Positions 1 through 64,000 of a stretch of 64,000 bases of DNA are shown piece after piece. The translations under genes were made by a program, and so were the position numbers. The DNA is taken from contig NZ_CP048117.1 in NCBI RefSeq assembly GCF_000469135.2, positions 1,401,501 to 1,465,500 of the forward strand, read 5' to 3'. This DNA is from Bacillus sp. SB49 (lineage in GTDB: Bacteria > Bacillota > Bacilli > Bacillales > Halobacillaceae). Below the pieces are notes generated by a model. The model ran no database searches and was not told the origin of the DNA. It saw only the letters and a program-made list of their open reading frames with translations. Every line of letters starts with the position of its first letter. Positions within the stretch are counted from its first letter, which is position 1.

Positions 1-162
1 TAGATTAACATTTCCTAAGTTATGTACCTTTTTATGTAATAATACTAGTTCTAAAGTATACAATAAAAAGTTACTAGAATTTAAGAGCGATAAAAAATCT
101 AAGGAGGTTAAAGGAGTTTACCTTCAGTAACTTGAATAATTTATTTGGAGGAATAAATCATT

Positions 163-648
163 ATGAAAAAGTTGATTTTTACATTTCTTTTGCTTTTATT
201 GGCTTTAACACCTCTTTTGCTCGGTGCTAAAAACGTAAGTGCAATGTGTTATGGTGGGTGGAGTATTGGTGAACCTTCACCTATGGGTGACACGACTAGG
301 GATAGTAATATCGTCACAGATGAGCACTCATCTATAAAGGGAGGAGCTACTATTGAATGTGGGGGAGGTTCTCCCAGAGGTTGGGGTTCTGTAAGATCAG
401 GCAGTACATATAGCCATACAACAAGTAAAGGAACAAAAATTTATAATAGGTCAGGTGGATCATCACGAGCAAACAGCGATTTTTGGAATACTGTTTCTCC
501 GGGTGCTAGTTATAAAAAATATGTGAAGTATGATGGTTCTACTACATTTGTTAAATTCCCAAAAGAAGGTAATGTTAGGTATTACAAGAGTCACAGTGGA
601 CAGGAACCTTCATTATGGTTTGGGAAAGAAAAGATTAGATACAAATAG
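163..648 (+). CDS. Secreted hypothetical protein
   Basis: A 161-residue protein with a clear Sec signal peptide: Lys-Lys, a long Leu-rich core, and a likely VSA cleavage site near residue 27. The mature part is rich in Gly, Ser and Tyr, has two cysteines and ends in basic residues. GGAGG at 147-151 supports this ATG. It lies 12 nt before the next ORF, so the two are probably co-transcribed and share the terminator at 1118. I do not recognise the family. A secreted small protein with a cytosolic partner could be a toxin/immunity pair, but that is only inference. Confidence 0.75.
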   Translation: MKKLIFTFLLLLLALTPLLLGAKNVSAMCYGGWSIGEPSPMGDTTRDSNIVTDEHSSIKGGATIECGGGSPRGWGSVRSGSTYSHTTSKGTKIYNRSGGSSRANSDFWNTVSPGASYKKYVKYDGSTTFVKFPKEGNVRYYKSHSGQEPSLWFGKEKIRYK

Positions 649-660
649 AGAGGGATGTTA

Positions 661-1101
661 ATGATTACAAACGTAGATATGAAAGTTTGGAACCCTAAGA
701 ACTATATTCATGGTGCTTATCTAGAAAAAGTGGAATTTGGGGAAACAAACGACGGCCTAGTTATTGTGGTTGAAAACGAAAATTTTATGATGCATTTTAA
801 TTATGACAAGTATGAGTTTGGTAACTTTGTCTTAGCCTTTCGTTTTACTGATGAGATGAAAAGTAGTTCATTATTAGAATTAGCTTCTAAAGCACGTACT
901 AATTATTTCGGGAAAGATGATAAGAGTTGGTATTTATATAAGATGGCCAATTCTGAATTTCTGGACTGGTATGATGATCAGCCAGGACCAGGTAGAGATC
1001 TTTATGGTATTCAACATCATGTTATTTCAACCTCAGAAACTACCTTTGAAATTTTATGTGAATATGAGCCAAGGATCAATATTGTAGAAAAGAATACTTA
1101 A
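661..1101 (+). CDS. Hypothetical cytosolic protein, partner of the upstream secreted protein
   Basis: A 146-residue acidic, aromatic-rich protein with no signal peptide or membrane segment. An in-frame ATG also occurs at 655, but it touches the AGAGAGGG ribosome site (647-654). ATG 661 has better spacing and is preferred. It follows the secreted protein by 12 nt and ends just before a strong terminator. Size and composition fit the varied SUKH/immunity-type proteins, but no diagnostic motif was seen. Confidence 0.7.
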   Translation: MITNVDMKVWNPKNYIHGAYLEKVEFGETNDGLVIVVENENFMMHFNYDKYEFGNFVLAFRFTDEMKSSSLLELASKARTNYFGKDDKSWYLYKMANSEFLDWYDDQPGPGRDLYGIQHHVISTSETTFEILCEYEPRINIVEKNT

Positions 1102-1117
1102 TCAATTTGTTATTGGG

Positions 1118-1148
1118 CCTCACCTTTATTACATAGGGTGAGGTTTTA
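1118..1148 (+). terminator. Rho-independent terminator
   Basis: CCTCACC (1118-1124) pairs with GGTGAGG (1137-1143) and is followed by TTTTATT. It closes the two-gene unit 163-1101. Confidence 0.8.
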
Positions 1149-1190
1149 TTCTTTCGAGATCTAAGAGTAAAATAAAGGAGATGTGTAAGA

Positions 1191-1236
1191 AGTCTCGAAA
1201 TCAAGTCTTTCGCTAATGGGGGCTTTTCTTTAATAA
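1191..1236 (+). repeat. 46-nt cassette repeat, copy R1
   Basis: CTCGAAATCAAGTCTT, 8 nt (TCGCTAAT), GGGGGC, then a tail ending AATAA. It has the same architecture, orientation and length as the copies at 44-55 kb. It lies upstream of the glyoxalase-fold gene. Confidence 0.85.
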
Positions 1237-1282
1237 TATGCTTTGAAGCAAGTGAAGATAAGAAATATAGGAGGTATTTTCA

Positions 1283-1753
1283 TTGATTAAGGGTCTATAC
1301 GAAGCACATTTGCCGGTAAGTGACTTAAATAAGTCGATTGAATTCTATGAAGGACTAGGGTTGAAGTTTGACCATAAAGTGGAAGATAGATTAGCTTTCT
1401 TATGGATTGTAAAAGACCAAAGTTGGGTTGGCTTATGGAAAACCGATAAAGTTGAGGTAGAGTATCATCCTTCAATTAGACATATAGCTTTTGAAGTATC
1501 TTTAGATGGTTTGAAAAACTCGGTTAACTGGCTAAAAACTAAAGGTTATAAACCGAGAAAAGCTTTTGGTTTTGATCCTATTGAACCATTCGTGATGCCA
1601 AATCCTAATGGAGAGTTTGCCCATGCAAAGGTACATTTTAATGACCCGGATGGAAATAGTTTAGAGTTCATTTGTAAAATTAGTAATCCTAACAATTTGA
1701 CAGAGAAAATGTATCTAAGTGAATGGGAAGAATCAAATAGACTAACGAAGTAG
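1283..1753 (+). CDS. VOC (glyoxalase/bleomycin-resistance fold) protein
   Basis: A 156-residue vicinal-oxygen-chelate domain. The N-terminal YEAHLPVSDLNKSIEFYEGLGL and the C-terminal HFNDPDGNSLEFI are the usual first and last strands, with HIAFEV in the middle supplying a likely metal ligand. The start is TTG 1283, supported by AGGAGG at 1269-1274. The gene sits alone between repeat copies R1 and R2, so it is a one-gene cassette like those at 43-56 kb. Substrate unknown; relatives act on glutathione adducts, fosfomycin or aromatic compounds. Confidence 0.85.
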   Translation: MIKGLYEAHLPVSDLNKSIEFYEGLGLKFDHKVEDRLAFLWIVKDQSWVGLWKTDKVEVEYHPSIRHIAFEVSLDGLKNSVNWLKTKGYKPRKAFGFDPIEPFVMPNPNGEFAHAKVHFNDPDGNSLEFICKISNPNNLTEKMYLSEWEESNRLTK

Positions 1754-1806
1754 TATGCAGCATAGACGATACATATGGAGACTAAAGTAAAAGAAAAGCT
1801 ATGATA

Positions 1807-1850
1807 TATCTCAATATCAAGTCTTTCTGTATGGGGGTTATCCTTTAATG
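1807..1850 (+). repeat. 46-nt cassette repeat, copy R2 (44 nt, slightly degenerate)
   Basis: TATCTCAATATCAAGTCTT, 7 nt, GGGGGT, then a tail with TTTAAT. It lies 53 nt after the stop of the glyoxalase-fold gene. No further copy follows until 43.2 kb, so this is the downstream end of the local unit. Confidence 0.8.
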
Positions 1851-1914
1851 CCTTCTATTAACGATAGGCGGTTTTGCTTTAAAATCTTCGCAAAAAGTGA
1901 ATGGAATGTCTAAT

Positions 1915-1952
1915 AAACACTCGCTCTTTTCCAGAAAGGGCGGGTGTTTTTT
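1915..1952 (+). terminator. Rho-independent terminator
   Basis: AACACTCGCTCTTT pairs with AAAGGGCGGGTGTT, followed by T6. It separates the repeat-flanked unit from the sigma-factor operon. The rest of the 1754-2087 gap holds only R2 and the promoter region. Confidence 0.8.
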
Positions 1953-2042
1953 GTATGCAGATTAGTGGAGAATTCAGTACCCAGTAATTATGGTAGAAGA
2001 AACAGGACCGGGGGTACTTTGTTCGGTTTTTTTTTATATTTT

Positions 2043-2070
2043 TGTAAGATATTTGAGTTTATCGCGTCTT
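2043..2070 (+). promoter_or_regulatory. Possible ECF-type promoter
   Basis: TGTAAG, a 16-nt spacer and CGTCTT lie just upstream of the sigma gene. This resembles the AAC/CGTC layout of ECF autoregulatory promoters. The -35 element is imperfect, so the call is tentative. Confidence 0.3.
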
Positions 2071-2090
2071 ATATGTAAGGAGGTGAGATG

Positions 2091-2576
2091 GTGACACAGC
2101 TTGAGGATATTTATCCTACATACTTTAAAGACGTATTCTTATATGTGTATAGTTTATCCTGCGATAAGAATATCTCTGAAGATATCACTTCGGAAACTTT
2201 TATGAAGGCATTAAGATCGTTAGACAGTTTCAAAGGGGATAGCGATATCCGTGTTTGGTTATGCCAAATTGCCAAAAACAGTTACTACTCTTATTTGCGT
2301 AAGAAAAAAAGCTTTGTAGATCTTGAGTCTGTTCCAGAACCAGCCAGCGGAGACAATGTAGAGCAAGAAATAGCCACTTCAGAAGCGTCTGGAAAGATAC
2401 AGGAAGTTATCCAGAATTTAAAAGAGCCATACAAAAAGGTCTTTACGCTCCGTGTATTTGGAGAACTGTCATTTAAGCAAATTGGCAAATTGTATGCAAA
2501 AAGTGATAACTGGGCTTGTGTTACTTATCACCGCGCTAGAGAAAAGATTAAAGCGCGATTGGAGGATTATCGATGA
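2091..2576 (+). CDS. ECF-type RNA polymerase sigma factor
   Basis: About 161 residues with sigma region 2 (VFLYVYSLSCDKNISEDITSE, then WLCQIAKNSYY) and region 4 (LKEPYKKVFTLRVFGELSFKQIGKL), the size and order of ECF sigma factors. AAGGAGGTGA (2077-2086) fits GTG 2091 better than the adjacent in-frame ATG 2088. The stop overlaps the next ATG (ATGA), so translation is coupled to the anti-sigma gene. The signal sensed is not evident. Confidence 0.9.
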   Translation: MTQLEDIYPTYFKDVFLYVYSLSCDKNISEDITSETFMKALRSLDSFKGDSDIRVWLCQIAKNSYYSYLRKKKSFVDLESVPEPASGDNVEQEIATSEASGKIQEVIQNLKEPYKKVFTLRVFGELSFKQIGKLYAKSDNWACVTYHRAREKIKARLEDYR

Positions 2577-3478
2577 AGATCAGCTGTAATGTGATCAGGG
2601 ATATACTGCCGTTATATGCCGAGGATATGGCAAGTCAAGATACCAGAGATCTAGTCGAAGACCATATAGCTTCTTGTGAAAACTGCAAAAAACGCCTTGA
2701 AGAAATGCGGACTTTTGAAGAACCGCCAGTAGATACCGATATAGCTCCCTTAAGGAACATACAAAATACGTTGCGAAGGAAAAAGCTGCAGACGATTATA
2801 TTTTCAGTCATGGTAACATTGGTTTTTGCAGTGGTTACAATCGCTTATCTGACAACGCCGGCATACCTATCTTATAATGAAGATGCAGTTTCAATCATGG
2901 AAAAGGATGACGGAACTGTACGTTTGAATTTTAGTGAAGAAGTCGCTGGATTTGATGTAACCGAATATCCAGCAGCGGGCAATTCAGGATATGTCTATGA
3001 TATAACGACGTGGGAAACGATCTGGCACCAGAAAATAAGCAGAAACAACGTAGAAAATACGGTCTTAAACCCGAATGGGGAAACGGTCGCTTCCGTCTAC
3101 TATTACAATACCGATGGAAGTGAAAATACTTTAATTTATGGGGATCCCATAACAGATGGTTCTGTTATGACGTTACCTCGGGTTGTTTTAAGTTATTATT
3201 TGTTGTTTGCTGTAGGTTTTTCACTTATTTGTGGAATTGGATTGGTCCTATTCCGTAAGAACGAGAAAATAAGAAATGGACTAGAAAAGATTATTCTACT
3301 GCCTATCTCTTACCTGTTTGCTCACTTCCTTATAAAAGGTCTTCACTCTTCCACTTACCTTGCTGGACGAGACTTTTATCTAATATTACTAGTCACCATT
3401 CCTTTATATTTTGCGTTGTCAGCTGGACGGAACATATTAAAAAAATTATTAAATAAAAAGCCGAAAATCACTTCATAA
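2573..3478 (+). CDS. Zinc-finger (zf-HC2) transmembrane anti-sigma factor
   Basis: 301 residues. The N-terminus has Cys5 and HIASCENC, the H-x3-C-x2-C zinc-binding anti-sigma motif. A membrane segment follows near residues 75-100, then an extracytoplasmic domain, then three or four C-terminal hydrophobic segments. Overlap with the sigma gene and the motif indicate it holds that sigma factor at the membrane until signalled. The multi-span C-terminus is longer than in single-pass relatives. Confidence 0.87.
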   Translation: MKISCNVIRDILPLYAEDMASQDTRDLVEDHIASCENCKKRLEEMRTFEEPPVDTDIAPLRNIQNTLRRKKLQTIIFSVMVTLVFAVVTIAYLTTPAYLSYNEDAVSIMEKDDGTVRLNFSEEVAGFDVTEYPAAGNSGYVYDITTWETIWHQKISRNNVENTVLNPNGETVASVYYYNTDGSENTLIYGDPITDGSVMTLPRVVLSYYLLFAVGFSLICGIGLVLFRKNEKIRNGLEKIILLPISYLFAHFLIKGLHSSTYLAGRDFYLILLVTIPLYFALSAGRNILKKLLNKKPKITS

Positions 3479-3489
3479 TAATGTTTTTT

Positions 3490-3535
3490 GGATTGAAAAG
3501 GGAACCCATTTTTAATGAGGTTCCCTTTTCAATCC
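3490..3535 (+). terminator. Terminator of the sigma/anti-sigma operon
   Basis: A perfect 17-bp inverted repeat (3490-3506 and 3519-3535) with a 12-nt loop. The U-rich part lies inside the 3' arm. It sits between convergent genes and may serve both. Confidence 0.7.
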
Positions 3536-3602
3536 AATATTAAATGTTGTGAGTAACAGCGTAGGGGAATTTCTCGACGATTGGAGAGAGGCGGTAGCTT
3601 TA

Positions 3603-4037
3603 TCAGGTTTCTTTCATGATATGGCGGAAAATCAATGGAGCGAATAAAGAGAAGAGGAGTACACTTAACGTTACCCACCAACCGACAGATTTAAATGTGT
3701 CTTCGGGAATGATGAATGTGTATCCCAAATAGGATAAGAACAAAACACCTTGAAGCACTTTCAATGTTTTTGCATCGGCTTGATTCTTCTCCGCTACAAG
3801 TCTCTCATCCGTCTCGGATACAATAATTTTCGGGTTCTTTTTTATTTTCATTAGTTTAAGGAAGGAAGTCAGTGCTGCACTGAGAGGAATAAGTGATAAG
3901 GCTAAAAAGGCTTTGCTGTTAGGAAAAGAAATGGACGTTGTTTCGAGAATAAACCAGGTGATAAACAGGGCTAAGCTGACAAATAACGATATACCAATGG
4001 TTAATTTAGTTTCTTTAACTAATTTTTCAGCACGCAT
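3603..4037 (-). CDS. Four-span membrane protein, partner of the XRE regulator
   Basis: 144 residues with hydrophobic segments near 13-32, 42-62, 94-110 and 118-138 and a basic loop between the second and third. The start follows the stop of the upstream HTH gene by 3 nt, and GGAGGAATGATC at the junction gives coupled translation. Small membrane protein plus short XRE regulator pairs are common in Bacilli; the membrane protein's role is unknown. Confidence 0.75.
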   Translation of the reverse strand: MRAEKLVKETKLTIGISLFVSLALFITWFILETTSISFPNSKAFLALSLIPLSAALTSFLKLMKIKKNPKIIVSETDERLVAEKNQADAKTLKVLQGVLFLSYLGYTFIIPEDTFKSVGWWVTLSVLLFSLFAPLIFRHIMKET

Positions 4038-4040
4038 TGA

Positions 4041-4235
4041 TCATTCCTCCCAGAATAAATCATCTAAAGTTTTATTTAATGCTTTACATATGGCCGTACA
4101 CAATTTCAGACTCGGGTTATAGTTTCCAGATTCGATTAAATTAATGGTCTGCCTTGTAACCCCTACAATATCTGCTAATTTTTCTTGAGAAACATCGGCT
4201 TCAACACGGGCGATCTTCATTTTTTTGTTTTTCAA
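4041..4235 (-). CDS. XRE-family helix-turn-helix regulator
   Basis: A 64-residue single-domain Cro/CI-type HTH: VSQEKLADIVGVTRQTINLIESG is the canonical helix pair and KALNKTLDDLFW the usual C-terminal end. It is the first gene of a two-gene minus-strand operon. A long palindrome overlies its promoter, suggesting autoregulation. Confidence 0.9.
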   Translation of the reverse strand: MKNKKMKIARVEADVSQEKLADIVGVTRQTINLIESGNYNPSLKLCTAICKALNKTLDDLFWEE

Positions 4236-4262
4236 AAAATATCCTCTCCTCCTCCTACATTT

Positions 4263-4313
4263 ATATTATTCAATACATTACAAAATGTCAATTATAAATT
4301 ACATTTTGTAATG
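4263..4313 (-). promoter_or_regulatory. Promoter with overlapping palindromic operator for the XRE gene
   Basis: On the minus strand, TTGACA (4291-4286), a 17-nt spacer and TAATAT (4268-4263) form a good sigma-A promoter. A 13-bp inverted repeat (4276-4288 and 4301-4313, arm CATTACAAAATGT) covers the -35 region. Occupancy would block RNA polymerase. Downstream, 4314-4549 holds no gene I can support. Confidence 0.65.
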
Positions 4314-4549
4314 TGATTTGAGGAGGAGTTTCATCATTGGTTAGAAAAGCATCTGGGGAAACTGGAATTTTGGATTCGAGGTATAGGGAGGGGCTGTCGT
4401 TCAATTAGAACCATCACTTTTCATTAGATGTATATGGTTGTAATTTCCAAATTACGGCAAGTTTGATAGGATGTATTTAATTACCTATCACAGATTAAAT
4501 TGCTTAGAACATGTGAAAGGAAATAGCACTTGCGGAGAGGAGAAGGTGG

Positions 4550-4765
4550 ATGTTTTCAAATAGGAAAACCAAAAAAGGAAAATGGCTTGCTTACTTAGGT
4601 ACATGGATTTTCGCTGTTGGACTAGCATTTAGTGAGATTTTTGATTTAGATGGTATGCCCAAACTATTAGAGGCTGCATCGATCCCTATGTTAGTAACAG
4701 GACTATTGATGATCATTACATCCAATTTCTTTAATAAGAAACGTTCTATAAAAACACTAAGGTGA
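4550..4765 (+). CDS. Small two-span membrane protein
   Basis: 71 residues with a basic N-terminus, hydrophobic segments near 13-30 and 42-60, and a basic tail. GGAGAGGAGAAGG precedes the ATG. The stop overlaps the start region of the next ORF, so the two are probably an operon. Family not recognised. Confidence 0.6.
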   Translation: MFSNRKTKKGKWLAYLGTWIFAVGLAFSEIFDLDGMPKLLEAASIPMLVTGLLMIITSNFFNKKRSIKTLR

Positions 4766-4782
4766 AGGTGGTGTCACTAACA

Positions 4783-5013
4783 ATGGACGATGTAGTAAGG
4801 TGTCCTGAATGTGGTAAAGAGTTGAAGCAAGGATATATTTTCTCGCCTCGAAGAATTTGCTGGTCCGACTCGCCTGATTCAATCTTTGCTGATTTTGGAA
4901 GTGAAACATTAATAGATGACGCATGGTTAAAAGTCAAAAAAAATCCAGCCTTGAGGTGTCAGGAGTGCAGCATAGTTATTTTTAAACATAAGGAAAACAA
5001 CGATAAAAGATAG
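4783..5013 (+). CDS. Zinc-ribbon protein, PF20097-like
   Basis: About 76 residues. CPECGKELKQGYIFS at the N-terminus and CQEC near the C-terminus form a four-cysteine zinc ribbon, with a central tryptophan after the first knuckle as in small PF20097-type proteins. ATG 4783 is preferred (AAGGTGG upstream); GTG 4762 or 4771 are possible. Function unknown. Confidence 0.65.
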   Translation: MDDVVRCPECGKELKQGYIFSPRRICWSDSPDSIFADFGSETLIDDAWLKVKKNPALRCQECSIVIFKHKENNDKR

Positions 5014-5023
5014 GCGTATTTTC

Positions 5024-5083
5024 TTGAAGAAACATGTTTTAGCCTTTATTACACTCATCGTGATGACTGGATGCAGTAATTAA
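5024..5083 (+). pseudogene. Truncated lipoprotein: signal peptide and lipobox only
   Basis: From TTG 5024 the frame reads a lipoprotein signal (LKKHVLAFITLIVMTGCSN) and stops two residues after the lipobox Cys. Short coding-like scraps follow in other frames up to about 5180. I read it as a decayed lipoprotein gene, though a genuine 19-residue lipopeptide is possible. The gap 5014-5398 holds nothing else except the hairpin at 5190. Confidence 0.4.
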
Positions 5084-5189
5084 TGAAGGATGGAGACTTC
5101 CAATTTTTAAATCGTAAAACCACAACGGTTCGTTTTTGCATGAACGAGTTGTTTCATAGGATGGGAGTGGAATGTTCGTGATAAGCCAA

Positions 5190-5222
5190 AAGGACTTCCA
5201 CAAAAATAAGAAGTCCTTACTT
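5190..5222 (+). terminator. Hairpin, probable terminator
   Basis: AAGGACTT (5190-5197) pairs with AAGTCCTT (5211-5218), with a U-rich flank. It lies beyond the zinc-ribbon gene and the decayed lipoprotein. Confidence 0.5.
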
Positions 5223-5398
5223 ATGGGTAATATCAACATTACGCTTCAGCACAGCCGCAAAAAAGCAACGATTTCATTAGGATAATGTGGATTTAAGTTT
5301 TTTGGATGGTGACGGTACCTTCAGGAGAGGATTCTTCAGGTCATTACGGGATACTCCTTGATAGTTTTTCTCCTATTATGCTGGTTCTTCGCTTCGTG

Positions 5399-6454
5399 TT
5401 ACTGACCTATCAATGGATAGGTGCTGCTTTCTTTCAACGTATCATTTATTATTTGAACTTCCCATGCATGGAAGTCAAGCGCCGCCAATTGAATCGCATT
5501 CTCAAGTACAGACTGATCCGCTTCCGTTACCATGTCTTCATCCATTGTGTATTGCACCGCAGCCACACCGTTTGTCAGGGAAGAGTCGACAATTTGTATC
5601 CCTTCGACAATGGCTGACGAGTAAAACGAATCGGCATGATCTATGGTGCCCATCGCATCTATAGTCTCTGGAAAAGTGAGGGGCTCATCGTTTTCATTTA
5701 CCACTTGCTCCTCCAGCTCACCACCAGGGAGAAATAGGGTTTCTTCTAATGCTTCGTCATAAATCGTATAGTAACCGCGTGTTAAACCTTTTTCATCTTT
5801 AACGTCAATCGATTCATCGACGGATCGCTCAGCTAATGTCAAACCTTTTTCACCATCAGGGTTTAAAAAAGTAATCTCTTCAACTCCATAAAGATCACTG
5901 ATCCCATATAACGCGTCGAAGAATAAGGTGCTTTGAGTAGAGGTTGTGGATAATTCATTCCCATCTTCATGGAAGTGGATGTATAGGTGCGGCCATTCAA
6001 AGGATAGATCAGCGTACGAGCGGAGTATATCCTGCTCAGACGGGTCATTCTTTAAAAGTGACATTTCCAGGCGTTCTTCAGGTGAAAGTGCTTGTTTTTC
6101 TTCCTTATCACGGTGTATAGCGTATGCTGTATAAAACCGACTTCCCTCATCGAATACTTGAGTATCAATAAAATAATCAGGATTCTTTTGTGCTCCGCTG
6201 TAAACGTCTGTGCTGCTCTCGTCATCATTAGAAGTTTCAGCTTCACCTGAGGAGTCGATACTTTCAGCGTCCCCATCATCCGCGTTATTTTCGCTCTTAA
6301 CATCGTCTCCTGTGCTGCCGTCCAGCGATTCCGAACTTTCATTTTCAACAGGCTCAGAGGTTTGCCGATCTGTCTCCTCCTGTGAGCTTTGACATCCAGC
6401 AATGAGTAAAAGCACAGCCGTCAACAAGAATAGATTCATCGTTTTTTTAACCAT
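5399..6454 (-). CDS. Lipoprotein with acidic linker, possible GerMN-like domain
   Basis: About 351 residues. MVKKTMNLFLLTAVLLLIAGC is a lipoprotein signal with lipobox IAGC. An acidic Ser/Glu/Asp-rich linker of about 70 residues follows, then a folded domain. The start is set by AGGAGGG upstream of ATG 6454; the longer frame to 6514 has no ribosome site. The C-terminal part (SSLTNGVAAVQYT through AIQLAALDFHAWEVQI) resembles the GerMN fold of spore and lipoprotein sensors, but this is by eye. Confidence 0.7.
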   Translation of the reverse strand: MVKKTMNLFLLTAVLLLIAGCQSSQEETDRQTSEPVENESSESLDGSTGDDVKSENNADDGDAESIDSSGEAETSNDDESSTDVYSGAQKNPDYFIDTQVFDEGSRFYTAYAIHRDKEEKQALSPEERLEMSLLKNDPSEQDILRSYADLSFEWPHLYIHFHEDGNELSTTSTQSTLFFDALYGISDLYGVEEITFLNPDGEKGLTLAERSVDESIDVKDEKGLTRGYYTIYDEALEETLFLPGGELEEQVVNENDEPLTFPETIDAMGTIDHADSFYSSAIVEGIQIVDSSLTNGVAAVQYTMDEDMVTEADQSVLENAIQLAALDFHAWEVQIINDTLKESSTYPLIGQ

Positions 6455-6506
6455 TAAATCCCTCCTGATCCATATATACCCTTTAGGTGGTTTCTTGAAA
6501 ATCATT

Positions 6507-6653
6507 TCCCGCATATCGATACTGGGAAATGCGATTCAGATCAATGAGGATACGCTCGGGGCCGGCGGATGGTATGAGTCTTATACATACGAAGAAGGCG
6601 AACAGTATTTCGGTCCCTATGTATATAAAGGAGAAGAGCTCAACAGAATCTAA
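6507..6653 (+). pseudogene. 3' remnant of an unidentified gene
   Basis: The last ~48 codons before the TAA at 6651 have protein-like composition (LGAGGWYESYTYEEGEQYF, then GPYVYKGEELNRI). Upstream the frame runs antisense into the lipoprotein gene without a usable start. The 5' part was probably lost. The rest of 6455-6845 shows only the hairpin at 6793. Confidence 0.4.
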
Positions 6654-6792
6654 CGGAATAATGGACGACGTAGAACCGTTGATTTAATCCATATCTGCAT
6701 AATTACAAAAAATCAACAGCTTGATCGTGATTTCGGCCACACTATTTACCAGCCAGTGCATCTGAATTTACCACTTTGCGACTATGCGTTTA

Positions 6793-6830
6793 CTAAAAGA
6801 AAAAGAAATCCTTCTTAATGAAGAATTTCT
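6793..6830 (-). terminator. Terminator of the DUF6440-like gene
   Basis: On the minus strand AGAAATTCTTC pairs with GAAGGATTTCT (one mismatch), followed by TTTTTCTTTT. Confidence 0.7.
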
Positions 6831-6845
6831 GTAATCGTACAATTT

Positions 6846-7058
6846 TTACTTGTCTTCTTCTATTTGTGCTACTATAACTTCACCATTCTTATCTAATAAA
6901 GGGGTGAGAGTGCATCCTTGCGCACTCCATGTGTAAATATAGTTAACACCTGTTTCACGATCAACCCATATAGATATCATACTCCCTTGTTGAGAAGTTT
7001 GTATCAACTTTTCATCAAAACGTTTATTCTCTTTTTTCTCTTTTTTATGGAACATCAT
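6846..7058 (-). CDS. DUF6440-like small protein
   Basis: 70 residues. The core ISIWVDRETGVNYIYTWSAQG followed by LTPLLDKNGEVIV matches the short beta-rich DUF6440 pattern. A charged Lys/Glu N-terminus precedes it. AAGGAGT upstream supports the start. It has its own terminator and lies downstream of the ABC genes. Function unknown. Confidence 0.75.
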   Translation of the reverse strand: MMFHKKEKKENKRFDEKLIQTSQQGSMISIWVDRETGVNYIYTWSAQGCTLTPLLDKNGEVIVAQIEEDK

Positions 7059-7132
7059 TTACCACTACTCCTTATATATTTTAAGATACCTAATCTAATT
7101 TCTTCTCCATACATTTTATTATTTTCCAGTAG

Positions 7133-7879
7133 TTAACTATCTAATCCATTTTTCTTGTATGCAAAAATAAAGATAACTAAAGAAATAATGAACCACCCGG
7201 ACAACACACTAATATCTGTTAGGTTCCATTGGTATCCAATCTCAGAATATATACTGTTGGAAAAATTCGTTAACACTCCTGTGTAAGTATAGTCAAGCAT
7301 AGCGGACAAATCTTCTTGGAACAGTTTGAGTGCAGGTACTGATGTTAAAAGTAACGTAATCGGCATTGTATATAAGGATGTTTGTGTTTGGTTTTTAGTA
7401 AGGATTCCAATTATATATCCAATTATAAGACTGATTAAACTAGCTACTGTTGTCAGGAGCAAGTAACTTCCAAATTGGACATCCCCAAAAGAGGATCCAC
7501 TAACAGGTATCATAAGAATATTTACTAGAATCAGGATAAGTAATGGAGGTAGAAGAGTCCCAATCAAGTACTCTAAGCCGTTTACCGAAGATGTCATTAG
7601 AACTCGTAAAGTGTTTTTTTCCTTTTCTTCTGCTAAAGGGCCACTGCTCATTGAAATACCAGCTATTGCGATATTAAAAACAATCCCAAAGCTAAGAGCA
7701 TATGCATTCGTAGAAAAGTTAATTCCTTCCTCACTTACATCTAAATCCGGCATTAGATTTTTTATAGCAAATACAAACCCTAATGCAAGAATGGGGGCTA
7801 ACATCACACTGGTATTACTTAATAACGTCTGAAACTTCATTCCTACGATTGCTTTTATCTTTCTTAATGAAATGTTCAC
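7133..7879 (-). CDS. ABC-2 type transporter permease
   Basis: 248 residues with six likely membrane segments and the GPLAEEKEKNTLRVLMTSSV loop typical of ABC-2 permeases after the second span. The start overlaps the end of the ATPase gene by 4 nt. With it this forms a two-component exporter; substrate unknown, often antimicrobial peptides or lipids in this family. Confidence 0.88.
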   Translation of the reverse strand: MNISLRKIKAIVGMKFQTLLSNTSVMLAPILALGFVFAIKNLMPDLDVSEEGINFSTNAYALSFGIVFNIAIAGISMSSGPLAEEKEKNTLRVLMTSSVNGLEYLIGTLLPPLLILILVNILMIPVSGSSFGDVQFGSYLLLTTVASLISLIIGYIIGILTKNQTQTSLYTMPITLLLTSVPALKLFQEDLSAMLDYTYTGVLTNFSNSIYSEIGYQWNLTDISVLSGWFIISLVIFIFAYKKNGLDS

Positions 7880-8730
7880 AGTAAGTTCCTCCCCGTCAAT
7901 TCTATGAAGACTTTTTCTAGTGTCGGTTCATTTGAATGAATCGTTACAAGTTCATCACTTGCAATCCACTGCTTTATTTTTTTTCCTGTTTCATCAGAGT
8001 GAGGCAGTATGATTTCCTTTTTATCCTTTAATAATATCTGATAGCTCTTATTCAGATTGTACTTGAGACTTAAAGCTTTAGGAGTTCCATTCTCTACAAT
8101 TACGCCATCATTTAGAAGGGCAACGTGATCACATAGTTTCGTCGCCTCGTCCATATTATGAGTAGTAAGAAAAATTGCAGTTCCACTCTCTTTTAGCTCG
8201 GTAAGTAGTTCATGAACAGCTAAAGCAGTAGTTGGGTCTAATCCGCTTGTAGGTTCATCTAAAAAAAGGACCTTGGGCTTATGCAAAAGAGATCTAGCTA
8301 AGACTAAACGTTGGGTCATTCCCTTCGATAATTTACTTGCAATTTTATCTTTGTGTTCAAATAAACCAACTCTAGTTAAAAGGAAGTCAATTCGTTCTTT
8401 CCCTACACCTAAGATGTTAGCGAAAAATTTCATATTACTGTACACAGTTATCCTTTCATATATTCCGCTGTTGTCAGTGACAATGCCTACTTGTTCATAA
8501 ATACTTTCATTAATTTGTTCAACTGGGGTGCCTAAAACCACTGCTCTTCCCGAGGTTTGTGCTAATTGTCCAGTCAATATTTTTATAGTCGTTGTTTTTC
8601 CTGAACCTGAGGGTCCAAGAAATCCAAATATTTCTCCAGAGTGCACTGAGAAATTAAGATTTTTTAAGGCAGACTCATTTTTGAACCTTTTAGATAACTG
8701 TTCGACGTGGATTACTAGTTGCTTTTCCAT
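7876..8730 (-). CDS. ABC transporter ATP-binding protein
   Basis: 284 residues from ATG 8730, supported by AAGGAG 9 nt upstream; the longer frame to 8769 lacks a ribosome site. Walker A is GPSGSGKTT, the signature is LSKGMTQRL, Walker B is VLFLDEP, and the switch His is in LTTHNMDEA. The C-terminal extension is typical of ATPases paired with ABC-2 permeases. It drives the permease encoded next. Confidence 0.93.
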   Translation of the reverse strand: MEKQLVIHVEQLSKRFKNESALKNLNFSVHSGEIFGFLGPSGSGKTTTIKILTGQLAQTSGRAVVLGTPVEQINESIYEQVGIVTDNSGIYERITVYSNMKFFANILGVGKERIDFLLTRVGLFEHKDKIASKLSKGMTQRLVLARSLLHKPKVLFLDEPTSGLDPTTALAVHELLTELKESGTAIFLTTHNMDEATKLCDHVALLNDGVIVENGTPKALSLKYNLNKSYQILLKDKKEIILPHSDETGKKIKQWIASDELVTIHSNEPTLEKVFIELTGRNLL

Positions 8731-8872
8731 TTGTCTTTTCTCCTTTTTAGTTGGATTTAAAAAGTACATCTAGAATGTAACTTTATGTTGTCCCGCTGTT
8801 CTAAGTGTAGAAAAAAACAATAGAAAAGTTGTAAATATCCGGTGAACAGTACTGAAAAAAGCCCAAATGTAC

Positions 8873-8906
8873 AAAAAAGAGGTTGAAATGAACTCATTTC
8901 AACCTC
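8873..8906 (-). terminator. Terminator of the LytTR regulator gene
   Basis: A 12-bp stem (GAGGTTGAAATG and its complement, 8879-8906). On the minus strand it is followed by T6. Confidence 0.85.
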
Positions 8907-8915
8907 AACTGTACT

Positions 8916-9914
8916 TTAAAACCCTATTAATTGTTTCATTTCACCCAAGCGATTTCGAGAAAGAGGAATTTTCACATTTGAATTACCTTTTAGAATTAAT
9001 GTATAACTGTTTTTTGAATAGCTAATCAATTCAGACACACGCTGCAAATTAACTAAATATGAACGGTGACACCGAAAGAAACCAAATTTCAGTAATTTAT
9101 CTTCTAGGTCACTCATTGTTAGGTCTGTTGGAAAACACTCATCATCAACATGTATATTACTCACGCTGTTAATACTTTCAATGAAATCTATTTCATCAGG
9201 ACTGAAAAAAATTGTCTTATCCGCTAGCTTACAAGTCACTTTAAAGACATTGTTCGGCATAAAATTTTCACTCTCATCTTTTTCCTCTGAGGCAGGATCC
9301 GCTTGATTTGTAAGATCCGTTTTTTCTAGTCCACTTGATCGGTTATAGCGATAGATCTCGTTGCTTAAAAGCAATAAATCTTCTATAGAATTAGACGTGA
9401 ATAGTATGGCAATGTTCTTGTCATTTAGGAACTCTAATGCTTTTAAATAAAGTTCAATGCCTTCACCTGTTAAAGTACTGAGTGGATTTTCAATTAAAAG
9501 AACCTCAGGGGAAAATAGAGCCATGCGGAATAAACTGATCCTTTTTTTCTGATCGTCTGTCAAATTGTTGATTTTGGTCCGCCAAACATCCAAAATAGAA
9601 AACGATGTAATGTAATTATCTAAAGGTTGGGGAAAGCCTGCAATCTTTTTAAAGAAACTCAAATAGCTTTGAACAGTTAAATTTTCATATAAGCCATCAT
9701 CTTTATATTCTGTTACTATTGATTTTGTTTCACTCTCAATATAACCACTTGAAGGCAGAAGTTCCCCTGATATAAGCTTAAATAGCACTTCGCTTTCTTC
9801 ACGGGACATTTTTAACCCAATGCGGGAATTATTGTCTATAACTAAATTGATATTTTTGAGAACAGTACGATTATCTTCTTGTTTCATTACTTTTTCTAGT
9901 GAAATTAATGTCAT
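8916..9914 (-). CDS. Degenerate ABC domain fused to a LytTR DNA-binding domain
   Basis: About 332 residues. Residues 1-200 have ABC ATPase layout, but Walker A reads GLKMSREESEVL instead of GxxGxGKS/T, the signature is NLTDDQKKR, and Walker B is VLLIENP. ATP hydrolysis is therefore unlikely. Residues ~225-332 are a LytTR domain (FFSPDEIDFIESINS, then FFRCHRSYLVNLQRV). It lies just upstream of the ABC exporter on the same strand with its own terminator, so it probably regulates that exporter. The start could also be GTG 9923. Confidence 0.87.
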   Translation of the reverse strand: MTLISLEKVMKQEDNRTVLKNINLVIDNNSRIGLKMSREESEVLFKLISGELLPSSGYIESETKSIVTEYKDDGLYENLTVQSYLSFFKKIAGFPQPLDNYITSFSILDVWRTKINNLTDDQKKRISLFRMALFSPEVLLIENPLSTLTGEGIELYLKALEFLNDKNIAILFTSNSIEDLLLLSNEIYRYNRSSGLEKTDLTNQADPASEEKDESENFMPNNVFKVTCKLADKTIFFSPDEIDFIESINSVSNIHVDDECFPTDLTMSDLEDKLLKFGFFRCHRSYLVNLQRVSELISYSKNSYTLILKGNSNVKIPLSRNRLGEMKQLIGF

Positions 9915-10177
9915 TCTGCACACACTTTCTTTTTAAAGTTCATTATACAATGTCAGAATCTCTAAAAAAAAACTTTATTACATCGACACCTGCAGCAACC
10001 AATGTCGAATCTGGATGAATACACACAGGCAACTCCAGTGTATGCTAAAGGATATTCTTCTGCAAATTAGTAGTGAGACACTTGCTGTAAGGTACTTGTC
10101 TAATTCGTAATGCTGGGAAAAATCTATCGTAGGCATAGCATTAAGTGCACAAAATTATTCCATTTGAAAGCGCCTAA

Positions 10178-10348
10178 CAGGTGCAGGCGATGCAGTCGGT
10201 ATCTTCTTCGGCAGACAGCTTGAGTGCATCCTCCGAGAATCTGCAGTCGATCATCGATGCTTATCAACTGGAAACGGCGGAGGAAGAACCGGAAGCGAAC
10301 AGAGGAGCGGCAGTGAAAAACGAATGGACGGATAAAAAAGTAAGCTGA
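10178..10348 (+). pseudogene. C-terminal remnant of a methyl-accepting chemotaxis protein
   Basis: After an in-frame TAA at 10175 the frame reads AMQSVSSSADSLSASSENL, then QSIIDAYQLE and an acidic tail to the TGA at 10346. The spaced Ser/Ala/Glu coiled-coil followed by a short Glu-rich tail is the end of a chemoreceptor. No start or signalling hairpin is left. The surrounding gap 9924-10597 has no other supported gene; 10402-10537 reads without stops in one frame but lacks a start. Confidence 0.55.
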
Positions 10349-10367
10349 CTACAAGCGTCCCAACACA

Positions 10368-10398
10368 AGAGAGCCATAGCTCAGAATTGCGGCTCTCT
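10368..10398 (+). terminator. Hairpin after the chemoreceptor remnant
   Basis: AGAGAGCC (10368-10375) pairs with GGCTCTCT (10391-10398). It is probably the surviving terminator of the lost chemoreceptor gene; the U-tract is poor. Confidence 0.5.
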
Positions 10399-10597
10399 AA
10401 ACATACCGCTGTTATTATCGGGAGAAAGCGCGGAAGTCATAGAAGCGTCTGAAATTGAAGTGTTGAGGGACAAGTCGGGCAATGATGACAAGATAGATAT
10501 TACTTGTCCAAAACGGCCGCCCGCTTTATGCTCATAATAAGAGGATGTGTCTGCCTTGAAATATAGGACATCTCTCCTCGAAAAGGAGTGTGCTTAA

Positions 10598-10798
10598 ATG
10601 TTTAAAAAGATCATGAAAGGCATTTCGAAAGAGTTTAGTAAGCGGGGAAGCAGCAGCGGCCGCAGAAGGTCTTATCGTCACGGCTCAAGCAGTGGGAAGC
10701 GGCGTAAGTATTATGGAAGCAGCAGCAGCCGACGTGGGCGGAATCCGCTTTATGGTTCGCACCGTTATAAAAAGAAACGACATTATTCCAGCAGCTGA
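10598..10798 (+). CDS. Small, very basic Ser/Arg/Tyr-rich protein
   Basis: 66 residues with 'GSSSGRRRSYRHGSSSGKRR'-type repeats and a Lys/Arg/Ser tail; almost no hydrophobic residues after the first ten. AAAGGAG precedes the ATG and a strong terminator follows, so the gene is likely real. The composition suggests binding to nucleic acid or an acidic surface such as a spore. No family recognised. Confidence 0.6.
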   Translation: MFKKIMKGISKEFSKRGSSSGRRRSYRHGSSSGKRRKYYGSSSSRRGRNPLYGSHRYKKKRHYSSS

Positions 10799-10809
10799 TC
10801 GACATGCAG

Positions 10810-10838
10810 AAGACTCCGTAGGGTACGGAGTCTTTTTT
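10810..10838 (+). terminator. Rho-independent terminator
   Basis: AGACTCCGTA pairs with TACGGAGTCT across a 3-nt loop, followed by T5. It touches the stop of the convergent kinase gene. Confidence 0.88.
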
Positions 10839-11625
10839 AATGGCGGGAAGAGATCCGGGCGAGTACCTGCTCAAGCGCTCCCAGTATCTCTTCCCCATTG
10901 TTATACGGAGGACCCATCTCAAGCAGTCGCTTCAACAGCTTGGTGGTGAGCGGGTGAAGGGTGAGTTCTTCCGTCCACGGCCGGTTCCTTTTGGTGTCGC
11001 CTTCGTAAGACGAGTAGAGGAGAAACAACAGGAAATCACCGACATCAAAGAAATCATCCCGGGCCAGCCGTTCACGCTGCACGTGGTCCTTGGTGTCCAA
11101 CGTGTGCGCCAGGCCGAAGTCGATCAGATGCACTTCTCCTTCATGAAGGAGGACGTTCGGAATTCGGATGTCTCCGTGAAAGACGTCGTTTTGATGGATA
11201 TAACAAACGATTCCCATCAGCTTTTGCACAAGCTCCAAACATTCCTTCTCCGAGTATTTCTGATTGGATGCAAACAGCGTGTCCTCGACGTTTTTCCCCT
11301 CGATAAATTCCATGGAAAAGAACGCTTCTCCATCAAAGGAGAAGGTTTCGATCAATGCAGGAATCCCGGGGTGCTTCAGCCGCTGGAGAATCGACGTCTC
11401 TTCCTCGTAATTCTCTTTATTCTCCTTCCCCTTGCTTTTACGCATCTGCTTGACTACACATGTATCCCCGGCGTTCAAATCTTTACAAAGATAAATGATG
11501 CCGTAGCTCCCATTCTGCAGCACTTTCTTAATCTGATATCGTTCCGCCAGAACCTCATTCCTTCCATAGGGACGATCCATGAGCTTCTGACGGACCCTCT
11601 TCCATAACCAATGTACCGTTTCCAT
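10837..11625 (-). CDS. ybdM: Serine/threonine protein kinase, YbdM type
   Basis: About 262 residues. A kinase fold with glycine loop QNGSYGIIYL, catalytic lysine in CVVKQM, HGDIRIPNVLL as catalytic loop and IDFGLA as metal-binding DFG. ARDDFFDVGDFLLFLLYSSY near the end matches B. subtilis YbdM as I recall it, including the absence of extracellular PASTA repeats. The catalytic loop has HGD rather than HRD, also a feature of YbdM-like kinases. ATG 11625 is preferred over GTG 11631 because of AGAGG spacing. Targets unknown. Confidence 0.82.
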   Translation of the reverse strand: METVHWLWKRVRQKLMDRPYGRNEVLAERYQIKKVLQNGSYGIIYLCKDLNAGDTCVVKQMRKSKGKENKENYEEETSILQRLKHPGIPALIETFSFDGEAFFSMEFIEGKNVEDTLFASNQKYSEKECLELVQKLMGIVCYIHQNDVFHGDIRIPNVLLHEGEVHLIDFGLAHTLDTKDHVQRERLARDDFFDVGDFLLFLLYSSYEGDTKRNRPWTEELTLHPLTTKLLKRLLEMGPPYNNGEEILGALEQVLARISSRH

Positions 11626-11809
11626 ACGCACCTCTTTGTTTTGTTTGTTTTATCATATCAAAGGAAGCAGGGAGGAGGATAGGAAGGATATTTGAAAAGC
11701 TTTCCAGTTGAACCTTGAAGTGGTAATCTAGATAAACAAACGCAGTGGAGAAGTATTTTCTGTGAAAAGAATACCGTTCGATAAAGAGGGAAAAGGGGAG
11801 AGGATACGT

Positions 11810-12385
11810 ATGGACATAGAGAAGCATTTAAAAAGAATGCCGGAGTTTGAAACAGAACGAATAAAGCTGAGAAAGTTAGCCTATTCAGACGTCGAGGATG
11901 TGTTCGCCTTCTGCTCCAACCCTAACGTAGCAGGGCCGATGACATGGGAAGCGAACCGTACGAAAGAAGATACAAACGAGTTTCTGCGTATGGTCATCAC
12001 CGGCTATGAAAAAGGGGGTTCCGGTGAATGGGCGATAGAATGGAAGGAAAGCGGCCGGGTGATCGGCGTGGCGGCATTCATTGATTGGAGCAACAAACAC
12101 AAGTGTGTGGAACTGGGGTATTTTCTTTCCGAGAATTATTGGGGAAAAGGCGTAGCAACAGAAGCGCTGCAGGAACTCGTCCACTACGGTTTCAAGGATC
12201 TGGAGCTGAATAGAATCGAAGGCAGATCCGATACGGATAATTTCGGCTCTCAGAAGGTCATGAAAAAATTGGGGATGCAGCATGAAGGAACATTGAGGAA
12301 GAATGAGTGGATCAAAGGTGAGTTCAGAGATACGGAAGTTTACGGCATGTTAGCAGGTGACTATGATTCGAACCCGGATTATTGA
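11810..12385 (+). CDS. GNAT acetyltransferase, RimJ/RimL type
   Basis: About 191 residues. FETERIKLRKLAYSDVEDVF at the start, GVAAFIDW and ELGYFLSENYWGKGVATEAL (the acetyl-CoA loop), then LNRIEGRSDTDNFGSQKVMKKLGM are the RimJ/RimL hallmarks. GGGGAGAGG upstream of ATG 11810 decides the start; the in-frame ATG at 11762 lacks one. Substrate unknown. Confidence 0.88.
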   Translation: MDIEKHLKRMPEFETERIKLRKLAYSDVEDVFAFCSNPNVAGPMTWEANRTKEDTNEFLRMVITGYEKGGSGEWAIEWKESGRVIGVAAFIDWSNKHKCVELGYFLSENYWGKGVATEALQELVHYGFKDLELNRIEGRSDTDNFGSQKVMKKLGMQHEGTLRKNEWIKGEFRDTEVYGMLAGDYDSNPDY

Positions 12386-12499
12386 TCATACAAACATGGA
12401 AGTTAGTATGACTTTACAGACTTTTTTTATAATCACGAGGATAAACAGTGATTGGATGAATACACCCTCTCCATTGCCTATTGGAGAGCAGATCAACTC

Positions 12500-12718
12500 A
12501 TGGTAAAATGGAAAAATGAGGTTGTTAATCAGCGGTTCTTTATGAAAAAATTGTGGGGGTTGCGTTTGCGCTTCTTTCAAAAACAGTGGATCAGAAGAAT
12601 GTTATTGATGTGCTACCTCTCCCTTCTGTTGGTGTGGGACCACCCGGTTTTATTTGTAATCGGGGTCGTTGCTTTGTCCGTGCTGGAAGTATGGATACAT
12701 AAGAAAAAGCAGGCATAG
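12500..12718 (+). CDS. Small membrane protein
   Basis: About 72 residues with a basic, aromatic N-terminus (KKLWGLRLRFFQKQWIRR), one or two hydrophobic segments and a Lys-rich tail. Start uncertain: ATG 12500 follows GGAGAG by 11 nt; TTG 12452 is possible. A strong terminator follows. Not recognised. Confidence 0.5.
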   Translation: MVKWKNEVVNQRFFMKKLWGLRLRFFQKQWIRRMLLMCYLSLLLVWDHPVLFVIGVVALSVLEVWIHKKKQA

Positions 12719-12735
12719 CTGTACATAGAAAAAAT

Positions 12736-12775
12736 AAGCCCGGACGGGGATGCATCACGTCCAGGCTTTTCTTTG
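12736..12775 (+). terminator. Rho-independent terminator
   Basis: AAGCCCGGACG pairs with CGTCCAGGCTT (one mismatch), followed by TTCTTT. Confidence 0.85.
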
Positions 12776-12810
12776 TATGGCTCGAAGAAGATAAAGGGGG
12801 GGCATGGTTA

Positions 12811-13221
12811 GTGAAACGTGTAGACGTTGCATACGCCTTGGTTTTTGACGAGGTCGAACAAAAAGTATTGATGGTGAAAAATAGAGGCAGGGACTGGTCC
12901 CTTCCCGGCGGAGCTGTAGAAAAGGGAGAAACCTTTGCGCAGGCCGCTATTCGCGAGTGTAAGGAAGAAACAAATGTAACGATAGAAGTCGAAACGATCG
13001 TAGCTGTGAATGAAGCGTTTTTTGAGAAAGAAGCCCATCATGCCTTGTTCCTTACTTTCAAGGCGAAGGTTGTGGAAGGATCGATCCGAGTCGTACATAA
13101 AGATGAAATCGAAGAAATAAAGTGGGTCGATTATGAAACGGCAGACGGATGGATGCCTTATCATGCGAATGGTGTGGAGCGGCTGCTTCAAGCATCTGCA
13201 CCCTATACGTTTCAAGGATAA
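12811..13221 (+). CDS. NUDIX hydrolase
   Basis: 136 residues. The NUDIX box GGAVEKGETFAQAAIRECKEE has all catalytic glutamates of the GX5EX7REUXEE pattern. GTG 12811 follows AAAGGGGGG. It likely hydrolyses a nucleoside diphosphate derivative; substrate not predictable. It is the first of a run of close same-strand genes to 14653. Confidence 0.92.
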   Translation: MKRVDVAYALVFDEVEQKVLMVKNRGRDWSLPGGAVEKGETFAQAAIRECKEETNVTIEVETIVAVNEAFFEKEAHHALFLTFKAKVVEGSIRVVHKDEIEEIKWVDYETADGWMPYHANGVERLLQASAPYTFQG

Positions 13222-13253
13222 GGGGACAATTTAAGAAGAAAGGGGGGCGCATC

Positions 13254-13493
13254 ATGTCCGAGTTTACCATCGTTTTTCTTTTGTGTCCGTTAATGGTACT
13301 CGCTGCTTCGGTAATCGGCCATGCCGTTTTCCACAAATGGGCGGTCATGCCGACAGCTGTATTTGTCGTGTTTACCATTCTTACGTTCACCGTTTTCAAT
13401 TCGAGCTTTTTCATCTGGGTGATGGTGTATACGGTTCTTTCCATCATCGTAAGCCTTTTGATGAATAGAAGGAAAGGAAACCCTGCTTATTGA
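13254..13493 (+). CDS. DUF2651 (YbeF-like) membrane protein
   Basis: 79 residues, three hydrophobic segments. TVFNSSFFIWVMVYTVLSIIVSLL closely matches the C-terminal half of B. subtilis YbeF as I recall it. AAAGGGGGG precedes ATG 13254. Its stop overlaps the upstream frame of the next gene. Function unknown. Confidence 0.78.
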   Translation: MSEFTIVFLLCPLMVLAASVIGHAVFHKWAVMPTAVFVVFTILTFTVFNSSFFIWVMVYTVLSIIVSLLMNRRKGNPAY

Positions 13494-13522
13494 AGGATAA
13501 GGAAATCCCGGGAGGAATGTTA

Positions 13523-14452
13523 ATGAAGAAGGAAGCGGGCACGATGATAAAACCGAATGCTTTACGAAAAGGGGACAAGGTTGCGGTTATTGCACCGGCC
13601 GGTCCTCCGGATCGAGTGCTGCTTAATCAAGGCATAGCCGCATTGGAGGAGATGGGGCTTAATGTATTCATCGGCCGTCACGTGTTCGATGGGGAGGAAG
13701 CGGGAGCGCATCTTATCCAAAATCGGGTGGATGATGTCCATGCAGCGTTCCGCGACCCTTCCATCCGAGCGGTGTTTTGTGCGAATGGCGGATACGGGTC
13801 GGCGAAACTCGCGCCGATGCTCGATTACCAATTGATGGAGCACAACCCTAAGATTTTCTGGGGGTATAGTGACCTTACTTATTTGCTGGAAGCCATTCGT
13901 AAAGGAAGCGGTCTCGTTACCTTCCATGGACCGATGGTGGCGTCCGACTTGAATGAGGCACAGAGAACGAGCGGAACCCTTACTTCCTTTTCCCCTTTGT
14001 TCACGGGGGAAAGCGTGACCTTTGATTCCAGGAACTCGCAGCTGTTCAAGCTGGCTCCAGGGACAGGGACGGGCCGTATCATCGGCGGGAATCTCACGCT
14101 TCTCACCAATGGGATGGGCACACCTTATCAAGTGGAAACGTCCGGAGCGATTCTTTTGATCGAGGAAGTCGCAGAGCCCGCCTTCCGCATTGATTTGATG
14201 CTTACCCACCTGAAGCAGGCAGGAGTCTTTGACCAGGTGGAAGGAGTCATTTTAGGAAATTTCCAAGTGGAACAGGAGGAGGAAGCACGGGTGAGTCAAG
14301 TGCTGGAAGACTTCTTCGCTTCCTCGCCGTTTCCAGTCGTCGGGAACTTCCCGTTCGGCCACTGCTCTCCGAATTGCGGCATTCCGCTGGGTGTGAACGC
14401 GACCTTGTCCACTTCTCCGCCTCAATTGGTGATCGAATCGGGGGTCGTTTAG
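13523..14452 (+). CDS. LD-carboxypeptidase (peptidase S66, LdcA/MccF family)
   Basis: About 309 residues. VAVIAPAGPP opens the S66 fold. The nucleophile Ser lies in FWGYSDLTYLL, the Glu in LLIEEVAEPAFRIDLMLTHL, and the His in FPFGHCSPNCGIPLG, giving the Ser-His-Glu triad. Starts compete at 13490, 13517 and 13523; GGGAGG spacing favours 13523. The family cleaves the L,D bond of murein tetrapeptides or detoxifies peptide-nucleotide antibiotics; the short active-site region here suggests LdcA-type murein recycling. A second S66 gene lies at 17158. Confidence 0.9.
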   Translation: MKKEAGTMIKPNALRKGDKVAVIAPAGPPDRVLLNQGIAALEEMGLNVFIGRHVFDGEEAGAHLIQNRVDDVHAAFRDPSIRAVFCANGGYGSAKLAPMLDYQLMEHNPKIFWGYSDLTYLLEAIRKGSGLVTFHGPMVASDLNEAQRTSGTLTSFSPLFTGESVTFDSRNSQLFKLAPGTGTGRIIGGNLTLLTNGMGTPYQVETSGAILLIEEVAEPAFRIDLMLTHLKQAGVFDQVEGVILGNFQVEQEEEARVSQVLEDFFASSPFPVVGNFPFGHCSPNCGIPLGVNATLSTSPPQLVIESGVV

Positions 14453-14455
14453 TTT

Positions 14456-14653
14456 ATGAAGAGGTTGAACCGAAAAGCGCGTCTTTTGCAGTGGACATTC
14501 ATCGTCCTCCTACTTGCTGCGTTTGCGTTGATGCTTGCGGGTTTACGAGAGAGCGTGTCCTTTGTGGGGGCGACGGCCGCTGCGTTTATCGTCAATTTGT
14601 ACTGGGCGGTTATAGAGCATAAGCGGAAACGGAAGGAAAAGGAAAACAGGTAA
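14456..14653 (+). CDS. Small two-span membrane protein
   Basis: 65 residues: basic N-terminus, hydrophobic segments near 12-30 and 35-52, Lys/Arg/Glu tail. It starts 3 nt after the S66 gene stop and depends on translational coupling, since no strong ribosome site is visible. Not recognised. Downstream at 14683-14700 a GGTATAC hairpin separates it from the convergent gene. Confidence 0.55.
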   Translation: MKRLNRKARLLQWTFIVLLLAAFALMLAGLRESVSFVGATAAAFIVNLYWAVIEHKRKRKEKENR

Positions 14654-14702
14654 AGAGGAGGGGAAAGGGGGTAAAGATAGGAGGTATACAGTGGTATACC
14701 AT

Positions 14703-15101
14703 TTAACGACCTTTCATCGGTTGCTTTTTACCTGAACGACTCCTCAACAGCTCATCAATGACGAAATAAAAAACTGCTATCACAAGAGAGTAAAATGTAA
14801 AAGTCCATAATATAAAAAGCGGTAATATTCCCGCAAAAATATGAAAGGCATAAGAAAAAAAGAAACGTGCTGCTCCCCATTTTTTTGTAATTAAATCAGA
14901 TACTATTGAAATAGGTAGCCCATACAAAAATACGCCAATAGATATATATCCAGCTACAATGCTAAAGCTACTCACGAATCCAGGAGATTGCTGCTCCCCT
15001 AAAAGCATATGGGGTGGAGTAACTAAAGTGACAATGATGGATGCAATAACCGTGGTAATCAATGCAGATAATAGCTTTCTTCTTAATAACAACACCTTCA
15101 C
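14703..15101 (-). CDS. Membrane protein of unknown family
   Basis: About 132 residues with four hydrophobic segments and a basic C-terminus. The frame is open to 15218, but AAGGGGGG before GTG 15101 points to the shorter form starting VKVLLLRRKLLSALIT. AT-rich relative to its neighbours. Not recognised. Confidence 0.55.
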   Translation of the reverse strand: MKVLLLRRKLLSALITTVIASIIVTLVTPPHMLLGEQQSPGFVSSFSIVAGYISIGVFLYGLPISIVSDLITKKWGAARFFFSYAFHIFAGILPLFILWTFTFYSLVIAVFYFVIDELLRSRSGKKQPMKGR

Positions 15102-15372
15102 ACACCCCCCCTTAGTTACTATTCCGTCCAGAGAGTATGAACGGATAACAATTTGTTTTCTGTCTTGCTTGGAAATTGAAAAATTCGAGCTCTTTCTATT
15201 TTGGAGTACACTCTCCATTCTTCACTAAATTTCACTTTCATTCTTAAACCTTATTTTATAAACAAGCCCTCTATATAAAATACCATTATTTGTTAAGTGT
15301 TATAAAGCTATTCTTGAAGTACCATAAAGATTTTCTAAAGACAGCAGTTTCAGTAAAAAGAGGAGAGATGAA

Positions 15373-15942
15373 ATGGTTAATCGTGCGATGAACGTTATGG
15401 TCAAAGACTACGAGGAAAGCTGGCCGGTTTTGTTTGAAGAGGAGGCCGAAAAGCTGCGAGCCGTTTGGAAGGGAGAACTTGCTGCCATTCATCATATCGG
15501 CAGTACGGCCGTTCCCGGACTGAAAGCGAAGCCTGTCATCGACATCATGCCGGTGGTGGAGCAGATAGAAAAAGTGGATGACTACAATGAATCGTTGCTG
15601 GCATTGGGGTATGAGCCGCTCGGCGAGATGGGGATTCCGGGGCGGCGTTATTTCAGGAAAGGCGGCGAGAACCGGACCCACCAAATCCACGTATTCCAAA
15701 AGGATAACCACCACGAAATTGACCGGCACCTTGCCGTCCGTGATTACCTGCGGGCGCACGAGGAAGCGGCGGCCGCCTATGGCGCGTTGAAAGCGTCCCT
15801 TGCCCTTGAGTTTCCGAAGGATATCGCCGGATACAGTGCCGGGAAGGACGACTTTGTAAAAGAGTTGGAAAGAAAAGCGCTGGATTGGAAAAGGAAGAAT
15901 GCATATCCATTTCGTTTTTCCCATTCGGATGGTTCTTTCTAA
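15373..15942 (+). CDS. GrpB/UPF0157 family protein
   Basis: 189 residues. IHHIGSTAVPGLKAKPVIDIMPVV is the hallmark of the GrpB nucleotidyltransferase-fold family, and RTHQIHVFQ and HLAVRDYLRAH follow in the usual order. GAGGAGAG precedes ATG 15373. Relatives are often fused to dephospho-CoA kinase or stand alone; the reaction is not established. Confidence 0.9.
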   Translation: MVNRAMNVMVKDYEESWPVLFEEEAEKLRAVWKGELAAIHHIGSTAVPGLKAKPVIDIMPVVEQIEKVDDYNESLLALGYEPLGEMGIPGRRYFRKGGENRTHQIHVFQKDNHHEIDRHLAVRDYLRAHEEAAAAYGALKASLALEFPKDIAGYSAGKDDFVKELERKALDWKRKNAYPFRFSHSDGSF

Positions 15943-16058
15943 CCGTTTTATGTGAATCTATCACATTCATCTATACAGGAATCTTTTGCAGCCATACATT
16001 ATATCAAACCTGGATGTTATGTAAGACAATCAGGTTACTATAATGAGGAGTATGAAAA

Positions 16059-16967
16059 ATGAATGATTCAAATAATCATGTGAACGGCTATGGAAAATCC
16101 TGCTGCCAGGGCTGCGGTAATAACTGTCCACCCCCGTGCAGCAGGGACAAGTGCTGCCGTTCCTGTAACGGACATGACGACAAGAGATCCTGCCGATGTT
16201 CCTGTAAAGACGTTTGTGTTGGAGGCGGCTTGGTGAATGTGAATATTATCGGATTCAATACCAACGGTTTTACGTATGTCATCAGCCAGGGGGGACAGCA
16301 GGTTGAACGAGCCGTATCCCTTAGTGCATTTGGGATCGACTTTAACCCGTTTGGTCCGCGGATGATTTCTGGAACAGTTCGAAGCGACGGCACGGTGGTC
16401 ACTGGTGGAGAGAACTTTTCCGTTTCGCATGAGGCGTGCACGGGTATCTATACCGTTACGTTCAAAAGGGCTTTCACCATTGTCGACGCGGAAAATCAGC
16501 CGCCGGAAGTGACGGTTATTCCTGAACCGATTAATGTTGGAGTCGGGGCACCGGTGGGGAACGTTTCTGATATTATTACTGGATTGGTGGATGCTCAAGG
16601 CCGGATTCTTGACGGTACAACACTTGGTACTAGTGACGAGTACGCCTTTACCATTGTTAAAAACCCGAGCGTGAATGGATACTACAGGATGCGTTTCCGC
16701 CCGGAGTTAAATGTGGAATTGCTTCTAGAGGGCGGAGTGCAGATAGAAGTGTTTGAAGACTTGATCCCACCGCAGGAAAGCTGCTGCTGTTCCTGTACCT
16801 GCTGCGAGAGCGGAGCCAATGGAGACATTCTCGGCTATGGTGTCGATTTAATTAATGTGGACAAGACTGGGTTCATTTACCGTCCGTATGAGGAGACGAT
16901 TCTGGGGAAAAATTATCGGGATCTGCCGGTTAACTTTTCTGTATTGTTTATTCGAAAAGAGTCGTAA
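16059..16967 (+). CDS. Cys-rich protein with two cysteine clusters
   Basis: 302 residues. Residues 15-53 carry 13 cysteines in CC, CxxC and CxC spacings, and a second cluster CCCSCTCC lies near 244-251. Between them are beta-rich sequences without repeats or membrane segments. GAGGAG precedes the ATG and a strong terminator follows. Cys clusters with beta-rich filler occur in spore-coat and exosporium proteins, so a spore surface role is plausible, but I do not recognise the family. Confidence 0.65.
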   Translation: MNDSNNHVNGYGKSCCQGCGNNCPPPCSRDKCCRSCNGHDDKRSCRCSCKDVCVGGGLVNVNIIGFNTNGFTYVISQGGQQVERAVSLSAFGIDFNPFGPRMISGTVRSDGTVVTGGENFSVSHEACTGIYTVTFKRAFTIVDAENQPPEVTVIPEPINVGVGAPVGNVSDIITGLVDAQGRILDGTTLGTSDEYAFTIVKNPSVNGYYRMRFRPELNVELLLEGGVQIEVFEDLIPPQESCCCSCTCCESGANGDILGYGVDLINVDKTGFIYRPYEETILGKNYRDLPVNFSVLFIRKES

Positions 16968-17029
16968 TTATTGTTAAACGATTAGGAAACCATTCTGATC
17001 TCCAGAATTCATCCGTTTTATTGAAGAGG

Positions 17030-17060
17030 AAGGCCGGTCGATAGAAACCGGCCTTTTTTT
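17030..17060 (+). terminator. Rho-independent terminator
   Basis: AAGGCCGGT pairs with ACCGGCCTT, followed by T5. Confidence 0.9.
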
Positions 17061-17157
17061 GATCATGCTTGTTCTTTCTTCAGGCTGTGGTATGCTGATT
17101 TGTAAATCATTAACTGTTTCATGCTATTTTCCAAGAATTATAGAGAGGGGAAACCAC

Positions 17158-18147
17158 ATGCCTGGCTTACATATAGGAGATAAAATCGGTATCTTCACAC
17201 CATCCTCTCCGGCGACGGTTACAGCCAAAGTCCGGTTCGAACGGGCGAAAGCGTTTCTTGAAGGGAAAGGATTCACCATCGTAGAAGGACGTTTGACAGG
17301 AAAAACGGAAGGTTACCGTTCCGGTTCGCCGAAGGCACGGGCGGAGGAGCTGAATGAGTTGTTAAGGGACCCGGACATAAAGATGGTGATGGCATCCATC
17401 GGCGGGACTAATTCCAACAGCATGCTTCCCTACATCGATTACGAAGCATTCCGCACCCACCCGAAGCTCGTCGTCGGCTATTCCGATGCGACGGCGGTCC
17501 TGCTCGCTCTCTATCATAAGACGGGGATGACAACCTACTACGGCCCCGCGCTCATTCCATCTTTCGGCGAGTTCGAACCGCTTGTCGAAGACACGTATCG
17601 ATATTTCGAAAACTATTTCCTGAAAGACATGAAGCTTCCCTATGAGGTTCCAATGCCTCCCTATTGGTCGGACGATCCAGTAAATTGGCTGCATCAGACA
17701 GGAAAGAAGAAGCTGTTTGATAATGCCTGGATTACGAGGAACGAGGGAACCGCCGAAGGACGCCTGATCGGGGGCAATGTCAATGCCATGTACGGATTCA
17801 TCGGAACGGAATATTTCCCTCCTGTGAAAGAGGGGGACATCCTCTTGATAGAAGATTGCATGAAGGATGCATCCACAGTGGAAAAGAACTTCGCGATGCT
17901 GAAGCTGCACGGCATCTTCGATCGTGTTTGCGGCATTCTCTTAGGGAAACACGAACGGTACGACGATCTCGGCACGGGAAAAGAACCGATCGATCTGCTG
18001 ATGGAACAGCTCGACGGCCGGGACATTCCGGTTATCGGTGAGTTCGACACGAGTCATACCCACCCGATGCATCCCCTCGCCATCGGGAAAAAGGTGCGGA
18101 TGGACACGCAGACTCGAACGGTGCAGTGTGTGGAGGCGTGGATCTGA
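17158..18147 (+). CDS. S66 peptidase, MccF-like
   Basis: About 329 residues. IGIFTPSSPAT opens the fold; the Ser is in VVGYSDATAVLLAL, the Glu in LLIEDCMKDASTVEKNFAML, and the His in FDTSHTHPMHPLAIG. The longer middle loop and the IEDCM element resemble MccF, the microcin C7 immunity peptidase that cleaves toxic aminoacyl-nucleotides. GAGAGGGG decides ATG 17158. It is only distantly similar to the gene at 13523. Confidence 0.88.
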   Translation: MPGLHIGDKIGIFTPSSPATVTAKVRFERAKAFLEGKGFTIVEGRLTGKTEGYRSGSPKARAEELNELLRDPDIKMVMASIGGTNSNSMLPYIDYEAFRTHPKLVVGYSDATAVLLALYHKTGMTTYYGPALIPSFGEFEPLVEDTYRYFENYFLKDMKLPYEVPMPPYWSDDPVNWLHQTGKKKLFDNAWITRNEGTAEGRLIGGNVNAMYGFIGTEYFPPVKEGDILLIEDCMKDASTVEKNFAMLKLHGIFDRVCGILLGKHERYDDLGTGKEPIDLLMEQLDGRDIPVIGEFDTSHTHPMHPLAIGKKVRMDTQTRTVQCVEAWI

Positions 18148-18181
18148 CATTCTATAAAGGGTGATCTGCCTGCTGCTTATA

Positions 18182-18208
18182 CGGAATAGCTTGACCAGCT
18201 ATTCCGTT
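18182..18208 (+). terminator. Hairpin after the MccF-like gene
   Basis: CGGAATAGCT pairs with AGCTATTCCG over a 5-nt loop; the U-tract is weak. Confidence 0.55.
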
Positions 18209-18274
18209 ATACTATATAGTGGTAGTAAGTAATACTTAATATCGGTATCACATAGTACTGGAAAGGAGGTACAC

Positions 18275-18610
18275 ATGAGTAATTTCAGAGAAATGATGAA
18301 AGGGGTCCTGGAAGGATGTGTGCTTGAAATCATCAGTCGCGGAGAAACGTACGGCTATGAAATCACCCAGCAGCTACGCAAGCTCGGCTTCACCGACGTT
18401 GTGGAAGGGACCGTCTATACGATTACGATGAGGCTGGAGAAGAACAAGCTGGTGGAGATCGAGAAGAAGCCTTCCAATATGGGGCCGCCGCGGAAGTTCT
18501 ACACCTTGAACCGGGCCGGAGAAGAGCAGCTGGAACTGTTTTGGGAGAAGTGGGGATTCCTCTCGTCAAAAATCAACGAACTGAAAAGGGAAAGGGGAGA
18601 ACAGCAATGA
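18275..18610 (+). CDS. PadR family transcriptional regulator
   Basis: 111 residues. A winged helix: [22 protein letters not shown], then [20 protein letters not shown] and [25 protein letters not shown] precedes the ATG. Upstream, ACTATATAGT (18211-18220) and AAGTAATACTT are small palindromes that may be its operator. It overlaps the DUF1048 gene (ATGA) and probably controls this short operon. Confidence 0.93.
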
Positions 18611-18948
18611 GTATTTTTGAGAAAATGATCGGGAGTATGCAGGACAAACGGGAATGGAGAGCAATGGAAGCGCGAGCCAAGTCACTGCCGGAGGAATACC
18701 ATACGGCTTATAAGGCGATTCAGAAGTATATGTGGACGACCGGCGCACCGACGGATTGGGAAAGCACGCACCGCATCTTCAGCGGCATCCTTGATCTTTT
18801 CGAAATGGGGGCGGCAGAAGGGAAGAAAGTCACGGACCTTACGGGAGAGGACGTAGCGGCCTTCTGTGATGACCTGGTGAAGGATGAACAATCTTGGAGA
18901 GATAAGCACCGCCGGCAATTGAATGATACGATCCGCCGTGGTGAGTGA
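18607..18948 (+). CDS. DUF1048 family protein
   Basis: 113 residues, all-helical: [24 protein letters not shown], then YKAIQKYMW, matches DUF1048 proteins that sit after PadR regulators in Firmicutes. Translation is coupled to PadR by the 4-nt overlap. Function unknown. Confidence 0.88.
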
Positions 18949-18979
18949 GGGCGGTTTTGAACAGGGAAGGGGCATGTCA

Positions 18980-19766
18980 GTTGGCTGATCATGGAGAAGA
19001 AAGACTCGCCGGAGGAAACGTATCAAACGTGTACCGGGCAGGAAACACCGTCCGGCGGGAGTGGAAACCGGAAAGCGGACGCATCCACAAGCTGCTGCTG
19101 CATTTGGAAAAGAAGAAGTATCCATATGCCCCGAGGTTCCTCGGGGTGGACGATCAGGGCCGGGAAGTTCTATCCTACATCGAAGGGGAAGCCGGTCATT
19201 ACCCTTTGAAAGGATACATGGGATCCGATGAAGTGCTCACAGAGATCGCAGGGATGCTGCGCAGGTATCATGATGCCGTCTGTGACTTTCCTATCCCGGA
19301 GGAGTGGCCGTCGCTCGATCGGACGCCTGCGCCGAGGGAAGTCATCTGTCACAATGATTTCGCCATGTACAATATCATTTTCCATAACGAGCATCCCGCA
19401 GGAGTCATTGATTTTGATGTCGCAGCCCCGGGGCCGCGGATGTGGGATATCGCCTACACGTTATACACGTGCGTCCCATTGAGCCGCAAGCACGATGATG
19501 CAGACGGTAATGCCGTCCCCTATCGTTTTCCGGAAGATGCCGAGCGGATCAAACGAAGGGTGAAATTGTTTTTTGCAGGCTACGGAATGGAAGAAGAAGG
19601 ATACTTGGAGATGGTCGAGCTTCGTTTAGAAGGTCTTACAGCCTTAATGACGAGAAAAGCGGCCGAAGGAGACGCTGCCTTTCAGAAGATGATAGAGGAA
19701 GGACATCTGGAACATTATCAGAAAGACATCGCCTTCCTCTGCAAGCACGGGAAGGAATGGATGTAA
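18980..19766 (+). CDS. Aminoglycoside phosphotransferase-like kinase
   Basis: About 261 residues. The glycine-loop equivalent is LAGGNVSNVYRAG, the Brenner motif is ICHNDFAMYNIIF, and the metal Asp is in GVIDFDVAAPG. TTG 18980 (AAGGGG upstream) gives the family's usual short N-terminus; GTG 18945 overlapping the DUF1048 stop is the alternative. It probably phosphorylates a small molecule; an antibiotic is possible, not shown. Confidence 0.87.
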
Positions 19767-19772
19767 GCAGGG

Positions 19773-19812
19773 AAAAAGGAAGGGGAACGTATCGGTTCCC
19801 CTTCCTTTTTAT
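19773..19812 (+). terminator. Rho-independent terminator
   Basis: AAAAAGGAAGGGGAAC pairs with GTTCCCCTTCCTTTTT over a 5-nt loop. Confidence 0.9.
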
Positions 19813-19835
19813 GTTGTGAAATAATGGTGTAGTGA

Positions 19836-19957
19836 GCGGGCTCCGGAAAATGGGATGCTTTCCACGGGGCGGCCGGTGAGCCTCCTCATCGCGATGCTCT
19901 TCCGGGGTCTCACCTGTTCCGCTAATCCCGTAGGAGTCACCCATTTTCCTCCGCCCT
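19836..19957. repeat. Bacillus-type interspersed repeat (~120 bp)
   Basis: Ends are inverted: GGAAAATGGG (19845-19854) and CCCATTTTCC (19940-19949). In between lie GATGCTTTCC, CGGGGCGGCCGGTGAGCCTC and GGGGTCTCACCTGTTCCGCT, matching a repeat family seen between genes in many Bacillus genomes. A truncated copy is at 21726. Confidence 0.65.
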
Positions 19958-20044
19958 TCGCCATATTATTCTAACACTCCCCTTGTTACAGAAGTTCTCC
20001 GTACGCTTTACGCAGCCGGTTGTAATAGAAAGTATTTGATAGGA

Positions 20045-20824
20045 TTATGACGAAAATCCTCCGTCGGAATGGATGATTTGTCCGGTGATCCAGGCGGCTT
20101 CGTCACTGGCGAGGAAGGCGATCAGCCTGGCTGCGTCCGCAGGTTCGCCGATCCGTCCCATCGGAAACTTCGTCCGCAGCGTATCTTTCAGCGTCCCGCT
20201 CATCCAGCCGGTGTCCGTCGGACCGGGATCGACAGCATTGACCGTAATGTGGTGGGTAGCAAGCTCCAGCGCAACGGATTTCGTAAACGCAGATACGGCG
20301 CCCTTTGTCGCTACGTACGCCAAGTTCCCCGGCTCCGGTGATTTGTCCTGACCGGAAACCATATTGATGACCCGGCCGCTGTGCTTCCCCTCGATCCGGC
20401 GTGCGAATTCCACCGTCAACAGGCATGTGCCTCTCACATTCACTCCGTAATGAGCATCAAGGATGTCCGCCTGCATGGACCGGAAATCGACATCAACGGA
20501 ATGGGTGGCGTTATTGACGAGGATGGAAGGGGAGCCGAGTGTCCCGCTCACGGTATCCAATAATTCTGCCGCCGCATCCGGTCGGGACAGATCGAGCTCC
20601 ATCGATGCACACCTTACGCCAAGGCTGCGGATTTCTTCCATCAGGATGTCCGGCCAAGCGGCATCTTTTTCTTCCGAGTAATCCATCGTACGGTCGTACG
20701 CGGACCAGTGGGTGAAGAAGATATCGGCTCCTACCTCAGCAAGCGTCCTGCATATGGCGGTGCCAATTCCGGATTCCCGGCTGGCCCCTGTTATAATGGC
20801 AATGTTATGAATGAGTCGTGTCAT
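20045..20824 (-). CDS. Short-chain dehydrogenase/reductase
   Basis: About 259 residues. NAD(P)-binding TGASRESGIG, NNAT (usual NNAG), catalytic Ser in MVSGQDKSPEPG and YVATKGAVSAF (YxxxK), ending SDGGFSS. ATG 20824 is better spaced from GGGAG than 20833. The glycine motif has an insertion of the FabG-like ARESG type. Substrate unknown. Confidence 0.9.
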   Translation of the reverse strand: MTRLIHNIAIITGASRESGIGTAICRTLAEVGADIFFTHWSAYDRTMDYSEEKDAAWPDILMEEIRSLGVRCASMELDLSRPDAAAELLDTVSGTLGSPSILVNNATHSVDVDFRSMQADILDAHYGVNVRGTCLLTVEFARRIEGKHSGRVINMVSGQDKSPEPGNLAYVATKGAVSAFTKSVALELATHHITVNAVDPGPTDTGWMSGTLKDTLRTKFPMGRIGEPADAARLIAFLASDEAAWITGQIIHSDGGFSS

Positions 20825-20894
20825 AAAAAGCATCTCCCTTTATGGAAACGCTGAGCAGACGGCTATCGGAGATGTTAGGTTTACGCACGTATCC

Positions 20895-20968
20895 TTAATA
20901 GAAGAACACCGATGCGGTAATAGCAGAAGCCAGCGATCCTGTAATGGCATACGAAATAAACGTCCCTT
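20895..20968 (-). pseudogene. Possible remnant of a membrane protein gene
   Basis: One minus frame reads KGTFISYAITGSLASAITAS then VFFY and a stop, a plausible C-terminal membrane helix, but has no start. This is the only coding-like signal in 20825-21159. Confidence 0.2.
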
Positions 20969-21159
20969 TTGATTAAAGGAACTCTCTTTTTCATCCCGTA
21001 CCATTAAAGGATATCGCCCATACCGATCCATGCTCCTTTCGTCCATCTCCTTTCTTCATCTAACCATAATATCCAAATGTAGTAAACCTCTTCTGCAGCC
21101 GTTCCTTTCATGATACACTGATTGTAATATTTTTCTATTTGGAGAAAGGGGGCGTAAGG

Positions 21160-21654
21160 ATGTTGAAAAAGAGCCTATTCTTTTCTGTCCTGGTCTTGTT
21201 CCTGCTTGCTGCCTGCTCGGAAGCCGAGGGAACGGAACCATGGAAAGCAGCCGTCATCGGGAAGCTCCCTGATTTTTCCGATGAGACGGTGGATTTCTCC
21301 TCTTATTCCTTGAAGGAATGGACGGAGGACGGTTCGCTTTCCGACCAATACGATGCGTTATTTGTGATGCCCGATCAGTTTGCGGAAGCTTCACAGGATA
21401 AATATGTTTCCATGTTCAAAGAATCATCGGTGCCGGTAGTTTTCGTGAAATCGGAAAAGCGCCATCTTCCTTTTGTAACGGAGGGAATGGATTATGAAGC
21501 GACTCCGGATGCTGCGAAGGCTGATTACTTCGCCACTATTTATGAGTGGACCGGCGGGGAAGAGAACAGGGAGGATGTTTGGTATATCGAGGATACAGAG
21601 GACGATTCCGCCAATTATCAGCATCTTCTGGAAAAGCTTGCTTCGATTCAGTAA
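21160..21654 (+). CDS. Lipoprotein of unknown function
   Basis: About 164 residues. The signal ends in lipobox LLAAC; the mature part is acidic and aromatic, without obvious motif. AAGGGGG favours ATG 21160 over 21139. A terminator follows. Membrane-anchored on the outer face. Confidence 0.75.
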   Translation: MLKKSLFFSVLVLFLLAACSEAEGTEPWKAAVIGKLPDFSDETVDFSSYSLKEWTEDGSLSDQYDALFVMPDQFAEASQDKYVSMFKESSVPVVFVKSEKRHLPFVTEGMDYEATPDAAKADYFATIYEWTGGEENREDVWYIEDTEDDSANYQHLLEKLASIQ

Positions 21655-21671
21655 GGATGGACATAAACGAA

Positions 21672-21708
21672 AAGGCTGCCGATGGATAATCGGCAGCTTT
21701 TTTTTTAC
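21672..21708 (+). terminator. Rho-independent terminator
   Basis: AAGGCTGCCGAT pairs with ATCGGCAGCTT, followed by T8. Confidence 0.9.
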
Positions 21709-21725
21709 ACCTTGTTCGGTGCGGT

Positions 21726-21754
21726 CGGGCTGCGGAAAATGGGATGCTTTTCTG
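21726..21754. repeat. Truncated copy of the interspersed repeat at 19836
   Basis: CGGAAAATGGGATGCTTT is shared with the left end of the full copy. The rest is missing; the downstream bases merge into the end of the SDR gene. Confidence 0.5.
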
Positions 21755-21777
21755 GATTTCTCGTCAGCCCCTTCTAT

Positions 21778-22542
21778 TCAATTATTGGAATTGCGGTCGA
21801 CGTAAGGAAAAATCGGATCTTTCAGATGGAACTCATAGGTGTTTCCGTCTACGATGCCGACTACTTTGTCACTGTCGTAAAGGTCCAGCAGGAAGTGGGC
21901 CATTTCTTTGGATGTATGGTACTTAGGCAAAGCCTCGTCATAGTTGAACTGATCGACATCCATTGCCTGCTTGGCAAATTCGGATTCGGTCGCGGCCGGA
22001 GCCAGTACTTTCGCCCGCATTTTCGCACCCCGGCCTTTCAGCTCCTGGGCCAGTCCTTCTGTAAAGGCACTGACGAAGAATTTGGTGGCACAGTAGGTCA
22101 CGGCGTTGGCTACGATCGTATATCCGCCACCGGACGAGATGTTGATCAGCTGTGTGCCTTCTTTTTCTGCATAATCACGTGCAAACAGAGATGAAAGAAT
22201 CGTCAATGCTTCGTTGTTTAATCGCAGCATCGTTTCAATCTTCGTCAGGTCATGCCCGGACACGGGATCGAAGTTGCCGAAACCGGCGTTGTTGACCCAT
22301 GTCTCCAATTCATATTCCTTCAGGCTTTCATACAGGTCATACACCTGGTCGCTTTTGGAAAGGTCCGCTGTTTTGATGACGACCTCCACGTTCTTATCCA
22401 GTCCGTTGATCTCCTGCTTCAATTCTTTCAGCTGCTGCTCCCGTCTTGCCACAACGATGACGTTTTTGCCGCGGGCCGCGAAGGCGAGGGCTGTTTCATA
22501 GCCGATTCCTGAACTTGCTCCTGTAATAACCGTGTATTTCAT
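21778..22542 (-). CDS. Short-chain dehydrogenase, DltE/YqjQ-like
   Basis: 254 residues. TGASSGIGYETALAFAARG, NNAGFG, catalytic Ser in INISSGGGYT and YCATKFF (YxxxK). GGAGG precedes ATG 22542. It is divergent from a MerR regulator and driven by a 19-bp-spacer promoter, so it is probably induced by the regulator's signal. Confidence 0.92.
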   Translation of the reverse strand: MKYTVITGASSGIGYETALAFAARGKNVIVVARREQQLKELKQEINGLDKNVEVVIKTADLSKSDQVYDLYESLKEYELETWVNNAGFGNFDPVSGHDLTKIETMLRLNNEALTILSSLFARDYAEKEGTQLINISSGGGYTIVANAVTYCATKFFVSAFTEGLAQELKGRGAKMRAKVLAPAATESEFAKQAMDVDQFNYDEALPKYHTSKEMAHFLLDLYDSDKVVGIVDGNTYEFHLKDPIFPYVDRNSNN

Positions 22543-22576
22543 GTGAATACCTCCAATGATTTTATGTTATGCTCCT

Positions 22577-22607
22577 AGCATAAGGCTTGAAGTGCACTTC
22601 AACGCAA
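22577..22607 (-). promoter_or_regulatory. MerR-type promoter with 19-bp spacer and central palindrome
   Basis: On the minus strand TTGCGT, a 19-nt spacer and TATGCT read into the SDR gene. The spacer contains the perfect 16-bp palindrome TTGAAGTGCACTTCAA (22587-22602). An over-long spacer with the dyad inside is the classic MerR-activated layout. The divergent MerR gene lies 37 nt away. Confidence 0.8.
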
Positions 22608-22644
22608 GCATAAACACTTTCATTAACCGATTGGAGGAAAAGAT

Positions 22645-23022
22645 ATGTTTACAATTAGGGAAACGGCGGAGATGCTGGAGCTGAAACCGCACACGCTTCG
22701 GTACTATGAACGGGAAGGTATCATAACGAGTGAAAGAGATGAACAGGGGTACCGGACATTTACAGATGAACAGATCGGCTGGCTCCGCTTTGTTAAGAAG
22801 CTGCGGGAGACGCAGATGCCGATCCAGCATATTAAAGAATATGCCGAGCTTTATGTAGAAGGGGAGCATACCTCCTCGAAACGCCTGGAGCTGCTGGAAG
22901 AACACCGCCGGGCCATCCAGGAACAGCTGCGGACACTGAGGGCGACCGAGGAAATGCTGGATCATAAGATCGAAACGTATAAAGAGTATCTAAGGGCAGG
23001 AGAGGAACATCCGACGACATAA
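22645..23022 (+). CDS. MerR family transcriptional regulator
   Basis: 125 residues. FTIRETAEMLELKPHTLRYYEREGII is the MerR helix-turn-helix, followed by YRTFTDEQIGWLRFVKKLRETQM and a C-terminal coiled coil. No cysteine or metal-binding end, so it probably belongs to the small-molecule/aldehyde-stress branch. It likely controls the divergent SDR gene and itself. Confidence 0.93.
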   Translation: MFTIRETAEMLELKPHTLRYYEREGIITSERDEQGYRTFTDEQIGWLRFVKKLRETQMPIQHIKEYAELYVEGEHTSSKRLELLEEHRRAIQEQLRTLRATEEMLDHKIETYKEYLRAGEEHPTT

Positions 23023-23043
23023 CATCTTTTTGAGAGGCTTGTC

Positions 23044-23190
23044 ATGAAGAAGGTCGCAGGTTTGTTACGTATGCTGCTGTTCCTTTTTCTCGCATGGTTC
23101 CGTTTTATACATACGAAACAGAAAAAAGTGAAAAGCATTCGATTCACGGAAAAGGTGTCAGCTGACATTTCCTGTTTTCGTAATATGTAA
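23044..23190 (+). CDS. Possible 48-residue protein with hydrophobic N-terminus
   Basis: MKKVAGLLRMLLFLFLAWF, then a basic tail. GAGAGG lies 6 nt before ATG 23044. No other gene is visible in 23023-23426 apart from the terminator at 23353. Could be chance. Confidence 0.35.
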   Translation: MKKVAGLLRMLLFLFLAWFRFIHTKQKKVKSIRFTEKVSADISCFRNM

Positions 23191-23352
23191 GCACCATAAG
23201 TAATAGCGTAACGGAACGACCATCTGCGTGCTGAATATAGAGGCGGGAGTGCAATTTTTTTAAGAAACATTTTTACTATCGACGTGTGTCATCCTCTTTA
23301 TCTATTGAAATATCCAATCGTTGTTGATAATTGCTAACAAAAGAACCGCACA

Positions 23353-23390
23353 GAAAAACCCACTCTTGTCATTAAGAGTGGTTTTTTTGT
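23353..23390. terminator. Bidirectional terminator
   Basis: AAAAACCCACTCTT and AAGAGTGGTTTTTTT form a stem with T-runs on both strands, between the MerR side and the convergent 23427 gene. Confidence 0.85.
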
Positions 23391-23426
23391 ATTTCTACCC
23401 GATAACGAGCGGTATTACTTTGTTGA

Positions 23427-23687
23427 TTATTCTGGTGTTATACCAGCCATCATTGCTGCGAATGTCATAAGGCTTGCGGTGGCCAACAAGACGACCAGAG
23501 AAATAGAAGCCAACACTTTTTGTTTCTTGAATGACACGGCGGTCAATAGGATCGCGACAATCAAGAAAGTCCAAATGACGATGATCGACTGCGATCCGTT
23601 TAAAAACAACAAGGACGAGAATCCGGCAATCGGGACGATGCTGAACAGTAACATATAAATTCCAAAGAGTGTATCTTTATTCTTCAC
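23427..23687 (-). CDS. Small three-span membrane protein
   Basis: 86 residues with three hydrophobic segments and a basic loop (SFKKQK). AAAGGTGG upstream supports the start. Not recognised. Confidence 0.65.
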   Translation of the reverse strand: MKNKDTLFGIYMLLFSIVPIAGFSSLLFLNGSQSIIVIWTFLIVAILLTAVSFKKQKVLASISLVVLLATASLMTFAAMMAGITPE

Positions 23688-23819
23688 TGGGAATCCACCT
23701 TTCTTTTTTGCAAATTATAACTTCTTAACCATTTTATAACAAAAAATCTGAATTTCAACTCATTTGGCAGATAGAAAATTGCTGTCACAAATTATATACC
23801 TTTATTTTCCAATTTGTAA

Positions 23820-24155
23820 GATACAGCCCTTTTTCCCGGATGCAGTGGAGAGTCTGAAGCAATCGGGAACCCAACTCCTGAAGATTTTCTAAAGGAGGAG
23901 GGAGCCGATATTTTTCTTCTGGACGGATATGTGTACTCAAATGCGGAAGGTATTGAATGGGTCGAGGAGTTGGCATACACAGCAGGCGGACAAATCGGGG
24001 AAATATCGAGGCAGACGGATAAAGCGGTCCTTTTCCGCAACGGAACGGCCAACCGACTTCCTGTGGGAACAAAGATTTACGAAACGAATACGCCGGTCTG
24101 CATGGCCGTGGTGGATGGCAGAAAGCTACTCTATTTGAAGATGGTCGAAGGGTGA
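23820..24155 (+). pseudogene. Lipoprotein gene lacking its start
   Basis: Following an in-frame TAA at 23817 the frame reads through ALFPGCSGESEAIGNP, a lipobox LFPGC, to a ~105-residue mature domain (LPVGTKIYETNTPVCMAVVD near the end) and stops at 24155. The first half of the signal peptide is gone. GTG 23931 could start only an internal fragment. I read it as a decayed lipoprotein gene; composition is otherwise normal. The rest of 23688-24240 shows nothing. Confidence 0.55.
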
Positions 24156-24240
24156 GGAAGATTTTTTATCGACTGGAATGACAAATCCCATTCTGGTATG
24201 GTGCTTTTTCATTGACGGGATGTAGAGTGCCGGTTGAGCG

Positions 24241-25035
24241 TTAAAAGATAGTCGGTACCAGGCCGCCATCCATACGGATCGGGGATCCTTTAAATGCCGA
24301 TGCATAAGGACTGCAGACGAATGTTGTCAGCCTACCTACCTCGGAGGGTCTGATGAATCTTTGTATCTCCGATTGAGGGAGGTTTGCGGCCATAAATGCC
24401 TTTTCTTTCTCTAAGAACGTCATGTCTTTATTATCGTACATTCCCTCAATAATCTGCTGCACATTCTCAGAGAGGGTCGGGCCTGGCATGATCGTATTGA
24501 CGGTAACATCTTCTCCTCGTGTCAATTTAGATAAGCTTTTCGACAAAGATAACAGCATGGATTTTGTCATACAGTATTGTGGCATTTGTCCGGAAGGCAT
24601 AACGGCTTCTTCACTGGCAATAAAGATAATTCGACCAAACTCCTTGTTCCGCATTTTAGGTAAATAAAATTTAGATAAACCATTTGCAGCAAGAACATTG
24701 GTATGGAAATATTTTTCCCATATTTCATCGGTAACGTCCTCATACTGCATGATTTCATAAATCCCCATGTTGTTTACTAAAAGATCAATATCGGGATACT
24801 TTTCGAATAAATGCTCCCGTTGTTCCACATCTGCAATATCGGCTGCCGCATTTTGAGGAGAGGTTGCAGGGAAAGCTGCTTGTATTTCCTTTACCACGCC
24901 TTCTACCTCTTCCTCCTTTCGGCCGTTAATAAGAACATGAACACCTTCTTTTGCCAGCTCCATAGCAATGGCTTTCCCTATCCCTTTTGTAGAACCGGTC
25001 ACTAAAGCGGTTTTGTTGGTTAGTCCCATCTCCAT
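24241..25035 (-). CDS. Short-chain dehydrogenase/reductase
   Basis: About 264 residues. TGSTKGIGKAIAMELAKEG, NNMGIY, catalytic Ser in IFIASEEAV and YCMTKSM (YxxxK), ending MDGGLVPTIF. AAAGGAAG favours an ATG near 25035; further in-frame ATGs lie at 25029, 25044 and 25059. It follows the AraC regulator by about 38 nt on the same strand. Confidence 0.9.
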   Translation of the reverse strand: MEMGLTNKTALVTGSTKGIGKAIAMELAKEGVHVLINGRKEEEVEGVVKEIQAAFPATSPQNAAADIADVEQREHLFEKYPDIDLLVNNMGIYEIMQYEDVTDEIWEKYFHTNVLAANGLSKFYLPKMRNKEFGRIIFIASEEAVMPSGQMPQYCMTKSMLLSLSKSLSKLTRGEDVTVNTIMPGPTLSENVQQIIEGMYDNKDMTFLEKEKAFMAANLPQSEIQRFIRPSEVGRLTTFVCSPYASAFKGSPIRMDGGLVPTIF

Positions 25036-25073
25036 CCTATACATCTTCCTTTCATTCATTAATAAAACTGAGC

Positions 25074-26081
25074 TTACGGTGTTTCACCTAAACGTTCCGT
25101 GCGCCAACGGGAAGGAGTATCCCCTTCCCAAAGTCGAAAAGCCCGATAGAACGAGTTTTGATCTTCATAACCAATCAGAAAGGCAACTTCACGAATATCG
25201 AGCGAAGGATCTGCTAAGTACTCACGTGCCAGCTCCTTCCGAACTTGTGTCAACAAATGTTTGAAGCTCGTCCTCTCCTCATGAAGCCGGCGCTGCAGGG
25301 TACGGTTGCTCATCCCGAGCTCCGCGGCGGCTGTTTCGATACCAGCACGTCCTCCCGGCAGGCTGCGTTTCAAAAACCACTTGACCATTTCTGTAACGGA
25401 ATTACCGGATTGGTGCTCCGCAGCCGATTGATCCAAAACAGGAGCCAAGACTTCAAGCAGCTCTGCGTTATACGAGGCGAAAGGGAGGTCAAGGTCCTTT
25501 CGGTGGAGGATCAATGTATTCCTGTTTCCACCGGTTTGGACACGGCATCCGAAGTAAGCTTCAAGCGGCTGAACGTCGCCCGGCAAGCACGAAAGTTCCA
25601 CGGATTTCGCAGTCAATGGACGACCAGTACCCCGCCGTCCTAACTCCAGAAGAAAGGCAAGCGTAATACCTGCTAACACCGCCGGACCAGGCTCATCTTT
25701 AGACATCCATCCCAGTTCGATAGAGCACTCATCACCATCTTCTGTGATCAGTAAACCCTCAGGAGGACACAGCCGCTTATAACGAACCATTCGAGTTAGA
25801 GCGTCGCGATAGTCACGAGCGTGATAAGCAGCTAAAACAGTCGGCGGAAAATGAACGGTTTCGAAGCCGGTCGACAGCCTGATGATTGCTTCAGACGTGT
25901 CCCCTATGAGATCAGAGTACGCCTGCCAGATGGATAGATACTGGGAGGAGGTGACCATCGGTTCATGAATTATGGTGAGTGGAAGTCCCGCTTTTCGGGC
26001 TATTTCATGAGGGGAAACCCCCAGCTGTTGTACTCCCGTCCAAAATCCAGCCGGAAATTTAATACGGGTATCAGACGTCAT
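25074..26081 (-). CDS. AraC family regulator with arabinose-binding-like N-terminal domain
   Basis: 335 residues. The N-terminal ~200 residues resemble the PF12625 ligand domain. The C-terminal pair of HTH motifs includes AAAELGMSNRTLQRRLHEE and VAFLIGYEDQNSFYRAFRLW. AAGGAGGTG precedes the ATG. Gene order regulator then SDR suggests co-transcription and control of that enzyme. The gap upstream (26082-26395) shows nothing I can support. Confidence 0.92.
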   Translation of the reverse strand: MTSDTRIKFPAGFWTGVQQLGVSPHEIARKAGLPLTIIHEPMVTSSQYLSIWQAYSDLIGDTSEAIIRLSTGFETVHFPPTVLAAYHARDYRDALTRMVRYKRLCPPEGLLITEDGDECSIELGWMSKDEPGPAVLAGITLAFLLELGRRGTGRPLTAKSVELSCLPGDVQPLEAYFGCRVQTGGNRNTLILHRKDLDLPFASYNAELLEVLAPVLDQSAAEHQSGNSVTEMVKWFLKRSLPGGRAGIETAAAELGMSNRTLQRRLHEERTSFKHLLTQVRKELAREYLADPSLDIREVAFLIGYEDQNSFYRAFRLWEGDTPSRWRTERLGETP

Positions 26082-26395
26082 TTCCTACACCTCCTTCGGC
26101 TGTCTACAGCCTGCCTTTGTTTATATCTACCTTGTTGGTAGGATACGTATCATCTTATCAATCGGGTGTTGTTTTGTAACTAGCAAAAGGCGACATACGA
26201 CTAACAATTCCCGCCAAATTTATGCTGTTGATGGACTGGATATAGGGTCAGCCTGTCCTTTTAGTAATAGCCATCATCTTATCACCCAAGTTCGTTTTAA
26301 GAATCGTTACCAGGCGTAACAAAAAGGTTCTTCTACAGCAAAAAGAGAGTTTTCTTGGTAAAAGAAAAGCAATATTAACGGATACAGTTATAAAA

Positions 26396-26590
26396 GTGAG
26401 CAAAGTTTCTGGAAATGTCAGAAATGAAAGAGAAAATCGTTGGGATGATGTAGACTTCTATACAGAATATGGAGAAAGCATCTTTATTTTTCTTAATAAC
26501 CAACTCATAATACATCAGTTAAAACCGAAAAATAAAAGGGAAGAAGTTCAAAGCTTCCTTCATAGCAGGGGAGTTGAAAAAAAAGCGTAG
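26396..26590 (+). pseudogene. Possible gene remnant
   Basis: A 64-codon frame beginning at GTG 26396 without ribosome site. The protein is protein-like (WDDVDFYTEYGESIFIFLNN) but not recognised. A terminator lies 160 nt downstream. It may be the 3' part of a lost gene. Confidence 0.35.
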
Positions 26591-26748
26591 GTACGACCTT
26601 ATTTAATGCAATGCCCGTGACTATTTTACCTAGAGTATAGAAAATTCAAGGGAAACATTAACTCGATCAGAATCTATGGTGTAATATTCAGATTGCATAG
26701 TAACTCGTCTTTCATAGGAACCTAATCAAAAAGTTAATAGATCATGTT

Positions 26749-26783
26749 AAGTGTGCTCATTGAATGGGAGTACACTTTTTTAT
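26749..26783 (+). terminator. Rho-independent terminator
   Basis: AAGTGTGCTC pairs with GAGTACACTT (one mismatch), followed by TTTT. Confidence 0.75.
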
Positions 26784-26872
26784 GTTTGGAAAGGCTGTGA
26801 TGAGAACTTGTAGACGTACCTCAGTCCCAGTACTACCTAAAACAAAAAAAGAAGAAAATGTAAAAAAACACA

Positions 26873-26901
26873 TTGACGAAAGCGTTTGCAAAGAGTATAG
26901 T
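26873..26901 (+). promoter_or_regulatory. Promoter of the LacI regulator with overlapping cre-like site
   Basis: TTGACG, a 17-nt spacer and TATAGT. The spacer holds CGAAAGCGTTTGCA (26877-26890), a CcpA cre-like sequence with two departures from consensus, suggesting catabolite repression. Confidence 0.75.
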
Positions 26902-26911
26902 CTACTTAAAG

Positions 26912-26933
26912 TAATCGATTACGTAAACGATTA
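26912..26933 (+). promoter_or_regulatory. LacI-type operator 1
   Basis: TAATCGATTACGTAAACGATTA, a near-perfect palindrome centred on CG, just downstream of the -10. A second site with the same CGATTACGTAAACG core precedes the transport genes. Confidence 0.8.
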
Positions 26934-26959
26934 AATGGGTTTAGAAATGAGGATTAACC

Positions 26960-27955
26960 ATGGTTTCCATTAAAGATGTTGCAAAAAAAGCCCAAGTCTC
27001 TACAGCAACCGTATCTCATGTGATCAATGAGACAAGATTTGTGGCAGATGAGACAAAGCAGAAAGTACACCTTGCGATGAAGGATTTGAATTATCAGCCT
27101 AATCGAATCGCAAGAAGTCTTCGCAGCCGTAAATCCAGTACCATCGGACTTTTGGTTCCGCTGGTTGCAGAAGATACGTCGAATTTCTTTTTCATGAGCA
27201 TTGCAAATGGAATTGAAAAGGTGTTGAAAGATAACGGCTATAACTTAATACTTAGTAATTCCAATGAGGATGAAGGAACGGAAAAAGATCAAATCCGCGT
27301 GTTTAATACGCAGTTGATCGACGGGTTGGTCATTGCCCCTGTGAATGGAAAAGATTCTGCATATAAGAAGGAACTAAAAGGTGACTATCCCGTCGTTTAT
27401 ATTGACCGTCATCCGAGCGGTATCGAAGGGGACATGGTCCTTGTCGATAACCTCCGCGGATCCTATGAAGCAGTCCGTGCTCTCCTGGACAAAGGATATG
27501 AACGGATCGGCTTCATCACAGGAACCCTTGGAATTACCACTAGTGATGAACGCTTGAAAGGATATAGAAAAGCCTTGAAAGAGAGAGGGGCACCTATAAG
27601 GGAGGAGTTTATTAAAGAGGGGCCTGCCACGTTTGAACAAGGCTATCAATTAGCCAAAGAACTTCATGAGGCCGAAGTATCTGCTTTGTTTGTTGCGAAT
27701 AATGTCATGACAATGGGAGCGGTTTCTTACCTTAATGAACATCAGGTTAACATTCCTGAAGAAATCGGCATCATAGGGTATGACGATTATGATTGGATGA
27801 AGATCACTTCCCCACCTTTATCTGTCGTGAGGCAGCCGGCGTTTGAGATTGGAAAAGTAGCCGTAGAGCAGCTGCTTAAGAGAATAAATGGTTCACAAGA
27901 GAAATATACAGAAGTCATGCTCGATTCAGAGTTGATACAGAGAGGTTCCTTTTAA
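26960..27955 (+). CDS. LacI family regulator of fructan utilisation
   Basis: 331 residues. SIKDVAKKAQVSTATVSHVIN is the LacI helix-turn-helix with the hinge helix RIARSLRSRKS, then a periplasmic-binding-fold effector domain. GAGG precedes the ATG. Two matching operators flank the gene, so it most likely represses itself and the downstream operon until a fructan-derived sugar binds. Confidence 0.93.
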   Translation: MVSIKDVAKKAQVSTATVSHVINETRFVADETKQKVHLAMKDLNYQPNRIARSLRSRKSSTIGLLVPLVAEDTSNFFFMSIANGIEKVLKDNGYNLILSNSNEDEGTEKDQIRVFNTQLIDGLVIAPVNGKDSAYKKELKGDYPVVYIDRHPSGIEGDMVLVDNLRGSYEAVRALLDKGYERIGFITGTLGITTSDERLKGYRKALKERGAPIREEFIKEGPATFEQGYQLAKELHEAEVSALFVANNVMTMGAVSYLNEHQVNIPEEIGIIGYDDYDWMKITSPPLSVVRQPAFEIGKVAVEQLLKRINGSQEKYTEVMLDSELIQRGSF

Positions 27956-27973
27956 AGCGAACCTTCTCTTTTT
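27940..27973 (+). terminator. Hairpin at the end of the LacI gene
   Basis: GAGAGGTTC pairs with GAACCTTCTC (one bulge), followed by TTTTT. It overlaps the stop codon; probably separates the regulator from the transport operon. Confidence 0.6.
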
Positions 27974-27983
27974 ACCCATAAAG

Positions 27984-28004
27984 TAAACGATTACGTAAAC
28001 GTTT
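27984..28004 (+). promoter_or_regulatory. LacI-type operator 2
   Basis: TAAACGATTACGTAAACGTTT shares the core of operator 1 and lies 48 nt before the binding-protein start. Confidence 0.75.
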
Positions 28005-28051
28005 TCGTGATGTAGCAGTTGTTTGTATTCATTATGAAATGGGAGGTATGG

Positions 28052-29407
28052 ATGGTGAAAAAATTATCGTATTTGCTGGCAGGGATCTTATTGGTGTTTA
28101 TGCTCTCGGCGTGTTCGGGTGAAAGTGATGCGAATTCGGATGCAGATGGTGGCGGCTCTGGTGAGAATATAACAAGTGACACCGTGGAGACTGGTTCTGT
28201 TGATACAAGTGTGGAAGCTACTGGGGAAGAAGAGGTCATGCTCGATTTCTGGATTCACCAAACCGGTGAAGACGAAACAAACGCCTACATTGAGTTAATT
28301 GATGCATTCAACAAAGAGCATGACGACATCCATGTCAACGCAGAAGTCATCATTGATGACGGAGCCAGTGCCTACAGTGACAGCATCAATGCCGCTCTAG
28401 TGGCAGGAAACCTTCCGGATGTCATGGCAGTTGACGGTCCTTACGTCTCAAGCTTTGCTGATGCTGGAGTGATTCAGCCGATTGATAAATATATCGACGA
28501 AGAAACGAAAGGCCAATATGTAGATTCGATTATCCAGCAAGGCACGTACAACGATGAATTATATTCCTTAGGAGCAATGGAAGCTTCCGTCATGCTTTAT
28601 TACAACAAAGATTTGTTGGATGAAGCGGGGATTGAGCCGGCTGATTCTATAGAAGAAGCCTGGACGTGGGATGAATTGATGGAGAATTCCAAGAAGCTCA
28701 CGACCGAGGATCGTTATGGGCTGAACTTGTTTATGAATTACGGTGTTGGTGAATGGCTGACGTTTATGGGCGCACCGCTTGCATGGTCTAATGGAGGCGC
28801 ATTGATTTCCGAGGATGGTACAACAGTGGATGGGTATTTAAACAGTCCGGAAACGATGGAAGCTTTCCAGTATGTGAAAGAACTATTTGCGGAAGGCGTT
28901 GTTACCGATAGTCCTGGTGAGATGCAGTTTGAAGAAGGAAATGCAGCCCTGGCTTTAGGAGGTCCATGGATTGCTGTTTCGGCTGAAGAAGCTGGCTTGA
29001 ACTGGGGAATGATGCCGTATCCATACAAAGATGAGAAGGTTTCTCCTTCCGGAAGCATGGCTTATGCTGTCACGAATAATACAGAGAATCCTGAAGCTGC
29101 TGTCGAGCTTATGAAGTGGATGACGAATGAAGAAGCAACAATCAAAATCTCGAAAGCTACAGGCATGCCGCCGGCACAGAAGTCTGCGTTCGAAAACATG
29201 GAGAAATTCAATGAGCTTCCATGGAGCGTTATGAAAGAACAAGTCATGGAAACGGCTCACGCCCGCCCGGCAACGCCTGCTTATCCTGTATTGACAGATG
29301 CATTTGCTCAATCTTTCCACGCTGCTGCTTTGGGCGAAGATGTAGAGAGTGTAGTGGAACAACAGGTTCAGCGTGTCGAGCGTGAATTGAAACGTTTTGA
29401 AAAATAG
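28052..29407 (+). CDS. Sugar ABC transporter substrate-binding lipoprotein
   Basis: About 451 residues. MVKKLSYLLAGILLVFMLSAC is a lipoprotein signal; an acidic linker precedes an extracellular solute-binding family 1 domain (MLDFWIHQTGEDETNAYIEL, GGPWIAVSA). GGGAGG supports ATG 28052 or GTG 28055. Context (two permeases, GH32 enzymes) makes fructo-oligosaccharides the likely ligand. No ATPase gene is in the operon; a shared MsmX-type ATPase elsewhere would be needed. Confidence 0.93.
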   Translation: MVKKLSYLLAGILLVFMLSACSGESDANSDADGGGSGENITSDTVETGSVDTSVEATGEEEVMLDFWIHQTGEDETNAYIELIDAFNKEHDDIHVNAEVIIDDGASAYSDSINAALVAGNLPDVMAVDGPYVSSFADAGVIQPIDKYIDEETKGQYVDSIIQQGTYNDELYSLGAMEASVMLYYNKDLLDEAGIEPADSIEEAWTWDELMENSKKLTTEDRYGLNLFMNYGVGEWLTFMGAPLAWSNGGALISEDGTTVDGYLNSPETMEAFQYVKELFAEGVVTDSPGEMQFEEGNAALALGGPWIAVSAEEAGLNWGMMPYPYKDEKVSPSGSMAYAVTNNTENPEAAVELMKWMTNEEATIKISKATGMPPAQKSAFENMEKFNELPWSVMKEQVMETAHARPATPAYPVLTDAFAQSFHAAALGEDVESVVEQQVQRVERELKRFEK

Positions 29408-29421
29408 TCCAACTGTTGATC

Positions 29422-29447
29422 GGGGCCTGTGCCTTGCTGCAGGCTCC
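29422..29447 (+). other. Intercistronic hairpin
   Basis: GGGGCCTG pairs with CAGGCTCC between the binding protein and first permease. Such hairpins commonly stabilise the binding-protein part of the transcript. Confidence 0.45.
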
Positions 29448-29501
29448 TTCCAATTAATAAAGACCCGGCGTTTACAGGTTTGAAGGAGAGGGTGAACAAA
29501 T

Positions 29502-30482
29502 ATGAAAGGGAACAGTTCTTCTGCGAAACAATTGCCTGATCATCATTATAAGGATCCATCTGAATCAACAATCAAAAGAGTGCCGCCAAATAGGAAGAAA
29601 AAAAGAAAATCGCAGGCATTCCAAGAAGCGATGACAGGGTATTTCTTTCTGGCCCCTGCTTTGATTCTTCTGGGTGTATTCCTTTTGTACCCGATGGGAG
29701 CTGCTTTTTACTACAGCTTTACAGATTTCTATATTTTAAAGCCGGATGATATTTCATTCATCGGGTTCGAGAATTTTACTTATATATGGCAGGATGCTCA
29801 ATTCCGACAAGCCTTCTGGAATACCGTTTATTTCTCTGTCATCGTCGTTCCAGTTCAACTGGCAGTGGCGCTGGGGCTTGCTTTGCTCATTAATAAGAAA
29901 TTAAAATTCCGCGTGTTTTTCCGGACAGCCTTTTTCTCCCCTGTCGTAATGTCTTTGGTTGTGGTCTCCATTCTTTGGACGTTTATGTACAATCCGAACG
30001 AAGGATTGATCAACCAGCTGCTCGGACTCATAGGGATTTCCCCACAACCGTTTCTGACAAGCCCTGATCAGGCTATGAATTCCATCATTGCCATGTCTGT
30101 CTGGCAAGGGGCCGGGTTCCAGATGATGATCTTTCTGGCAGGTCTTCAAAACATCCCTAACCATTTATACGAAGCGGCAGATATTGACGGAGCAAGCAAT
30201 TGGCAGAAGTTTTTACATGTGACGCTGCCCGGGTTGAAGAATATTGCCTTGTTTATCTTTATTACGATCAGCATTGCTGCCTTTAAATTACTCGTTCAGC
30301 CGATGATCATGACACAGGGAGGTCCGCTTGGGTCTACCAAGTCTCTGGTCTATCACATTTATGAAACGGGATTCAACTATCGAGATGTGGGTTATGCCTC
30401 GGCCATGGCCGTCGTATTTACACTGATTGTCCTTACCATCACCATTATTCAGCGGGTGCTCATTCGTGAAGAGAGGGGGTAA
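29502..30482 (+). CDS. Sugar ABC transporter permease, MalF-like
   Basis: 326 residues. A basic cytoplasmic N-terminus, six membrane segments and the EAA loop EAADIDGASNWQKFLHVTLP. AAGGAGAGG upstream. Partner of the next permease. Confidence 0.93.
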   Translation: MKGNSSSAKQLPDHHYKDPSESTIKRVPPNRKKKRKSQAFQEAMTGYFFLAPALILLGVFLLYPMGAAFYYSFTDFYILKPDDISFIGFENFTYIWQDAQFRQAFWNTVYFSVIVVPVQLAVALGLALLINKKLKFRVFFRTAFFSPVVMSLVVVSILWTFMYNPNEGLINQLLGLIGISPQPFLTSPDQAMNSIIAMSVWQGAGFQMMIFLAGLQNIPNHLYEAADIDGASNWQKFLHVTLPGLKNIALFIFITISIAAFKLLVQPMIMTQGGPLGSTKSLVYHIYETGFNYRDVGYASAMAVVFTLIVLTITIIQRVLIREERG

Positions 30483-30487
30483 AAGCT

Positions 30488-31342
30488 ATGAAAAGAAAGA
30501 AAGGAATACAAAGAGTCGCGTTATATGTTTCTGTGATATTACTTACCTTCATCTTTCTCTTTCCCTTAGTATGGATGCTTGTTTCCTCGTTGAAAGATGA
30601 GTTTCAAATTTTCAGGGATATGAAATCACTGAAAGCCTTTCTGCCTCCGGCTCCAAATGAAGTGGAAGGGGGGTACTTCCACAACTATATCGCAGCTTTT
30701 CAACGTGTCGATCTTATGAAGTACATTATGAACAGCTTGATTTATACAACCGGTATCATTGTCTTTGGACTTATTGTGAATTCCATGGCTGGTTATGCGT
30801 TGGCGCGGTTTCGCTTTCCGCTGGCCGGCTTCTGGCTGGGAGTCATTATCGCGACCTTAATCATCCCGCCGGAGAGTATCTTTCTCCCCCTCTACGTTTT
30901 AGTGTATGACCTTGGTTGGGTCAATACTTACACGGGTTTGATCGTTCCGTTTATCGCGAATGCTTTTGCCATCTTTTTATTCCGGCAGTTCTTTCTCGAT
31001 TTTCCTAAAGAGTTGGAGGAAGCCGCCAAGATTGACGGCTGTTCTCAAATCGGCATCTTCTTCCGGATCATCGTTCCGCTTTCCAAGCCGGTGTTTGCGA
31101 CTGTGGCGATTGTCTTATTTATCAATCATTGGAATGACTTCCTATGGCCGCTTGTTGTCGCTTCGGATGAGAGTATGCGTACCATTCAAATTGGACTGCA
31201 GTACTTCATGAACGAACCACCTATCAAGTGGGGGCAGGTGATGGCTGCATTAACGATCGCTACGGTTCCTATGCTGTTGATCTTTGCTTTCCTGCAAAGA
31301 TACTACGTACAAGGATTAACACACACTGGTTCAAAGAATTAA
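30488..31342 (+). CDS. Sugar ABC transporter permease, MalG-like
   Basis: 284 residues, six membrane segments and EAA loop EEAAKIDGCSQIGIFFRIIV. It begins 5 nt after its partner; the ribosome site lies in the end of that gene. Confidence 0.93.
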   Translation: MKRKKGIQRVALYVSVILLTFIFLFPLVWMLVSSLKDEFQIFRDMKSLKAFLPPAPNEVEGGYFHNYIAAFQRVDLMKYIMNSLIYTTGIIVFGLIVNSMAGYALARFRFPLAGFWLGVIIATLIIPPESIFLPLYVLVYDLGWVNTYTGLIVPFIANAFAIFLFRQFFLDFPKELEEAAKIDGCSQIGIFFRIIVPLSKPVFATVAIVLFINHWNDFLWPLVVASDESMRTIQIGLQYFMNEPPIKWGQVMAALTIATVPMLLIFAFLQRYYVQGLTHTGSKN

Positions 31343-31423
31343 AGGTTTGTATGCAAGGACGGGCAGCAGACATTGCTGTCTATCGGAAAGAATTTAATAG
31401 CGTTGGAAGGAGTGCCATGACAT

Positions 31424-32899
31424 ATGATTCAAAACCAGCCGTTAGCGACGAATGGGTATTATCAGGAGAGGTATCGGCCACACATCCATTTCACCCCTGA
31501 ACAAATGTGGATGAATGATCCCAATGGCCTTGTCTACTTTGAAGGGGAGTACCATCTCTTTTATCAATATCATCCAAACAGTACAAAGTGGGGGCCGATG
31601 CATTGGGGGCACGCTGTCAGTAAAGATCTTATGGAGTGGGATCATCTTCCTGTCGCTCTGTACCCGGATGATTTGGGCATGATTTTTTCAGGTAGTGCGG
31701 TAGTCGATCACAAGGATACGAGCGGTTTTTTCGATGGGAAACCGGGCCTTGTAGCTGTTTTCACCCACGCCGATGGAGAATTGCAAAGACAAAGCATTGC
31801 TTACAGTAAAGACCGGGGCCGGACGTGGATCAAATATGACAGCAATCCGGTGATTCCAAACCCGGGTATCAAGGACTTTCGTGATCCGAAGGTGTTCTGG
31901 CATGAGAATACAGAACAATGGGTGATGGTGATTGCTGCAGGGAGGAAAGTTCAATTCTACGTCTCGCCTGATTTGAAGCAGTGGACCTATGCCAGTGAAT
32001 TTGGAGATGGCTGGGGGGAACAAAAAGGCGTGTGGGAATGCCCTGACCTGTTTCCGCTAACCAATGAAAAGTCCGGGGAGAAGAAATGGGTCCTGCCGAT
32101 CGGGATTGATGCAGGCGCACCTTCAGGTGGCTCCGGGACGCAGTATTTTATCGGGGAATTTGATGGCAGACATTTTGTTCCACATCAGTCGAAGGAATCT
32201 GTTCGCTGGCTTGATTATGGGAAAGACTTTTATGCGGCACAGTCCTTTTCCGATCTTCCTGGGAGAAGGGTGGTCCTGGCGTGGATGAGCAATTGGCAAT
32301 ATGCCAATGACGTACCGACAGATCCGTGGAGAAGTGCCATGACGATTCCAAGAGAGCTGACATTAACGATGATAGAAGGTCGGGAACTCCTGATTCAGAA
32401 GCCGGCAGCAGAGCTTACAAGGTTGATAGAAAGGCGAATGGAGATGGATCCCTGCCTCCTTCAAGAGAAGCAATCCATCGCGATGTCACAGCCTGCATCT
32501 CCATTCCTATGGGAACTGGAAGTGGAAATAGAAGAAGGGGGTGTCTTCGAAGGCCGGTTGTTCGGAAAACAGGATGCAGGTCTCAGGATCCGCGTGGATC
32601 GCGGGAAGAGTGTGATCTCCGTGCAAAGAGACGAAGCGGACCTTGATTTCTCTGAGGAATTTGTGTGCACTTGTCAGGCGCCTTTGAATCCTGATCTTTC
32701 GTCCTTCCACCTCAAGTTAGTCTGTGACCATTCCTCGGTCGAACTCTTTCTTGGCGAGGGAGAAATAAGCATGACGAATTTATATTTACCGACGGTTGGT
32801 CACGAAGCTAAGTTAAAGGTGGAAGCTGTCCGGGGGGCGGTAGAAGTGAAAGGATCATCGGTTTCTGAAATGAGGTCGATTTGGAAGCATGATATGTAA
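31424..32899 (+). CDS. Intracellular GH32 fructan hydrolase (levanase/sucrase type)
   Basis: 491 residues, no signal peptide. Catalytic motifs: WMNDPNG (nucleophile Asp), FRDP (transition-state Asp) and VWECPD (acid/base Glu), then the C-terminal beta-sandwich. It probably splits imported fructo-oligosaccharides or sucrose. The ribosome site GGAAGGAG is better placed for an out-of-frame ATG at 31417, which encodes only 27 codons, so initiation at 31424 may be weak or coupled. Confidence 0.93.
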   Translation: MIQNQPLATNGYYQERYRPHIHFTPEQMWMNDPNGLVYFEGEYHLFYQYHPNSTKWGPMHWGHAVSKDLMEWDHLPVALYPDDLGMIFSGSAVVDHKDTSGFFDGKPGLVAVFTHADGELQRQSIAYSKDRGRTWIKYDSNPVIPNPGIKDFRDPKVFWHENTEQWVMVIAAGRKVQFYVSPDLKQWTYASEFGDGWGEQKGVWECPDLFPLTNEKSGEKKWVLPIGIDAGAPSGGSGTQYFIGEFDGRHFVPHQSKESVRWLDYGKDFYAAQSFSDLPGRRVVLAWMSNWQYANDVPTDPWRSAMTIPRELTLTMIEGRELLIQKPAAELTRLIERRMEMDPCLLQEKQSIAMSQPASPFLWELEVEIEEGGVFEGRLFGKQDAGLRIRVDRGKSVISVQRDEADLDFSEEFVCTCQAPLNPDLSSFHLKLVCDHSSVELFLGEGEISMTNLYLPTVGHEAKLKVEAVRGAVEVKGSSVSEMRSIWKHDM

Positions 32900-32905
32900 A
32901 GGGGG

Positions 32906-33514
32906 ATGAAGATGAAAGGTACGGGGAACCTTATTTACCTTGTCTGTGATTGGTTAATGCGGCTTGCAATTTTAAATGTATTGTGGATCACTTTCACACT
33001 GATGGGCGGCGTAGTTTTCGGTATCTTTCCTGCTTCTTCCGCCAGTGTAGCTTTACTGAAAGAATGGATGGCTGACAGGCGTCCTCGGGTAGTAACGTTT
33101 TATTGGAAGAATTATAAACGATCGTTTCTTTCTGCGAATGCTGTATTCCTATGTACGTTTCTTTTTATGCTTCTATTAGGTCTTAACGTATATACCAGTC
33201 TTCAGTTCACAGGGATATGGTTCTACCTTTTCTTCAGCGGAACGATATTCCTGGGTGGCGGGGTGTTGATGACGGCCATTTTAACCTTCAACCCGCTCAG
33301 CCATGGGATGAAGGCAGTAGAAGCTTTGAAAAACGCGCTTCATCTTTTGCTGCTATATCCAGGCCGCCTGATTTCTTTTATCGCCGGATTCGTTCTGCTT
33401 CTGTTATGCTTTCGCTTCATACCCGGGATTCTCCCCTTGTATTCCGTCAATATCATTTTACTGTTAACCGTTCTTTTGTTTCCATTTAAACAGGATGCTC
33501 ACAGACCCGTCTGA
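32906..33514 (+). CDS. DUF624 (YesL-like) membrane protein
   Basis: 202 residues with five to six hydrophobic segments; FGIFPASSASVALLKEW and VVTFYWKNYKRSF are typical of DUF624. It starts 6 nt after the GH32 gene. The family is nearly always found in carbohydrate ABC operons of Firmicutes, role unknown. Confidence 0.88.
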   Translation: MKMKGTGNLIYLVCDWLMRLAILNVLWITFTLMGGVVFGIFPASSASVALLKEWMADRRPRVVTFYWKNYKRSFLSANAVFLCTFLFMLLLGLNVYTSLQFTGIWFYLFFSGTIFLGGGVLMTAILTFNPLSHGMKAVEALKNALHLLLLYPGRLISFIAGFVLLLLCFRFIPGILPLYSVNIILLLTVLLFPFKQDAHRPV

Positions 33515-33546
33515 TTGAAAGTACGAACAGGCGGGTTTCTTTTTCC
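33502..33546 (+). terminator. Terminator of the transport/GH32 operon
   Basis: AGACCCGTCTG pairs with CAGGCGGGTTT, followed by CTTTTT. The secreted enzyme gene is therefore likely transcribed from its own promoter. Confidence 0.75.
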
Positions 33547-33551
33547 ATGGG

Positions 33552-33589
33552 TTGAAAATTTTCAGTGCTATTTTTTGATAACGCTTACA
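33552..33589 (+). promoter_or_regulatory. Promoter region with cre site for the secreted fructanase
   Basis: TGATAACGCTTACA (33576-33589) fits every fixed position of the CcpA cre consensus TGWNANCGNTNWCA. TTGAAA (33552) with a 17-nt spacer to TTGATA is a weak promoter, and TGAAAATTTTCA (33553-33564) is a perfect palindrome. Glucose repression is expected. Confidence 0.65.
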
Positions 33590-33608
33590 ATTAGAGGAGG
33601 AAGACTAC

Positions 33609-36600
33609 TTGAAACGTGTAATCCGTCGTTCAATCCCTTTGTTGACGATTGCGGTTTTAATCCTGGCATTGTTTCCGACCTATCCAATTGCGGAGGAAGG
33701 GGGACAGGAGAGTGAAGCGGCTGCGATTGATGCCTACCGGTCCCAATTTCACTATTCACCGTCTGAAAATTGGATGAATGACCCGAATGGGTTGGTCTAT
33801 TTTGATGGGGAATATCATTTGTTCTATCAACACAATCCGACAGGTAATCAATGGGGCCCGATGTATTGGGGGCATGCAATAAGCAAAGATTTAATCAACT
33901 GGGAGGAGCTTCCTATTGCTTTGTATCCCGATGAAAAAGGCTTTATCTGGTCTGGAAGTGTAGTCGTGGATGAGCAGAATACGGCAGGGTTCCAAGAAGG
34001 GGAACATGCGGCTATGGTCGCTGTGTTCACTCATGAGAAAGCAGGTCACCAAACCCAGAGCCTTGCTTACAGCAATGATAAAGGGCGGACCTGGACGAAG
34101 TATGAAGGAAATCCGGTCATCGAAATGCCAGAAGGTACCGATGTTTTTCGGGATCCAAAAGTATTTTGGCATGAAGGGACAGAAAAATGGAACATGGTAG
34201 TTTCCGCAGGACAGAGCATCGAATTTTACCAATCGGATAACCTGAAAGACTGGGAGCATACGGACACCTTCGAACGTCCTCCGGGTGCATCCGGGGTTTG
34301 GGAATGTCCGGATCTCGTAGAACTGTCGGTTGAAGGAGACGGCAGCGATAAGAAATGGGTGCTGATGATGAGTGTAAGTGAAGGTTCTTCTGCCGGTGGT
34401 TCCGGTATGGAATATGTGGTGGGAGATTACAATGGAGAATCTTTTTCCACAGAAATGAAACCTATCCCTTTGGATTATGGGGCAGACATGTATGCCGGAG
34501 TAACGTGGAACAACCTGCCGAAAGAAGAAGAACGGACGATCATGGTCGGATGGATGAATAACTGGCAGTATGGACAGGACATACCGACAGAAGGTTTCCG
34601 CGGAGCGATGTCCATTCCTCGGGAATTGAATCTCCGCACAACAGAAGAAGGTACATACCGGCTACAACAGCAGCCTGTATCGGAATTGGAACAGCTTAGA
34701 GGTGAAACCTTAGAGCGGAAGGAGGAAGTAGTGAAAGAAGGAACTCAAAAGCTCGGGGACTCTGTCAATGACCTGCTTGAAATAACCGCTTCCTTTGATA
34801 TCAAACAGTCCTCCGCGGATTCTTTCGGGTTTACGTTGAAGAACGAAAATGATCAATCGACGACGATTGTGTATCACCCGAAAGAGGAGAAAATCGCACT
34901 TGATCGTACTTCATCAGGGGAGAAGGACTTCTCTGCTGATTTTGCAGCCGTCCATGAAGCGCCGCTGGAAGGAAAGGACGAGATCGTTCAGCTGAGAATC
35001 CTTCTGGATCGGTCCTCTGTGGAAGTGTTCGGGAATGAAGGGACAACGGTTCTGACCGACCAGATATTCAGAGACTTGTCGCCTTCCACACTGGAAATAT
35101 TCAGTACTGGAGGAGAGGCGTATCTCCGTCATTTGACTGTTACGGATTTGAGCGCGGCTGATGTGGCACCTGTACCAACACCGGTTCCTGAAGATGTTCC
35201 GAACAACTTAGAAAATGGGAGCTTCGAAACGGGTGATTTAACAGGGTGGACGGCGAATGGAGACGCCTTTTCCCACGGTGTTTCTCAAACGGAATCATAC
35301 TGGGACGGCAAACCTTTTGAACAGGAAGGAAAGTACCACCTTTGGGGTTTCTCTGAGGACGTGAATGACTCCGATTTCCGGACGGGAACGCTTCAGTCTG
35401 ATCTTTTTCAATTAAGCGGGAAAGGACAAATCGAATTTCTGATCGGTGGCGGTCAGGATAAGGAACGCTTATATGTGGCGCTCGTCCGAGCGTCAGACGG
35501 TAAAGAACTCTTTAAAGCTACAGGAGCAAACGATGAGAAATATCGGCGCGTCTCCTGGGACGCCAGTGCCTATCTTGGTGAGAAACTTTACTTGAAAGTT
35601 GTTGACTACCATACGGATGGGTTCGGTCATATTAACGTCGATGATTTTAAGGTATATGCAGAGGGAGAGCCGATCAGAGATGATATCGAGAATGGTGATT
35701 TCGAAACAGGTGATCTAACAGGATGGACCGTCGTTGAAGGCGATGCTTTCAGCACGAAAGACGTAACCAATGATATGGACTGGGAATGGGGGGGACCGTT
35801 CCATCATCAGGGGGACTATCATTTGTGGGGCGCTAAAGATGGTGGAGACGGGCAGACCGGCATCCTTCGTTCCTCTTCGTTTATATTATCTGGGACAGGG
35901 AGGATCTCCTATTTGATCGGTGGAGGAAATGACCCTGATCGCTTATATGCAGCTCTTGTCCGGGCGGAAGATGATCAAGAATTGATGAAGGCAACGAATA
36001 CGGAATGGGATGACTCCGAAGAATATTCGCAAGTCGTTTGGGATGCTTCGCAGTATGTAGGGGAAGAAGTGTATTTGAAAATTGTAGACAATTCGACGGA
36101 AGGGTGGGGACACATTAACGTAGACGACTTCCAAGTGAAGCAAACCGGGCTGCTTGCACATTGGTCGTTTAATGAAAAAGAAGGAAAGGTTACGAAAGAG
36201 GAAGTAAGTGGAGAGTCTGATCCTGTACAGTATGTGTTCAATGACGCGGTGTATAAAGCATCATCGGACCCGTTATGGAAGCCGGGGTTGGCGGGGGAGG
36301 CCTTGTTATTTGATGGGTATTCCACGTGGGTGACGCACGCAGACGAATCATTTGTCCAGCCGGAAGATGCCCTTACCATAGAAGGATGGGTAGCTCCACG
36401 AGCGTATGAGTGGGGAGATCTTAATCAAGTATCAGCGATCGTCAACAAGCATGACAAGGCAAAAGGGGAAGGGTTTATTTTAGGAATGGGACGTCACGGG
36501 AAACTTTCCTTCCAGGCAGGTATTAACGGCGAGTGGCAGGAGGTATCCACTAAGCCTGAACACAGGTTGGAAAAGGATCAGTGGTCCTATGTGGCTGCTA

Positions 36601-39281
36601 CATTCGATAGGAATGATCAATCGATGAAACTTTACATGAATGGAGCGCTTGTCGGCCGTACAGAAACTCCGAATGGAAAGCTGTCCATGTCAAGTGAAGA
36701 TTTGTTAATCGGTAAACACAACCAGGCGGCCCTTATTAACGGGGTGTTTGATGCCAACATGTTCAATGGTTTGATAGATGAAGTGAAGATTGCAAATGAG
36801 GCGAAGACAGCAGATGAGATCCAGCAGGAATATCAGTCCATGGTGGAGAACTTCCCTGACCAAACGCTCCCCGAACCTTCCATGGACTGGGATCGAACCC
36901 GCTACAATGGTGATCAGCATCGACCTCAATATCATTTTATGCCTCCGGAGCATTGGATGAACGAACCGCACGCACCGATCTATTACAATGGTAAATATCA
37001 CCTATTCTATCAAAAGAACCCCCAAGGACCGTATTGGCACCACATTCACTGGGGGCATGCAGTAAGTGAGGATATGGTGCAGTGGGAAGAGCTTCCTACC
37101 GCTCTTGCACCTGATGCGGGAACGGTAGCACCGGACGGAGTCTGGTCCGGAAGTGCAACACTCGATGAGAACGGGGAACCGGTCCTGTTCTTCACAGCAG
37201 GGGATGACAGTAAATTCCCGAACCAAATGACGGGGCTTGCTGTTAGTGAGGACCCGGAAGATCCTGTATTGAAGGAATGGCGCATGCTGGATGAGCCTGT
37301 CACAGTACAGGAAGAAAACCTTCCGGCAGAAGAAGGCGACGTGATGTACGGTCAGTTCCGGGACCCATTCGTATGGAAAGACGGAGACACCTGGTACCAG
37401 CTGATGGGGTCAGGAATAGAACAAGTGGGTGGAACAGCCCTGTTATATTCTTCGAAGGATCTGGATAACTGGACCTACGAGAAACCTTTCTTTACCGGAG
37501 ATGCAGAAGCTTATCCAAAAACCGGGGATGTATGGGAACTACCTGTCTTTCTCCCGCTTGGAAAAGATGAATCCGGAGAAGAAAAATATGCGTTCTTTAT
37601 CAATCCATGGTTCGATGGATACAGCCCGCATAACGTCAAATACACCTTCTACTGGGTAGGCACGTGGGATAAGGAAACCTTAGCATTTGTCCCGGACCAT
37701 GAAGAACCGAAAATGTTCGACTACGGCGAGCATTTCACAGGTCCAAGCGGCATGGTGGATGAAGATGGAACACCGATATTATTCAGCATTGCTCAAGACA
37801 AACGAAGCGAGCAGGAACATTACGATGCAGGCTGGGCACACAATGCTGGACTGCCTGTGGAACTTTCCTTGAGAGACAATAACGATCTTGGATTGCAGCC
37901 AATCAAGGAGCTGGAAGTATTAAGAGGGCAGTCCCTTGTTTCCTTTAAAAACAAAGGAATAGAAGAAGCGAATGAGAGGATAAAGGATGCGGAAGGCGAC
38001 ATGCTTGAAATAGTCCTGGATATCGATCCGAAGCAGGCGGATAAAGTGGGTATCAAAGTACGTCAGAGCGCAAATGGAGAAGAAGAAACGCTCATCTATT
38101 ACGATAAGACGAAAGAGACGTTTGCGATGGACCGCAACCGATCCAGCATGGATCCGGATGTAAATAAAGGCGTCCAAGGTGGCGAGTTGAAATTGAACGG
38201 AGAGCGTTGGCAGCTTCATCTATATTTGGATCGTTCCATGGTTGAAGCATACGCCAATGGACAGAAAAGCATCACTTCCCGCGTCTATCCTACAAGGTAT
38301 GACGCACTGGGCATAGAGCTTTGGAGTGAAGGGGGCGACCCGGAAATCGTGTCCATGGACGTCTGGGAAATGAAAGGTGCTTTCGGTGAAGCTGCCCCGG
38401 TTTACGAAAAAGAAACCGAAGCGGTCCCATCACATGGCGAGCTTGAAAACCACGATTTCCAAACCGGTGATTTAACGGGGTGGAACATCGTAGAAGGAGA
38501 CGCCTTCTCTGATGCGCATGTTACAAAGAAAGCCGACTGGGGCTGGGGGGGACCGTTTGACCAGGCCGAAGACCGAATAGATCCTGAGCGTCATCACCTT
38601 TGGGGATTCCTTGATTCAAGCGGCGGCGACGCGGCTACAGGCATTTTAGAATCACAGATCTTTGAACTTGGAGGGGATGGAAAGATCGACTTTCTAATAG
38701 GCGGTGGCAGCAATATTGATCAACTATCTGTCTCCCTCGTCCGGACCTCGGACGGAAAAGTACTGAAGGAGGCAACAGGAAGAAATCAGGAAACCTACCA
38801 CCGAGTTAAATGGGATGCTTCGGAGTACGTAGGAGAAAAACTCTTGATGCGGGTAACGGACAAAGCACAAGGAGGATGGGGGCACATTAATGTCGATGAT
38901 GTCAACGTCCCTGTCGCCTTGAGTGAAGAAGAAAAAATCCTCGATAAGCTGAAGGAGATGGACCTGCAGAGCGGAAAAGACCTTGATGAGAAAATTGAAT
39001 TCTATCAAGATACAGAAGAGAAAATAGAGGAAAAGGAAGCTGCGTTCATTTCCGTTAAGAAAGAAATGATAGACTTTCTTGAGAAGCAACTGGAAAAGAA
39101 GAGGAAAGAATACGATCTTAGTTCAATCCAGCTCCACTTTTATGTGAAGCATGCGATCGAAGAAACAGGGGCCCGACAACCTTCTGATGCAGGAGAAGTC
39201 CAGAAGTATGTAAGGAAGAGAGTGAACAAACATGCCACTGGGAAACAAGTTCGTGGTGCTATCCAGAAATACTTGAAATAA
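33609..39281 (+). CDS. Secreted multidomain fructanase with two GH32 domains
   Basis: 1890 residues from TTG 33609 (GAGGAGG upstream). Order: signal peptide (1-~28); GH32-A (~45-515) with WMNDPNG (D58), FRDP (R181) and VWECPD (E232); two copies of a ~155-residue module (~532-683 and ~693-845); a LamG-like domain (~848-1078); GH32-B (~1090-1590); a third module copy (~1611-1768); a coiled, Lys-rich C-terminus. The modules share NGxFETGDLTGW, HLWG, IGGG and HINVDDF and resemble CBM38-type inulin-binding modules. GH32-B has WMNEPHAP (E1119 instead of Asp), FRDP (D1252) and VWELP (E1310). No LPXTG anchor. It likely degrades polymeric fructan outside the cell. Confidence 0.92.
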   Translation: MKRVIRRSIPLLTIAVLILALFPTYPIAEEGGQESEAAAIDAYRSQFHYSPSENWMNDPNGLVYFDGEYHLFYQHNPTGNQWGPMYWGHAISKDLINWEELPIALYPDEKGFIWSGSVVVDEQNTAGFQEGEHAAMVAVFTHEKAGHQTQSLAYSNDKGRTWTKYEGNPVIEMPEGTDVFRDPKVFWHEGTEKWNMVVSAGQSIEFYQSDNLKDWEHTDTFERPPGASGVWECPDLVELSVEGDGSDKKWVLMMSVSEGSSAGGSGMEYVVGDYNGESFSTEMKPIPLDYGADMYAGVTWNNLPKEEERTIMVGWMNNWQYGQDIPTEGFRGAMSIPRELNLRTTEEGTYRLQQQPVSELEQLRGETLERKEEVVKEGTQKLGDSVNDLLEITASFDIKQSSADSFGFTLKNENDQSTTIVYHPKEEKIALDRTSSGEKDFSADFAAVHEAPLEGKDEIVQLRILLDRSSVEVFGNEGTTVLTDQIFRDLSPSTLEIFSTGGEAYLRHLTVTDLSAADVAPVPTPVPEDVPNNLENGSFETGDLTGWTANGDAFSHGVSQTESYWDGKPFEQEGKYHLWGFSEDVNDSDFRTGTLQSDLFQLSGKGQIEFLIGGGQDKERLYVALVRASDGKELFKATGANDEKYRRVSWDASAYLGEKLYLKVVDYHTDGFGHINVDDFKVYAEGEPIRDDIENGDFETGDLTGWTVVEGDAFSTKDVTNDMDWEWGGPFHHQGDYHLWGAKDGGDGQTGILRSSSFILSGTGRISYLIGGGNDPDRLYAALVRAEDDQELMKATNTEWDDSEEYSQVVWDASQYVGEEVYLKIVDNSTEGWGHINVDDFQVKQTGLLAHWSFNEKEGKVTKEEVSGESDPVQYVFNDAVYKASSDPLWKPGLAGEALLFDGYSTWVTHADESFVQPEDALTIEGWVAPRAYEWGDLNQVSAIVNKHDKAKGEGFILGMGRHGKLSFQAGINGEWQEVSTKPEHRLEKDQWSYVAATFDRNDQSMKLYMNGALVGRTETPNGKLSMSSEDLLIGKHNQAALINGVFDANMFNGLIDEVKIANEAKTADEIQQEYQSMVENFPDQTLPEPSMDWDRTRYNGDQHRPQYHFMPPEHWMNEPHAPIYYNGKYHLFYQKNPQGPYWHHIHWGHAVSEDMVQWEELPTALAPDAGTVAPDGVWSGSATLDENGEPVLFFTAGDDSKFPNQMTGLAVSEDPEDPVLKEWRMLDEPVTVQEENLPAEEGDVMYGQFRDPFVWKDGDTWYQLMGSGIEQVGGTALLYSSKDLDNWTYEKPFFTGDAEAYPKTGDVWELPVFLPLGKDESGEEKYAFFINPWFDGYSPHNVKYTFYWVGTWDKETLAFVPDHEEPKMFDYGEHFTGPSGMVDEDGTPILFSIAQDKRSEQEHYDAGWAHNAGLPVELSLRDNNDLGLQPIKELEVLRGQSLVSFKNKGIEEANERIKDAEGDMLEIVLDIDPKQADKVGIKVRQSANGEEETLIYYDKTKETFAMDRNRSSMDPDVNKGVQGGELKLNGERWQLHLYLDRSMVEAYANGQKSITSRVYPTRYDALGIELWSEGGDPEIVSMDVWEMKGAFGEAAPVYEKETEAVPSHGELENHDFQTGDLTGWNIVEGDAFSDAHVTKKADWGWGGPFDQAEDRIDPERHHLWGFLDSSGGDAATGILESQIFELGGDGKIDFLIGGGSNIDQLSVSLVRTSDGKVLKEATGRNQETYHRVKWDASEYVGEKLLMRVTDKAQGGWGHINVDDVNVPVALSEEEKILDKLKEMDLQSGKDLDEKIEFYQDTEEKIEEKEAAFISVKKEMIDFLEKQLEKKRKEYDLSSIQLHFYVKHAIEETGARQPSDAGEVQKYVRKRVNKHATGKQVRGAIQKYLK

Positions 39282-39285
39282 GAGG

Positions 39286-39322
39286 AAAGGTTCTGTTCCG
39301 GGTGGGACAGAACCTTTTTGTG
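39286..39322 (+). terminator. Rho-independent terminator
   Basis: AAAGGTTCTGT pairs with ACAGAACCTTT, followed by TT. It ends the fructanase gene. Confidence 0.88.
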
Positions 39323-39425
39323 AATAAGCGGTTTTCACTAATAGATTTGTTTATTTGGCGTGGATATGTCACAATAATTTGTAATTAATATACAATTATG
39401 TAAGCTATTTTTAAGGAGGGATTGT

Positions 39426-39731
39426 ATGGATGTAGTCATGTGGTTATTGCTTGCAGCAGTCTTAATCCCAGCAAACATATACGCAGTCAAATGGCACAGG
39501 AGCGGGGGGATTCCTCTCTGGGCTTCGGGTCTTTTCACAGCCGTTTTGGGCATTGGACTCGGCTTTGCTGCTGGTTTGGTCCTGGTGGGTATCGGGGATT
39601 CCGGCCAAGGCGGGGGCTTCATGGCAGCTTTTATAGGTCTTGTTGCCGTAGGGAATGGTTTGCTCCTTTTTTTCATGGGGCTTGTATTGGTGATCGGGAA
39701 GCAATTCAATAAGAAGGATACGCCGGTATAA
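39426..39731 (+). CDS. Small three-span membrane protein
   Basis: 101 residues; hydrophobic segments near 5-22, 34-55 and 65-88 with Gly-rich turns (GIGDSGQGGG). AAGGAGGG precedes the ATG. Not recognised. Confidence 0.7.
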   Translation: MDVVMWLLLAAVLIPANIYAVKWHRSGGIPLWASGLFTAVLGIGLGFAAGLVLVGIGDSGQGGGFMAAFIGLVAVGNGLLLFFMGLVLVIGKQFNKKDTPV

Positions 39732-39755
39732 AGGAAGAATAACGGTTCGTAGATA

Positions 39756-39797
39756 AAAGAGGAGGAACTCCATGAAATTGGAAGTTCCTCTTCTTTG
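39756..39797. terminator. Bidirectional terminator
   Basis: AAAGAGGAGGAACT and AGTTCCTCTTCTTT form a stem with one mismatch between convergent genes. Confidence 0.75.
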
Positions 39798-39825
39798 GTT
39801 GATCGTATGAACTCTATGCAACCTT

Positions 39826-40683
39826 TTAATAGGGTACTTCCCCCGCATAGTTTAACAGGATCGGTTCATTGTCTGTCATGGTCGCTTTATACAGGGTGAT
39901 GTTTCCTTCCGGCGGTTCCGGGTCGTTTGAATGGCTTAGGAAGTTTTGGTTTAAAGCGATGGTCCATGCGGCTTCGCCATCTTTCAGCAGCACAATGGCC
40001 GTTGTACCGAATTGTACGGCTTTTTTCGCTTCGTAGGTTTCGGTCCTGCCGTCCTCTTTTATCGTTATTCCATCCGGACCGCTTGTGATGTGCGTGTTCT
40101 CTCCGGACCACTGTCCATACATAGAAGCGGACACATAAGAATAGGAGAGGTCGTTGTCCCGTGAACCATAGGTCCCTATATATTGGTGAATCGTGTCATC
40201 CTTTGCTTTGTAGGTCACGGCCGCTATATCATGATCCAGCCACTTCACTTGGAAGTCCTTTTTGGTTTCGTATGGGAGTTCATCCTGTGCCCGGGCGAGG
40301 ATACCGAAAGCTGTCCGGTAATAGGTGGTTTTTCCTGTATCTTCATCTTCTTTCAGGACTAACGTATGCTTCCAATCCGGTGAAAAATCGGTTATTTGAT
40401 GAATATGTCCGCTCTGTTTGACCATCATGACCATTTGGAAAGTAATCAGGCAGATGGTAAGTGCCAGGACGATCGGCAGGCGTATTTTCGTTGCGCGGAA
40501 TAAAAGAAGCGCCGTGCCTGCGAGACAAATAATGATGATGCAGTTGACTACGTAAAAGAGGCGCATGTCTATGTATTCCACTCTCAACCTGGAATCGAGG
40601 AGAAGATAAGCCCCCTGCATGAGGAACAGACCGGCAGCTGCGAGCGGGAGAATGATTTTCATGACTTGTTTAAGTTGTTTCAT
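39826..40683 (-). CDS. Membrane protein with extracytoplasmic C-terminal domain
   Basis: About 285 residues: three membrane segments in the first 90, then a soluble beta-rich domain. ATG 40683 is chosen for AAGGTGG 8 nt upstream; it overlaps the end of the Asp-box gene by 14 nt, so the two are coupled. Not recognised; partly like B. subtilis membrane proteins with a periplasmic sensor-type domain. Confidence 0.65.
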   Translation of the reverse strand: MKQLKQVMKIILPLAAAGLFLMQGAYLLLDSRLRVEYIDMRLFYVVNCIIIICLAGTALLLFRATKIRLPIVLALTICLITFQMVMMVKQSGHIHQITDFSPDWKHTLVLKEDEDTGKTTYYRTAFGILARAQDELPYETKKDFQVKWLDHDIAAVTYKAKDDTIHQYIGTYGSRDNDLSYSYVSASMYGQWSGENTHITSGPDGITIKEDGRTETYEAKKAVQFGTTAIVLLKDGEAAWTIALNQNFLSHSNDPEPPEGNITLYKATMTDNEPILLNYAGEVPY

Positions 40684-41602
40684 CTGGTTCCACCACCTTA
40701 TCAAACGTCCACGTCTGTCCACCGTCTTCGGAAAGGAATTTTCCTTTAACGAGTCCTCCTTCATAATCGCCGTTCGGCCCCTGTCCAATATGGATGGCTA
40801 AATGATCCTCTTCTTGGAAGGGCATCTCTGCCGTCACGAATACCCCGCTGTATTCCGGCGGGGCGTCGATAGCGGACTGCTCCCAGCTGTCTCCGCCGTT
40901 CTGCGTGACGTACAGGGTCGGTTCCTGCGGGTTAATCGTTCCGTAGGAGAGGAAGGCAGTTTCATCGTCGATGGCTCCTCCGTCATAGACGAGGCGTTCT
41001 GTATCCGGGCGGCCGATATCCTGCCAGGTTCGTCCGCCATCCGTGGTGAGATAGATGGCGGTGAGTTCGCTTGACATGGTCCGGCCACCGGAGAGAACGG
41101 CATACCCGAAATTCTCTGTAGGGAAAGCGATTTTCCTGAAACGCAGGCTGTAAAACTCATCGGTAATCGTTTGTTCCTCCCACGTCTTTCCGTGATCGAA
41201 GCTTGTAAGAAGTTTGACCGGCTCCGGTTCGTTGCTGGTGGCTTCGATATAAACGAAGGAGGTGCGGTTTTGGTCAAACGCGTAGCTGCCATCGATCAGC
41301 TGCTGTCCGCTTCCATTGTATTCGCCGTTAAACAGCATGGCGGTATCGAGGGGCACATCCTGCCAATGGTCCCCGCCGTCGTATGATATGAGCGGCTGCT
41401 CCTTTTCCAAAGAATAGGTGACGTCGCCTTCCGTATATCGTGACCCGTAGGATACCGTTTCTGATGCCCCGGCATCTTCCGCGGCCTCCGTTTTTGGTTC
41501 TGCTACAGGTGCTTGCGGGACGGTCGTCGTCTCTATGAAAAAGGGACCGGCAAGGAGACCGATCATCATAAACCCCGACATGACGATAAAAAGCTTCTTC
41601 AT
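40670..41602 (-). CDS. Membrane-anchored or secreted protein with Asp-box (BNR) repeats
   Basis: 310 residues. A signal anchor (1-22), Pro/Glu-rich linker, then five Asp-box motifs: SYDGGDHW, SFDHGKTW, TTDGGRTW, TQNGGDSW and SEDGGQTW. This indicates a beta-propeller as in sialidase-like and YCF48-type proteins, but no sialidase arginine triad was identified. AAGGAGAAGGAAGG precedes the ATG. Confidence 0.82.
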   Translation of the reverse strand: MKKLFIVMSGFMMIGLLAGPFFIETTTVPQAPVAEPKTEAAEDAGASETVSYGSRYTEGDVTYSLEKEQPLISYDGGDHWQDVPLDTAMLFNGEYNGSGQQLIDGSYAFDQNRTSFVYIEATSNEPEPVKLLTSFDHGKTWEEQTITDEFYSLRFRKIAFPTENFGYAVLSGGRTMSSELTAIYLTTDGGRTWQDIGRPDTERLVYDGGAIDDETAFLSYGTINPQEPTLYVTQNGGDSWEQSAIDAPPEYSGVFVTAEMPFQEEDHLAIHIGQGPNGDYEGGLVKGKFLSEDGGQTWTFDKVVEPDETT

Positions 41603-41882
41603 GTTTATCCTTCCTTCTCCTTCTTTCAGGTAAAATCTAACAATTTTTCATTCTACTGCATCCGAATACGATTGGCAATCCGTTCCTTTCCATTATGTTA
41701 CAATGGAGAAAGATTGTTAGATTAACCTATACGGTTTCCTTTTTCCTGCCCCCACTTGCTGCGCAGTCCATTTCTTAGAACGAACAACGCTCGGGAAGAT
41801 ACCACAGGGGAGGCTGGTCCAATGTAAATAACCCTTTTTTAAATCATGGCATTCGAAAATGATGAAAAAGGGGTAGGAAAAA

Positions 41883-43112
41883 ATGAAATCCGTTTCTTTC
41901 CGGTCCTTATGGATCGGGCAGGCTTTTGCTAATCTTGGAGATGTTTTCTATATCGTCGGTATGATATCGATGATGTACTCGGTGTCACAGTCCGCTTTCT
42001 TCCTGGCGCTTTTGCCGTTCATTAATACGGTGGGGCGCTTTACGAGCGGGTATTTGTCCCCGCTTTTGTTCGATAAATACCGGTTGAAAAGTCTGCTTTG
42101 CTTTTCGCAGATCAGTAAGACTGTCGTGTTCTTCGGGCTGGCGTTATGGCTCACGTGGACGGATGGTGTATTCAGTTTCGTCCTATTCGGCGTGTTCCTG
42201 CTCGCTTTTCTCGACGGCTGGGCGGATCCGGCAAGCAGAGCGATGCTGCCGAGACTTGTCGGGAAGGAGGAAATCGTCCGGGCGAACAGCCTCTTTTCTG
42301 TCGTTAGTCAAGTCATCCAACTGGGAGGCTGGGCGCTCGGCGGGGTTCTCGTTGCGTGGCTGGGAGGTCGTTCCGTCCTATGGATTACGTTCCTTCTGTT
42401 TGTGGTTGCTTCAGGACTGATGCTCCTGATCCGTGATCGCACGAATGTGGCTGTCGGTACAGGGGGAGCCCCGGCTGCGTCGGTGTTGAAGCGAGGGTGG
42501 CAGGCGATTTGGCAGACGCCGGTTTTCCGGTCGATTCACATCGTTCTTTTCCTTGAATCGATGGCCAATGTCGTATGGATTGCCGCGATCATCTATGTGT
42601 TCGTCTCTGAAGTCCTTGATAAATCGGAAGCATGGTGGGGGTATATCAATACGACCTTCTTTATCGGCCTGCTGCTCGGCGGCCTGCTAACTGCGGTGTA
42701 TGCAAGGCTGATGGAACGGCATCTGTTTCGAATGCTGCTCTGGTCGGCCATCGCTGTCAGCATCTTCACCGTCGTCTTCGGTTTGAACCGTGCTGCCATT
42801 ATGGCGCTCGTCCTGTCTGTTCTCTTCGGCATCTGCGAACAGATCAAATCGATCGCAATGGAGACCTATCTTCAGAAGAAAGCCGAACCGGAAGATCTCC
42901 CGAACATTTACGGCGCGCAGGGAGCGCTGACTTCGCTGACGTTCGGTATTGCCTCTTTAGCCATGGGAGCCTTGGCGGAGGCGTTCGGTGTACAGAGCGT
43001 CTTTTTGCTGGCAGGAGGACTGCTGGCAGCATCGGCCGGGTATCTCTTTTTCATGAGAGGGCGATTTCTGGTAACTCTTAAATCGGAGCATCAAGAGGAA
43101 AAAACGGTGTAA
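41883..43112 (+). CDS. MFS transporter
   Basis: 409 residues with about 12 membrane segments. GWADPASRAMLPRLVGKEEIVRANSLFS is the cytoplasmic loop pattern of the MFS_3/MFS_1 drug-efflux-like group. Substrate unknown. The upstream gap has an 11-bp inverted pair (AATCTAACAAT 41635, ATTGTTAGATT 41714). Confidence 0.88.
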   Translation: MKSVSFRSLWIGQAFANLGDVFYIVGMISMMYSVSQSAFFLALLPFINTVGRFTSGYLSPLLFDKYRLKSLLCFSQISKTVVFFGLALWLTWTDGVFSFVLFGVFLLAFLDGWADPASRAMLPRLVGKEEIVRANSLFSVVSQVIQLGGWALGGVLVAWLGGRSVLWITFLLFVVASGLMLLIRDRTNVAVGTGGAPAASVLKRGWQAIWQTPVFRSIHIVLFLESMANVVWIAAIIYVFVSEVLDKSEAWWGYINTTFFIGLLLGGLLTAVYARLMERHLFRMLLWSAIAVSIFTVVFGLNRAAIMALVLSVLFGICEQIKSIAMETYLQKKAEPEDLPNIYGAQGALTSLTFGIASLAMGALAEAFGVQSVFLLAGGLLAASAGYLFFMRGRFLVTLKSEHQEEKTV

Positions 43113-43121
43113 GGATGGATT

Positions 43122-43162
43122 AGAGCGGCAGCCCGGGTTGTGGGAGCTGCTCTTTTTTTTAG
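43122..43162 (+). terminator. Terminator of the MFS gene
   Basis: AGAGCGGCAGC opposite GAGCTGCTCT followed by T8. It lies just before the cassette array. Confidence 0.75.
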
Positions 43163-43230
43163 TTTGTGGTTGATATGGAGCATTTGAATAAGTGTTCTGT
43201 AAAGGGTTATTTGTTCCTCGAAGTGGATGT

Positions 43231-43292
43231 TTATCTCGGAACTGAGTCTTTCGCTAAAGGGCAGGTTAGTTGAAGACTCAGTTTCGAGATAA
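43231..43292 (+). repeat. Array boundary element R3: repeat with inverted left arm
   Basis: The top strand starts with a normal repeat (TATCTCGGAACTGAGTCTT, 8 nt, GGGCAGG, ending TTAGTTGAA). The left arm then recurs inverted at 43273-43292, giving 20-bp arms with one mismatch around a 22-nt loop. This is the only copy with this form and it is the first in the array. Confidence 0.8.
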
Positions 43293-43375
43293 TTTTATTT
43301 TTCCGATAACTGGAAGAGTGATAGAATATTTCTAAAGTGTATAGTAAGTTAAATGTAATAACGGGGGTGATTTTC

Positions 43376-44215
43376 TTGAGGACATTATTAAAAATTGACT
43401 CTAAAGATGGAGTATCTATTACTTTCCTACGTCCTTTTTCTGATGAAGAATATGAAGCACTTACAGGTCCAATGAGGATAGAGAGCTTTCATCGGACCAA
43501 TGTGCAAATGAGGGATATTGTTCGAACGAATGGTCAGGAACTTGAGGATTTTATATTAGATATTAAGAATAACAGAGAGTCTTATAAGCAAAAAGATCAC
43601 CAATTATTAATTGAAGCAAATCGCTTACTTCTAAATTTTTTATCTAGTTTTACTACATTTATTGATCATTGTAAAAGGCAGTACAGCATCCATTTAGATG
43701 TACTTAAGGAAGAATTTGAACAAAGAGACCGGAAGTATTTCGACCAATATTTCGAATATCGATTCTTTAAACAAATGCGAAACATTATTTCGCATATCGC
43801 TTTTCCTCTTTCTAAGACACGCCTAGACAAAGAAGGTTTCCATATCATAATGGTAAAAAAGGAGCTTTTGAAATTTGATTGGAAAAGAGTGGTTTCAAGA
43901 GATATTGAAACTTTCGAAGAAGAAATCGATGTACTACCAATGATCCAAAACCTCTGTGAACAGGTAAAGTGGTTAAGTTTTGATATTATGTATGACTACA
44001 AAGAAAAGATTATTGAAGCATTTGAGGCTTATCAAAAAGTGGCTACAGAAGTGCAAGGCGAATTCGGGTTCAGTGAGGCTGGGTCATTCGAAGAGTTAAG
44101 GAGATTAGAAAAGCCTAGAATACAACCATTTTCTATATCTCAAATTCATAAAGCCATTCAAGATTTAAATGAGCATCCAAGGATCAAAATAAGAATTACC
44201 CATCAATCTGAATGA
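43376..44215 (+). CDS. Cassette gene 1: hypothetical helical protein
   Basis: About 279 residues from TTG 43376, preceded by GGGGGTGA. Charged, mostly helical, no membrane segment; central HCKRQYSIHLDVLKEEFEQR and FFKQMRNIISHIAFPLSKTR. The R-N-I-I-S-H stretch is compatible with a HEPN-like Rx4-6H motif, but I do not rely on it. First gene after the boundary element. Confidence 0.7.
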   Translation: MRTLLKIDSKDGVSITFLRPFSDEEYEALTGPMRIESFHRTNVQMRDIVRTNGQELEDFILDIKNNRESYKQKDHQLLIEANRLLLNFLSSFTTFIDHCKRQYSIHLDVLKEEFEQRDRKYFDQYFEYRFFKQMRNIISHIAFPLSKTRLDKEGFHIIMVKKELLKFDWKRVVSRDIETFEEEIDVLPMIQNLCEQVKWLSFDIMYDYKEKIIEAFEAYQKVATEVQGEFGFSEAGSFEELRRLEKPRIQPFSISQIHKAIQDLNEHPRIKIRITHQSE

Positions 44216-44332
44216 AACTAGCTGTCTTATTCATAATTAATCGAACTTCATTAAGTTCCTAGAAAAGTATTTTGTTTTAAATTATGTTTAGTTTTAAACT
44301 TAAGAGCGCTAAAAATCGTACTCCACAAAATA

Positions 44333-44377
44333 TATCTCGAATTCAAGTCTTCCGTTCTAGGGGCGATTGCTTAATAG
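44333..44377 (+). repeat. Cassette repeat R4
   Basis: TATCTCGAATTCAAGTCTT, 8 nt (CCGTTCTA), GGGGC, tail GCTTAATAG. Confidence 0.85.
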
Positions 44378-44463
44378 AGTGTTCGCTATATTACATAAGT
44401 TCAGGTGGGAATTCAGCTGTTCCAACTAAAGAAGCCGGAAACTCATATAAGGAGTGATTATAA

Positions 44464-45018
44464 ATGCAGGGGAAAAATATTAAGCTTGTGATTGGTGCAG
44501 GAGAACATAACAATAATCCGGGTTGGATTCATACCCAGAAAGACGAAGTGAATTTACTAGATGAAGCTACCTGGGAAGCTAACTTTAAGATAAATTCAAT
44601 TGAAGCCATTTTAGCAGAACACGTCTGGGAACATCTGACCTTTGAAGAGGGGATACGAGCTGCTGAGATATGTATTAAATATTTAAGAGAAGGTGGGTAC
44701 GTCCGTTGTGCGGTTCCCGATGGATATTTTCCTGATGAAAAGTATCAACAAATCGTACAAGTTGGAGGTCCAGGACCAGCCGATCATCCCGCAGCGAGTC
44801 ATAAAATAGTACATAATTATAATTCAATATCCAACATGTTCAAGAATGTAGGATTTGAAGTGAAATTACTTGAATATTGTGATGAAGAAGGGCAATTTCA
44901 TGCGAACTCATGGAGTGGAAAAGATGGAGTTATCTTTCGCTCTAAACAATTTGATCCTAGAAACCAAGGGGAAGAATTAGCATTTCCATCGCTTATTATT
45001 GATGCCGTAAAGCCTTAA
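44464..45018 (+). CDS. Cassette gene 2: SAM-dependent methyltransferase-like protein
   Basis: 184 residues. KLVIGAGEHNNNPGWIHTQ is motif I region, and EAILAEHVWEHLTFEEG (as in predicted methyltransferases of the COG4627 kind) precedes LREGGYVRCAVPDGYFPD. AAGGAG supports the ATG. Substrate unknown. Repeat R5 starts 46 nt after the stop. Confidence 0.78.
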   Translation: MQGKNIKLVIGAGEHNNNPGWIHTQKDEVNLLDEATWEANFKINSIEAILAEHVWEHLTFEEGIRAAEICIKYLREGGYVRCAVPDGYFPDEKYQQIVQVGGPGPADHPAASHKIVHNYNSISNMFKNVGFEVKLLEYCDEEGQFHANSWSGKDGVIFRSKQFDPRNQGEELAFPSLIIDAVKP

Positions 45019-45063
45019 TTATTTAATTAAATGCGAGCAATAAACGTAGTCTTTCCTTTTAAA

Positions 45064-45109
45064 TATCTCGACTTCGAATCTTCAAGTAAAGGGGGTTTTA
45101 GTTGAATAA
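45064..45109 (+). repeat. Cassette repeat R5
   Basis: TATCTCGACTTCGAATCTT, 8 nt (CAAGTAAA), GGGGGT, tail AGTTGAATAA. Confidence 0.85.
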
Positions 45110-45121
45110 ATTAAATAAGAT

Positions 45122-45160
45122 AATCGGTTCCTGAATTTTGTAAAGGAACCGATTTTTTAT
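45122..45160 (+). terminator. Terminator after R5
   Basis: AATCGGTTCC pairs with GGAACCGATT, followed by T4. It stops plus-strand transcription from cassettes 1-2 before the minus-strand gene. Confidence 0.8.
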
Positions 45161-45585
45161 GCATAATTTTCCTTAACGCTATATATTCGCATTTTCCTAA
45201 CCTTTTCAATATATAACCTTGCCCTTTCGATGCCTTGGCCTCTTAAATCCTCTAATTTAACGCTTCCTTCTTGGGGATAACAAAATGAAACTATCACCCT
45301 CTCCAAAAAGGAAAATATGCTTGTGATTAATGATCCTCTCATAAGTTTAGGGAGATCATTATTGTACATTTGATGCTTTTCTAACCAGTCGTCAACTTCT
45401 TTCATCCAAGTATCATCATCTATATCATCAAGAGAAACCATTGTAGCTTCCTCAAAATATTTTATTGATTCTTTATTTAACTGTTTTTCTACATAAGATG
45501 AATACTCTTCAAACACTCGAATTTGCTTTAATACTATATGTTCATATGCGAAATATTTTAAAGCCTTATTATCTTCCAAGTTCAT
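45157..45585 (-). CDS. Cassette gene on minus strand: hypothetical helical protein
   Basis: 142 residues, helical and acidic at the start; LPKLMRGSLITSIFSFLERV resembles the core of phage-defence or HEPN-like proteins but no catalytic motif is clear. It lies in the R5-R6 unit, opposite to the next gene, while the repeats keep the plus orientation. Confidence 0.65.
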   Translation of the reverse strand: MNLEDNKALKYFAYEHIVLKQIRVFEEYSSYVEKQLNKESIKYFEEATMVSLDDIDDDTWMKEVDDWLEKHQMYNNDLPKLMRGSLITSIFSFLERVIVSFCYPQEGSVKLEDLRGQGIERARLYIEKVRKMRIYSVKENYA

Positions 45586-45797
45586 CCCCCTCTTACTAAA
45601 ATTTAATACTATGCTCGACCTAATCTTCCACCATACTTAACCCTACACTTCTCTCCATATGAACAATCCTTTTATTCGGTTTTTTTATATATTTTACCAT
45701 AATAGCGCTTCGCCAAATTATATAAGAGACACAAACTCCCAACATTGAAGGGATCCTCTCTTTGTTTGATAAATAAGACTATAAAGTGTTTTGCGGT

Positions 45798-45829
45798 TGT
45801 TGTTTGAAGGTAAATTTGAAATAATTGGA
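45798..45829 (+). promoter_or_regulatory. Putative promoter inside a cassette
   Basis: TTGTTG, 17 nt and AATAAT, within TTTGAAATAATTGGAATGA. The same block with a TTGAGA -35 precedes the gene at 52320, and a similar block lies at 56831. Confidence 0.45.
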
Positions 45830-45877
45830 ATGAATGAACGGAAGTTAACCAACTGCTGAATGAAAGGGTGGTTATTT

Positions 45878-46813
45878 TTGGAGCACTTTAAACAAAGGTT
45901 GGAAGAAATGAAATGGGTACCACTTCATATAGAATGCATTACTGGTGCACATGCGGGTGATATTTTCCGATTTGAAATTATAAATCAGAATGAGGAAAAG
46001 AAAAAATTTATTTATAAGGAATTTGCTGAGGGGAGAAACAATGAAATAGAAGTATATAAGAAGTTAGAAAATCATCTACAACCATTAACCAAGCTGGTTA
46101 AATGGTATGAGTCTAATCCGCAAGCCATTCTTATGGTTGATTTAGGAAGGCCTTTGAAAGATGATTTCATGGAATTACCTTTACATAGTAAAAAGAAGTC
46201 GATTGTATCTATTCTCCAACGACTTTCTTATCTATATAGCTTAAAGGTTGATCAAACCGCTCTAACCCTGGATACTCACTCTATTACATATGAATGGTCT
46301 GACTGGGCAATTGAACAATTAAAGTTATTGAATGCAAGACACGAATGGGCATCTGATTGGTCCAAATTTATAGAATATGCTTACCAAAAATTAAAACTAG
46401 GTGATTATAAAGTAAGAGGTCCTTTAACTCTCACTCATGGCGATCCTCACCTTGAGAATGTTTTTAGTTACGATAATGAAGTTTGGTTCATTGACTGGGA
46501 ATGGGCTGCAATTGGTTCACCTTTAAGGGATATAACTATATTGTTGCAAGATGTATATGAGGAAGAACTGGTGCAGTACACATATAGAGCTTATAAAGAA
46601 TTATTAGATAGTAAAAAGATATTGATAAGTAATGATGCATATAGAAGAGATTTTCACCATTTATATATAGATCATACAACAATGATGTTGGCATGGGAAA
46701 TTGATAAGTATTTTCAGGGTTATACTTCAGAAGCAAGGATTAAGGAAATTGTAGAATTTAAGATGAAAGAAATTAAAAGGGTGGTCAATGAAGAGGCAGG
46801 CGTATCTCAATAG
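45878..46813 (+). CDS. Cassette gene: aminoglycoside phosphotransferase-like kinase
   Basis: About 311 residues. Brenner motif LTHGDPHLENVF with catalytic Asp, metal Asp in WFIDWEWAAIG, and RFEIINQNEEKKKFIYKEF as N-lobe lysine strand. Start TTG 45878 after AAAGGGTGG, or ATG 45860. Low GC unlike the APH-like gene at 18980. May phosphorylate choline, an antibiotic or another small molecule. Confidence 0.85.
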   Translation: MEHFKQRLEEMKWVPLHIECITGAHAGDIFRFEIINQNEEKKKFIYKEFAEGRNNEIEVYKKLENHLQPLTKLVKWYESNPQAILMVDLGRPLKDDFMELPLHSKKKSIVSILQRLSYLYSLKVDQTALTLDTHSITYEWSDWAIEQLKLLNARHEWASDWSKFIEYAYQKLKLGDYKVRGPLTLTHGDPHLENVFSYDNEVWFIDWEWAAIGSPLRDITILLQDVYEEELVQYTYRAYKELLDSKKILISNDAYRRDFHHLYIDHTTMMLAWEIDKYFQGYTSEARIKEIVEFKMKEIKRVVNEEAGVSQ

Positions 46814-46853
46814 CGGTAAAATACGGACATGGGTATACAAGGGAGTGATTGAG

Positions 46854-46899
46854 TATCTTGATTTCGAGTCTTCCGTATAAGGGGGCTTTTCTTTATTAA
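46854..46899 (+). repeat. Cassette repeat R6
   Basis: TATCTTGATTTCGAGTCTT, 8 nt (CCGTATAA), GGGGGC, tail CTTTATTAA. Confidence 0.88.
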
Positions 46900-46924
46900 T
46901 TAATGTCCTCGGAGGTGATTATGT

Positions 46925-47131
46925 ATGGAGAATCAAAGGTTATCAAAATTAGATATATGGCGAGAAAAATATGGAGCACTAGTAATTGCTTTAGCTTGTC
47001 TTTATAGTGCAATTAGCAGTTGGGGACAAAATTGGATCCTTACGAGTGTTTTAGTTTTCGGCACATTTGTCTGTGGAATATTTAGTTTCTTTGATATAAA
47101 GAGAGCTTTGATGGAAAAAGGTTCAAGGTAA
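46925..47131 (+). CDS. Cassette gene: 68-residue membrane protein
   Basis: Two hydrophobic segments (ALVIALACLYSAIS; ILTSVLVFGTFVCGIFSFF) and a basic tail. GGAGGTGA precedes the ATG. No family recognised. Confidence 0.7.
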   Translation: MENQRLSKLDIWREKYGALVIALACLYSAISSWGQNWILTSVLVFGTFVCGIFSFFDIKRALMEKGSR

Positions 47132-47201
47132 TAATTTGTCGCTAATGTGATCAAGATCATTCCAATGTAACCCTTATTGATAAAGGAAGATGGGCTAATA
47201 T

Positions 47202-47247
47202 TATTTTGAAATCGAGTCTTACGTAAACGGGGGCAATTGCAAAATAG
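47202..47247 (+). repeat. Cassette repeat R7
   Basis: TATTTTGAAATCGAGTCTT, 8 nt (ACGTAAAC), GGGGGC, tail GCAAAATAG. Confidence 0.85.
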
Positions 47248-47269
47248 TCGAATGCTAGGTGGTGGGGTT

Positions 47270-47458
47270 TTGAAGAAAGGGACGTTATTAAAAATCATAG
47301 GTATTCCTGTTGGTGTATATGTTGTTACATCTTTATGTGAATTATTTTTTTGGAACGATATGACTCTAACAAGTAAGGCGATAATCATTATAATGACGAC
47401 CATAACGTTATATCTCACAAACTTTACAAACTTTGTTAAAAAATATGAAAAAGATTAG
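47270..47458 (+). CDS. Cassette gene: 62-residue membrane protein
   Basis: TTG 47270 after GGTGGGG. Two hydrophobic segments and a basic end (FVKKYEKD). The start lies 22 nt after R7. Not recognised. Confidence 0.65.
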   Translation: MKKGTLLKIIGIPVGVYVVTSLCELFFWNDMTLTSKAIIIIMTTITLYLTNFTNFVKKYEKD

Positions 47459-47482
47459 TGATTCAAGCCATTTTTAAAATTG

Positions 47483-47528
47483 TATCTCGATTGTGAGACT
47501 TCAACTATTGGGGGCTTTACTGCAAAAA
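47483..47528 (+). repeat. Cassette repeat R8
   Basis: TATCTCGATTGTGAGACTT, 8 nt (CAACTATT), GGGGGC, tail CTGCAAAAAA. Confidence 0.85.
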
Positions 47529-47569
47529 AGATTTTATTTATTAGAGCTTTTAGGTTTGGAGTGAATTAA

Positions 47570-47770
47570 TTGAAAGACCCAGATGAGTTATCTAAAAAGG
47601 GAAGATATCAAAGAGGATTTGCAGTTATTTATCTTGTTGTATCCTTATTTTTTATAACAGTAGTATTAGAAGATGACTATAACGTTTTTATTGTTGCCGC
47701 CATCACATTATCAATATATGTATTAGTGAAATTTCTAATAGGTGTTTACGTAGACAAAATGGAGAGATAG
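47570..47770 (+). CDS. Cassette gene: 66-residue membrane protein
   Basis: TTG 47570 with TTTGGAG upstream. Charged N-terminus then two hydrophobic segments (GFAVIYLVVSLFFITVV; FIVAAITLSIYVLVKFLIG). Not recognised. Confidence 0.65.
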   Translation: MKDPDELSKKGRYQRGFAVIYLVVSLFFITVVLEDDYNVFIVAAITLSIYVLVKFLIGVYVDKMER

Positions 47771-47789
47771 CTATTATAAAGTGGAAATA

Positions 47790-47835
47790 TATCTCGAAAT
47801 CGAGTATTCACGAATCGGGGGCTTTAGTTGAATAA
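47790..47835 (+). repeat. Cassette repeat R9
   Basis: TATCTCGAAATCGAGTATT, 8 nt (CACGAATC), GGGGGC, tail AGTTGAATAA. It has the perfect dyad CTCGA/TCGAG. Confidence 0.88.
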
Positions 47836-47839
47836 GCCT

Positions 47840-47879
47840 AACAAAAAGAACTTCCATAAAAATGGAAGTTCTTTTTGTT
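47840..47879 (+). terminator. Terminator inside the array
   Basis: AACAAAAAGAACTTCCAT and its exact complement around a 4-nt loop, with T5 in the 3' arm. It would stop read-through from upstream cassettes. Confidence 0.85.
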
Positions 47880-47992
47880 AGCATTGTCAAAGATAAATTT
47901 AAACAGAGCCAAAGCTTAAAATAACCTGGGAAGAGAAAAAATATTCTGTTATTCTGAATTATATGGAAATATTTATAAACGGAGGAGATTGG

Positions 47993-49801
47993 ATGGAGGA
48001 ATTCAGGTATCCAGAAAGATGGGAAATCAACTCAATTTTTGATGCTTCTTCAGATTCAACTGTTATACATAATCATTTAAAGGAGATAAATCAGGAAGTA
48101 ACGAAGTTAGAGGTTCTTATTGGAAATATGGAATATTTTGAGGGTGGGGGCTATTCAGTTCACTTAAAGAAAACTATTCAAATAGTTGAAAAAACAAAAG
48201 CTGATTTATCACAGCTTTCTTCTTTCTTGACTTGTCGAAGTGCAGAAAATACCCAGGATCAACAAGTCTTTGGCTGGAAAGGAAAGTTTTATAAGTTAAG
48301 TGTGAAGTTTAATTCGTTAGTCCGTAAAGTACAAAAGTGGGTTGCTAATTTGAATGATGAGTCATGGAACGAAATTTCAAGAAACGAAGATTTAAAGCAT
48401 TATCAATTCATACTTAAAGAATGGCGTCGGCAAGAACAAAAGGGATTACCTGAAAGAGAAGAAAAGACCATTGAATTACTGCTTGAAGATGGATATCACG
48501 CCTGGGGAGATTTGTATAAATCATTAGTAGCTGAAATAAGGCTTAAGATAAATATGAATGGAACTAGCGAGGAACTATCTATTGCCCAAACTAGAAATTT
48601 GCGCTCCCATCCTAAAGAGGATCTCCGTAGGGACTCTTATTTTACACTTAATAACACCTGGAAAAATAATTCAACAACTATTTCTACTATTATTAACCGA
48701 ATTGCTGGTGTTCGGAGAACTATTAATGATCTGAGAGGGGAAAGCGAATTACATAAATCTCTAAGGAATAACAGAATAAAAGAGAGAACATTAGATGCCA
48801 TGTGGAATGTGGTTAATCAGAATAAACAGCCTTTTGTTCGTTACTTAAATCAAAAATCAAAATTGCTAGGTAATAATTCTATGCGGGCCTATGATTTTTG
48901 GGCCCCAGTAAATAAAGAAGTTCAGTCAATCAATTACCAGGATGGTATAGAATTTATTTTAAATCACTTTCGAACACATAGTCCTGAATTAGAAGCGTTC
49001 TCTCGAAAAGCAATTCAACAAAATTGGGTAGAAGTAGAGGATCGTGCCAATAAGGCTGGTTATGCTTTCTGTGCTGGATTCCCTTCGTCGGGAGAGTCAA
49101 GGATTTTCATGACCTATGGTGGTCGTATTACTGATACACTTACTCTAGCTCATGAGTTAGGGCATGCTTTCCATAATCATGCTATGAGAGACGTGAACTA
49201 TTTGAACAGAGATTATCCAATGACTTTAGCTGAGACAGCTTCAACTTACTCAGAAATGATTGTATTAAACGCGGCATTAAAAGAAGCAGAGTCACAGGCT
49301 CAAAAGTTATTTTTGATAGATGAAAAACTTAAGCGAAGTGTTATGAACTTTATGGAGATTCATTCAAGATTTTTATTTGAGAAAAATCTATACAAAGAGA
49401 GACAACACGGCTATGTTACTGTAGGTCAGTTAAATAAAATGATGAGAGAGTCTTTGGAGGAAGGGTATCAAGGATCTATGGACGACTTATCTGAATATTC
49501 CTGGGCTTCAACCCCACACTTTTATCACACAAAAAGTCCTTTTTATAACTTTCCTTACACGTTCGGGTATTTGTTGGCTATGGGCATCTACGAAAAAGTA
49601 GAGCAAGAAGGGTCAGATTTTGAAACTAAGTACATATCTCTTCTTAGGGATTCTGGCCGGATGAATGTAGAAGACTTGGTCATGAAGCATTTAGGAGAAG
49701 ATATTACAAAAGAAGACTTCTGGGAGATAGGTATGCGTCGATGTGTTCAGGATGTTGAAGAATACATAAAAGTAAGTGAACAACTGTTTAGTCATCCATG
49801 A
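47993..49801 (+). CDS. Cassette gene: M3-family oligopeptidase (PepF-like)
   Basis: About 602 residues from ATG 47993 (GGAGGAG upstream). Zinc site LAHELGHAFHNH (HExxH) and downstream Glu in LAETASTYSEM; FCAGFPSSGESRIFMTYGG and FYNFPYTFGYLLAMGIY match oligoendopeptidase F. Longest cassette gene. Cytosolic. It probably cuts short peptides; role in the array unknown. Confidence 0.9.
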   Translation: MEEFRYPERWEINSIFDASSDSTVIHNHLKEINQEVTKLEVLIGNMEYFEGGGYSVHLKKTIQIVEKTKADLSQLSSFLTCRSAENTQDQQVFGWKGKFYKLSVKFNSLVRKVQKWVANLNDESWNEISRNEDLKHYQFILKEWRRQEQKGLPEREEKTIELLLEDGYHAWGDLYKSLVAEIRLKINMNGTSEELSIAQTRNLRSHPKEDLRRDSYFTLNNTWKNNSTTISTIINRIAGVRRTINDLRGESELHKSLRNNRIKERTLDAMWNVVNQNKQPFVRYLNQKSKLLGNNSMRAYDFWAPVNKEVQSINYQDGIEFILNHFRTHSPELEAFSRKAIQQNWVEVEDRANKAGYAFCAGFPSSGESRIFMTYGGRITDTLTLAHELGHAFHNHAMRDVNYLNRDYPMTLAETASTYSEMIVLNAALKEAESQAQKLFLIDEKLKRSVMNFMEIHSRFLFEKNLYKERQHGYVTVGQLNKMMRESLEEGYQGSMDDLSEYSWASTPHFYHTKSPFYNFPYTFGYLLAMGIYEKVEQEGSDFETKYISLLRDSGRMNVEDLVMKHLGEDITKEDFWEIGMRRCVQDVEEYIKVSEQLFSHP

Positions 49802-49854
49802 AATCTTAGCTGTGACGTATTTTGTAACTGAGGGATTTGATCAGTTTAATTAAT

Positions 49855-49900
49855 TATCTCGACTTTAAGTCTTAAAAAAACGGGGGCGTTTGCTTAATAA
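49855..49900 (+). repeat. Cassette repeat R10
   Basis: TATCTCGACTTTAAGTCTT, 8 nt (AAAAAAAC), GGGGGC, tail GCTTAATAA. Confidence 0.88.
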
Positions 49901-49911
49901 AAGCAATCGTC

Positions 49912-50103
49912 CTATATTCTTAGGATTAATTGACTTAGTATAAACATTACAAGTAATACACCAATTCCTAACACGCTATATCCAATATGTCTACGTTCTG
50001 ACAAGTACTCACCTTTAATAGCTTTCCAATCTGGATAGAAAAAGCTAATCACTCGGACAGCTATTATACCAAACATAACTAATACGGCAGCCATAATTTC
50101 CAT
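49912..50103 (-). CDS. Cassette gene on minus strand: 63-residue membrane protein
   Basis: Two hydrophobic segments (MAAVLVMFGIIAVRVISFF; YSVLGIGVLLVMFILSQLIL). AAAGGAG on the minus strand upstream supports the start. Flanked by R10 and R11, which keep the plus orientation. Confidence 0.65.
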   Translation of the reverse strand: MEIMAAVLVMFGIIAVRVISFFYPDWKAIKGEYLSERRHIGYSVLGIGVLLVMFILSQLILRI

Positions 50104-50187
50104 TAGTAAAACTCCTTTTACATATCTAGTATCCTTTTCCTTTCTGGGTAAAACTAAAAGGAGTAAGTTTGTTGTCGTTTATAAATT

Positions 50188-50233
50188 TATCTTGAAACTG
50201 AGTTTTATAAAAACGGGGGCAATAGTTTAATTA
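50188..50233 (+). repeat. Cassette repeat R11
   Basis: TATCTTGAAACTGAGTTTT, 8 nt (ATAAAAAC), GGGGGC, tail GTTTAATTA. Confidence 0.85.
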
Positions 50234-50280
50234 AGAAGTAATAGTTACTCTCTGCTAAAACTTATCGATTAGGAAAGGAA

Positions 50281-50802
50281 GTGTTACAATTGGAAGCTAA
50301 AATAGAGCCATTAAAGGGATTTACTCCACAAATCGGTCACCTAGTATCGCAAATGAATTATGTGAGAAAAACAACGTTTGAAGCTGTATCAGGACTAACA
50401 ACCTCTGAATTGGATTTTTTACCAAGTAACGATGGGAATAGTATTGGAGCCCTCTTATTACATATAGCTGCTGTAGAGAAAGGATTTCAAATAGAAATCT
50501 TTGAGGGTCGAAGACCAAACAATCAGGAAATGTTGGAATGGGGGTCTCCTTATAATCTTGGCGAAAAAGGAAGAAGAGACATTAAAGGATATCCATTAAA
50601 ATTTTATATCACAAAACTTGAAGAAGTAAGACATAAAACACTTCAGAAATTGGCAACGTTGACTGATGATTGGTTATATGAAAACAGACTATGGGACAAT
50701 TACTCCTCTAACAACTACTTCATTTGGTTTCACGTTTTTGAAGATGAAATCAATCATAGAGGGCAAATAAGAATGATTAGAAAAATGTTGCCACAAGAAT
50801 AG
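50281..50802 (+). CDS. Cassette gene: DinB family protein
   Basis: 173 residues, four-helix DinB/DUF664 fold: MNYVRKTTFEAVSGLTTSEL, GALLLHIAAVEKGFQIEIF, and HVFEDEINHRGQIRMIRK with the metal His residues. Start GTG 50281 or TTG 50290 after AGGAAAGGAA. The family includes bacillithiol S-transferases and other metal-dependent thiol transferases. Confidence 0.85.
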   Translation: MLQLEAKIEPLKGFTPQIGHLVSQMNYVRKTTFEAVSGLTTSELDFLPSNDGNSIGALLLHIAAVEKGFQIEIFEGRRPNNQEMLEWGSPYNLGEKGRRDIKGYPLKFYITKLEEVRHKTLQKLATLTDDWLYENRLWDNYSSNNYFIWFHVFEDEINHRGQIRMIRKMLPQE

Positions 50803-50840
50803 TGATATATTTCATCGTAGATTATGCGAGTTTTTTAGAT

Positions 50841-50886
50841 TATCTTGAATTCAAATCTTAAACAAAAGGGGGCAATAGCTGAAGAA
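50841..50886 (+). repeat. Cassette repeat R12
   Basis: TATCTTGAATTCAAATCTT, 8 nt (AAACAAAA), GGGGGC, tail GCTGAAGAA. Confidence 0.83.
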
Positions 50887-50910
50887 TGAAGTTAGGTAGG
50901 GGGGCTGTAT

Positions 50911-51258
50911 TTGAACATAGATACTGATTCATTGGTTACTTTCCTTATTACGTGGGGAATACCAACTTTTATGGTTGTTAGAACTTATTTAAAAATGGAT
51001 TCAGATGATAGGAACTCTGCAAAGAAGGATTTTAAATCGGCACATTTTGTTTTCACAATCGGGTCACTTGTAATAGGTTATTTTTTCGCTTCTATTGGAA
51101 ATCTACTGACACTAAATATCATAAAGTTACCTGGGATTTTCTTAATGATCATAGCAGGTATTACAATTACGGTGGATATGTGGAGAAAAAATAAAGCTAA
51201 AAGTATGTTAACACCAATACTTATTGCAGTTGCAATCTTCTTCTTGATTAAACCGTAG
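50911..51258 (+). CDS. Cassette gene: 115-residue membrane protein
   Basis: TTG 50911 after TAGGGGGG. Four hydrophobic segments. The C-terminus ends in a helix running to the stop. Not recognised. Confidence 0.65.
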   Translation: MNIDTDSLVTFLITWGIPTFMVVRTYLKMDSDDRNSAKKDFKSAHFVFTIGSLVIGYFFASIGNLLTLNIIKLPGIFLMIIAGITITVDMWRKNKAKSMLTPILIAVAIFFLIKP

Positions 51259-51314
51259 TGACACAGTATTCATTTTTGTGCTAACGGAAGCGTTCGTTGA
51301 AATTTTGCTTAATA

Positions 51315-51359
51315 TATCTTGAATTAAAGTCTTAATGAAACGGGGCTTTAATTAAATAA
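51315..51359 (+). repeat. Cassette repeat R13
   Basis: TATCTTGAATTAAAGTCTT, 8 nt (AATGAAAC), GGGGC (one G short), tail TTAAATAA. Confidence 0.83.
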
Positions 51360-51405
51360 TGTCTATCGCAAATTATGTCTTAAATGGTAGTGAAAGGAGG
51401 ATTTT

Positions 51406-51564
51406 ATGAGCTTTTGGACCTGGATAGCAATTGCTATCGCCTTGATCAGTGGAATACTTTTTTCTAACTCTTCTAAGAAAAAGACTGAAAGAAAACATAT
51501 AGTTGCACTTACTTGGTTTATCATCGCAGTAATCTTATTTTTTGTATGGTGGTTTACACGTTGA
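51406..51564 (+). CDS. Cassette gene: 52-residue membrane protein
   Basis: MSFWTWIAIAIALISGILF, a basic loop SSKKKTERKH, then a second hydrophobic segment ending WWFTR. AAAGGAGG lies 7 nt before the ATG. It fills its cassette. Confidence 0.65.
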   Translation: MSFWTWIAIAIALISGILFSNSSKKKTERKHIVALTWFIIAVILFFVWWFTR

Positions 51565-51602
51565 CTTAATACAGTTAATTAGTTCATAGCTCTATTTGAA
51601 GA

Positions 51603-51648
51603 CATCTCGACACTGAGTCTTCAAGTAACGGGGGCGATACTGAAAAAT
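51603..51648 (+). repeat. Cassette repeat R14
   Basis: CATCTCGACACTGAGTCTT, 8 nt (CAAGTAAC), GGGGGC, tail CTGAAAAAT. Confidence 0.85.
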
Positions 51649-51675
51649 GAGCGATTATTTGAAGGAGGTTAAATC

Positions 51676-52146
51676 TTGAAAGAGATAATCAAATTAATTG
51701 AAGATAAAGAATTTAAAACAGCTCGTGAAAAACTTCTCCCATTAGTTAGAGAAAGTACGAAAAATGCGGAACTAAACTATTACAGTGCAGTTTCACATGA
51801 TGCTTTAGGTATGGAGCGAGAAGCTATACCTTTCTACGAAGCAGCTCTTTCTTATGGGATAAATGGAGAGTTGCGTGAGCGTACATATGTACAATTGGGT
51901 AGTAGTTTGAGGTGTATTGGTGAATACCAAAAAAGTAAGGCTATATTAGAAGAAGGAGAAATCGAATATCCAGATAATCTAGCGATAAAAGCCTTCTTGG
52001 CCATTGTTATGTACAATTTAAACGAAGAAGAAAATTCAGTTAGAAGTTTGTTGGAAACATTAGTTAAAACATCGTCCGATCCATGGATTAATAGCTACAG
52101 AAAAGCTATAGATTTCTATTCCGGCAAACTAAATCAAACATGGTGA
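51676..52146 (+). CDS. Cassette gene: tetratricopeptide-repeat protein
   Basis: 156 residues from TTG 51676 (GAAGGAGG upstream). Three to four TPR helix pairs (AELNYYSAVSHDALGMEREA, TYVQLGSSLRCIGEYQKSKA). A protein-binding scaffold; partner unknown. Resembles B. subtilis YobR/YaaT-like short TPR proteins only in general. Confidence 0.8.
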   Translation: MKEIIKLIEDKEFKTAREKLLPLVRESTKNAELNYYSAVSHDALGMEREAIPFYEAALSYGINGELRERTYVQLGSSLRCIGEYQKSKAILEEGEIEYPDNLAIKAFLAIVMYNLNEEENSVRSLLETLVKTSSDPWINSYRKAIDFYSGKLNQTW

Positions 52147-52167
52147 AATATTCTGTTTTAAAGCAAA

Positions 52168-52213
52168 TATCTTGATTTGAAGTTTTCCAGTATTGGGGGC
52201 TATCTTAAACAAG
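52168..52213 (+). repeat. Cassette repeat R15
   Basis: TATCTTGATTTGAAGTTTT, 8 nt (CCAGTATT), GGGGGC, tail CTTAAACAAG. Confidence 0.83.
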
Positions 52214-52241
52214 GTATCCCCCTCTATACTGATAATATTTA

Positions 52242-52272
52242 TTGAGATATTACGCTTTATTTGAAATAATTG
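52242..52272 (+). promoter_or_regulatory. Putative promoter inside a cassette
   Basis: TTGAGA, 17 nt and AATAAT, in TTTGAAATAATTGGGATGA, matching the block before the gene at 45878. It gives the protease gene its own transcription start. Confidence 0.5.
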
Positions 52273-52319
52273 GGATGAGATGAACAGTGTCTATTAATTT
52301 TTATTTTGAGGTGGATTGA

Positions 52320-53108
52320 ATGGAATACGCAGTTTCAGTAACAGATACGTCTTATACAGAAGAAATTGAAAAAAACGGACGACTCCTTTTAGAAAAACTT
52401 ACCCATTTCTCACGTTCGCTAGAATCCATAACTACTTTTGGAACCCCGAGGGGAATCATTTTTCATGATTTGAAATCGGCTACGGAGCTTTATTCAACAA
52501 TCCCTCTCCCAGCATATACATCAAGAGACTTAATACATATTAACCCGCTGATAGATACATGGAAGGACATTTTTTTATCAACGACTAGAGGGCTTGTAAA
52601 GGCTAAACAGTATTATAATGATCTTTCAATGGATGATATTGCTGTTATTGCAGCACATGAGTTAACTCACCATTCTGATTTTTTTAATTCTGAATTTGAA
52701 GATTGGGATGAAGAAGAGAATATGTGGTTTGAAGAAGGGATGTGTTTTTACATCCCACGTAAAATAATTTTATCAACGGAAAAATTCAATTCGATTATGG
52801 AGGTTGAGCGTAGTTTAATTGAGTTATATAAGGCAGACTATGGAGAATATACGATTGACCTTTTTGGTGAGTCTGGATATCGAGGTGGACATGACCTTGG
52901 TTATTCATCTGCTTTTTATGATTACTGGAGAAGCACTCATATCGTTCACGTATTGATTGATAAATATTGTGGTGGAGACATAGATAAGTTAATTAAATAC
53001 TATAAGGATTGGGCAAATAATTCTTCTGAGATCAACCTCCAGAAGTTCTTTATTGAGAAGTTTAAACTATCTAAGCATGAAGCAAAGGAATTATGGTTGG
53101 GTGCGTAA
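52320..53108 (+). CDS. Cassette gene: gluzincin-type metalloprotease-like protein
   Basis: 262 residues. AVIAAHELTHHSDFF carries HExxH and MWFEEGMCFYIPR the third-ligand Glu region of gluzincins. FGTPRGIIFHDLKSA at the start and DYWRSTHIVHVLIDKYCGGD near the end. GAGGTGG precedes the ATG. No signal peptide, so cytosolic. Family not firmly recognised; peptide or protein substrate unknown. Confidence 0.8.
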   Translation: MEYAVSVTDTSYTEEIEKNGRLLLEKLTHFSRSLESITTFGTPRGIIFHDLKSATELYSTIPLPAYTSRDLIHINPLIDTWKDIFLSTTRGLVKAKQYYNDLSMDDIAVIAAHELTHHSDFFNSEFEDWDEEENMWFEEGMCFYIPRKIILSTEKFNSIMEVERSLIELYKADYGEYTIDLFGESGYRGGHDLGYSSAFYDYWRSTHIVHVLIDKYCGGDIDKLIKYYKDWANNSSEINLQKFFIEKFKLSKHEAKELWLGA

Positions 53109-53118
53109 CCCTTTGAAA

Positions 53119-53164
53119 TACTTTGAATTCAAGTCTTCAATAAACGGGGGCTTATATTTAATAA
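53119..53164 (+). repeat. Cassette repeat R16
   Basis: TACTTTGAATTCAAGTCTT, 8 nt (CAATAAAC), GGGGGC, tail ATTTAATAA. It starts 10 nt after the protease stop. Confidence 0.85.
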
Positions 53165-53201
53165 GAATAGCCATTAGATAACTTCGTGAAAGGAAGATTA
53201 A

Positions 53202-53366
53202 ATGTACTTAGCAATAACTATAATATCTCTTGTTCTTTTGATACTTCTAGTGATTCTGAACCGTAAACAGCTATTTTCTGATGCAAACAATGCTAAGCTC
53301 CTCATAGTGATTTTCGTATTTCTTCCTTTGATGGTTATTGGAATAGTGGTAGCAGCATTTATATGA
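53202..53366 (+). CDS. Cassette gene: 54-residue membrane protein
   Basis: Two hydrophobic segments (LAITIISLVLLILLVIL; LLIVIFVFLPLMVIGIVVAA) joined by a polar loop. AAAGGAAG lies upstream of ATG 53202. It fills its cassette. Confidence 0.62.
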   Translation: MYLAITIISLVLLILLVILNRKQLFSDANNAKLLIVIFVFLPLMVIGIVVAAFI

Positions 53367-53386
53367 TTACAATATAGGTGTTTTAA

Positions 53387-53432
53387 TGTCTCGATATCAA
53401 GTTTTCCGTTAACGGAGGCGTCTATATAATGG
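53387..53432 (+). repeat. Cassette repeat R17
   Basis: TGTCTCGATATCAAGTTTT, 8 nt (CCGTTAAC), GGAGGC, tail ATATAATGG. Confidence 0.8.
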
Positions 53433-53491
53433 TCTTAATGTAGCTGAAATACTCTTGTCTGGTCTATTTGAAGGAATTAGGGGGGGGGCAA

Positions 53492-53722
53492 TTGGGAAAA
53501 GCTATAATAGTTTTTGTATTCCTAACTTTGTACGTCTTCAGTATGTGGTTAAGTATCATTGCATTTAAATATAAGAAATTTTTAGGTTATCTCATAACTT
53601 TTCTTCTACCATTTATCATAGGTATGTTATTTGCTTCAACATCTGTTTTTTTTATTTCACCTGTCTTATTAGTTAGTTTAATAACTTATCACTTTTTCGT
53701 GATAAAAACTAACGGAACATAA
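53492..53722 (+). CDS. Cassette gene: 76-residue membrane protein
   Basis: TTG 53492 after a G9 run. Two to three hydrophobic segments, including FLGYLITFLLPFIIGMLFAS. An upstream TTG 53468 is possible. The homopolymeric G9 tract in the ribosome site could vary in length and alter expression. Confidence 0.62.
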   Translation: MGKAIIVFVFLTLYVFSMWLSIIAFKYKKFLGYLITFLLPFIIGMLFASTSVFFISPVLLVSLITYHFFVIKTNGT

Positions 53723-53781
53723 ATTTATTTTACAGAGAACCTGACATTTGTGATTGATTATTATTGGATATAGAGTAAATA

Positions 53782-53827
53782 AATCTCGAAATCGAGTCTT
53801 CTGTTATAGGGGGCTTTATTATTAAAG
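53782..53827 (+). repeat. Cassette repeat R18
   Basis: AATCTCGAAATCGAGTCTT, 8 nt (CTGTTATA), GGGGGC, tail ATTATTAAAG. The dyad CTCGA/TCGAG is perfect. Confidence 0.87.
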
Positions 53828-53842
53828 AGGAAAGGAAATTTG

Positions 53843-54129
53843 ATGAATTTCAGTTATGTGAAGTTTGAAGTGTTATTACCAGAAGAATACATTGTACCTT
53901 TACGTGACCAACTGAGCAATAATAAAGTATTAACTGTTGGAGAGTATGATCATGTAGTTCTTATACTGAAACCAAAGGGTACTGGAGGCCCCTAGAATCT
54001 TCAAACCCTTATTCAGGTGAAAAGAAAAAAGTAACATTTGGATCAAAGTGCAAAATGGAATTTAAGTTACCTTACAAGAAAATAGAGGAGCTTAGAATAA
54101 TTACGTTAGCTTTTAGAATGATACTTTGA
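53843..54129 (+). pseudogene. Cassette gene with frameshift: Nif3-insert/CutA-like protein
   Basis: ATG 53843 (AGGAAAGG upstream) reads MNFSYVKFEVLLPEEYIVPL and stops at 53993. Shifting frame near AAACCAAAGGG continues as GYWRPLESSNPYSGEKKKV with KCKMEFKLPYKKIEELR, then TGA at 54127, inside repeat R19. Together this matches the small dimer domain found in and beside Nif3-like proteins. The C-terminal end is missing where R19 begins. Confidence 0.6.
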
Positions 54130-54167
54130 TATGGAGTCTTAAAGTATAGTGGCCTTTAGTGAAGGTA
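54122..54167 (+). repeat. Cassette repeat R19, degenerate
   Basis: TACTTTGATATGGAGTCTT, 8 nt (AAAGTATA), GTGGCC, tail GTGAAGG. The G-block has decayed. Confidence 0.65.
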
Positions 54168-54186
54168 AGATACATGATGTCTCGTA

Positions 54187-54218
54187 CAAAAAGAGCCTTA
54201 GTAAAACTAAGACTCTTT
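54187..54218 (-). terminator. Terminator of the minus-strand DinB gene
   Basis: AAAGAGTCTTAGT pairs with ACTAAGGCTCTTT on the minus strand (one mismatch), followed by TTTGT. Confidence 0.8.
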
Positions 54219-54223
54219 AAGAA

Positions 54224-54694
54224 TCAGTCCCATATGTCAGCTCTTTCAACACCAGCAGACCTTAAGTAATCTAAGAGTTGACCAGTATGTATAGATTCGT
54301 GATAAGCAATTCTCAATAGCATATCTCCTAGTTCTCGGATGTACCCGACATTGGATCGATCTATCTGTATGTTTGATAAATCATTTTCACTGAATGTGTG
54401 GATGGTCTTAATAAATTCATCCCTCAGAGACTGTGAAAAGTCGACTTCTTCCTCCGGAGATATTAACGGACGATTTGTAAACGGTGACTCAAAGTCAGGA
54501 ACGCTACCCTGATTCTTTATAGCTAAATGGTAATAATGTTCTGACTCCAATACATGACGAATCATTTCTAAGCATGACATGGCGTTGATATCTGGACGCC
54601 AGTTATAGGCTTCTTCAGGAATTGACTTCCACACTTTGAGACTTCTTCTTCTAACTTCGTTTAAATTTAAAATAACCAAATCAATTGAATTCAA
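54224..54694 (-). CDS. Cassette gene on minus strand: DinB family protein
   Basis: 156 residues. Four-helix DinB fold with metal His in MIRHVLESEHYYHLAI and IAYHESIHTGQLLDYL. It carries its own terminator. Only weakly similar to the DinB protein at 50281, so not a duplication. Confidence 0.85.
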   Translation of the reverse strand: MNSIDLVILNLNEVRRRSLKVWKSIPEEAYNWRPDINAMSCLEMIRHVLESEHYYHLAIKNQGSVPDFESPFTNRPLISPEEEVDFSQSLRDEFIKTIHTFSENDLSNIQIDRSNVGYIRELGDMLLRIAYHESIHTGQLLDYLRSAGVERADIWD

Positions 54695-54784
54695 TTTTTT
54701 CCCTCCTCTTCAATTATCATACTAGAACAAACGTTCTTTTGGAAGAGAGTAATTAAAGACGTAATTCGACGTTTTTATGTAACA

Positions 54785-54830
54785 TATCTCAGTGTCGAGT
54801 CTTCCTGTGACTGGAACTTTTCAGGATTAC
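54785..54830 (+). repeat. Cassette repeat R20, degenerate
   Basis: TATCTCAGTGTCGAGTCTT, then CCTGTGACTGGAACTTTTCA, where the G-block is lost. Confidence 0.65.
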
Positions 54831-54891
54831 AAAAAGATCTTGTTATTGCTTTTTGAGGTAAGGATTTAGTTGAATATAGAAATAATGTACT

Positions 54892-55197
54892 TTGGAGGAG
54901 GAGAGAAGGATTCAAGAGAAAATCAACTTGTGGTCATTTTTCTTTTCAATTATTTGTGTGATTTTGTTTCTAACAGTTTCTTTCTCAGGTTGGTTCAGTA
55001 ATTCCAAAATGATGGGTATTCACCCTTTCATTTTAATTTTATTTATTACGCTATTTACATTTCTGGCTGGTGTATTTGGTTTTTCTGGTGTTAGAGACTG
55101 GAAGGGTATGGCAAGAAGTGTATTTTCAATAATAGTAACACTTAGTTTATCAGCGTTTCTGGGTTGTGTTTTACTATTTGGAAGTTTATTTAACTAA
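54892..55197 (+). CDS. Cassette gene: ~100-residue membrane protein
   Basis: Three hydrophobic segments. The start is odd: GGAGGAGGAG (54894-54903) is itself in frame, so TTG 54892 has no ribosome site while ATT 54910 is ideally spaced. A rare ATT start, or a mis-set start, is possible. Confidence 0.6.
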   Translation: MEEERRIQEKINLWSFFFSIICVILFLTVSFSGWFSNSKMMGIHPFILILFITLFTFLAGVFGFSGVRDWKGMARSVFSIIVTLSLSAFLGCVLLFGSLFN

Positions 55198-55223
55198 TGA
55201 GTGTTAAAGAAAATAATAAGATA

Positions 55224-55265
55224 TATCATGATATCAAGTCTTATAAACCGCGTGCAATTATCCAG
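55224..55265 (+). repeat. Cassette repeat R21, degenerate
   Basis: TATCATGATATCAAGTCTT, then TATAAACCGCGTGCAATT. The left arm is intact and the right arm has decayed. Confidence 0.6.
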
Positions 55266-55373
55266 CAAGGGTAGTCACTTCCTTACTCAGTATAGGGCAG
55301 TCAGTAAGCAACCGGACTTTGGTAAAGGGAAAAAAGATCTTTGGAAAATAAAAAGGCTACTTTCTAAAAAATA

Positions 55374-55399
55374 AAAGAACCAAAAAAGCTTGGTTCTTT
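55374..55399 (-). terminator. Terminator of the 59-residue gene
   Basis: AAAGAACCAA pairs with TTGGTTCTTT on the minus strand, followed by TATTTTTT. Confidence 0.82.
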
Positions 55400-55577
55400 A
55401 ATCTCTCATGGATCCCGCCTCACGAGATGTCATGTCCCCTACACCTTTGCTTACATCCTGTTGAATTTCCTGTTTTACTTTTTTTGGATCTGTTCCTGAA
55501 CAGCCTGCCTTCATCGTTGATTTCTGTGCCTCTTTTTGTTCCCCATTAATTCCGGGTGTTATCTGGTTCTTTTTCAT
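55398..55577 (-). CDS. Small hydrophilic protein (59 residues), possible spore-related
   Basis: Not preceded by a repeat. Start ATG 55577 after GGAGGTGA. KKNQITPGINGEQKEAQKST at the start, one Cys, and VSKGVGDMTSREAGSMRD at the end. The TSRE/A-x-G-S ending recalls small acid-soluble spore proteins, but the length and Cys do not. Lies between the array's decayed end and the acetyltransferase. Confidence 0.6.
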   Translation of the reverse strand: MKKNQITPGINGEQKEAQKSTMKAGCSGTDPKKVKQEIQQDVSKGVGDMTSREAGSMRD

Positions 55578-55776
55578 TTACCAATCACCTCCATGTCAGT
55601 AGGTTTGGCAAGAAATTCAAGATTATCCCTAATTAGAAAAGCTAGCATTGTTTTTGAATGTGAATAGGAGGAATATGTAAAAAGTACTTAAATACATGTG
55701 ATACTCTTGCAGTGTGCCTCTAAAATTGGCTAACGGACAGTATTTTAGAAGACATACAATGATAAAGGTTGTGCTA

Positions 55777-56292
55777 ATGTTGCAAATATATTTTCGAACT
55801 AATCGTTTAATTGCAAGACAACTAAAACTTAGTGACCTCGAACAATTTCATACGATGCAAAGCAATATAAAAGTTATGAAATATACATTGGGAAGAACAA
55901 AAACAAAAGAAGAAAATGCTGCTGAATTAAAAAACATCATCAGTGAGTATACGCTGAGTGAACCGAACAAAATTGTTATGGGGTTGTCTGAAGTATCAGA
56001 TGTAACTTGTACTTTAATAGGTACCTGCGCTATTACATCGCTTGATGAAGAGTTTAATGAGGTGGGGTACAGGTTGTTGGAAGAAAGTTGGGGAAATGGG
56101 TATGGACGTGAAATTCTGGAAGGTCTTTTGACATATTGCTTCGACGATTTGAAGGTAAAGAAAGTGAAGGCAGAAGTCGAAAAAGAAAATATCTACTCTG
56201 TTCGTATACTGGAGAGTTCTCTTTTGAATTATGTTAGAGAATACTATGAAGGGGATAATCTTGTACGCCTTTATGTCATAGAAAAGGATTGA
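55777..56292 (+). CDS. GNAT acetyltransferase
   Basis: About 171 residues. FRTNRLIARQLKLSDLEQF, GTCAITSLDEEFNEVGYRLL and ESWGNGYGREILEGLLTYCF (acetyl-CoA loop). AAAGGTTG upstream supports ATG 55777; the longer frame to 55714 lacks a ribosome site. AT-rich like the cassettes, but no intact repeat follows. Confidence 0.82.
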   Translation: MLQIYFRTNRLIARQLKLSDLEQFHTMQSNIKVMKYTLGRTKTKEENAAELKNIISEYTLSEPNKIVMGLSEVSDVTCTLIGTCAITSLDEEFNEVGYRLLEESWGNGYGREILEGLLTYCFDDLKVKKVKAEVEKENIYSVRILESSLLNYVREYYEGDNLVRLYVIEKD

Positions 56293-56473
56293 TTTTTTAA
56301 ATCTCATCTAAACGATTTTCTAACTATTTGCAACATCAGTTGTATAAGACTATGAAGCAGTCACAAGAAATGATTTTCCATATCAGTTGTTAAACCTGTT
56401 TAACTGATGGAGCAGTAAACTTTAATAAGTAAAATGCGTTAGCGTTCAAATAACAATATATAGGGGTGTAGAA

Positions 56474-56758
56474 ATGTGGGTAATATTTGGGGTTATTGCC
56501 ATAGTAGTTACTGTTGTAAACCTTTTTTTGTATGCAGCAGGAAAGGATTATAAGCTTGCTATGGCGATGGCATTATCATTTACAGCATTAACAATTTGTG
56601 CAGATTACAGTTATCTAAATCGGTGGATAGAAGCAGAAGATTGGGCGGCTATATCGGATGTAGTACCTGGTATGACAACGGTATTTTGGTTTTTGACAAT
56701 TGTCTCTATCTTACTGAATATATCACCTATACTTTTAGAACGAATAGGTAAGAAATAA
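56474..56758 (+). CDS. 94-residue membrane protein at the array end
   Basis: Three hydrophobic segments (VIFGVIAIVVTVVNLFLYAA; LAMAMALSFTALTI; TVFWFLTIVSILLNISPILL). AGGGGTG precedes the ATG. The stop runs directly into the right half of a repeat. Confidence 0.7.
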   Translation: MWVIFGVIAIVVTVVNLFLYAAGKDYKLAMAMALSFTALTICADYSYLNRWIEAEDWAAISDVVPGMTTVFWFLTIVSILLNISPILLERIGKK

Positions 56759-56779
56759 AACGGGGTCTTTGTTGAATAA
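56752..56779 (+). repeat. Cassette repeat R22, right half only
   Basis: AAAACGGGGTC and the tail TTTGTTGAATAA are present, but the left arm is absent and replaced by the end of the membrane-protein gene. It marks the downstream edge of the array. Confidence 0.6.
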
Positions 56780-56869
56780 ACCCTCGCAGAACCTTTTCAT
56801 AAGAAAATAGGCTTGAGCCGAGGTGTTAGTTTTGAAATAATTGGCAGTAGAGAAGGGGAGGTGGAAGCA

Positions 56870-57040
56870 ATGCAGAAGGAACCGTTCAATGATGCCGTGG
56901 AGCTGCCGATCCGGATCATCGGTTACGTTCTGTTGGGAGCTTTGCACTGATGCTGATCCTTGGGCTGCCTGGTCATGTTCTTTTTTAAGGGAGAATCAGT
57001 GCTTAGCGATGAATATGGACATAATCGGTGACGAGACGGG
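56870..57040 (+). pseudogene. Frameshifted small membrane protein
   Basis: ATG 56870 (GGGGAGGTGG upstream) reads MQKEPFNDAVELPIRIIGYV, then stops at 56948. Another frame continues with LMLILGLPGHVLF. One or two frameshifts in a ~50-residue gene. TTTGAAATAATTGG, as before the cassette genes at 45878 and 52320, lies upstream. Confidence 0.4.
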
Positions 57041-57062
57041 ATAAAAAAGGAGGTCGGGCCAT

Positions 57063-58037
57063 GTGTACATAAGGGATTGCATTTACGGAGAATCGGAAGT
57101 GGACGGAGTGTTGGAGCGACTGATCAACAGTGCGCCGGTGCAGCGTTTGAAAGGGGTCCATCAGGCAGGAGCCGCCTATCTGGTGGAAGAAACGTGGGAC
57201 GTCAGCCGGTTCGAACATTCGATTGGAGTCATGCTTCTGATCCGGAAGCTTGGAGGATCGGTGGAAGAACAGATCGCAGGACTCCTGCATGACGTATCGC
57301 ACACGGCTTTTTCCCATGTGGTCGATACCGTGTTTGATAATAGAGCAGAGGACTACCATGAACAAATTTTCGATTCAGTCGTCCGGCATTCCGAAATTCC
57401 TGACATTTTGGAAACGTACGGATATTGCTGCGAAGATCTTCTGGACGACAGCAGGTGGACGCTGCTGGAGCGGCCTTCGCCTGAACTGTGCGCTGACCGC
57501 GTCGATTACACGCTCCGTGATATGTACCGCTACGGTAAGATCACGAAAGAAGAGGTAGAGAGGTTTCTTGAAGAGCTTGTAGTAGTGGACGGAAGTATGT
57601 ATGTCTCCTCCGTGGATGCCGGTGAGTGGTTTGTCGAGACGTACTATAAGGAAGTCATCGACTTTTTCCTTGATCCGTTGAACATCTACAGCTACGACCG
57701 GCTTGCGGAAGTGTTGAAGCTCGCTATGGGTGAAGGGATTTTAACGACAGACGATTTTCTTCTGGAGGATGAGGCAGTAATAAGAAAGATCAAAAAAGCA
57801 GGAGACAGCAAAATTCTTCAGATGCTGGCTACTCTCCATTCCGATGTGGAGGTAGTGATCGATGAAGTGGACTATCATATCCACCGGGTGAACAAGATCA
57901 GGCTGATCGATCCTTCTGTGTGGAAGGGAGCAAAGCTCACCCCGGTTTCGGATCTTTCCTTCAACGTGAGGCAAAGGAATGAGGATGCGGAAAAGAGGGC
58001 GAGGAGAGGGACGTTTGTCCGTGTTTTATCTGCTTAG
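57063..58037 (+). CDS. HD-domain phosphohydrolase
   Basis: 324 residues from GTG 57063 (AAGGAGG upstream). RFEHSIGVMLL, LLHDVSHTAFSHVVD give the H...HD...D metal site of dGTPase-like HD proteins, with LCADRVDYTLRD as the fourth ligand region. Probably hydrolyses a nucleotide; substrate unknown. Confidence 0.9.
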   Translation: MYIRDCIYGESEVDGVLERLINSAPVQRLKGVHQAGAAYLVEETWDVSRFEHSIGVMLLIRKLGGSVEEQIAGLLHDVSHTAFSHVVDTVFDNRAEDYHEQIFDSVVRHSEIPDILETYGYCCEDLLDDSRWTLLERPSPELCADRVDYTLRDMYRYGKITKEEVERFLEELVVVDGSMYVSSVDAGEWFVETYYKEVIDFFLDPLNIYSYDRLAEVLKLAMGEGILTTDDFLLEDEAVIRKIKKAGDSKILQMLATLHSDVEVVIDEVDYHIHRVNKIRLIDPSVWKGAKLTPVSDLSFNVRQRNEDAEKRARRGTFVRVLSA

Positions 58038-58100
58038 TTGTCATAGGCATCGTCGTTGCGGCCTTTCTATAGCTTGAAAATTCGAAGGGAGACAGTTCAG

Positions 58101-59042
58101 ATGAAGACGAATCGACAGCAATCTTTTACGGGGCTTCAGCGGGAGGCCGTCGCACTCGTTGAGAATAAGCAATGCGATGCAGCGCTTGAACTTCTGGAGG
58201 AAGGAAAGGTGCAATATCCGGAGCGCCTGGACAGGATTGGTCATTGGAAAGCGGGCATCTACATGCTTTTGGGGAAGAAGGACAGGGCTGTCACAGAGCT
58301 TCAGCAGGTGCTTGATCAAGGAGTATGGTGGAATCCGTCCTTGCTGGAACAGGATGAGGAACTTGCCCCATTGCAGGGATCCAAGGAATTTCAGCGTATC
58401 CTGAGTCAGTGCGCCGAGCGGTTTGAAGAAGCTGATCGCGCAGCCAGCGCGGAGCTTGAAACGACAGGTAATCCGGAAGCGGATGTTGCTATAGTTGGCC
58501 TGCATTGGAAAGGCTCCAACGCGGCTGACTTTGCAGCTCAATGGAGCGACCCGGTGATTCTCGCGCGTTATTTCTTCGGCTTCGTTCAGTCCTCGCAGGT
58601 ATTCAGCAAAGATATCTACCACTGGGACGATCCAGATACGGCTGCGGCCGATGTTACGTCTATGTATCAGCGTTTCTATCAAAGCTTTCCAACAGAGAAA
58701 AAGCGGATTCTCGCGGCGGGCGCCTCCCAGGGAGGAAAGACCGTCATCGAACTGCTTCTCCAAAACAAGCTGCCTGAAGTCGAAAGCTTCCTCGCTTTTG
58801 TTCCGTCGTTTACAGATGTGGACAAGCTTGCAGCACTTTTCGGGGATCAGGATGTATCGGACGTGAAAGGGTGCGTCATTACGGGGGATGAAGATCCTTT
58901 TTATGAGGAGACGAAGAAAGTGGTCGAACTTCTTCAGTCCAAGGGAGCTGACTGCAGGTTGATGGTCATCGAAGGGATGGGGCATAGGCTCCCGGATGAA
59001 CTGGCCGAAAACCTGCAGGAGGTTGTAGATTATTTAGAATAA
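58101..59042 (+). CDS. Alpha/beta hydrolase with N-terminal TPR-like region
   Basis: About 313 residues. Residues 1-115 are helical, TPR-like (AALELLEEGKVQYPERLDRI). Then a hydrolase fold: nucleophile in AAGASQGGKTVIEL, acid in TGDEDPFYEET, His in GMGHRLPDEL. AAGGGAG supports ATG 58101. Likely an esterase or peptidase. Confidence 0.82.
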   Translation: MKTNRQQSFTGLQREAVALVENKQCDAALELLEEGKVQYPERLDRIGHWKAGIYMLLGKKDRAVTELQQVLDQGVWWNPSLLEQDEELAPLQGSKEFQRILSQCAERFEEADRAASAELETTGNPEADVAIVGLHWKGSNAADFAAQWSDPVILARYFFGFVQSSQVFSKDIYHWDDPDTAAADVTSMYQRFYQSFPTEKKRILAAGASQGGKTVIELLLQNKLPEVESFLAFVPSFTDVDKLAALFGDQDVSDVKGCVITGDEDPFYEETKKVVELLQSKGADCRLMVIEGMGHRLPDELAENLQEVVDYLE

Positions 59043-59176
59043 TCATTAGAATCGTTTGTCGCAAGGATGACAGATGCTCCTCTGTTCGGTAGAGTTATAA
59101 TATCAAATGTTTGAATTTTTTTACTATTGTTGATTAGTTATCTACTCCATATTAGTTACTATAAAGGAGGAACGTG

Positions 59177-59701
59177 ATGATGGAAGGCAGTCGTCTGTAT
59201 CTGCGTCCCATCGAAGATCAGGACATCGATGGAATCTGTCATTCTGTCCAGGATGAAGAGGCCCGCTATATGACAGGGACACGGCGGACATTCACGAAGA
59301 AAGAAATCATTGACAGGTACCGGAAGTTTCGGGAGGACTCTGCGAGACGTGATTTCGCGATCTGTCTTCGTGAAGGTGACAGGGTGGTTGGAGACCTGGC
59401 GATTGTGGATATCGATCAGAATAATCGTAAGGCCGGTTTTCGAATTTCGCTTCACGCCGGAGCCTATCAAAATAAGGGGTATGGGACAGAAGCGGTGAAG
59501 CTGGCCGTTCGGTATACGTTCGAAGAATTGGAGCTGAACCGGCTGGAGCTTGAGGTTTATTCGCATAATATCCGAGGTATTAAAGCCTACGAGAAAGCGG
59601 GGTTTCAAAAGGAAGGGGTGTGCAGGCAGGCGCTGTTTTGGAATGGCCGCTATTCGGATGAAATACTGATGGCGGTCCTGAAAGACGAATATGTCGGCTG
59701 A
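59177..59701 (+). CDS. GNAT acetyltransferase, RimJ/RimL type
   Basis: 174 residues from ATG 59177 (AAGGAGG upstream). RLYLRPIEDQDIDGI, GFRISLHAGAYQNKGYGTEA (acetyl-CoA loop) and LNRLELEVYSHNIRGIKAYEKAGF. Substrate unknown. Confidence 0.9.
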   Translation: MMEGSRLYLRPIEDQDIDGICHSVQDEEARYMTGTRRTFTKKEIIDRYRKFREDSARRDFAICLREGDRVVGDLAIVDIDQNNRKAGFRISLHAGAYQNKGYGTEAVKLAVRYTFEELELNRLELEVYSHNIRGIKAYEKAGFQKEGVCRQALFWNGRYSDEILMAVLKDEYVG

Positions 59702-59754
59702 TTCTTATTAAGGTGGTTGTTCTTATATAAATATCGGAATAGGGAGGAACGGCT

Positions 59755-59943
59755 ATGGGTGCCATAACTGCTGTACTCGTCATCCTGTTGGCGGTGGTCG
59801 TCGATTTCTTTTGGTTGGACGTCGACCAAAGGAGATGGGGTTGGATGAAGAACTGGTCGAAGCTGCAAAAAGGTTTGTTCTTTGCCGGCTTTGCGGCTGC
59901 AGCCCTGCTTATTTATGCAGGATTAAGCTTGGAGTACATATAA
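59755..59943 (+). CDS. Small two-span membrane protein
   Basis: 62 residues: hydrophobic 3-19, a WLDVDQRRWGWMKNW loop, hydrophobic 42-60. GGGAGG precedes the ATG. Not recognised. Confidence 0.65.
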   Translation: MGAITAVLVILLAVVVDFFWLDVDQRRWGWMKNWSKLQKGLFFAGFAAAALLIYAGLSLEYI

Positions 59944-59958
59944 AGAAGGAGGATCACT

Positions 59959-60516
59959 ATGTCCAGACACGTATCACAGGATGAGAAGGCGGAGCTTTAT
60001 GCGAAATGGAAGGATCGCTTTGATACAAATGCCGAGCGTCACCCGGGCCTTGGGTGGGAACATATCGAGAAAAAGCTCGAAGCGGATGAATCGAAGCTGT
60101 GGTCGCTTCGTGAAATGGAGCGCACCGGAGGGGAGCCGGATGTCGTCGGTTATGAAGAAGAGACAGATCGGTATCTTTTCTGTGACTGTTCGCCGGAGAG
60201 CCCTAAGGGCAGACGAAGCGTCTGTTACGACAGGGCGGCGCTCGAATCGAGGAAGAAATATAAGCCGGAAACGAGTGCCGTGGATATGGCGGAAGAAATG
60301 GGCGTCGAGCTGCTGACGGAAGAGGAATACCGCTCGCTGCAGAAGCTCGGGGAATTCGATAAGAAAACTTCAAGCTGGGTACAGACGCCGGCGGACATCC
60401 GTTCTCTCGGCGGAGCGCTGTTCTGCGACTATCGCTATGGGACGGTGTTTCTCTATCACAACGGAGCGGAATCCTATTATGCCGCCCGCGGCTTCCGCTG
60501 CCGGCTGCATGTGTGA
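59959..60516 (+). CDS. DUF4256 family protein
   Basis: 185 residues. RFDTNAERHPGLGWEHIEKKL, DRYLFCDCSPESPKGRRSVCYD and FDKKTSSWVQTP are the typical DUF4256 blocks. AAGGAGG precedes the ATG. Function unknown. Confidence 0.9.
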   Translation: MSRHVSQDEKAELYAKWKDRFDTNAERHPGLGWEHIEKKLEADESKLWSLREMERTGGEPDVVGYEEETDRYLFCDCSPESPKGRRSVCYDRAALESRKKYKPETSAVDMAEEMGVELLTEEEYRSLQKLGEFDKKTSSWVQTPADIRSLGGALFCDYRYGTVFLYHNGAESYYAARGFRCRLHV

Positions 60517-60555
60517 ATCCAGTCTCCGTAAGGAAAGAAGAGGAGGGATCTTTGT

Positions 60556-61461
60556 TTGATGGTTTGGATGTTGGCACCGATTTATCTCCTTCTTCCACTG
60601 GCACTTTTGTTCAATCTATGGAAGACGGATTATGCAGGCAGGAAGCTGCTCGTCATGGAATGGCTTGCCTGCCTGATGTTTATGAGCTACATATTCTTCC
60701 TTGGTCCGTGGGCCATTTATAATCATTATCTGCGCTGGCTCTGGCCGGTATTGTTCCTAGTCGTTTCCTTCTTCGTCTGGCGCAGGTACCCGGGGCTTCC
60801 GGTGAAAGGACCGGAGAAAAATAAGCCGTACCGCTTTTCCATGGGGATCAGTATCGCTCTCTTTCTCTACTTTGGTGTCATTACCACCGGCGCTTTGACC
60901 GGGTACAGGATGCCGGAACAAGAAAAGGCGGTGGATCTCGCTTTTCCGATGGAGGACGGGGTGTTTACGGTCGGTCACGGCGGGGCGAGTACGGCAATCA
61001 ACTACCACCATGACGTTGCTCCTCAAGCCTACGCGAATGACATCACCCAGCTCCACTGGTGGGGGATGCGGGCGTCGGGACTGTCTCCGGAGAATTTGAA
61101 GAAATACCGCATTTACGGAACCCCTTTGTACAGCCCGTGCAGCGGCGAAGTGACAACGGCCGTCGATCGTTATGACGATCTATCCCCGCAGGAAGATCCG
61201 GATGAAGAGGCATCTCCAGCCGGGAACCACGTCATTTTATCCTGTGACGGGACGGAGGGCCATCTTGCTCATATGAAGCCGGGGAGTGTGGAAGTGGAAG
61301 AAGGTCAAATGGTCGAATCCGGTGACAGGCTCGGCAGCGTCGGTAATACGGGGAATACGACGGAACCTCATCTGCACATCCACGCGGAGAGAGATGGAGA
61401 AGGCGTTCCGATCACGTTTGACGGCAGATTTCTGAAGCGGAACAGTCTGGTCTTCGATTAA
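60556..61461 (+). CDS. Membrane-anchored M23 peptidase
   Basis: About 301 residues. Four hydrophobic segments in the first 125 residues, then an M23 (LytM) domain: NYHHDVAPQAYANDI with metal His and Asp, and TEPHLHIHAE with the HxH. Start TTG 60556 or ATG 60559 after GAGGAGGG. Likely cleaves cell-wall cross-links outside the membrane. Confidence 0.88.
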   Translation: MMVWMLAPIYLLLPLALLFNLWKTDYAGRKLLVMEWLACLMFMSYIFFLGPWAIYNHYLRWLWPVLFLVVSFFVWRRYPGLPVKGPEKNKPYRFSMGISIALFLYFGVITTGALTGYRMPEQEKAVDLAFPMEDGVFTVGHGGASTAINYHHDVAPQAYANDITQLHWWGMRASGLSPENLKKYRIYGTPLYSPCSGEVTTAVDRYDDLSPQEDPDEEASPAGNHVILSCDGTEGHLAHMKPGSVEVEEGQMVESGDRLGSVGNTGNTTEPHLHIHAERDGEGVPITFDGRFLKRNSLVFD

Positions 61462-61479
61462 AGGACAGGTGGTACAGCG

Positions 61480-61665
61480 ATGAAGAGAAGGAAATGGAAA
61501 GCCGTTGGGTTTATTTTGATGATCAGTGCAGCGATTGCCGTCGCCTCTAGCTACTATGGGTTTAAAGAGGCAGAAGCTTCCTGTCTCAAAAGCCGTGGGA
61601 CGGTCGTTGAGAAGGATGTCAGCCTGCTTGCGTTTCATTGGAAGCTTTCTTGTGAGCAGGGATAG
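61480..61665 (+). CDS. Small single-span protein
   Basis: 61 residues: MKRRKWKAVGFILMISAAIA as anchor, then an outside tail with two Cys. CAGGTGG precedes the ATG. It follows the M23 gene by 18 nt and may be its partner. Not recognised. Confidence 0.6.
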   Translation: MKRRKWKAVGFILMISAAIAVASSYYGFKEAEASCLKSRGTVVEKDVSLLAFHWKLSCEQG

Positions 61666-61697
61666 AGGCGGATCTCCTGCTGTGTAAAAGTATGCCA

Positions 61698-61743
61698 TTG
61701 ACAATCTCAATCCCTCTATATAAAATAAAAGAAAACGTTTACA
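61698..61743 (+). promoter_or_regulatory. Promoter and cre-like site of the licT locus
   Basis: TTGACA, 17 nt and TAAAAT form a strong sigma-A promoter. AGAAAACGTTTACA (61730-61743), one mismatch from the CcpA cre consensus, lies just after the expected transcription start. Confidence 0.8.
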
Positions 61744-61758
61744 ACTTTATACCTAGTT

Positions 61759-61788
61759 GGATTGTTACTGTTCGGCAGGCAAAACCTA
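61759..61788 (+). promoter_or_regulatory. Ribonucleic antiterminator (RAT) of the LicT/BglG type
   Basis: GGATTGTTACTG, 4 nt, GCAGGCAAAACC, as in B. subtilis bglP/licS leaders. It overlaps the left arm of the terminator, so a bound antiterminator prevents termination. Confidence 0.85.
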
Positions 61789-61840
61789 AATTGGTACAGA
61801 GGACGAATGGGTCTTCTTGCGCTCAATTTAGGTTTTTGTT
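61782..61840 (+). terminator. Conditional terminator of the licT leader
   Basis: AAACCTAAATT (61782-61792) pairs with AATTTAGGTTT (61825-61835), followed by TTGTTGTTTTT. Its left arm overlaps the RAT. Confidence 0.8.
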
Positions 61841-61873
61841 GTTTTTATGCGTCGCTTAAGGAGGAGGCGGGAT

Positions 61874-61957
61874 ATGGAGATCAGGAAGATACTGAACAAC
61901 AATGTCGTCGTGTCAAACAATGAGGCGGACCAGGAAATTGTCGTGATGGGACGGGGA
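61874..61957 (+). pseudogene. licT: 5' end of a LicT/BglG-family antiterminator, cut by an insertion
   Basis: ATG 61874 after AAGGAGGAGG. The first 28 codons (MEIRKILNNNVVVSNNEADQ, then EIVVMGRG) are the start of the RNA-binding CAT domain of LicT. The frame then enters the insertion sequence. With the RAT upstream, the locus was a self-controlled beta-glucoside-type antiterminator. Downstream genes lie beyond the window. Confidence 0.85.
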
Positions 61958-62001
61958 TGTAGACGTCAAGTCGAATTTTACACTTTATGCTCGTTTTCCC
62001 T

Positions 62002-62766
62002 TTACACTTCTGCTGAAAATATGCTTTTTCTATTTTTCATACGATGACTTTCCTCATTCTCTCCGCCATGTATAACTTCCACACGATGGAGTAAACGATC
62101 TAAAATCGCTGTCGTAATCCCCTGGTCGCCAATCAAATGCCCCCATTCCTCTGGACTTTTATTTGAGGTCAAAATGATCGAACTTCGTTCGTATAAATGG
62201 TTAATTAAATGAAAAAACAGATTTGCCTCTCGTTGATCCATCGCCATATACATCAGGTCATCAATAATCACAAGGTCAGCGTTTCTCATTCGTTTCAGTT
62301 GTACCTTTGATTTGTTCAGATACTCTTCCGTCTTTAAGAGCTGCACAAGATCCCCCATTGTAACGAAGTAAACATTGAATCCCCTGGAAACAGCTTCGAT
62401 CCCCAGTCCAATGGCAATATACGTTTTCCCTATGCCGGGTGGCCCGAGAATAATTAAGTTATACTGCTGTTCCAGCCAGCTTAACTCTCTGAGTTGAGTT
62501 AGTTGGCGGGCAGTCAGAACGTTTTGACCACTCAGTTCAAACTCATCTAACGACTTAACGAAAGGAAAACGTGCCCATTTCATTCTTTTTTCAAGGCTTT
62601 TTGCTTCACGCTTTGCTAGTTCATATTGCGTAATCGATTCTAGAAATTCTAAGTAGGTCCATGAGGATTTTTCAGCTTCGCGAAGAAGCTGTGGAAGCTC
62701 CTCCGCCGTTTCTGAGAGCCGTAACTGACGAAACTGATCTTGTAATTCTTGTACTGTCTTGTTCAT
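62002..62766 (-). CDS. istB: IS21-family transposition helper ATPase
   Basis: 254 residues. Walker A is LGPPGIGKTYIA, Walker B VIIDDLM, then SNKSPEEWG and DRLLHRVEVIHGG. Start overlaps the istA stop (ATGA), the usual coupling. It loads and activates the transposase. Confidence 0.95.
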   Translation of the reverse strand: MNKTVQELQDQFRQLRLSETAEELPQLLREAEKSSWTYLEFLESITQYELAKREAKSLEKRMKWARFPFVKSLDEFELSGQNVLTARQLTQLRELSWLEQQYNLIILGPPGIGKTYIAIGLGIEAVSRGFNVYFVTMGDLVQLLKTEEYLNKSKVQLKRMRNADLVIIDDLMYMAMDQREANLFFHLINHLYERSSIILTSNKSPEEWGHLIGDQGITTAILDRLLHRVEVIHGGENEESHRMKNRKSIFSAEV

Positions 62767-64000
62767 GATGATCGACCTCCTAAAATGCTGGTATAAGCAT
62801 TTAAAGATCGAGTAGAGGCTTTAATATGACAACGTCTTGTTGAATAGGTATTAAAGGGTTTTATCTCTTTTAGCGGGTCATGAGGTAATTTATGAATGTG
62901 CTGGGCGATATCACGAAAGTCATTCGCACTAAACAGCTTTTCTCTCATACATTTGGCTAATACTTTTCCGATTACCGTTGGGTACTGTTGGATGACCTGG
63001 TGAATGATCGCAAACTGGTCTCGACGATACCTTGGGTATCTTTGGCTAATCTCGTCAAAGTAAGTAGCTGCCTGTGTTTGATTTTCAAAAAAGGAGACCA
63101 ACCGTTGTTTGAATTCTTCAACCCCTTTGGAGCGATCACGGGTATGATTGCGGTTTTGAATGAGCTTTCCTTTTTCTAAACTGACACAGTGTTCGGCGAT
63201 GATTTCACTTTCTGCTTCCTTTCGAATTACGAGCGTCGCCGGTTCTTGGCCTGTCACTTCAATCAAAACATGATTATCAACGTTTGTTTGATAAGTCCCG
63301 AGAGGGACGGAATATCGATTAGACTTATACCGGATTGTATTGTCCTTGCTTACACTTCTTGATATACTTTGATTATTGGTACTTTCAAATGAAAGTAGGG
63401 AAGAGACCGGCTTTAAGTGTTGCTTTTCGACGAGAAACACTTCGGCTGGTCTTTTTTTTGTTGTCTGATGAACTTGATAATTTCCGGTACGCTTTAGCCA
63501 TTGTAGGGCCCGCTGATTCCAATCCTCTATATCACGGAACACTCGACTGTCTGCGAAATTGCCTTTAATGTACTTCACTACATTCTCAATCATTCCTTTA
63601 GATTCCGGATCAGCTCTCCTACACAAATGAACCGTAAACTTACGTTCATTCACATAACTTTGAAACTCAGCTGTTAAAAGCAGCTGTCCTGCATTTTCAC
63701 TAACCGTAATTAAATGATCCTGATCGTATACAATTTCTTCTGTACACCCTCCGTAGAATTGAAAGGCATTTTCATGGCAGCGAATCGCATCTCTCGTGGT
63801 AAATGGTCTTGACTGCCATTCCATATACTTTTGTCTGGAGTGGGCGAGTACAAACGCAATGAAATACAACTTAATCTCTTTACGGTCAGTTGTCTTCTGT
63901 TTTGTTTCACCCCAGTCTACCTGGAGTTGTTTCCCCATTGGTTGTTCAGGTATTGCCTCATATTGGCGAACCAATTGTTTCTTCTCAATTTGGTAGACTT
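62763..64000 (-). CDS. istA: IS21-family transposase, partial (N-terminus outside the window)
   Basis: The frame is open to the window edge; the visible part includes QLQVDWGETKQ (first catalytic Asp of the DDE domain), IVYDQDHLI (second Asp) and SKGMIENVVKYIKGNF (Glu), then the C-terminal barrel. The N-terminal helix-turn-helix is missing because the gene continues past 64000. Looks intact. Confidence 0.92.
   Translation of the reverse strand, partial: VYQIEKKQLVRQYEAIPEQPMGKQLQVDWGETKQKTTDRKEIKLYFIAFVLAHSRQKYMEWQSRPFTTRDAIRCHENAFQFYGGCTEEIVYDQDHLITVSENAGQLLLTAEFQSYVNERKFTVHLCRRADPESKGMIENVVKYIKGNFADSRVFRDIEDWNQRALQWLKRTGNYQVHQTTKKRPAEVFLVEKQHLKPVSSLLSFESTNNQSISRSVSKDNTIRYKSNRYSVPLGTYQTNVDNHVLIEVTGQEPATLVIRKEAESEIIAEHCVSLEKGKLIQNRNHTRDRSKGVEEFKQRLVSFFENQTQAATYFDEISQRYPRYRRDQFAIIHQVIQQYPTVIGKVLAKCMREKLFSANDFRDIAQHIHKLPHDPLKEIKPFNTYSTRRCHIKASTRSLNAYTSILGGRSS

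Follow-up and report, generated by a model that had tools for sequence, protein, structure and literature searches.

Integrons are the classic bacterial device for stockpiling and shuffling genes. Smaller recombination sites are associated with Xer-type enzymes: dif has an 11-6-11 core geometry, and IMEX and plasmid multimer-resolution sites use the host XerCD pair. In the integron literature, the IntI-specific domain is named as defining for integrons (PMC9668308), and integrons are described as extremely rare in Firmicutes, the sole complete one found by IntegronFinder 2.0 being that of Limnochorda pilosa, alongside a few CALINs (PMC9024848). The window analysed here, a stretch of 64,000 nucleotides from Bacillus sp. 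SB49 (probably a Halobacillus, a salt-loving relative of Bacillus), contains what we take, with a probability of roughly 85%, to be a mobile gene-cassette array with sites of 11-6-11 core, exchange within their GGGGGC centre and a dedicated Xer-like recombinase as the inferred catalyst. It is apparently a separate cassette system of Bacillales, integron-like in its working and outside the integrons by membership.

Between 43,230 and 55,262, a repeat of about 46 nt lies between unrelated genes, all copies on one strand (Table 1). Fifteen clear copies occupy the plus strand from 44,331 to 53,829, followed by three weaker ones (sites 16 to 18). The original prediction described about 18 genes, each followed by a 46-nt repeat in one orientation. 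The single orientation of the repeats stands: a degenerate 33-nt pattern with up to three mismatches matches 16 forward and no reverse places in the 3.77-Mb genome, and its backward-read control matches none. The layout requires revision, in that the first copy is a folding palindromic head, four of the 22 candidate genes (the minus-strand frames of Table 1) oppose the repeat direction, unit 3 (45,112-46,851) holds two genes, and the right edge is a bare core. The predicted gene content is recovered by Pfam for the APH-type, DinB, GNAT (tail region), M3 peptidase and TPR proteins; no VOC protein is found among the 22 frames. The unit 5 gene probably has a later start, since its listed start overlaps site 4. 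In the tail, 56,378-56,756 has an 88% match in another genome (G004), there followed by a weak site (20.6 bits). An Rfam search of the window gave no match at gathering scores.

Table 1. Features of the cassette array and of a second small array in the window (positions within the window).
Feature	Position	Strand	Basis
Second small array, site, followed by glyoxalase/VOC gene	about 1189..1238	+	in sequence-model list
Glyoxalase/VOC gene of second array	1,283-1,753		PF00903 34.4 bits, cut-off 20.6
Degenerate last site of second array	about 1806..1849	+	sequence model E 4.2e-4
Array head, palindromic site: left arm + AAGGGCAGG + constant inverted arm	43230..43293	+	arms match 12/14; DNA fold z -8.0
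Unit 1 gene, 292 aa, no Pfam match	43337..44215	+	
Possible bare core AATAACGGGGGTGATT, in unit 1 gene region	near 43,357		by eye
Recombination site 1	44331..44380	+	in sequence-model list
Unit 2 gene, 184 aa, weakly methyltransferase-like	44464..45018	+	PF13489 17.5 bits, below cut-off 27
Recombination site 2	45062..45111	+	in sequence-model list
Unit 3 gene a, 142 aa, no Pfam match	45157..45585	-	
Unit 3 gene b, APH-type phosphotransferase	45860..46813	+	PF01636 35.5 bits, cut-off 23.2
Recombination site 3	46852..46901	+	in sequence-model list
Unit 4 gene, 68 aa, hydrophobic	46925..47131	+	by inspection
Recombination site 4	47200..47249	+	in sequence-model list
Unit 5 gene, 73 aa as listed, hydrophobic	47237..47458	+	by inspection
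Recombination site 5	47481..47530	+	in sequence-model list
Unit 6 gene, 66 aa, hydrophobic	47570..47770	+	by inspection
Recombination site 6, best-scoring copy (1.9e-11), followed by strong hairpin	47788..47837	+	sequence model; fold
Unit 7 gene, oligoendopeptidase F-like M3 peptidase	47963..49801	+	PF01432, PF08439
Recombination site 7	49853..49902	+	in sequence-model list
Unit 8 gene, 63 aa, hydrophobic	49912..50103	-	by inspection
Recombination site 8	50186..50235	+	in sequence-model list
Unit 9 gene, DinB/mycothiol-S-transferase fold	50281..50802	+	PF04978, PF12867
Recombination site 9	50839..50888	+	in sequence-model list
Unit 10 gene, 115 aa, hydrophobic, no Pfam family over cut-off	50911..51258	+	by inspection
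Recombination site 10	51313..51361	+	in sequence-model list
Unit 11 gene, 52 aa, hydrophobic	51406..51564	+	by inspection
Recombination site 11	51601..51650	+	in sequence-model list
Unit 12 gene, TPR protein	51676..52146	+	PF12688
Recombination site 12	52166..52215	+	in sequence-model list
Unit 13 gene, 262 aa, no Pfam match, HExxH motif	52320..53108	+	motif by inspection
Recombination site 13	53117..53166	+	in sequence-model list
Unit 14 gene, 54 aa, hydrophobic	53202..53366	+	by inspection
Recombination site 14	53385..53434	+	in sequence-model list
Unit 15 gene, 84 aa, hydrophobic	53468..53722	+	by inspection
Recombination site 15	53780..53829	+	in sequence-model list
Unit 16, 51-aa open frame, perhaps gene fragment	53840..53995	+	
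Degenerate site 16	54121..54163	+	sequence model E 5.9e-4
Unit 17 gene, DinB_2	54224..54694	-	PF12867
Degenerate site 17	54783..54830	+	7 mismatches; absent from sequence-model list
Unit 18 gene, 101 aa, hydrophobic	54892..55197	+	by inspection
Degenerate site 18	55217..55262	+	repeat family D5; absent from sequence-model list
Tail region, 59-aa open frame, no Pfam match	55398..55577	-	
Tail region, GNAT acetyltransferase	55714..56292	+	PF13302
Tail region gene, 94 aa, hydrophobic, no Pfam match	56474..56758	+	by inspection
Bare final core AAAACGGGGTCTTTGTTGAATAAA, without left arm, array right edge	56757..56785	+	by eye

The repeat is real, far beyond chance. A sequence model of it finds 32 genome places at E≤10, and the 24 at E<0.01 (best 1.9e-11) all fall within three clusters, rather than at most gene ends genome-wide, the pattern that had been named as evidence against a cassette array. 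The second small array has its head just left of the window (genome 1,400,690-1,400,752). On this reading each repeat is a recombination site composed of a dyad-symmetric core, approximately CTTCNNNTAAC-GGGGGC-TTTAGTTGAAT (11-6-11), and an accessory left arm, TATCTYGAAWTYRAGT; across 382 sites the dyad score is maximal at position 32.5, the middle of GGGGGC. RNAalifold returns four weak pairs with a covariation term of -0.01, and hence no conserved structure. An inverted arm lies 52-88 nt further on at 27 of 339 sites of relatives (control, 14/1695), most of these continuations passing, by eye, through a terminator-like hairpin.

Comparison between genomes shows homologous gene-plus-repeat units between unrelated neighbours in different species and at different loci, with homology switching at the GGGGGC centre (59 pairs and 24 further ones). 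Among 311 units, 40 END and 19 START pairs place the change between homologous and background sequence at repeat positions 30-36, and further arrays add 10 END and 14 START pairs; the pairs are not independent, representing 30 END and 18 START families in the main set and 10 and 6 in the further arrays. Excluded before counting were pairs below 85% identity or shorter than 200 nt, neighbours within a single array, and pairs that also resembled each other in their outer flanks; this last filter removed three of 43 END candidates. Single-pair breakpoints scatter, with 22 of the 40 END breakpoints at 34-37 and 18 elsewhere, while of the 19 START breakpoints five lie at 30 and another three between 49 and 85. 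For the held-out END pairs the best fit is position 29, ahead of 30 by 3.3 and of 34 by 4.0 log units. Units 2 and 11 have copies in G008 (98.2% and 97.2% identical), there followed by unrelated units, and unit 12 has a 94.7% identical copy in G004 with unrelated neighbours on both sides. Other genera show the same junction, at GGGTGC, clearly for 10 END pairs under looser limits (75% identity) and with a blurred START side (15 pairs). The predicted mobility of gene-plus-repeat units is thus borne out: units in one orientation pass from species to species, their junctions falling at a single position within the repeat, and gene order, which if fixed would have spoken against the prediction, varies among the species (not strains) compared. 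Exchange falls within the six-base GGGGGC centre, so that the moving unit consists of right half, gene and left half.

Homologous, RecA-type recombination between repeat copies, which would move units without a site-specific enzyme, could draw on direct and numerous repeats and would account for a close recombinase missing from 37 of 44 family genomes. It is nonetheless improbable, given copies of about 46 nt that diverge at many positions, junctions that jointly converge on a six-base stretch coinciding with the dyad centre, and END junctions that keep their position in genera whose arms differ.

The same comparison shows the palindromic head as a 5' boundary. In a search that covered only stretches picked for holding sites, 30 heads were found in 29 of 42 stretches, 13 having none; all 30 are 5' array boundaries within the stretches examined. 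None has a same-strand upstream site (score ≥14) nearer than 10 kb within the sequence examined, which extended at least 5 kb upstream for 23 heads and at least 10 kb for 10. Head-like halves occur in 41 of 44 family genomes. Site strength relates negatively to distance from the head in 12 of 15 arrays, and a Wilcoxon comparison of the first third with the last gives p=0.002. At one orthologous locus, the only useful one in a search of collinear arrays for unit differences, G012 and G008 have a common left flank of 5.6 kb (93.9%) and a common array tail of 7.7 kb (98.3%), separated by 4 and 39 head-proximal units, respectively. Three of the four units are 99.8% identical to another G008 array, and all three array junctions lie at the GGGGGC centre. 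The alignment proposed with the original prediction, run here across species, thus finds differing unit content with array junctions at the repeat centre. New units may enter near the head; were the head itself the insertion point, insertion at its GGGCAG centre would place units 5' of the constant half, whereas the arrays lie 3'. For the window array, an empty site was sought in 21 other genomes of the genus, where, at the limits used, relatives of its MFS neighbour occur in four, of its HD-domain neighbour in two and of both in none. An ECF-type motif, TGAAAC-N16-CGTA, follows 12 of the 30 heads and, of 483 other sites, 26 on the array strand and one on the opposite strand; such promoters behind many heads may express the first units.

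About 100 nt before the head in four genomes (G010, G002, G008 and G066) lies the gene of a 280-aa Xer-like tyrosine recombinase, which makes the head a candidate counterpart of attI; in G066 both are present, yet the nearest site is 11 kb off. Catalytic residues assigned by motif in the G010 copy are R138, K162, H229, R232, H255 and Y264, and the R, HxxRH, second H and Y patterns occur in 65, 68, 54 and 61 of 68 intact copies; these residues and the Xer profile identify an Xer family member. The enzyme scores 218 bits against the XerA model, just under the cut-off of 220, and 205 bits against the XerC and XerD models, below their cut-offs, and is 31-36% identical to host Xers. Among the best 80 of 338 homologue loci, 58 have repeats in consistent orientation relative to the gene (68:4 and 6:114 in the two groups), and reversed decoys give no site match. 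The type II site model had been built iteratively on the very loci that it was then used to count; when the window-trained model is applied by itself, 22 of the 80 show sites, with orientations of 38:4 and 0:8. The two groups, A and B, were divided after the orientations had been seen, by list order and with three loci moved by hand; in a tree from which eight loci (partial matches or short ends) were omitted, five more having internal stops, group B forms a clade (27 intact members, support 1.0), and all copies separate from host Xers with weak support (0.4). Sites flank the gene on both sides at 29 of the 80 loci; found so often among sites, the gene probably travels with units and is often lost. 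At E≤1e-40 it is matched in 7 of 44 family genomes, broken copies counted, and neither in the window's genome nor in G012, the array of which differs from that of G008. The window array is thus probably static now, unless the enzyme is supplied from outside. In two nearly collinear Peribacillus plasmid regions, the recombinase match is in two pieces. Eight of 72,556 plasmid records carry the recombinase at E≤1e-60, and one of 50,697 phage records does at 37% identity.

The dedicated recombinase probably catalyses both excision and insertion, acting on duplex DNA. Catalysis by the host XerC/XerD pair, with the 280-aa enzyme as a passenger, would be favoured by the 11-6-11 core, as in dif, and by the presence in each of 10 genomes searched of two strong tyrosine recombinases of about 300 aa, taken as XerC/XerD, where the 280-aa enzyme occurs in few. 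It is unlikely all the same, as each of the four close full-length copies of the enzyme adjoins a head, and at 58 of the 80 homologue loci the enzyme lies among consistently oriented sites. The present system resembles XerC/XerD-dif and XerA in recombinase family and core, but has many gene-carrying, arrayed sites instead of one chromosome-dimer site, and a recombinase that stands, weakly, apart in the tree. With IMEX and plasmid multimer-resolution sites it shares small dif-like sites that move or resolve DNA; those borrow host XerCD, whereas here many relatives encode the recombinase among the sites.

The system also resembles integrons, especially sedentary chromosomal integrons and CALINs. 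Unrelated units, most with a single gene, are arrayed in one orientation and exchanged at exact junctions; there is a tyrosine recombinase and a special site at the 5' end; the arrays show signs of polarity and can lack an integrase; and many heads are followed by a promoter motif. A canonical chromosomal integron (IntI and attC) acquired by a Firmicute, or its integrase-less remnant, would explain the small AT-rich genes as well, and integrase-free arrays are known as CALINs (PMC9024848). Several differences make this very improbable. An IntI integrase, with its specific domain near patch III, was looked for and not found: TIGR02249 exceeds its cut-off in none of 44 family genomes, in a search without positive control (0/14 controls), and the recombinase reaches 95.6 bits on the IntI model against a cut-off of 265. 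Its R138-H229 spacing is 91 aa, against 95-97 in host Xers and about 131 in IntI, without room for the specific domain. The site is a short dyad core with accessory arm and central crossover, and the window copies tested mostly lack a strong single-strand fold: of eight of the 15 clear sites folded, seven (z -1.6 to 1.3) show no clear gain over shuffles, and the eighth folds through a neighbouring hairpin, unlike attC-type hairpins. The recombinase gene, moreover, often lies amid the sites, oriented with the array in one group and in the opposite direction in the second. The integron-like array first proposed therefore keeps its mobile gene-plus-repeat units and loses its place among integrons as defined. 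A role as transcription terminator or regulatory element at the ends of genes, to which the hairpin-linked inverted arms would lend colour, is very unlikely to be the only function of the repeat: copies at E<0.01 are confined to three genome places, exchange at the repeat centre is left unexplained, and the junctions contradict it as a sole role. It may hold in addition.

For the cassette system preferred here, it is conceivable, at somewhat under even odds, that Bacillales evolved their own integron from an Xer-type recombinase, independently of IntI. Sites would be duplex 11-6-11 elements, the integrase would travel as an array unit and often be lost, head-borne ECF (envelope-stress type) promoters would drive expression of the first units, and one non-coding cassette, about 545 bp long, would have spread within a single genome, placing perhaps a hundred copies in secondary sites that resemble the core. 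Integron surveys, which seek IntI and attC, would probably miss such a system; a literature search (titles and abstract starts among the matches listed, with subscription journals and preprints mostly outside) returned no description of one in Bacillales. It offers a testable recombinase with short sites. If the reading is correct, soil, marine and halophilic Bacillales possess a second, apparently separate cassette platform; the cassette-array design would then have had more than one origin, and this platform could explain many of the tiny accessory genes of Bacillales genomes.

The array is made up of genes separated by copies of a ~46-nt repeat, read as a recombination site (consensus about TATATCTYGAAWTYRAGTCTTCNNNTAACGGGGGCTTTAGTTGAATAA), that all point one way, as the original prediction had stated; they lie on the + strand of the window. 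A degenerate form of this repeat matches the 3.77-Mb genome 16 times in forward and 0 times in reverse orientation, with 0 control matches. R1, a sequence model built from 16 repeat copies, finds 32 places in that genome at E<=10, 24 of them with E<0.01, and all 24 fall into three clusters: the main window array, a small array at the left end of the window and sites near 648-650 kb of the genome. The second small array has its own head, the palindromic copy of the site that forms the 5' boundary of an array, immediately left of the window.

Features of the array, with the other sites of the same genome
Feature	Window position	Genome position	Strand	Remark
Head (palindromic repeat copy)	43,230-43,293		+	
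15 clear repeat copies	44,331-53,829		+	between unrelated genes
Three weak repeat copies	up to 55,262		+	
Bare core	56,757-56,785		+	end of array; by eye
Motif TTTGAAATAATTGG	45,815; 52,260; 56,831			
Second small array	1,191-1,849	1,400,690-1,403,349		glyoxalase/VOC gene within
Two sites		648,213-650,038		hairpin and second arm

Across the main array, a Pfam family scores over its cut-off in six of 22 candidate frames (an APH-type phosphotransferase, an M3 peptidase, two DinB-type proteins, a TPR protein and a GNAT acetyltransferase); one frame is weakly methyltransferase-like, and many of the remainder are, by inspection, short and hydrophobic. Four of the 22 run opposite to the repeats. GC content falls from 0.49 at 40-42 kb of the window to 0.33-0.36 at 44-56 kb. 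The unrelated, AT-rich content first proposed for this array is seen, except that Pfam finds no VOC protein among the 22 frames; a glyoxalase/VOC gene sits in the second small array.

Exchange of units, the DNA between neighbouring sites, was traced among 311 inter-repeat units from 18 stretches in 10 genomes, counting pairs that share 85% identity or more across 200 nt but have unrelated neighbours. For units compared at their 3' ends (END, 40 pairs), identity is 0.75-1.0 through repeat position 35 and at background at 36, while for those compared at their 5' ends (START, 19 pairs) it is near background to about position 29 and 0.7-1.0 from 36 onward. The best joint breakpoints are 30-34 for END and 30-35 for START, and positions 30-35 of the repeat are GGGGGC; single-pair breakpoints are scattered, with 22 of 40 END estimates at 34-37. 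Arrays added afterwards gave a best fit of 29 for END (10 pairs; identity 0.70 at 35 and 0.00 at 36) and of 30-33 for START (14 pairs). Units 2, 11 and 12 of the window recur elsewhere at 98.2%, 97.2% and 94.7% identity. Across 382 sites, the window-type core shows dyad symmetry about the centre of these six bases: the score is 0.49 at 32.5 and no higher than 0.36 at any other position, and 7 of its 11 majority pairs are complementary. Bacillus, Neobacillus, Lysinibacillus and others have a second arm type, about GATTGTGAAGAATTGTACTTAAACTAAC-GGGTGC; its END junctions lie where GGGTGC ends (over 10 pairs, identity is 0.80 at 34 and 0.20 at 35), and its START side is blurred (15 pairs).

The same switch can be read base by base at one orthologous locus. 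Contig 4 of relative G012 and contig 4 of relative G008 share a left flank of 5.6 kb (93.9%) and an array tail of 7.7 kb (98.3%), between which lie 39 units in G008 versus four in G012. Over 4.4 kb, the right half of the G012 head and the first three G012 units match a different G008 array at 99.8% identity. Likeness switches in the head at GGGCAGG, stops directly after GGGGGC at the third G012 site and resumes in the centre of the tail's site, with a one-base length difference. Site strength falls with distance from the head in 12 of 15 arrays; comparing first with last thirds gives p=0.002, though most single arrays are not significant by themselves. The preserved tail, the altered head side and the stronger head-proximal sites point to the head end as the place where arrays change, the evidence being a single locus and a modest trend.

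Heads number 30, in 29 of 42 site-bearing stretches. None of the 30 has a same-strand site less than 10 kb upstream (at least 5 kb of upstream DNA was examined for 23 and at least 10 kb for 10), and for 27 the nearest downstream site is no more than 3.3 kb away. The left arm of the head varies like array arms; the right half, GGGCAGGTTAGTTGAAGACTCAGTTTCGAGATA, hardly varies. Any part of the head in insertion is putative, since units added by simple insertion at its centre would end up on the other side of it from the arrays. After 12 of the 30 heads stands TGAAAC-N15..17-CG[TA][AC], 43-44 nt from GGG in 11 (background, 0.006 per 200 nt), a putative ECF (sigma-W type) promoter; downstream of 483 other sites this type of motif is found 26 times on the array strand, against a single case on the opposite strand. 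A further motif, TTTGAAATAATTGG, is found with at most one mismatch at 36 places on the array strand versus 3 on the other in 1.29 Mb, in many relatives as well as the window. It lies upstream of cassette genes and, where a head follows the recombinase gene, 31 nt upstream of that head; it is perhaps a promoter. A second, inverted arm follows 52-88 nt on in 27 of 339 array sites of relatives (arm control rate, 14/1695), mostly with a terminator-like hairpin before it, the whole forming one long imperfect palindrome.

In four relatives (G010, G002, G008 and G066), a gene for a 280-aa tyrosine recombinase lies ~100 nt upstream of the head. Matches at E<=1e-40 occur in 7 of 44 family genomes, and none in the window's genome; the 1.5-kb flanks of three more distant family copies contain no such site, and other family copies are broken. 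The protein carries the catalytic motifs, is 31-36% identical to the host Xers and has an R-to-H spacing of 91 aa versus their 95-97. It scores 218 bits against XerA (cut-off 220), 205 against XerC and XerD (under their cut-offs) and 95.6 against the integron integrase model (cut-off 265). Scanning genome contigs yielded 338 recombinase loci, of which the best 80, spanning many Bacillales genera, were analysed. At least one site is present in 58 of these 80, with orientations of 68:4 and 6:114 in two groups of loci (A and B) that were split after the orientations had been seen, and 0 in reversed decoys; the window-trained model alone finds sites in 22 (38:4 and 0:8). The gene is flanked by sites on either side in 29 of the 80 loci. 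A same-strand site begins 82-147 nt past it in 9 of the 46 loci of group A, and an opposite-strand site 63-96 nt past it in 14 of the 34 of group B; the recombinase gene itself thus seems to belong to the arrays. One contig named Chryseobacterium sp. ISL-80 holds a Bacillales-type recombinase with two sites, which seems likely to be contamination.

R1 has matches in 36 of the 37 genomes compared from the same family; among genomes from the order's other families, 5 of 24 match, each with 1-3 weak copies. Copies range from 0 to at least 98 per genome and are mostly grouped in single-orientation arrays. In G002, pattern matching (up to 2 mismatches, heads included) gives 131 matches (66+65), and 18 of 20 chosen places contain an element, usually ~545 bp long (range 421-707 bp), that begins with TGGCAGG and an inverted arm and ends with a left arm and GGGAGC or a variant. 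Its targets resemble the bare core by eye; it is perhaps a cassette, putatively non-coding, that spread to secondary sites.

The IntI model stays below its cut-off in all 44 family genomes and also in all 14 control genomes, which leaves the search without a positive control; seven of the eight window sites folded have no clear fold. The integron-like array originally predicted holds in its behaviour and not in integrase or site folding: judged from these comparisons, the array system is not an integron by definition, yet works like one, its units being exchanged at the centre of the repeat.
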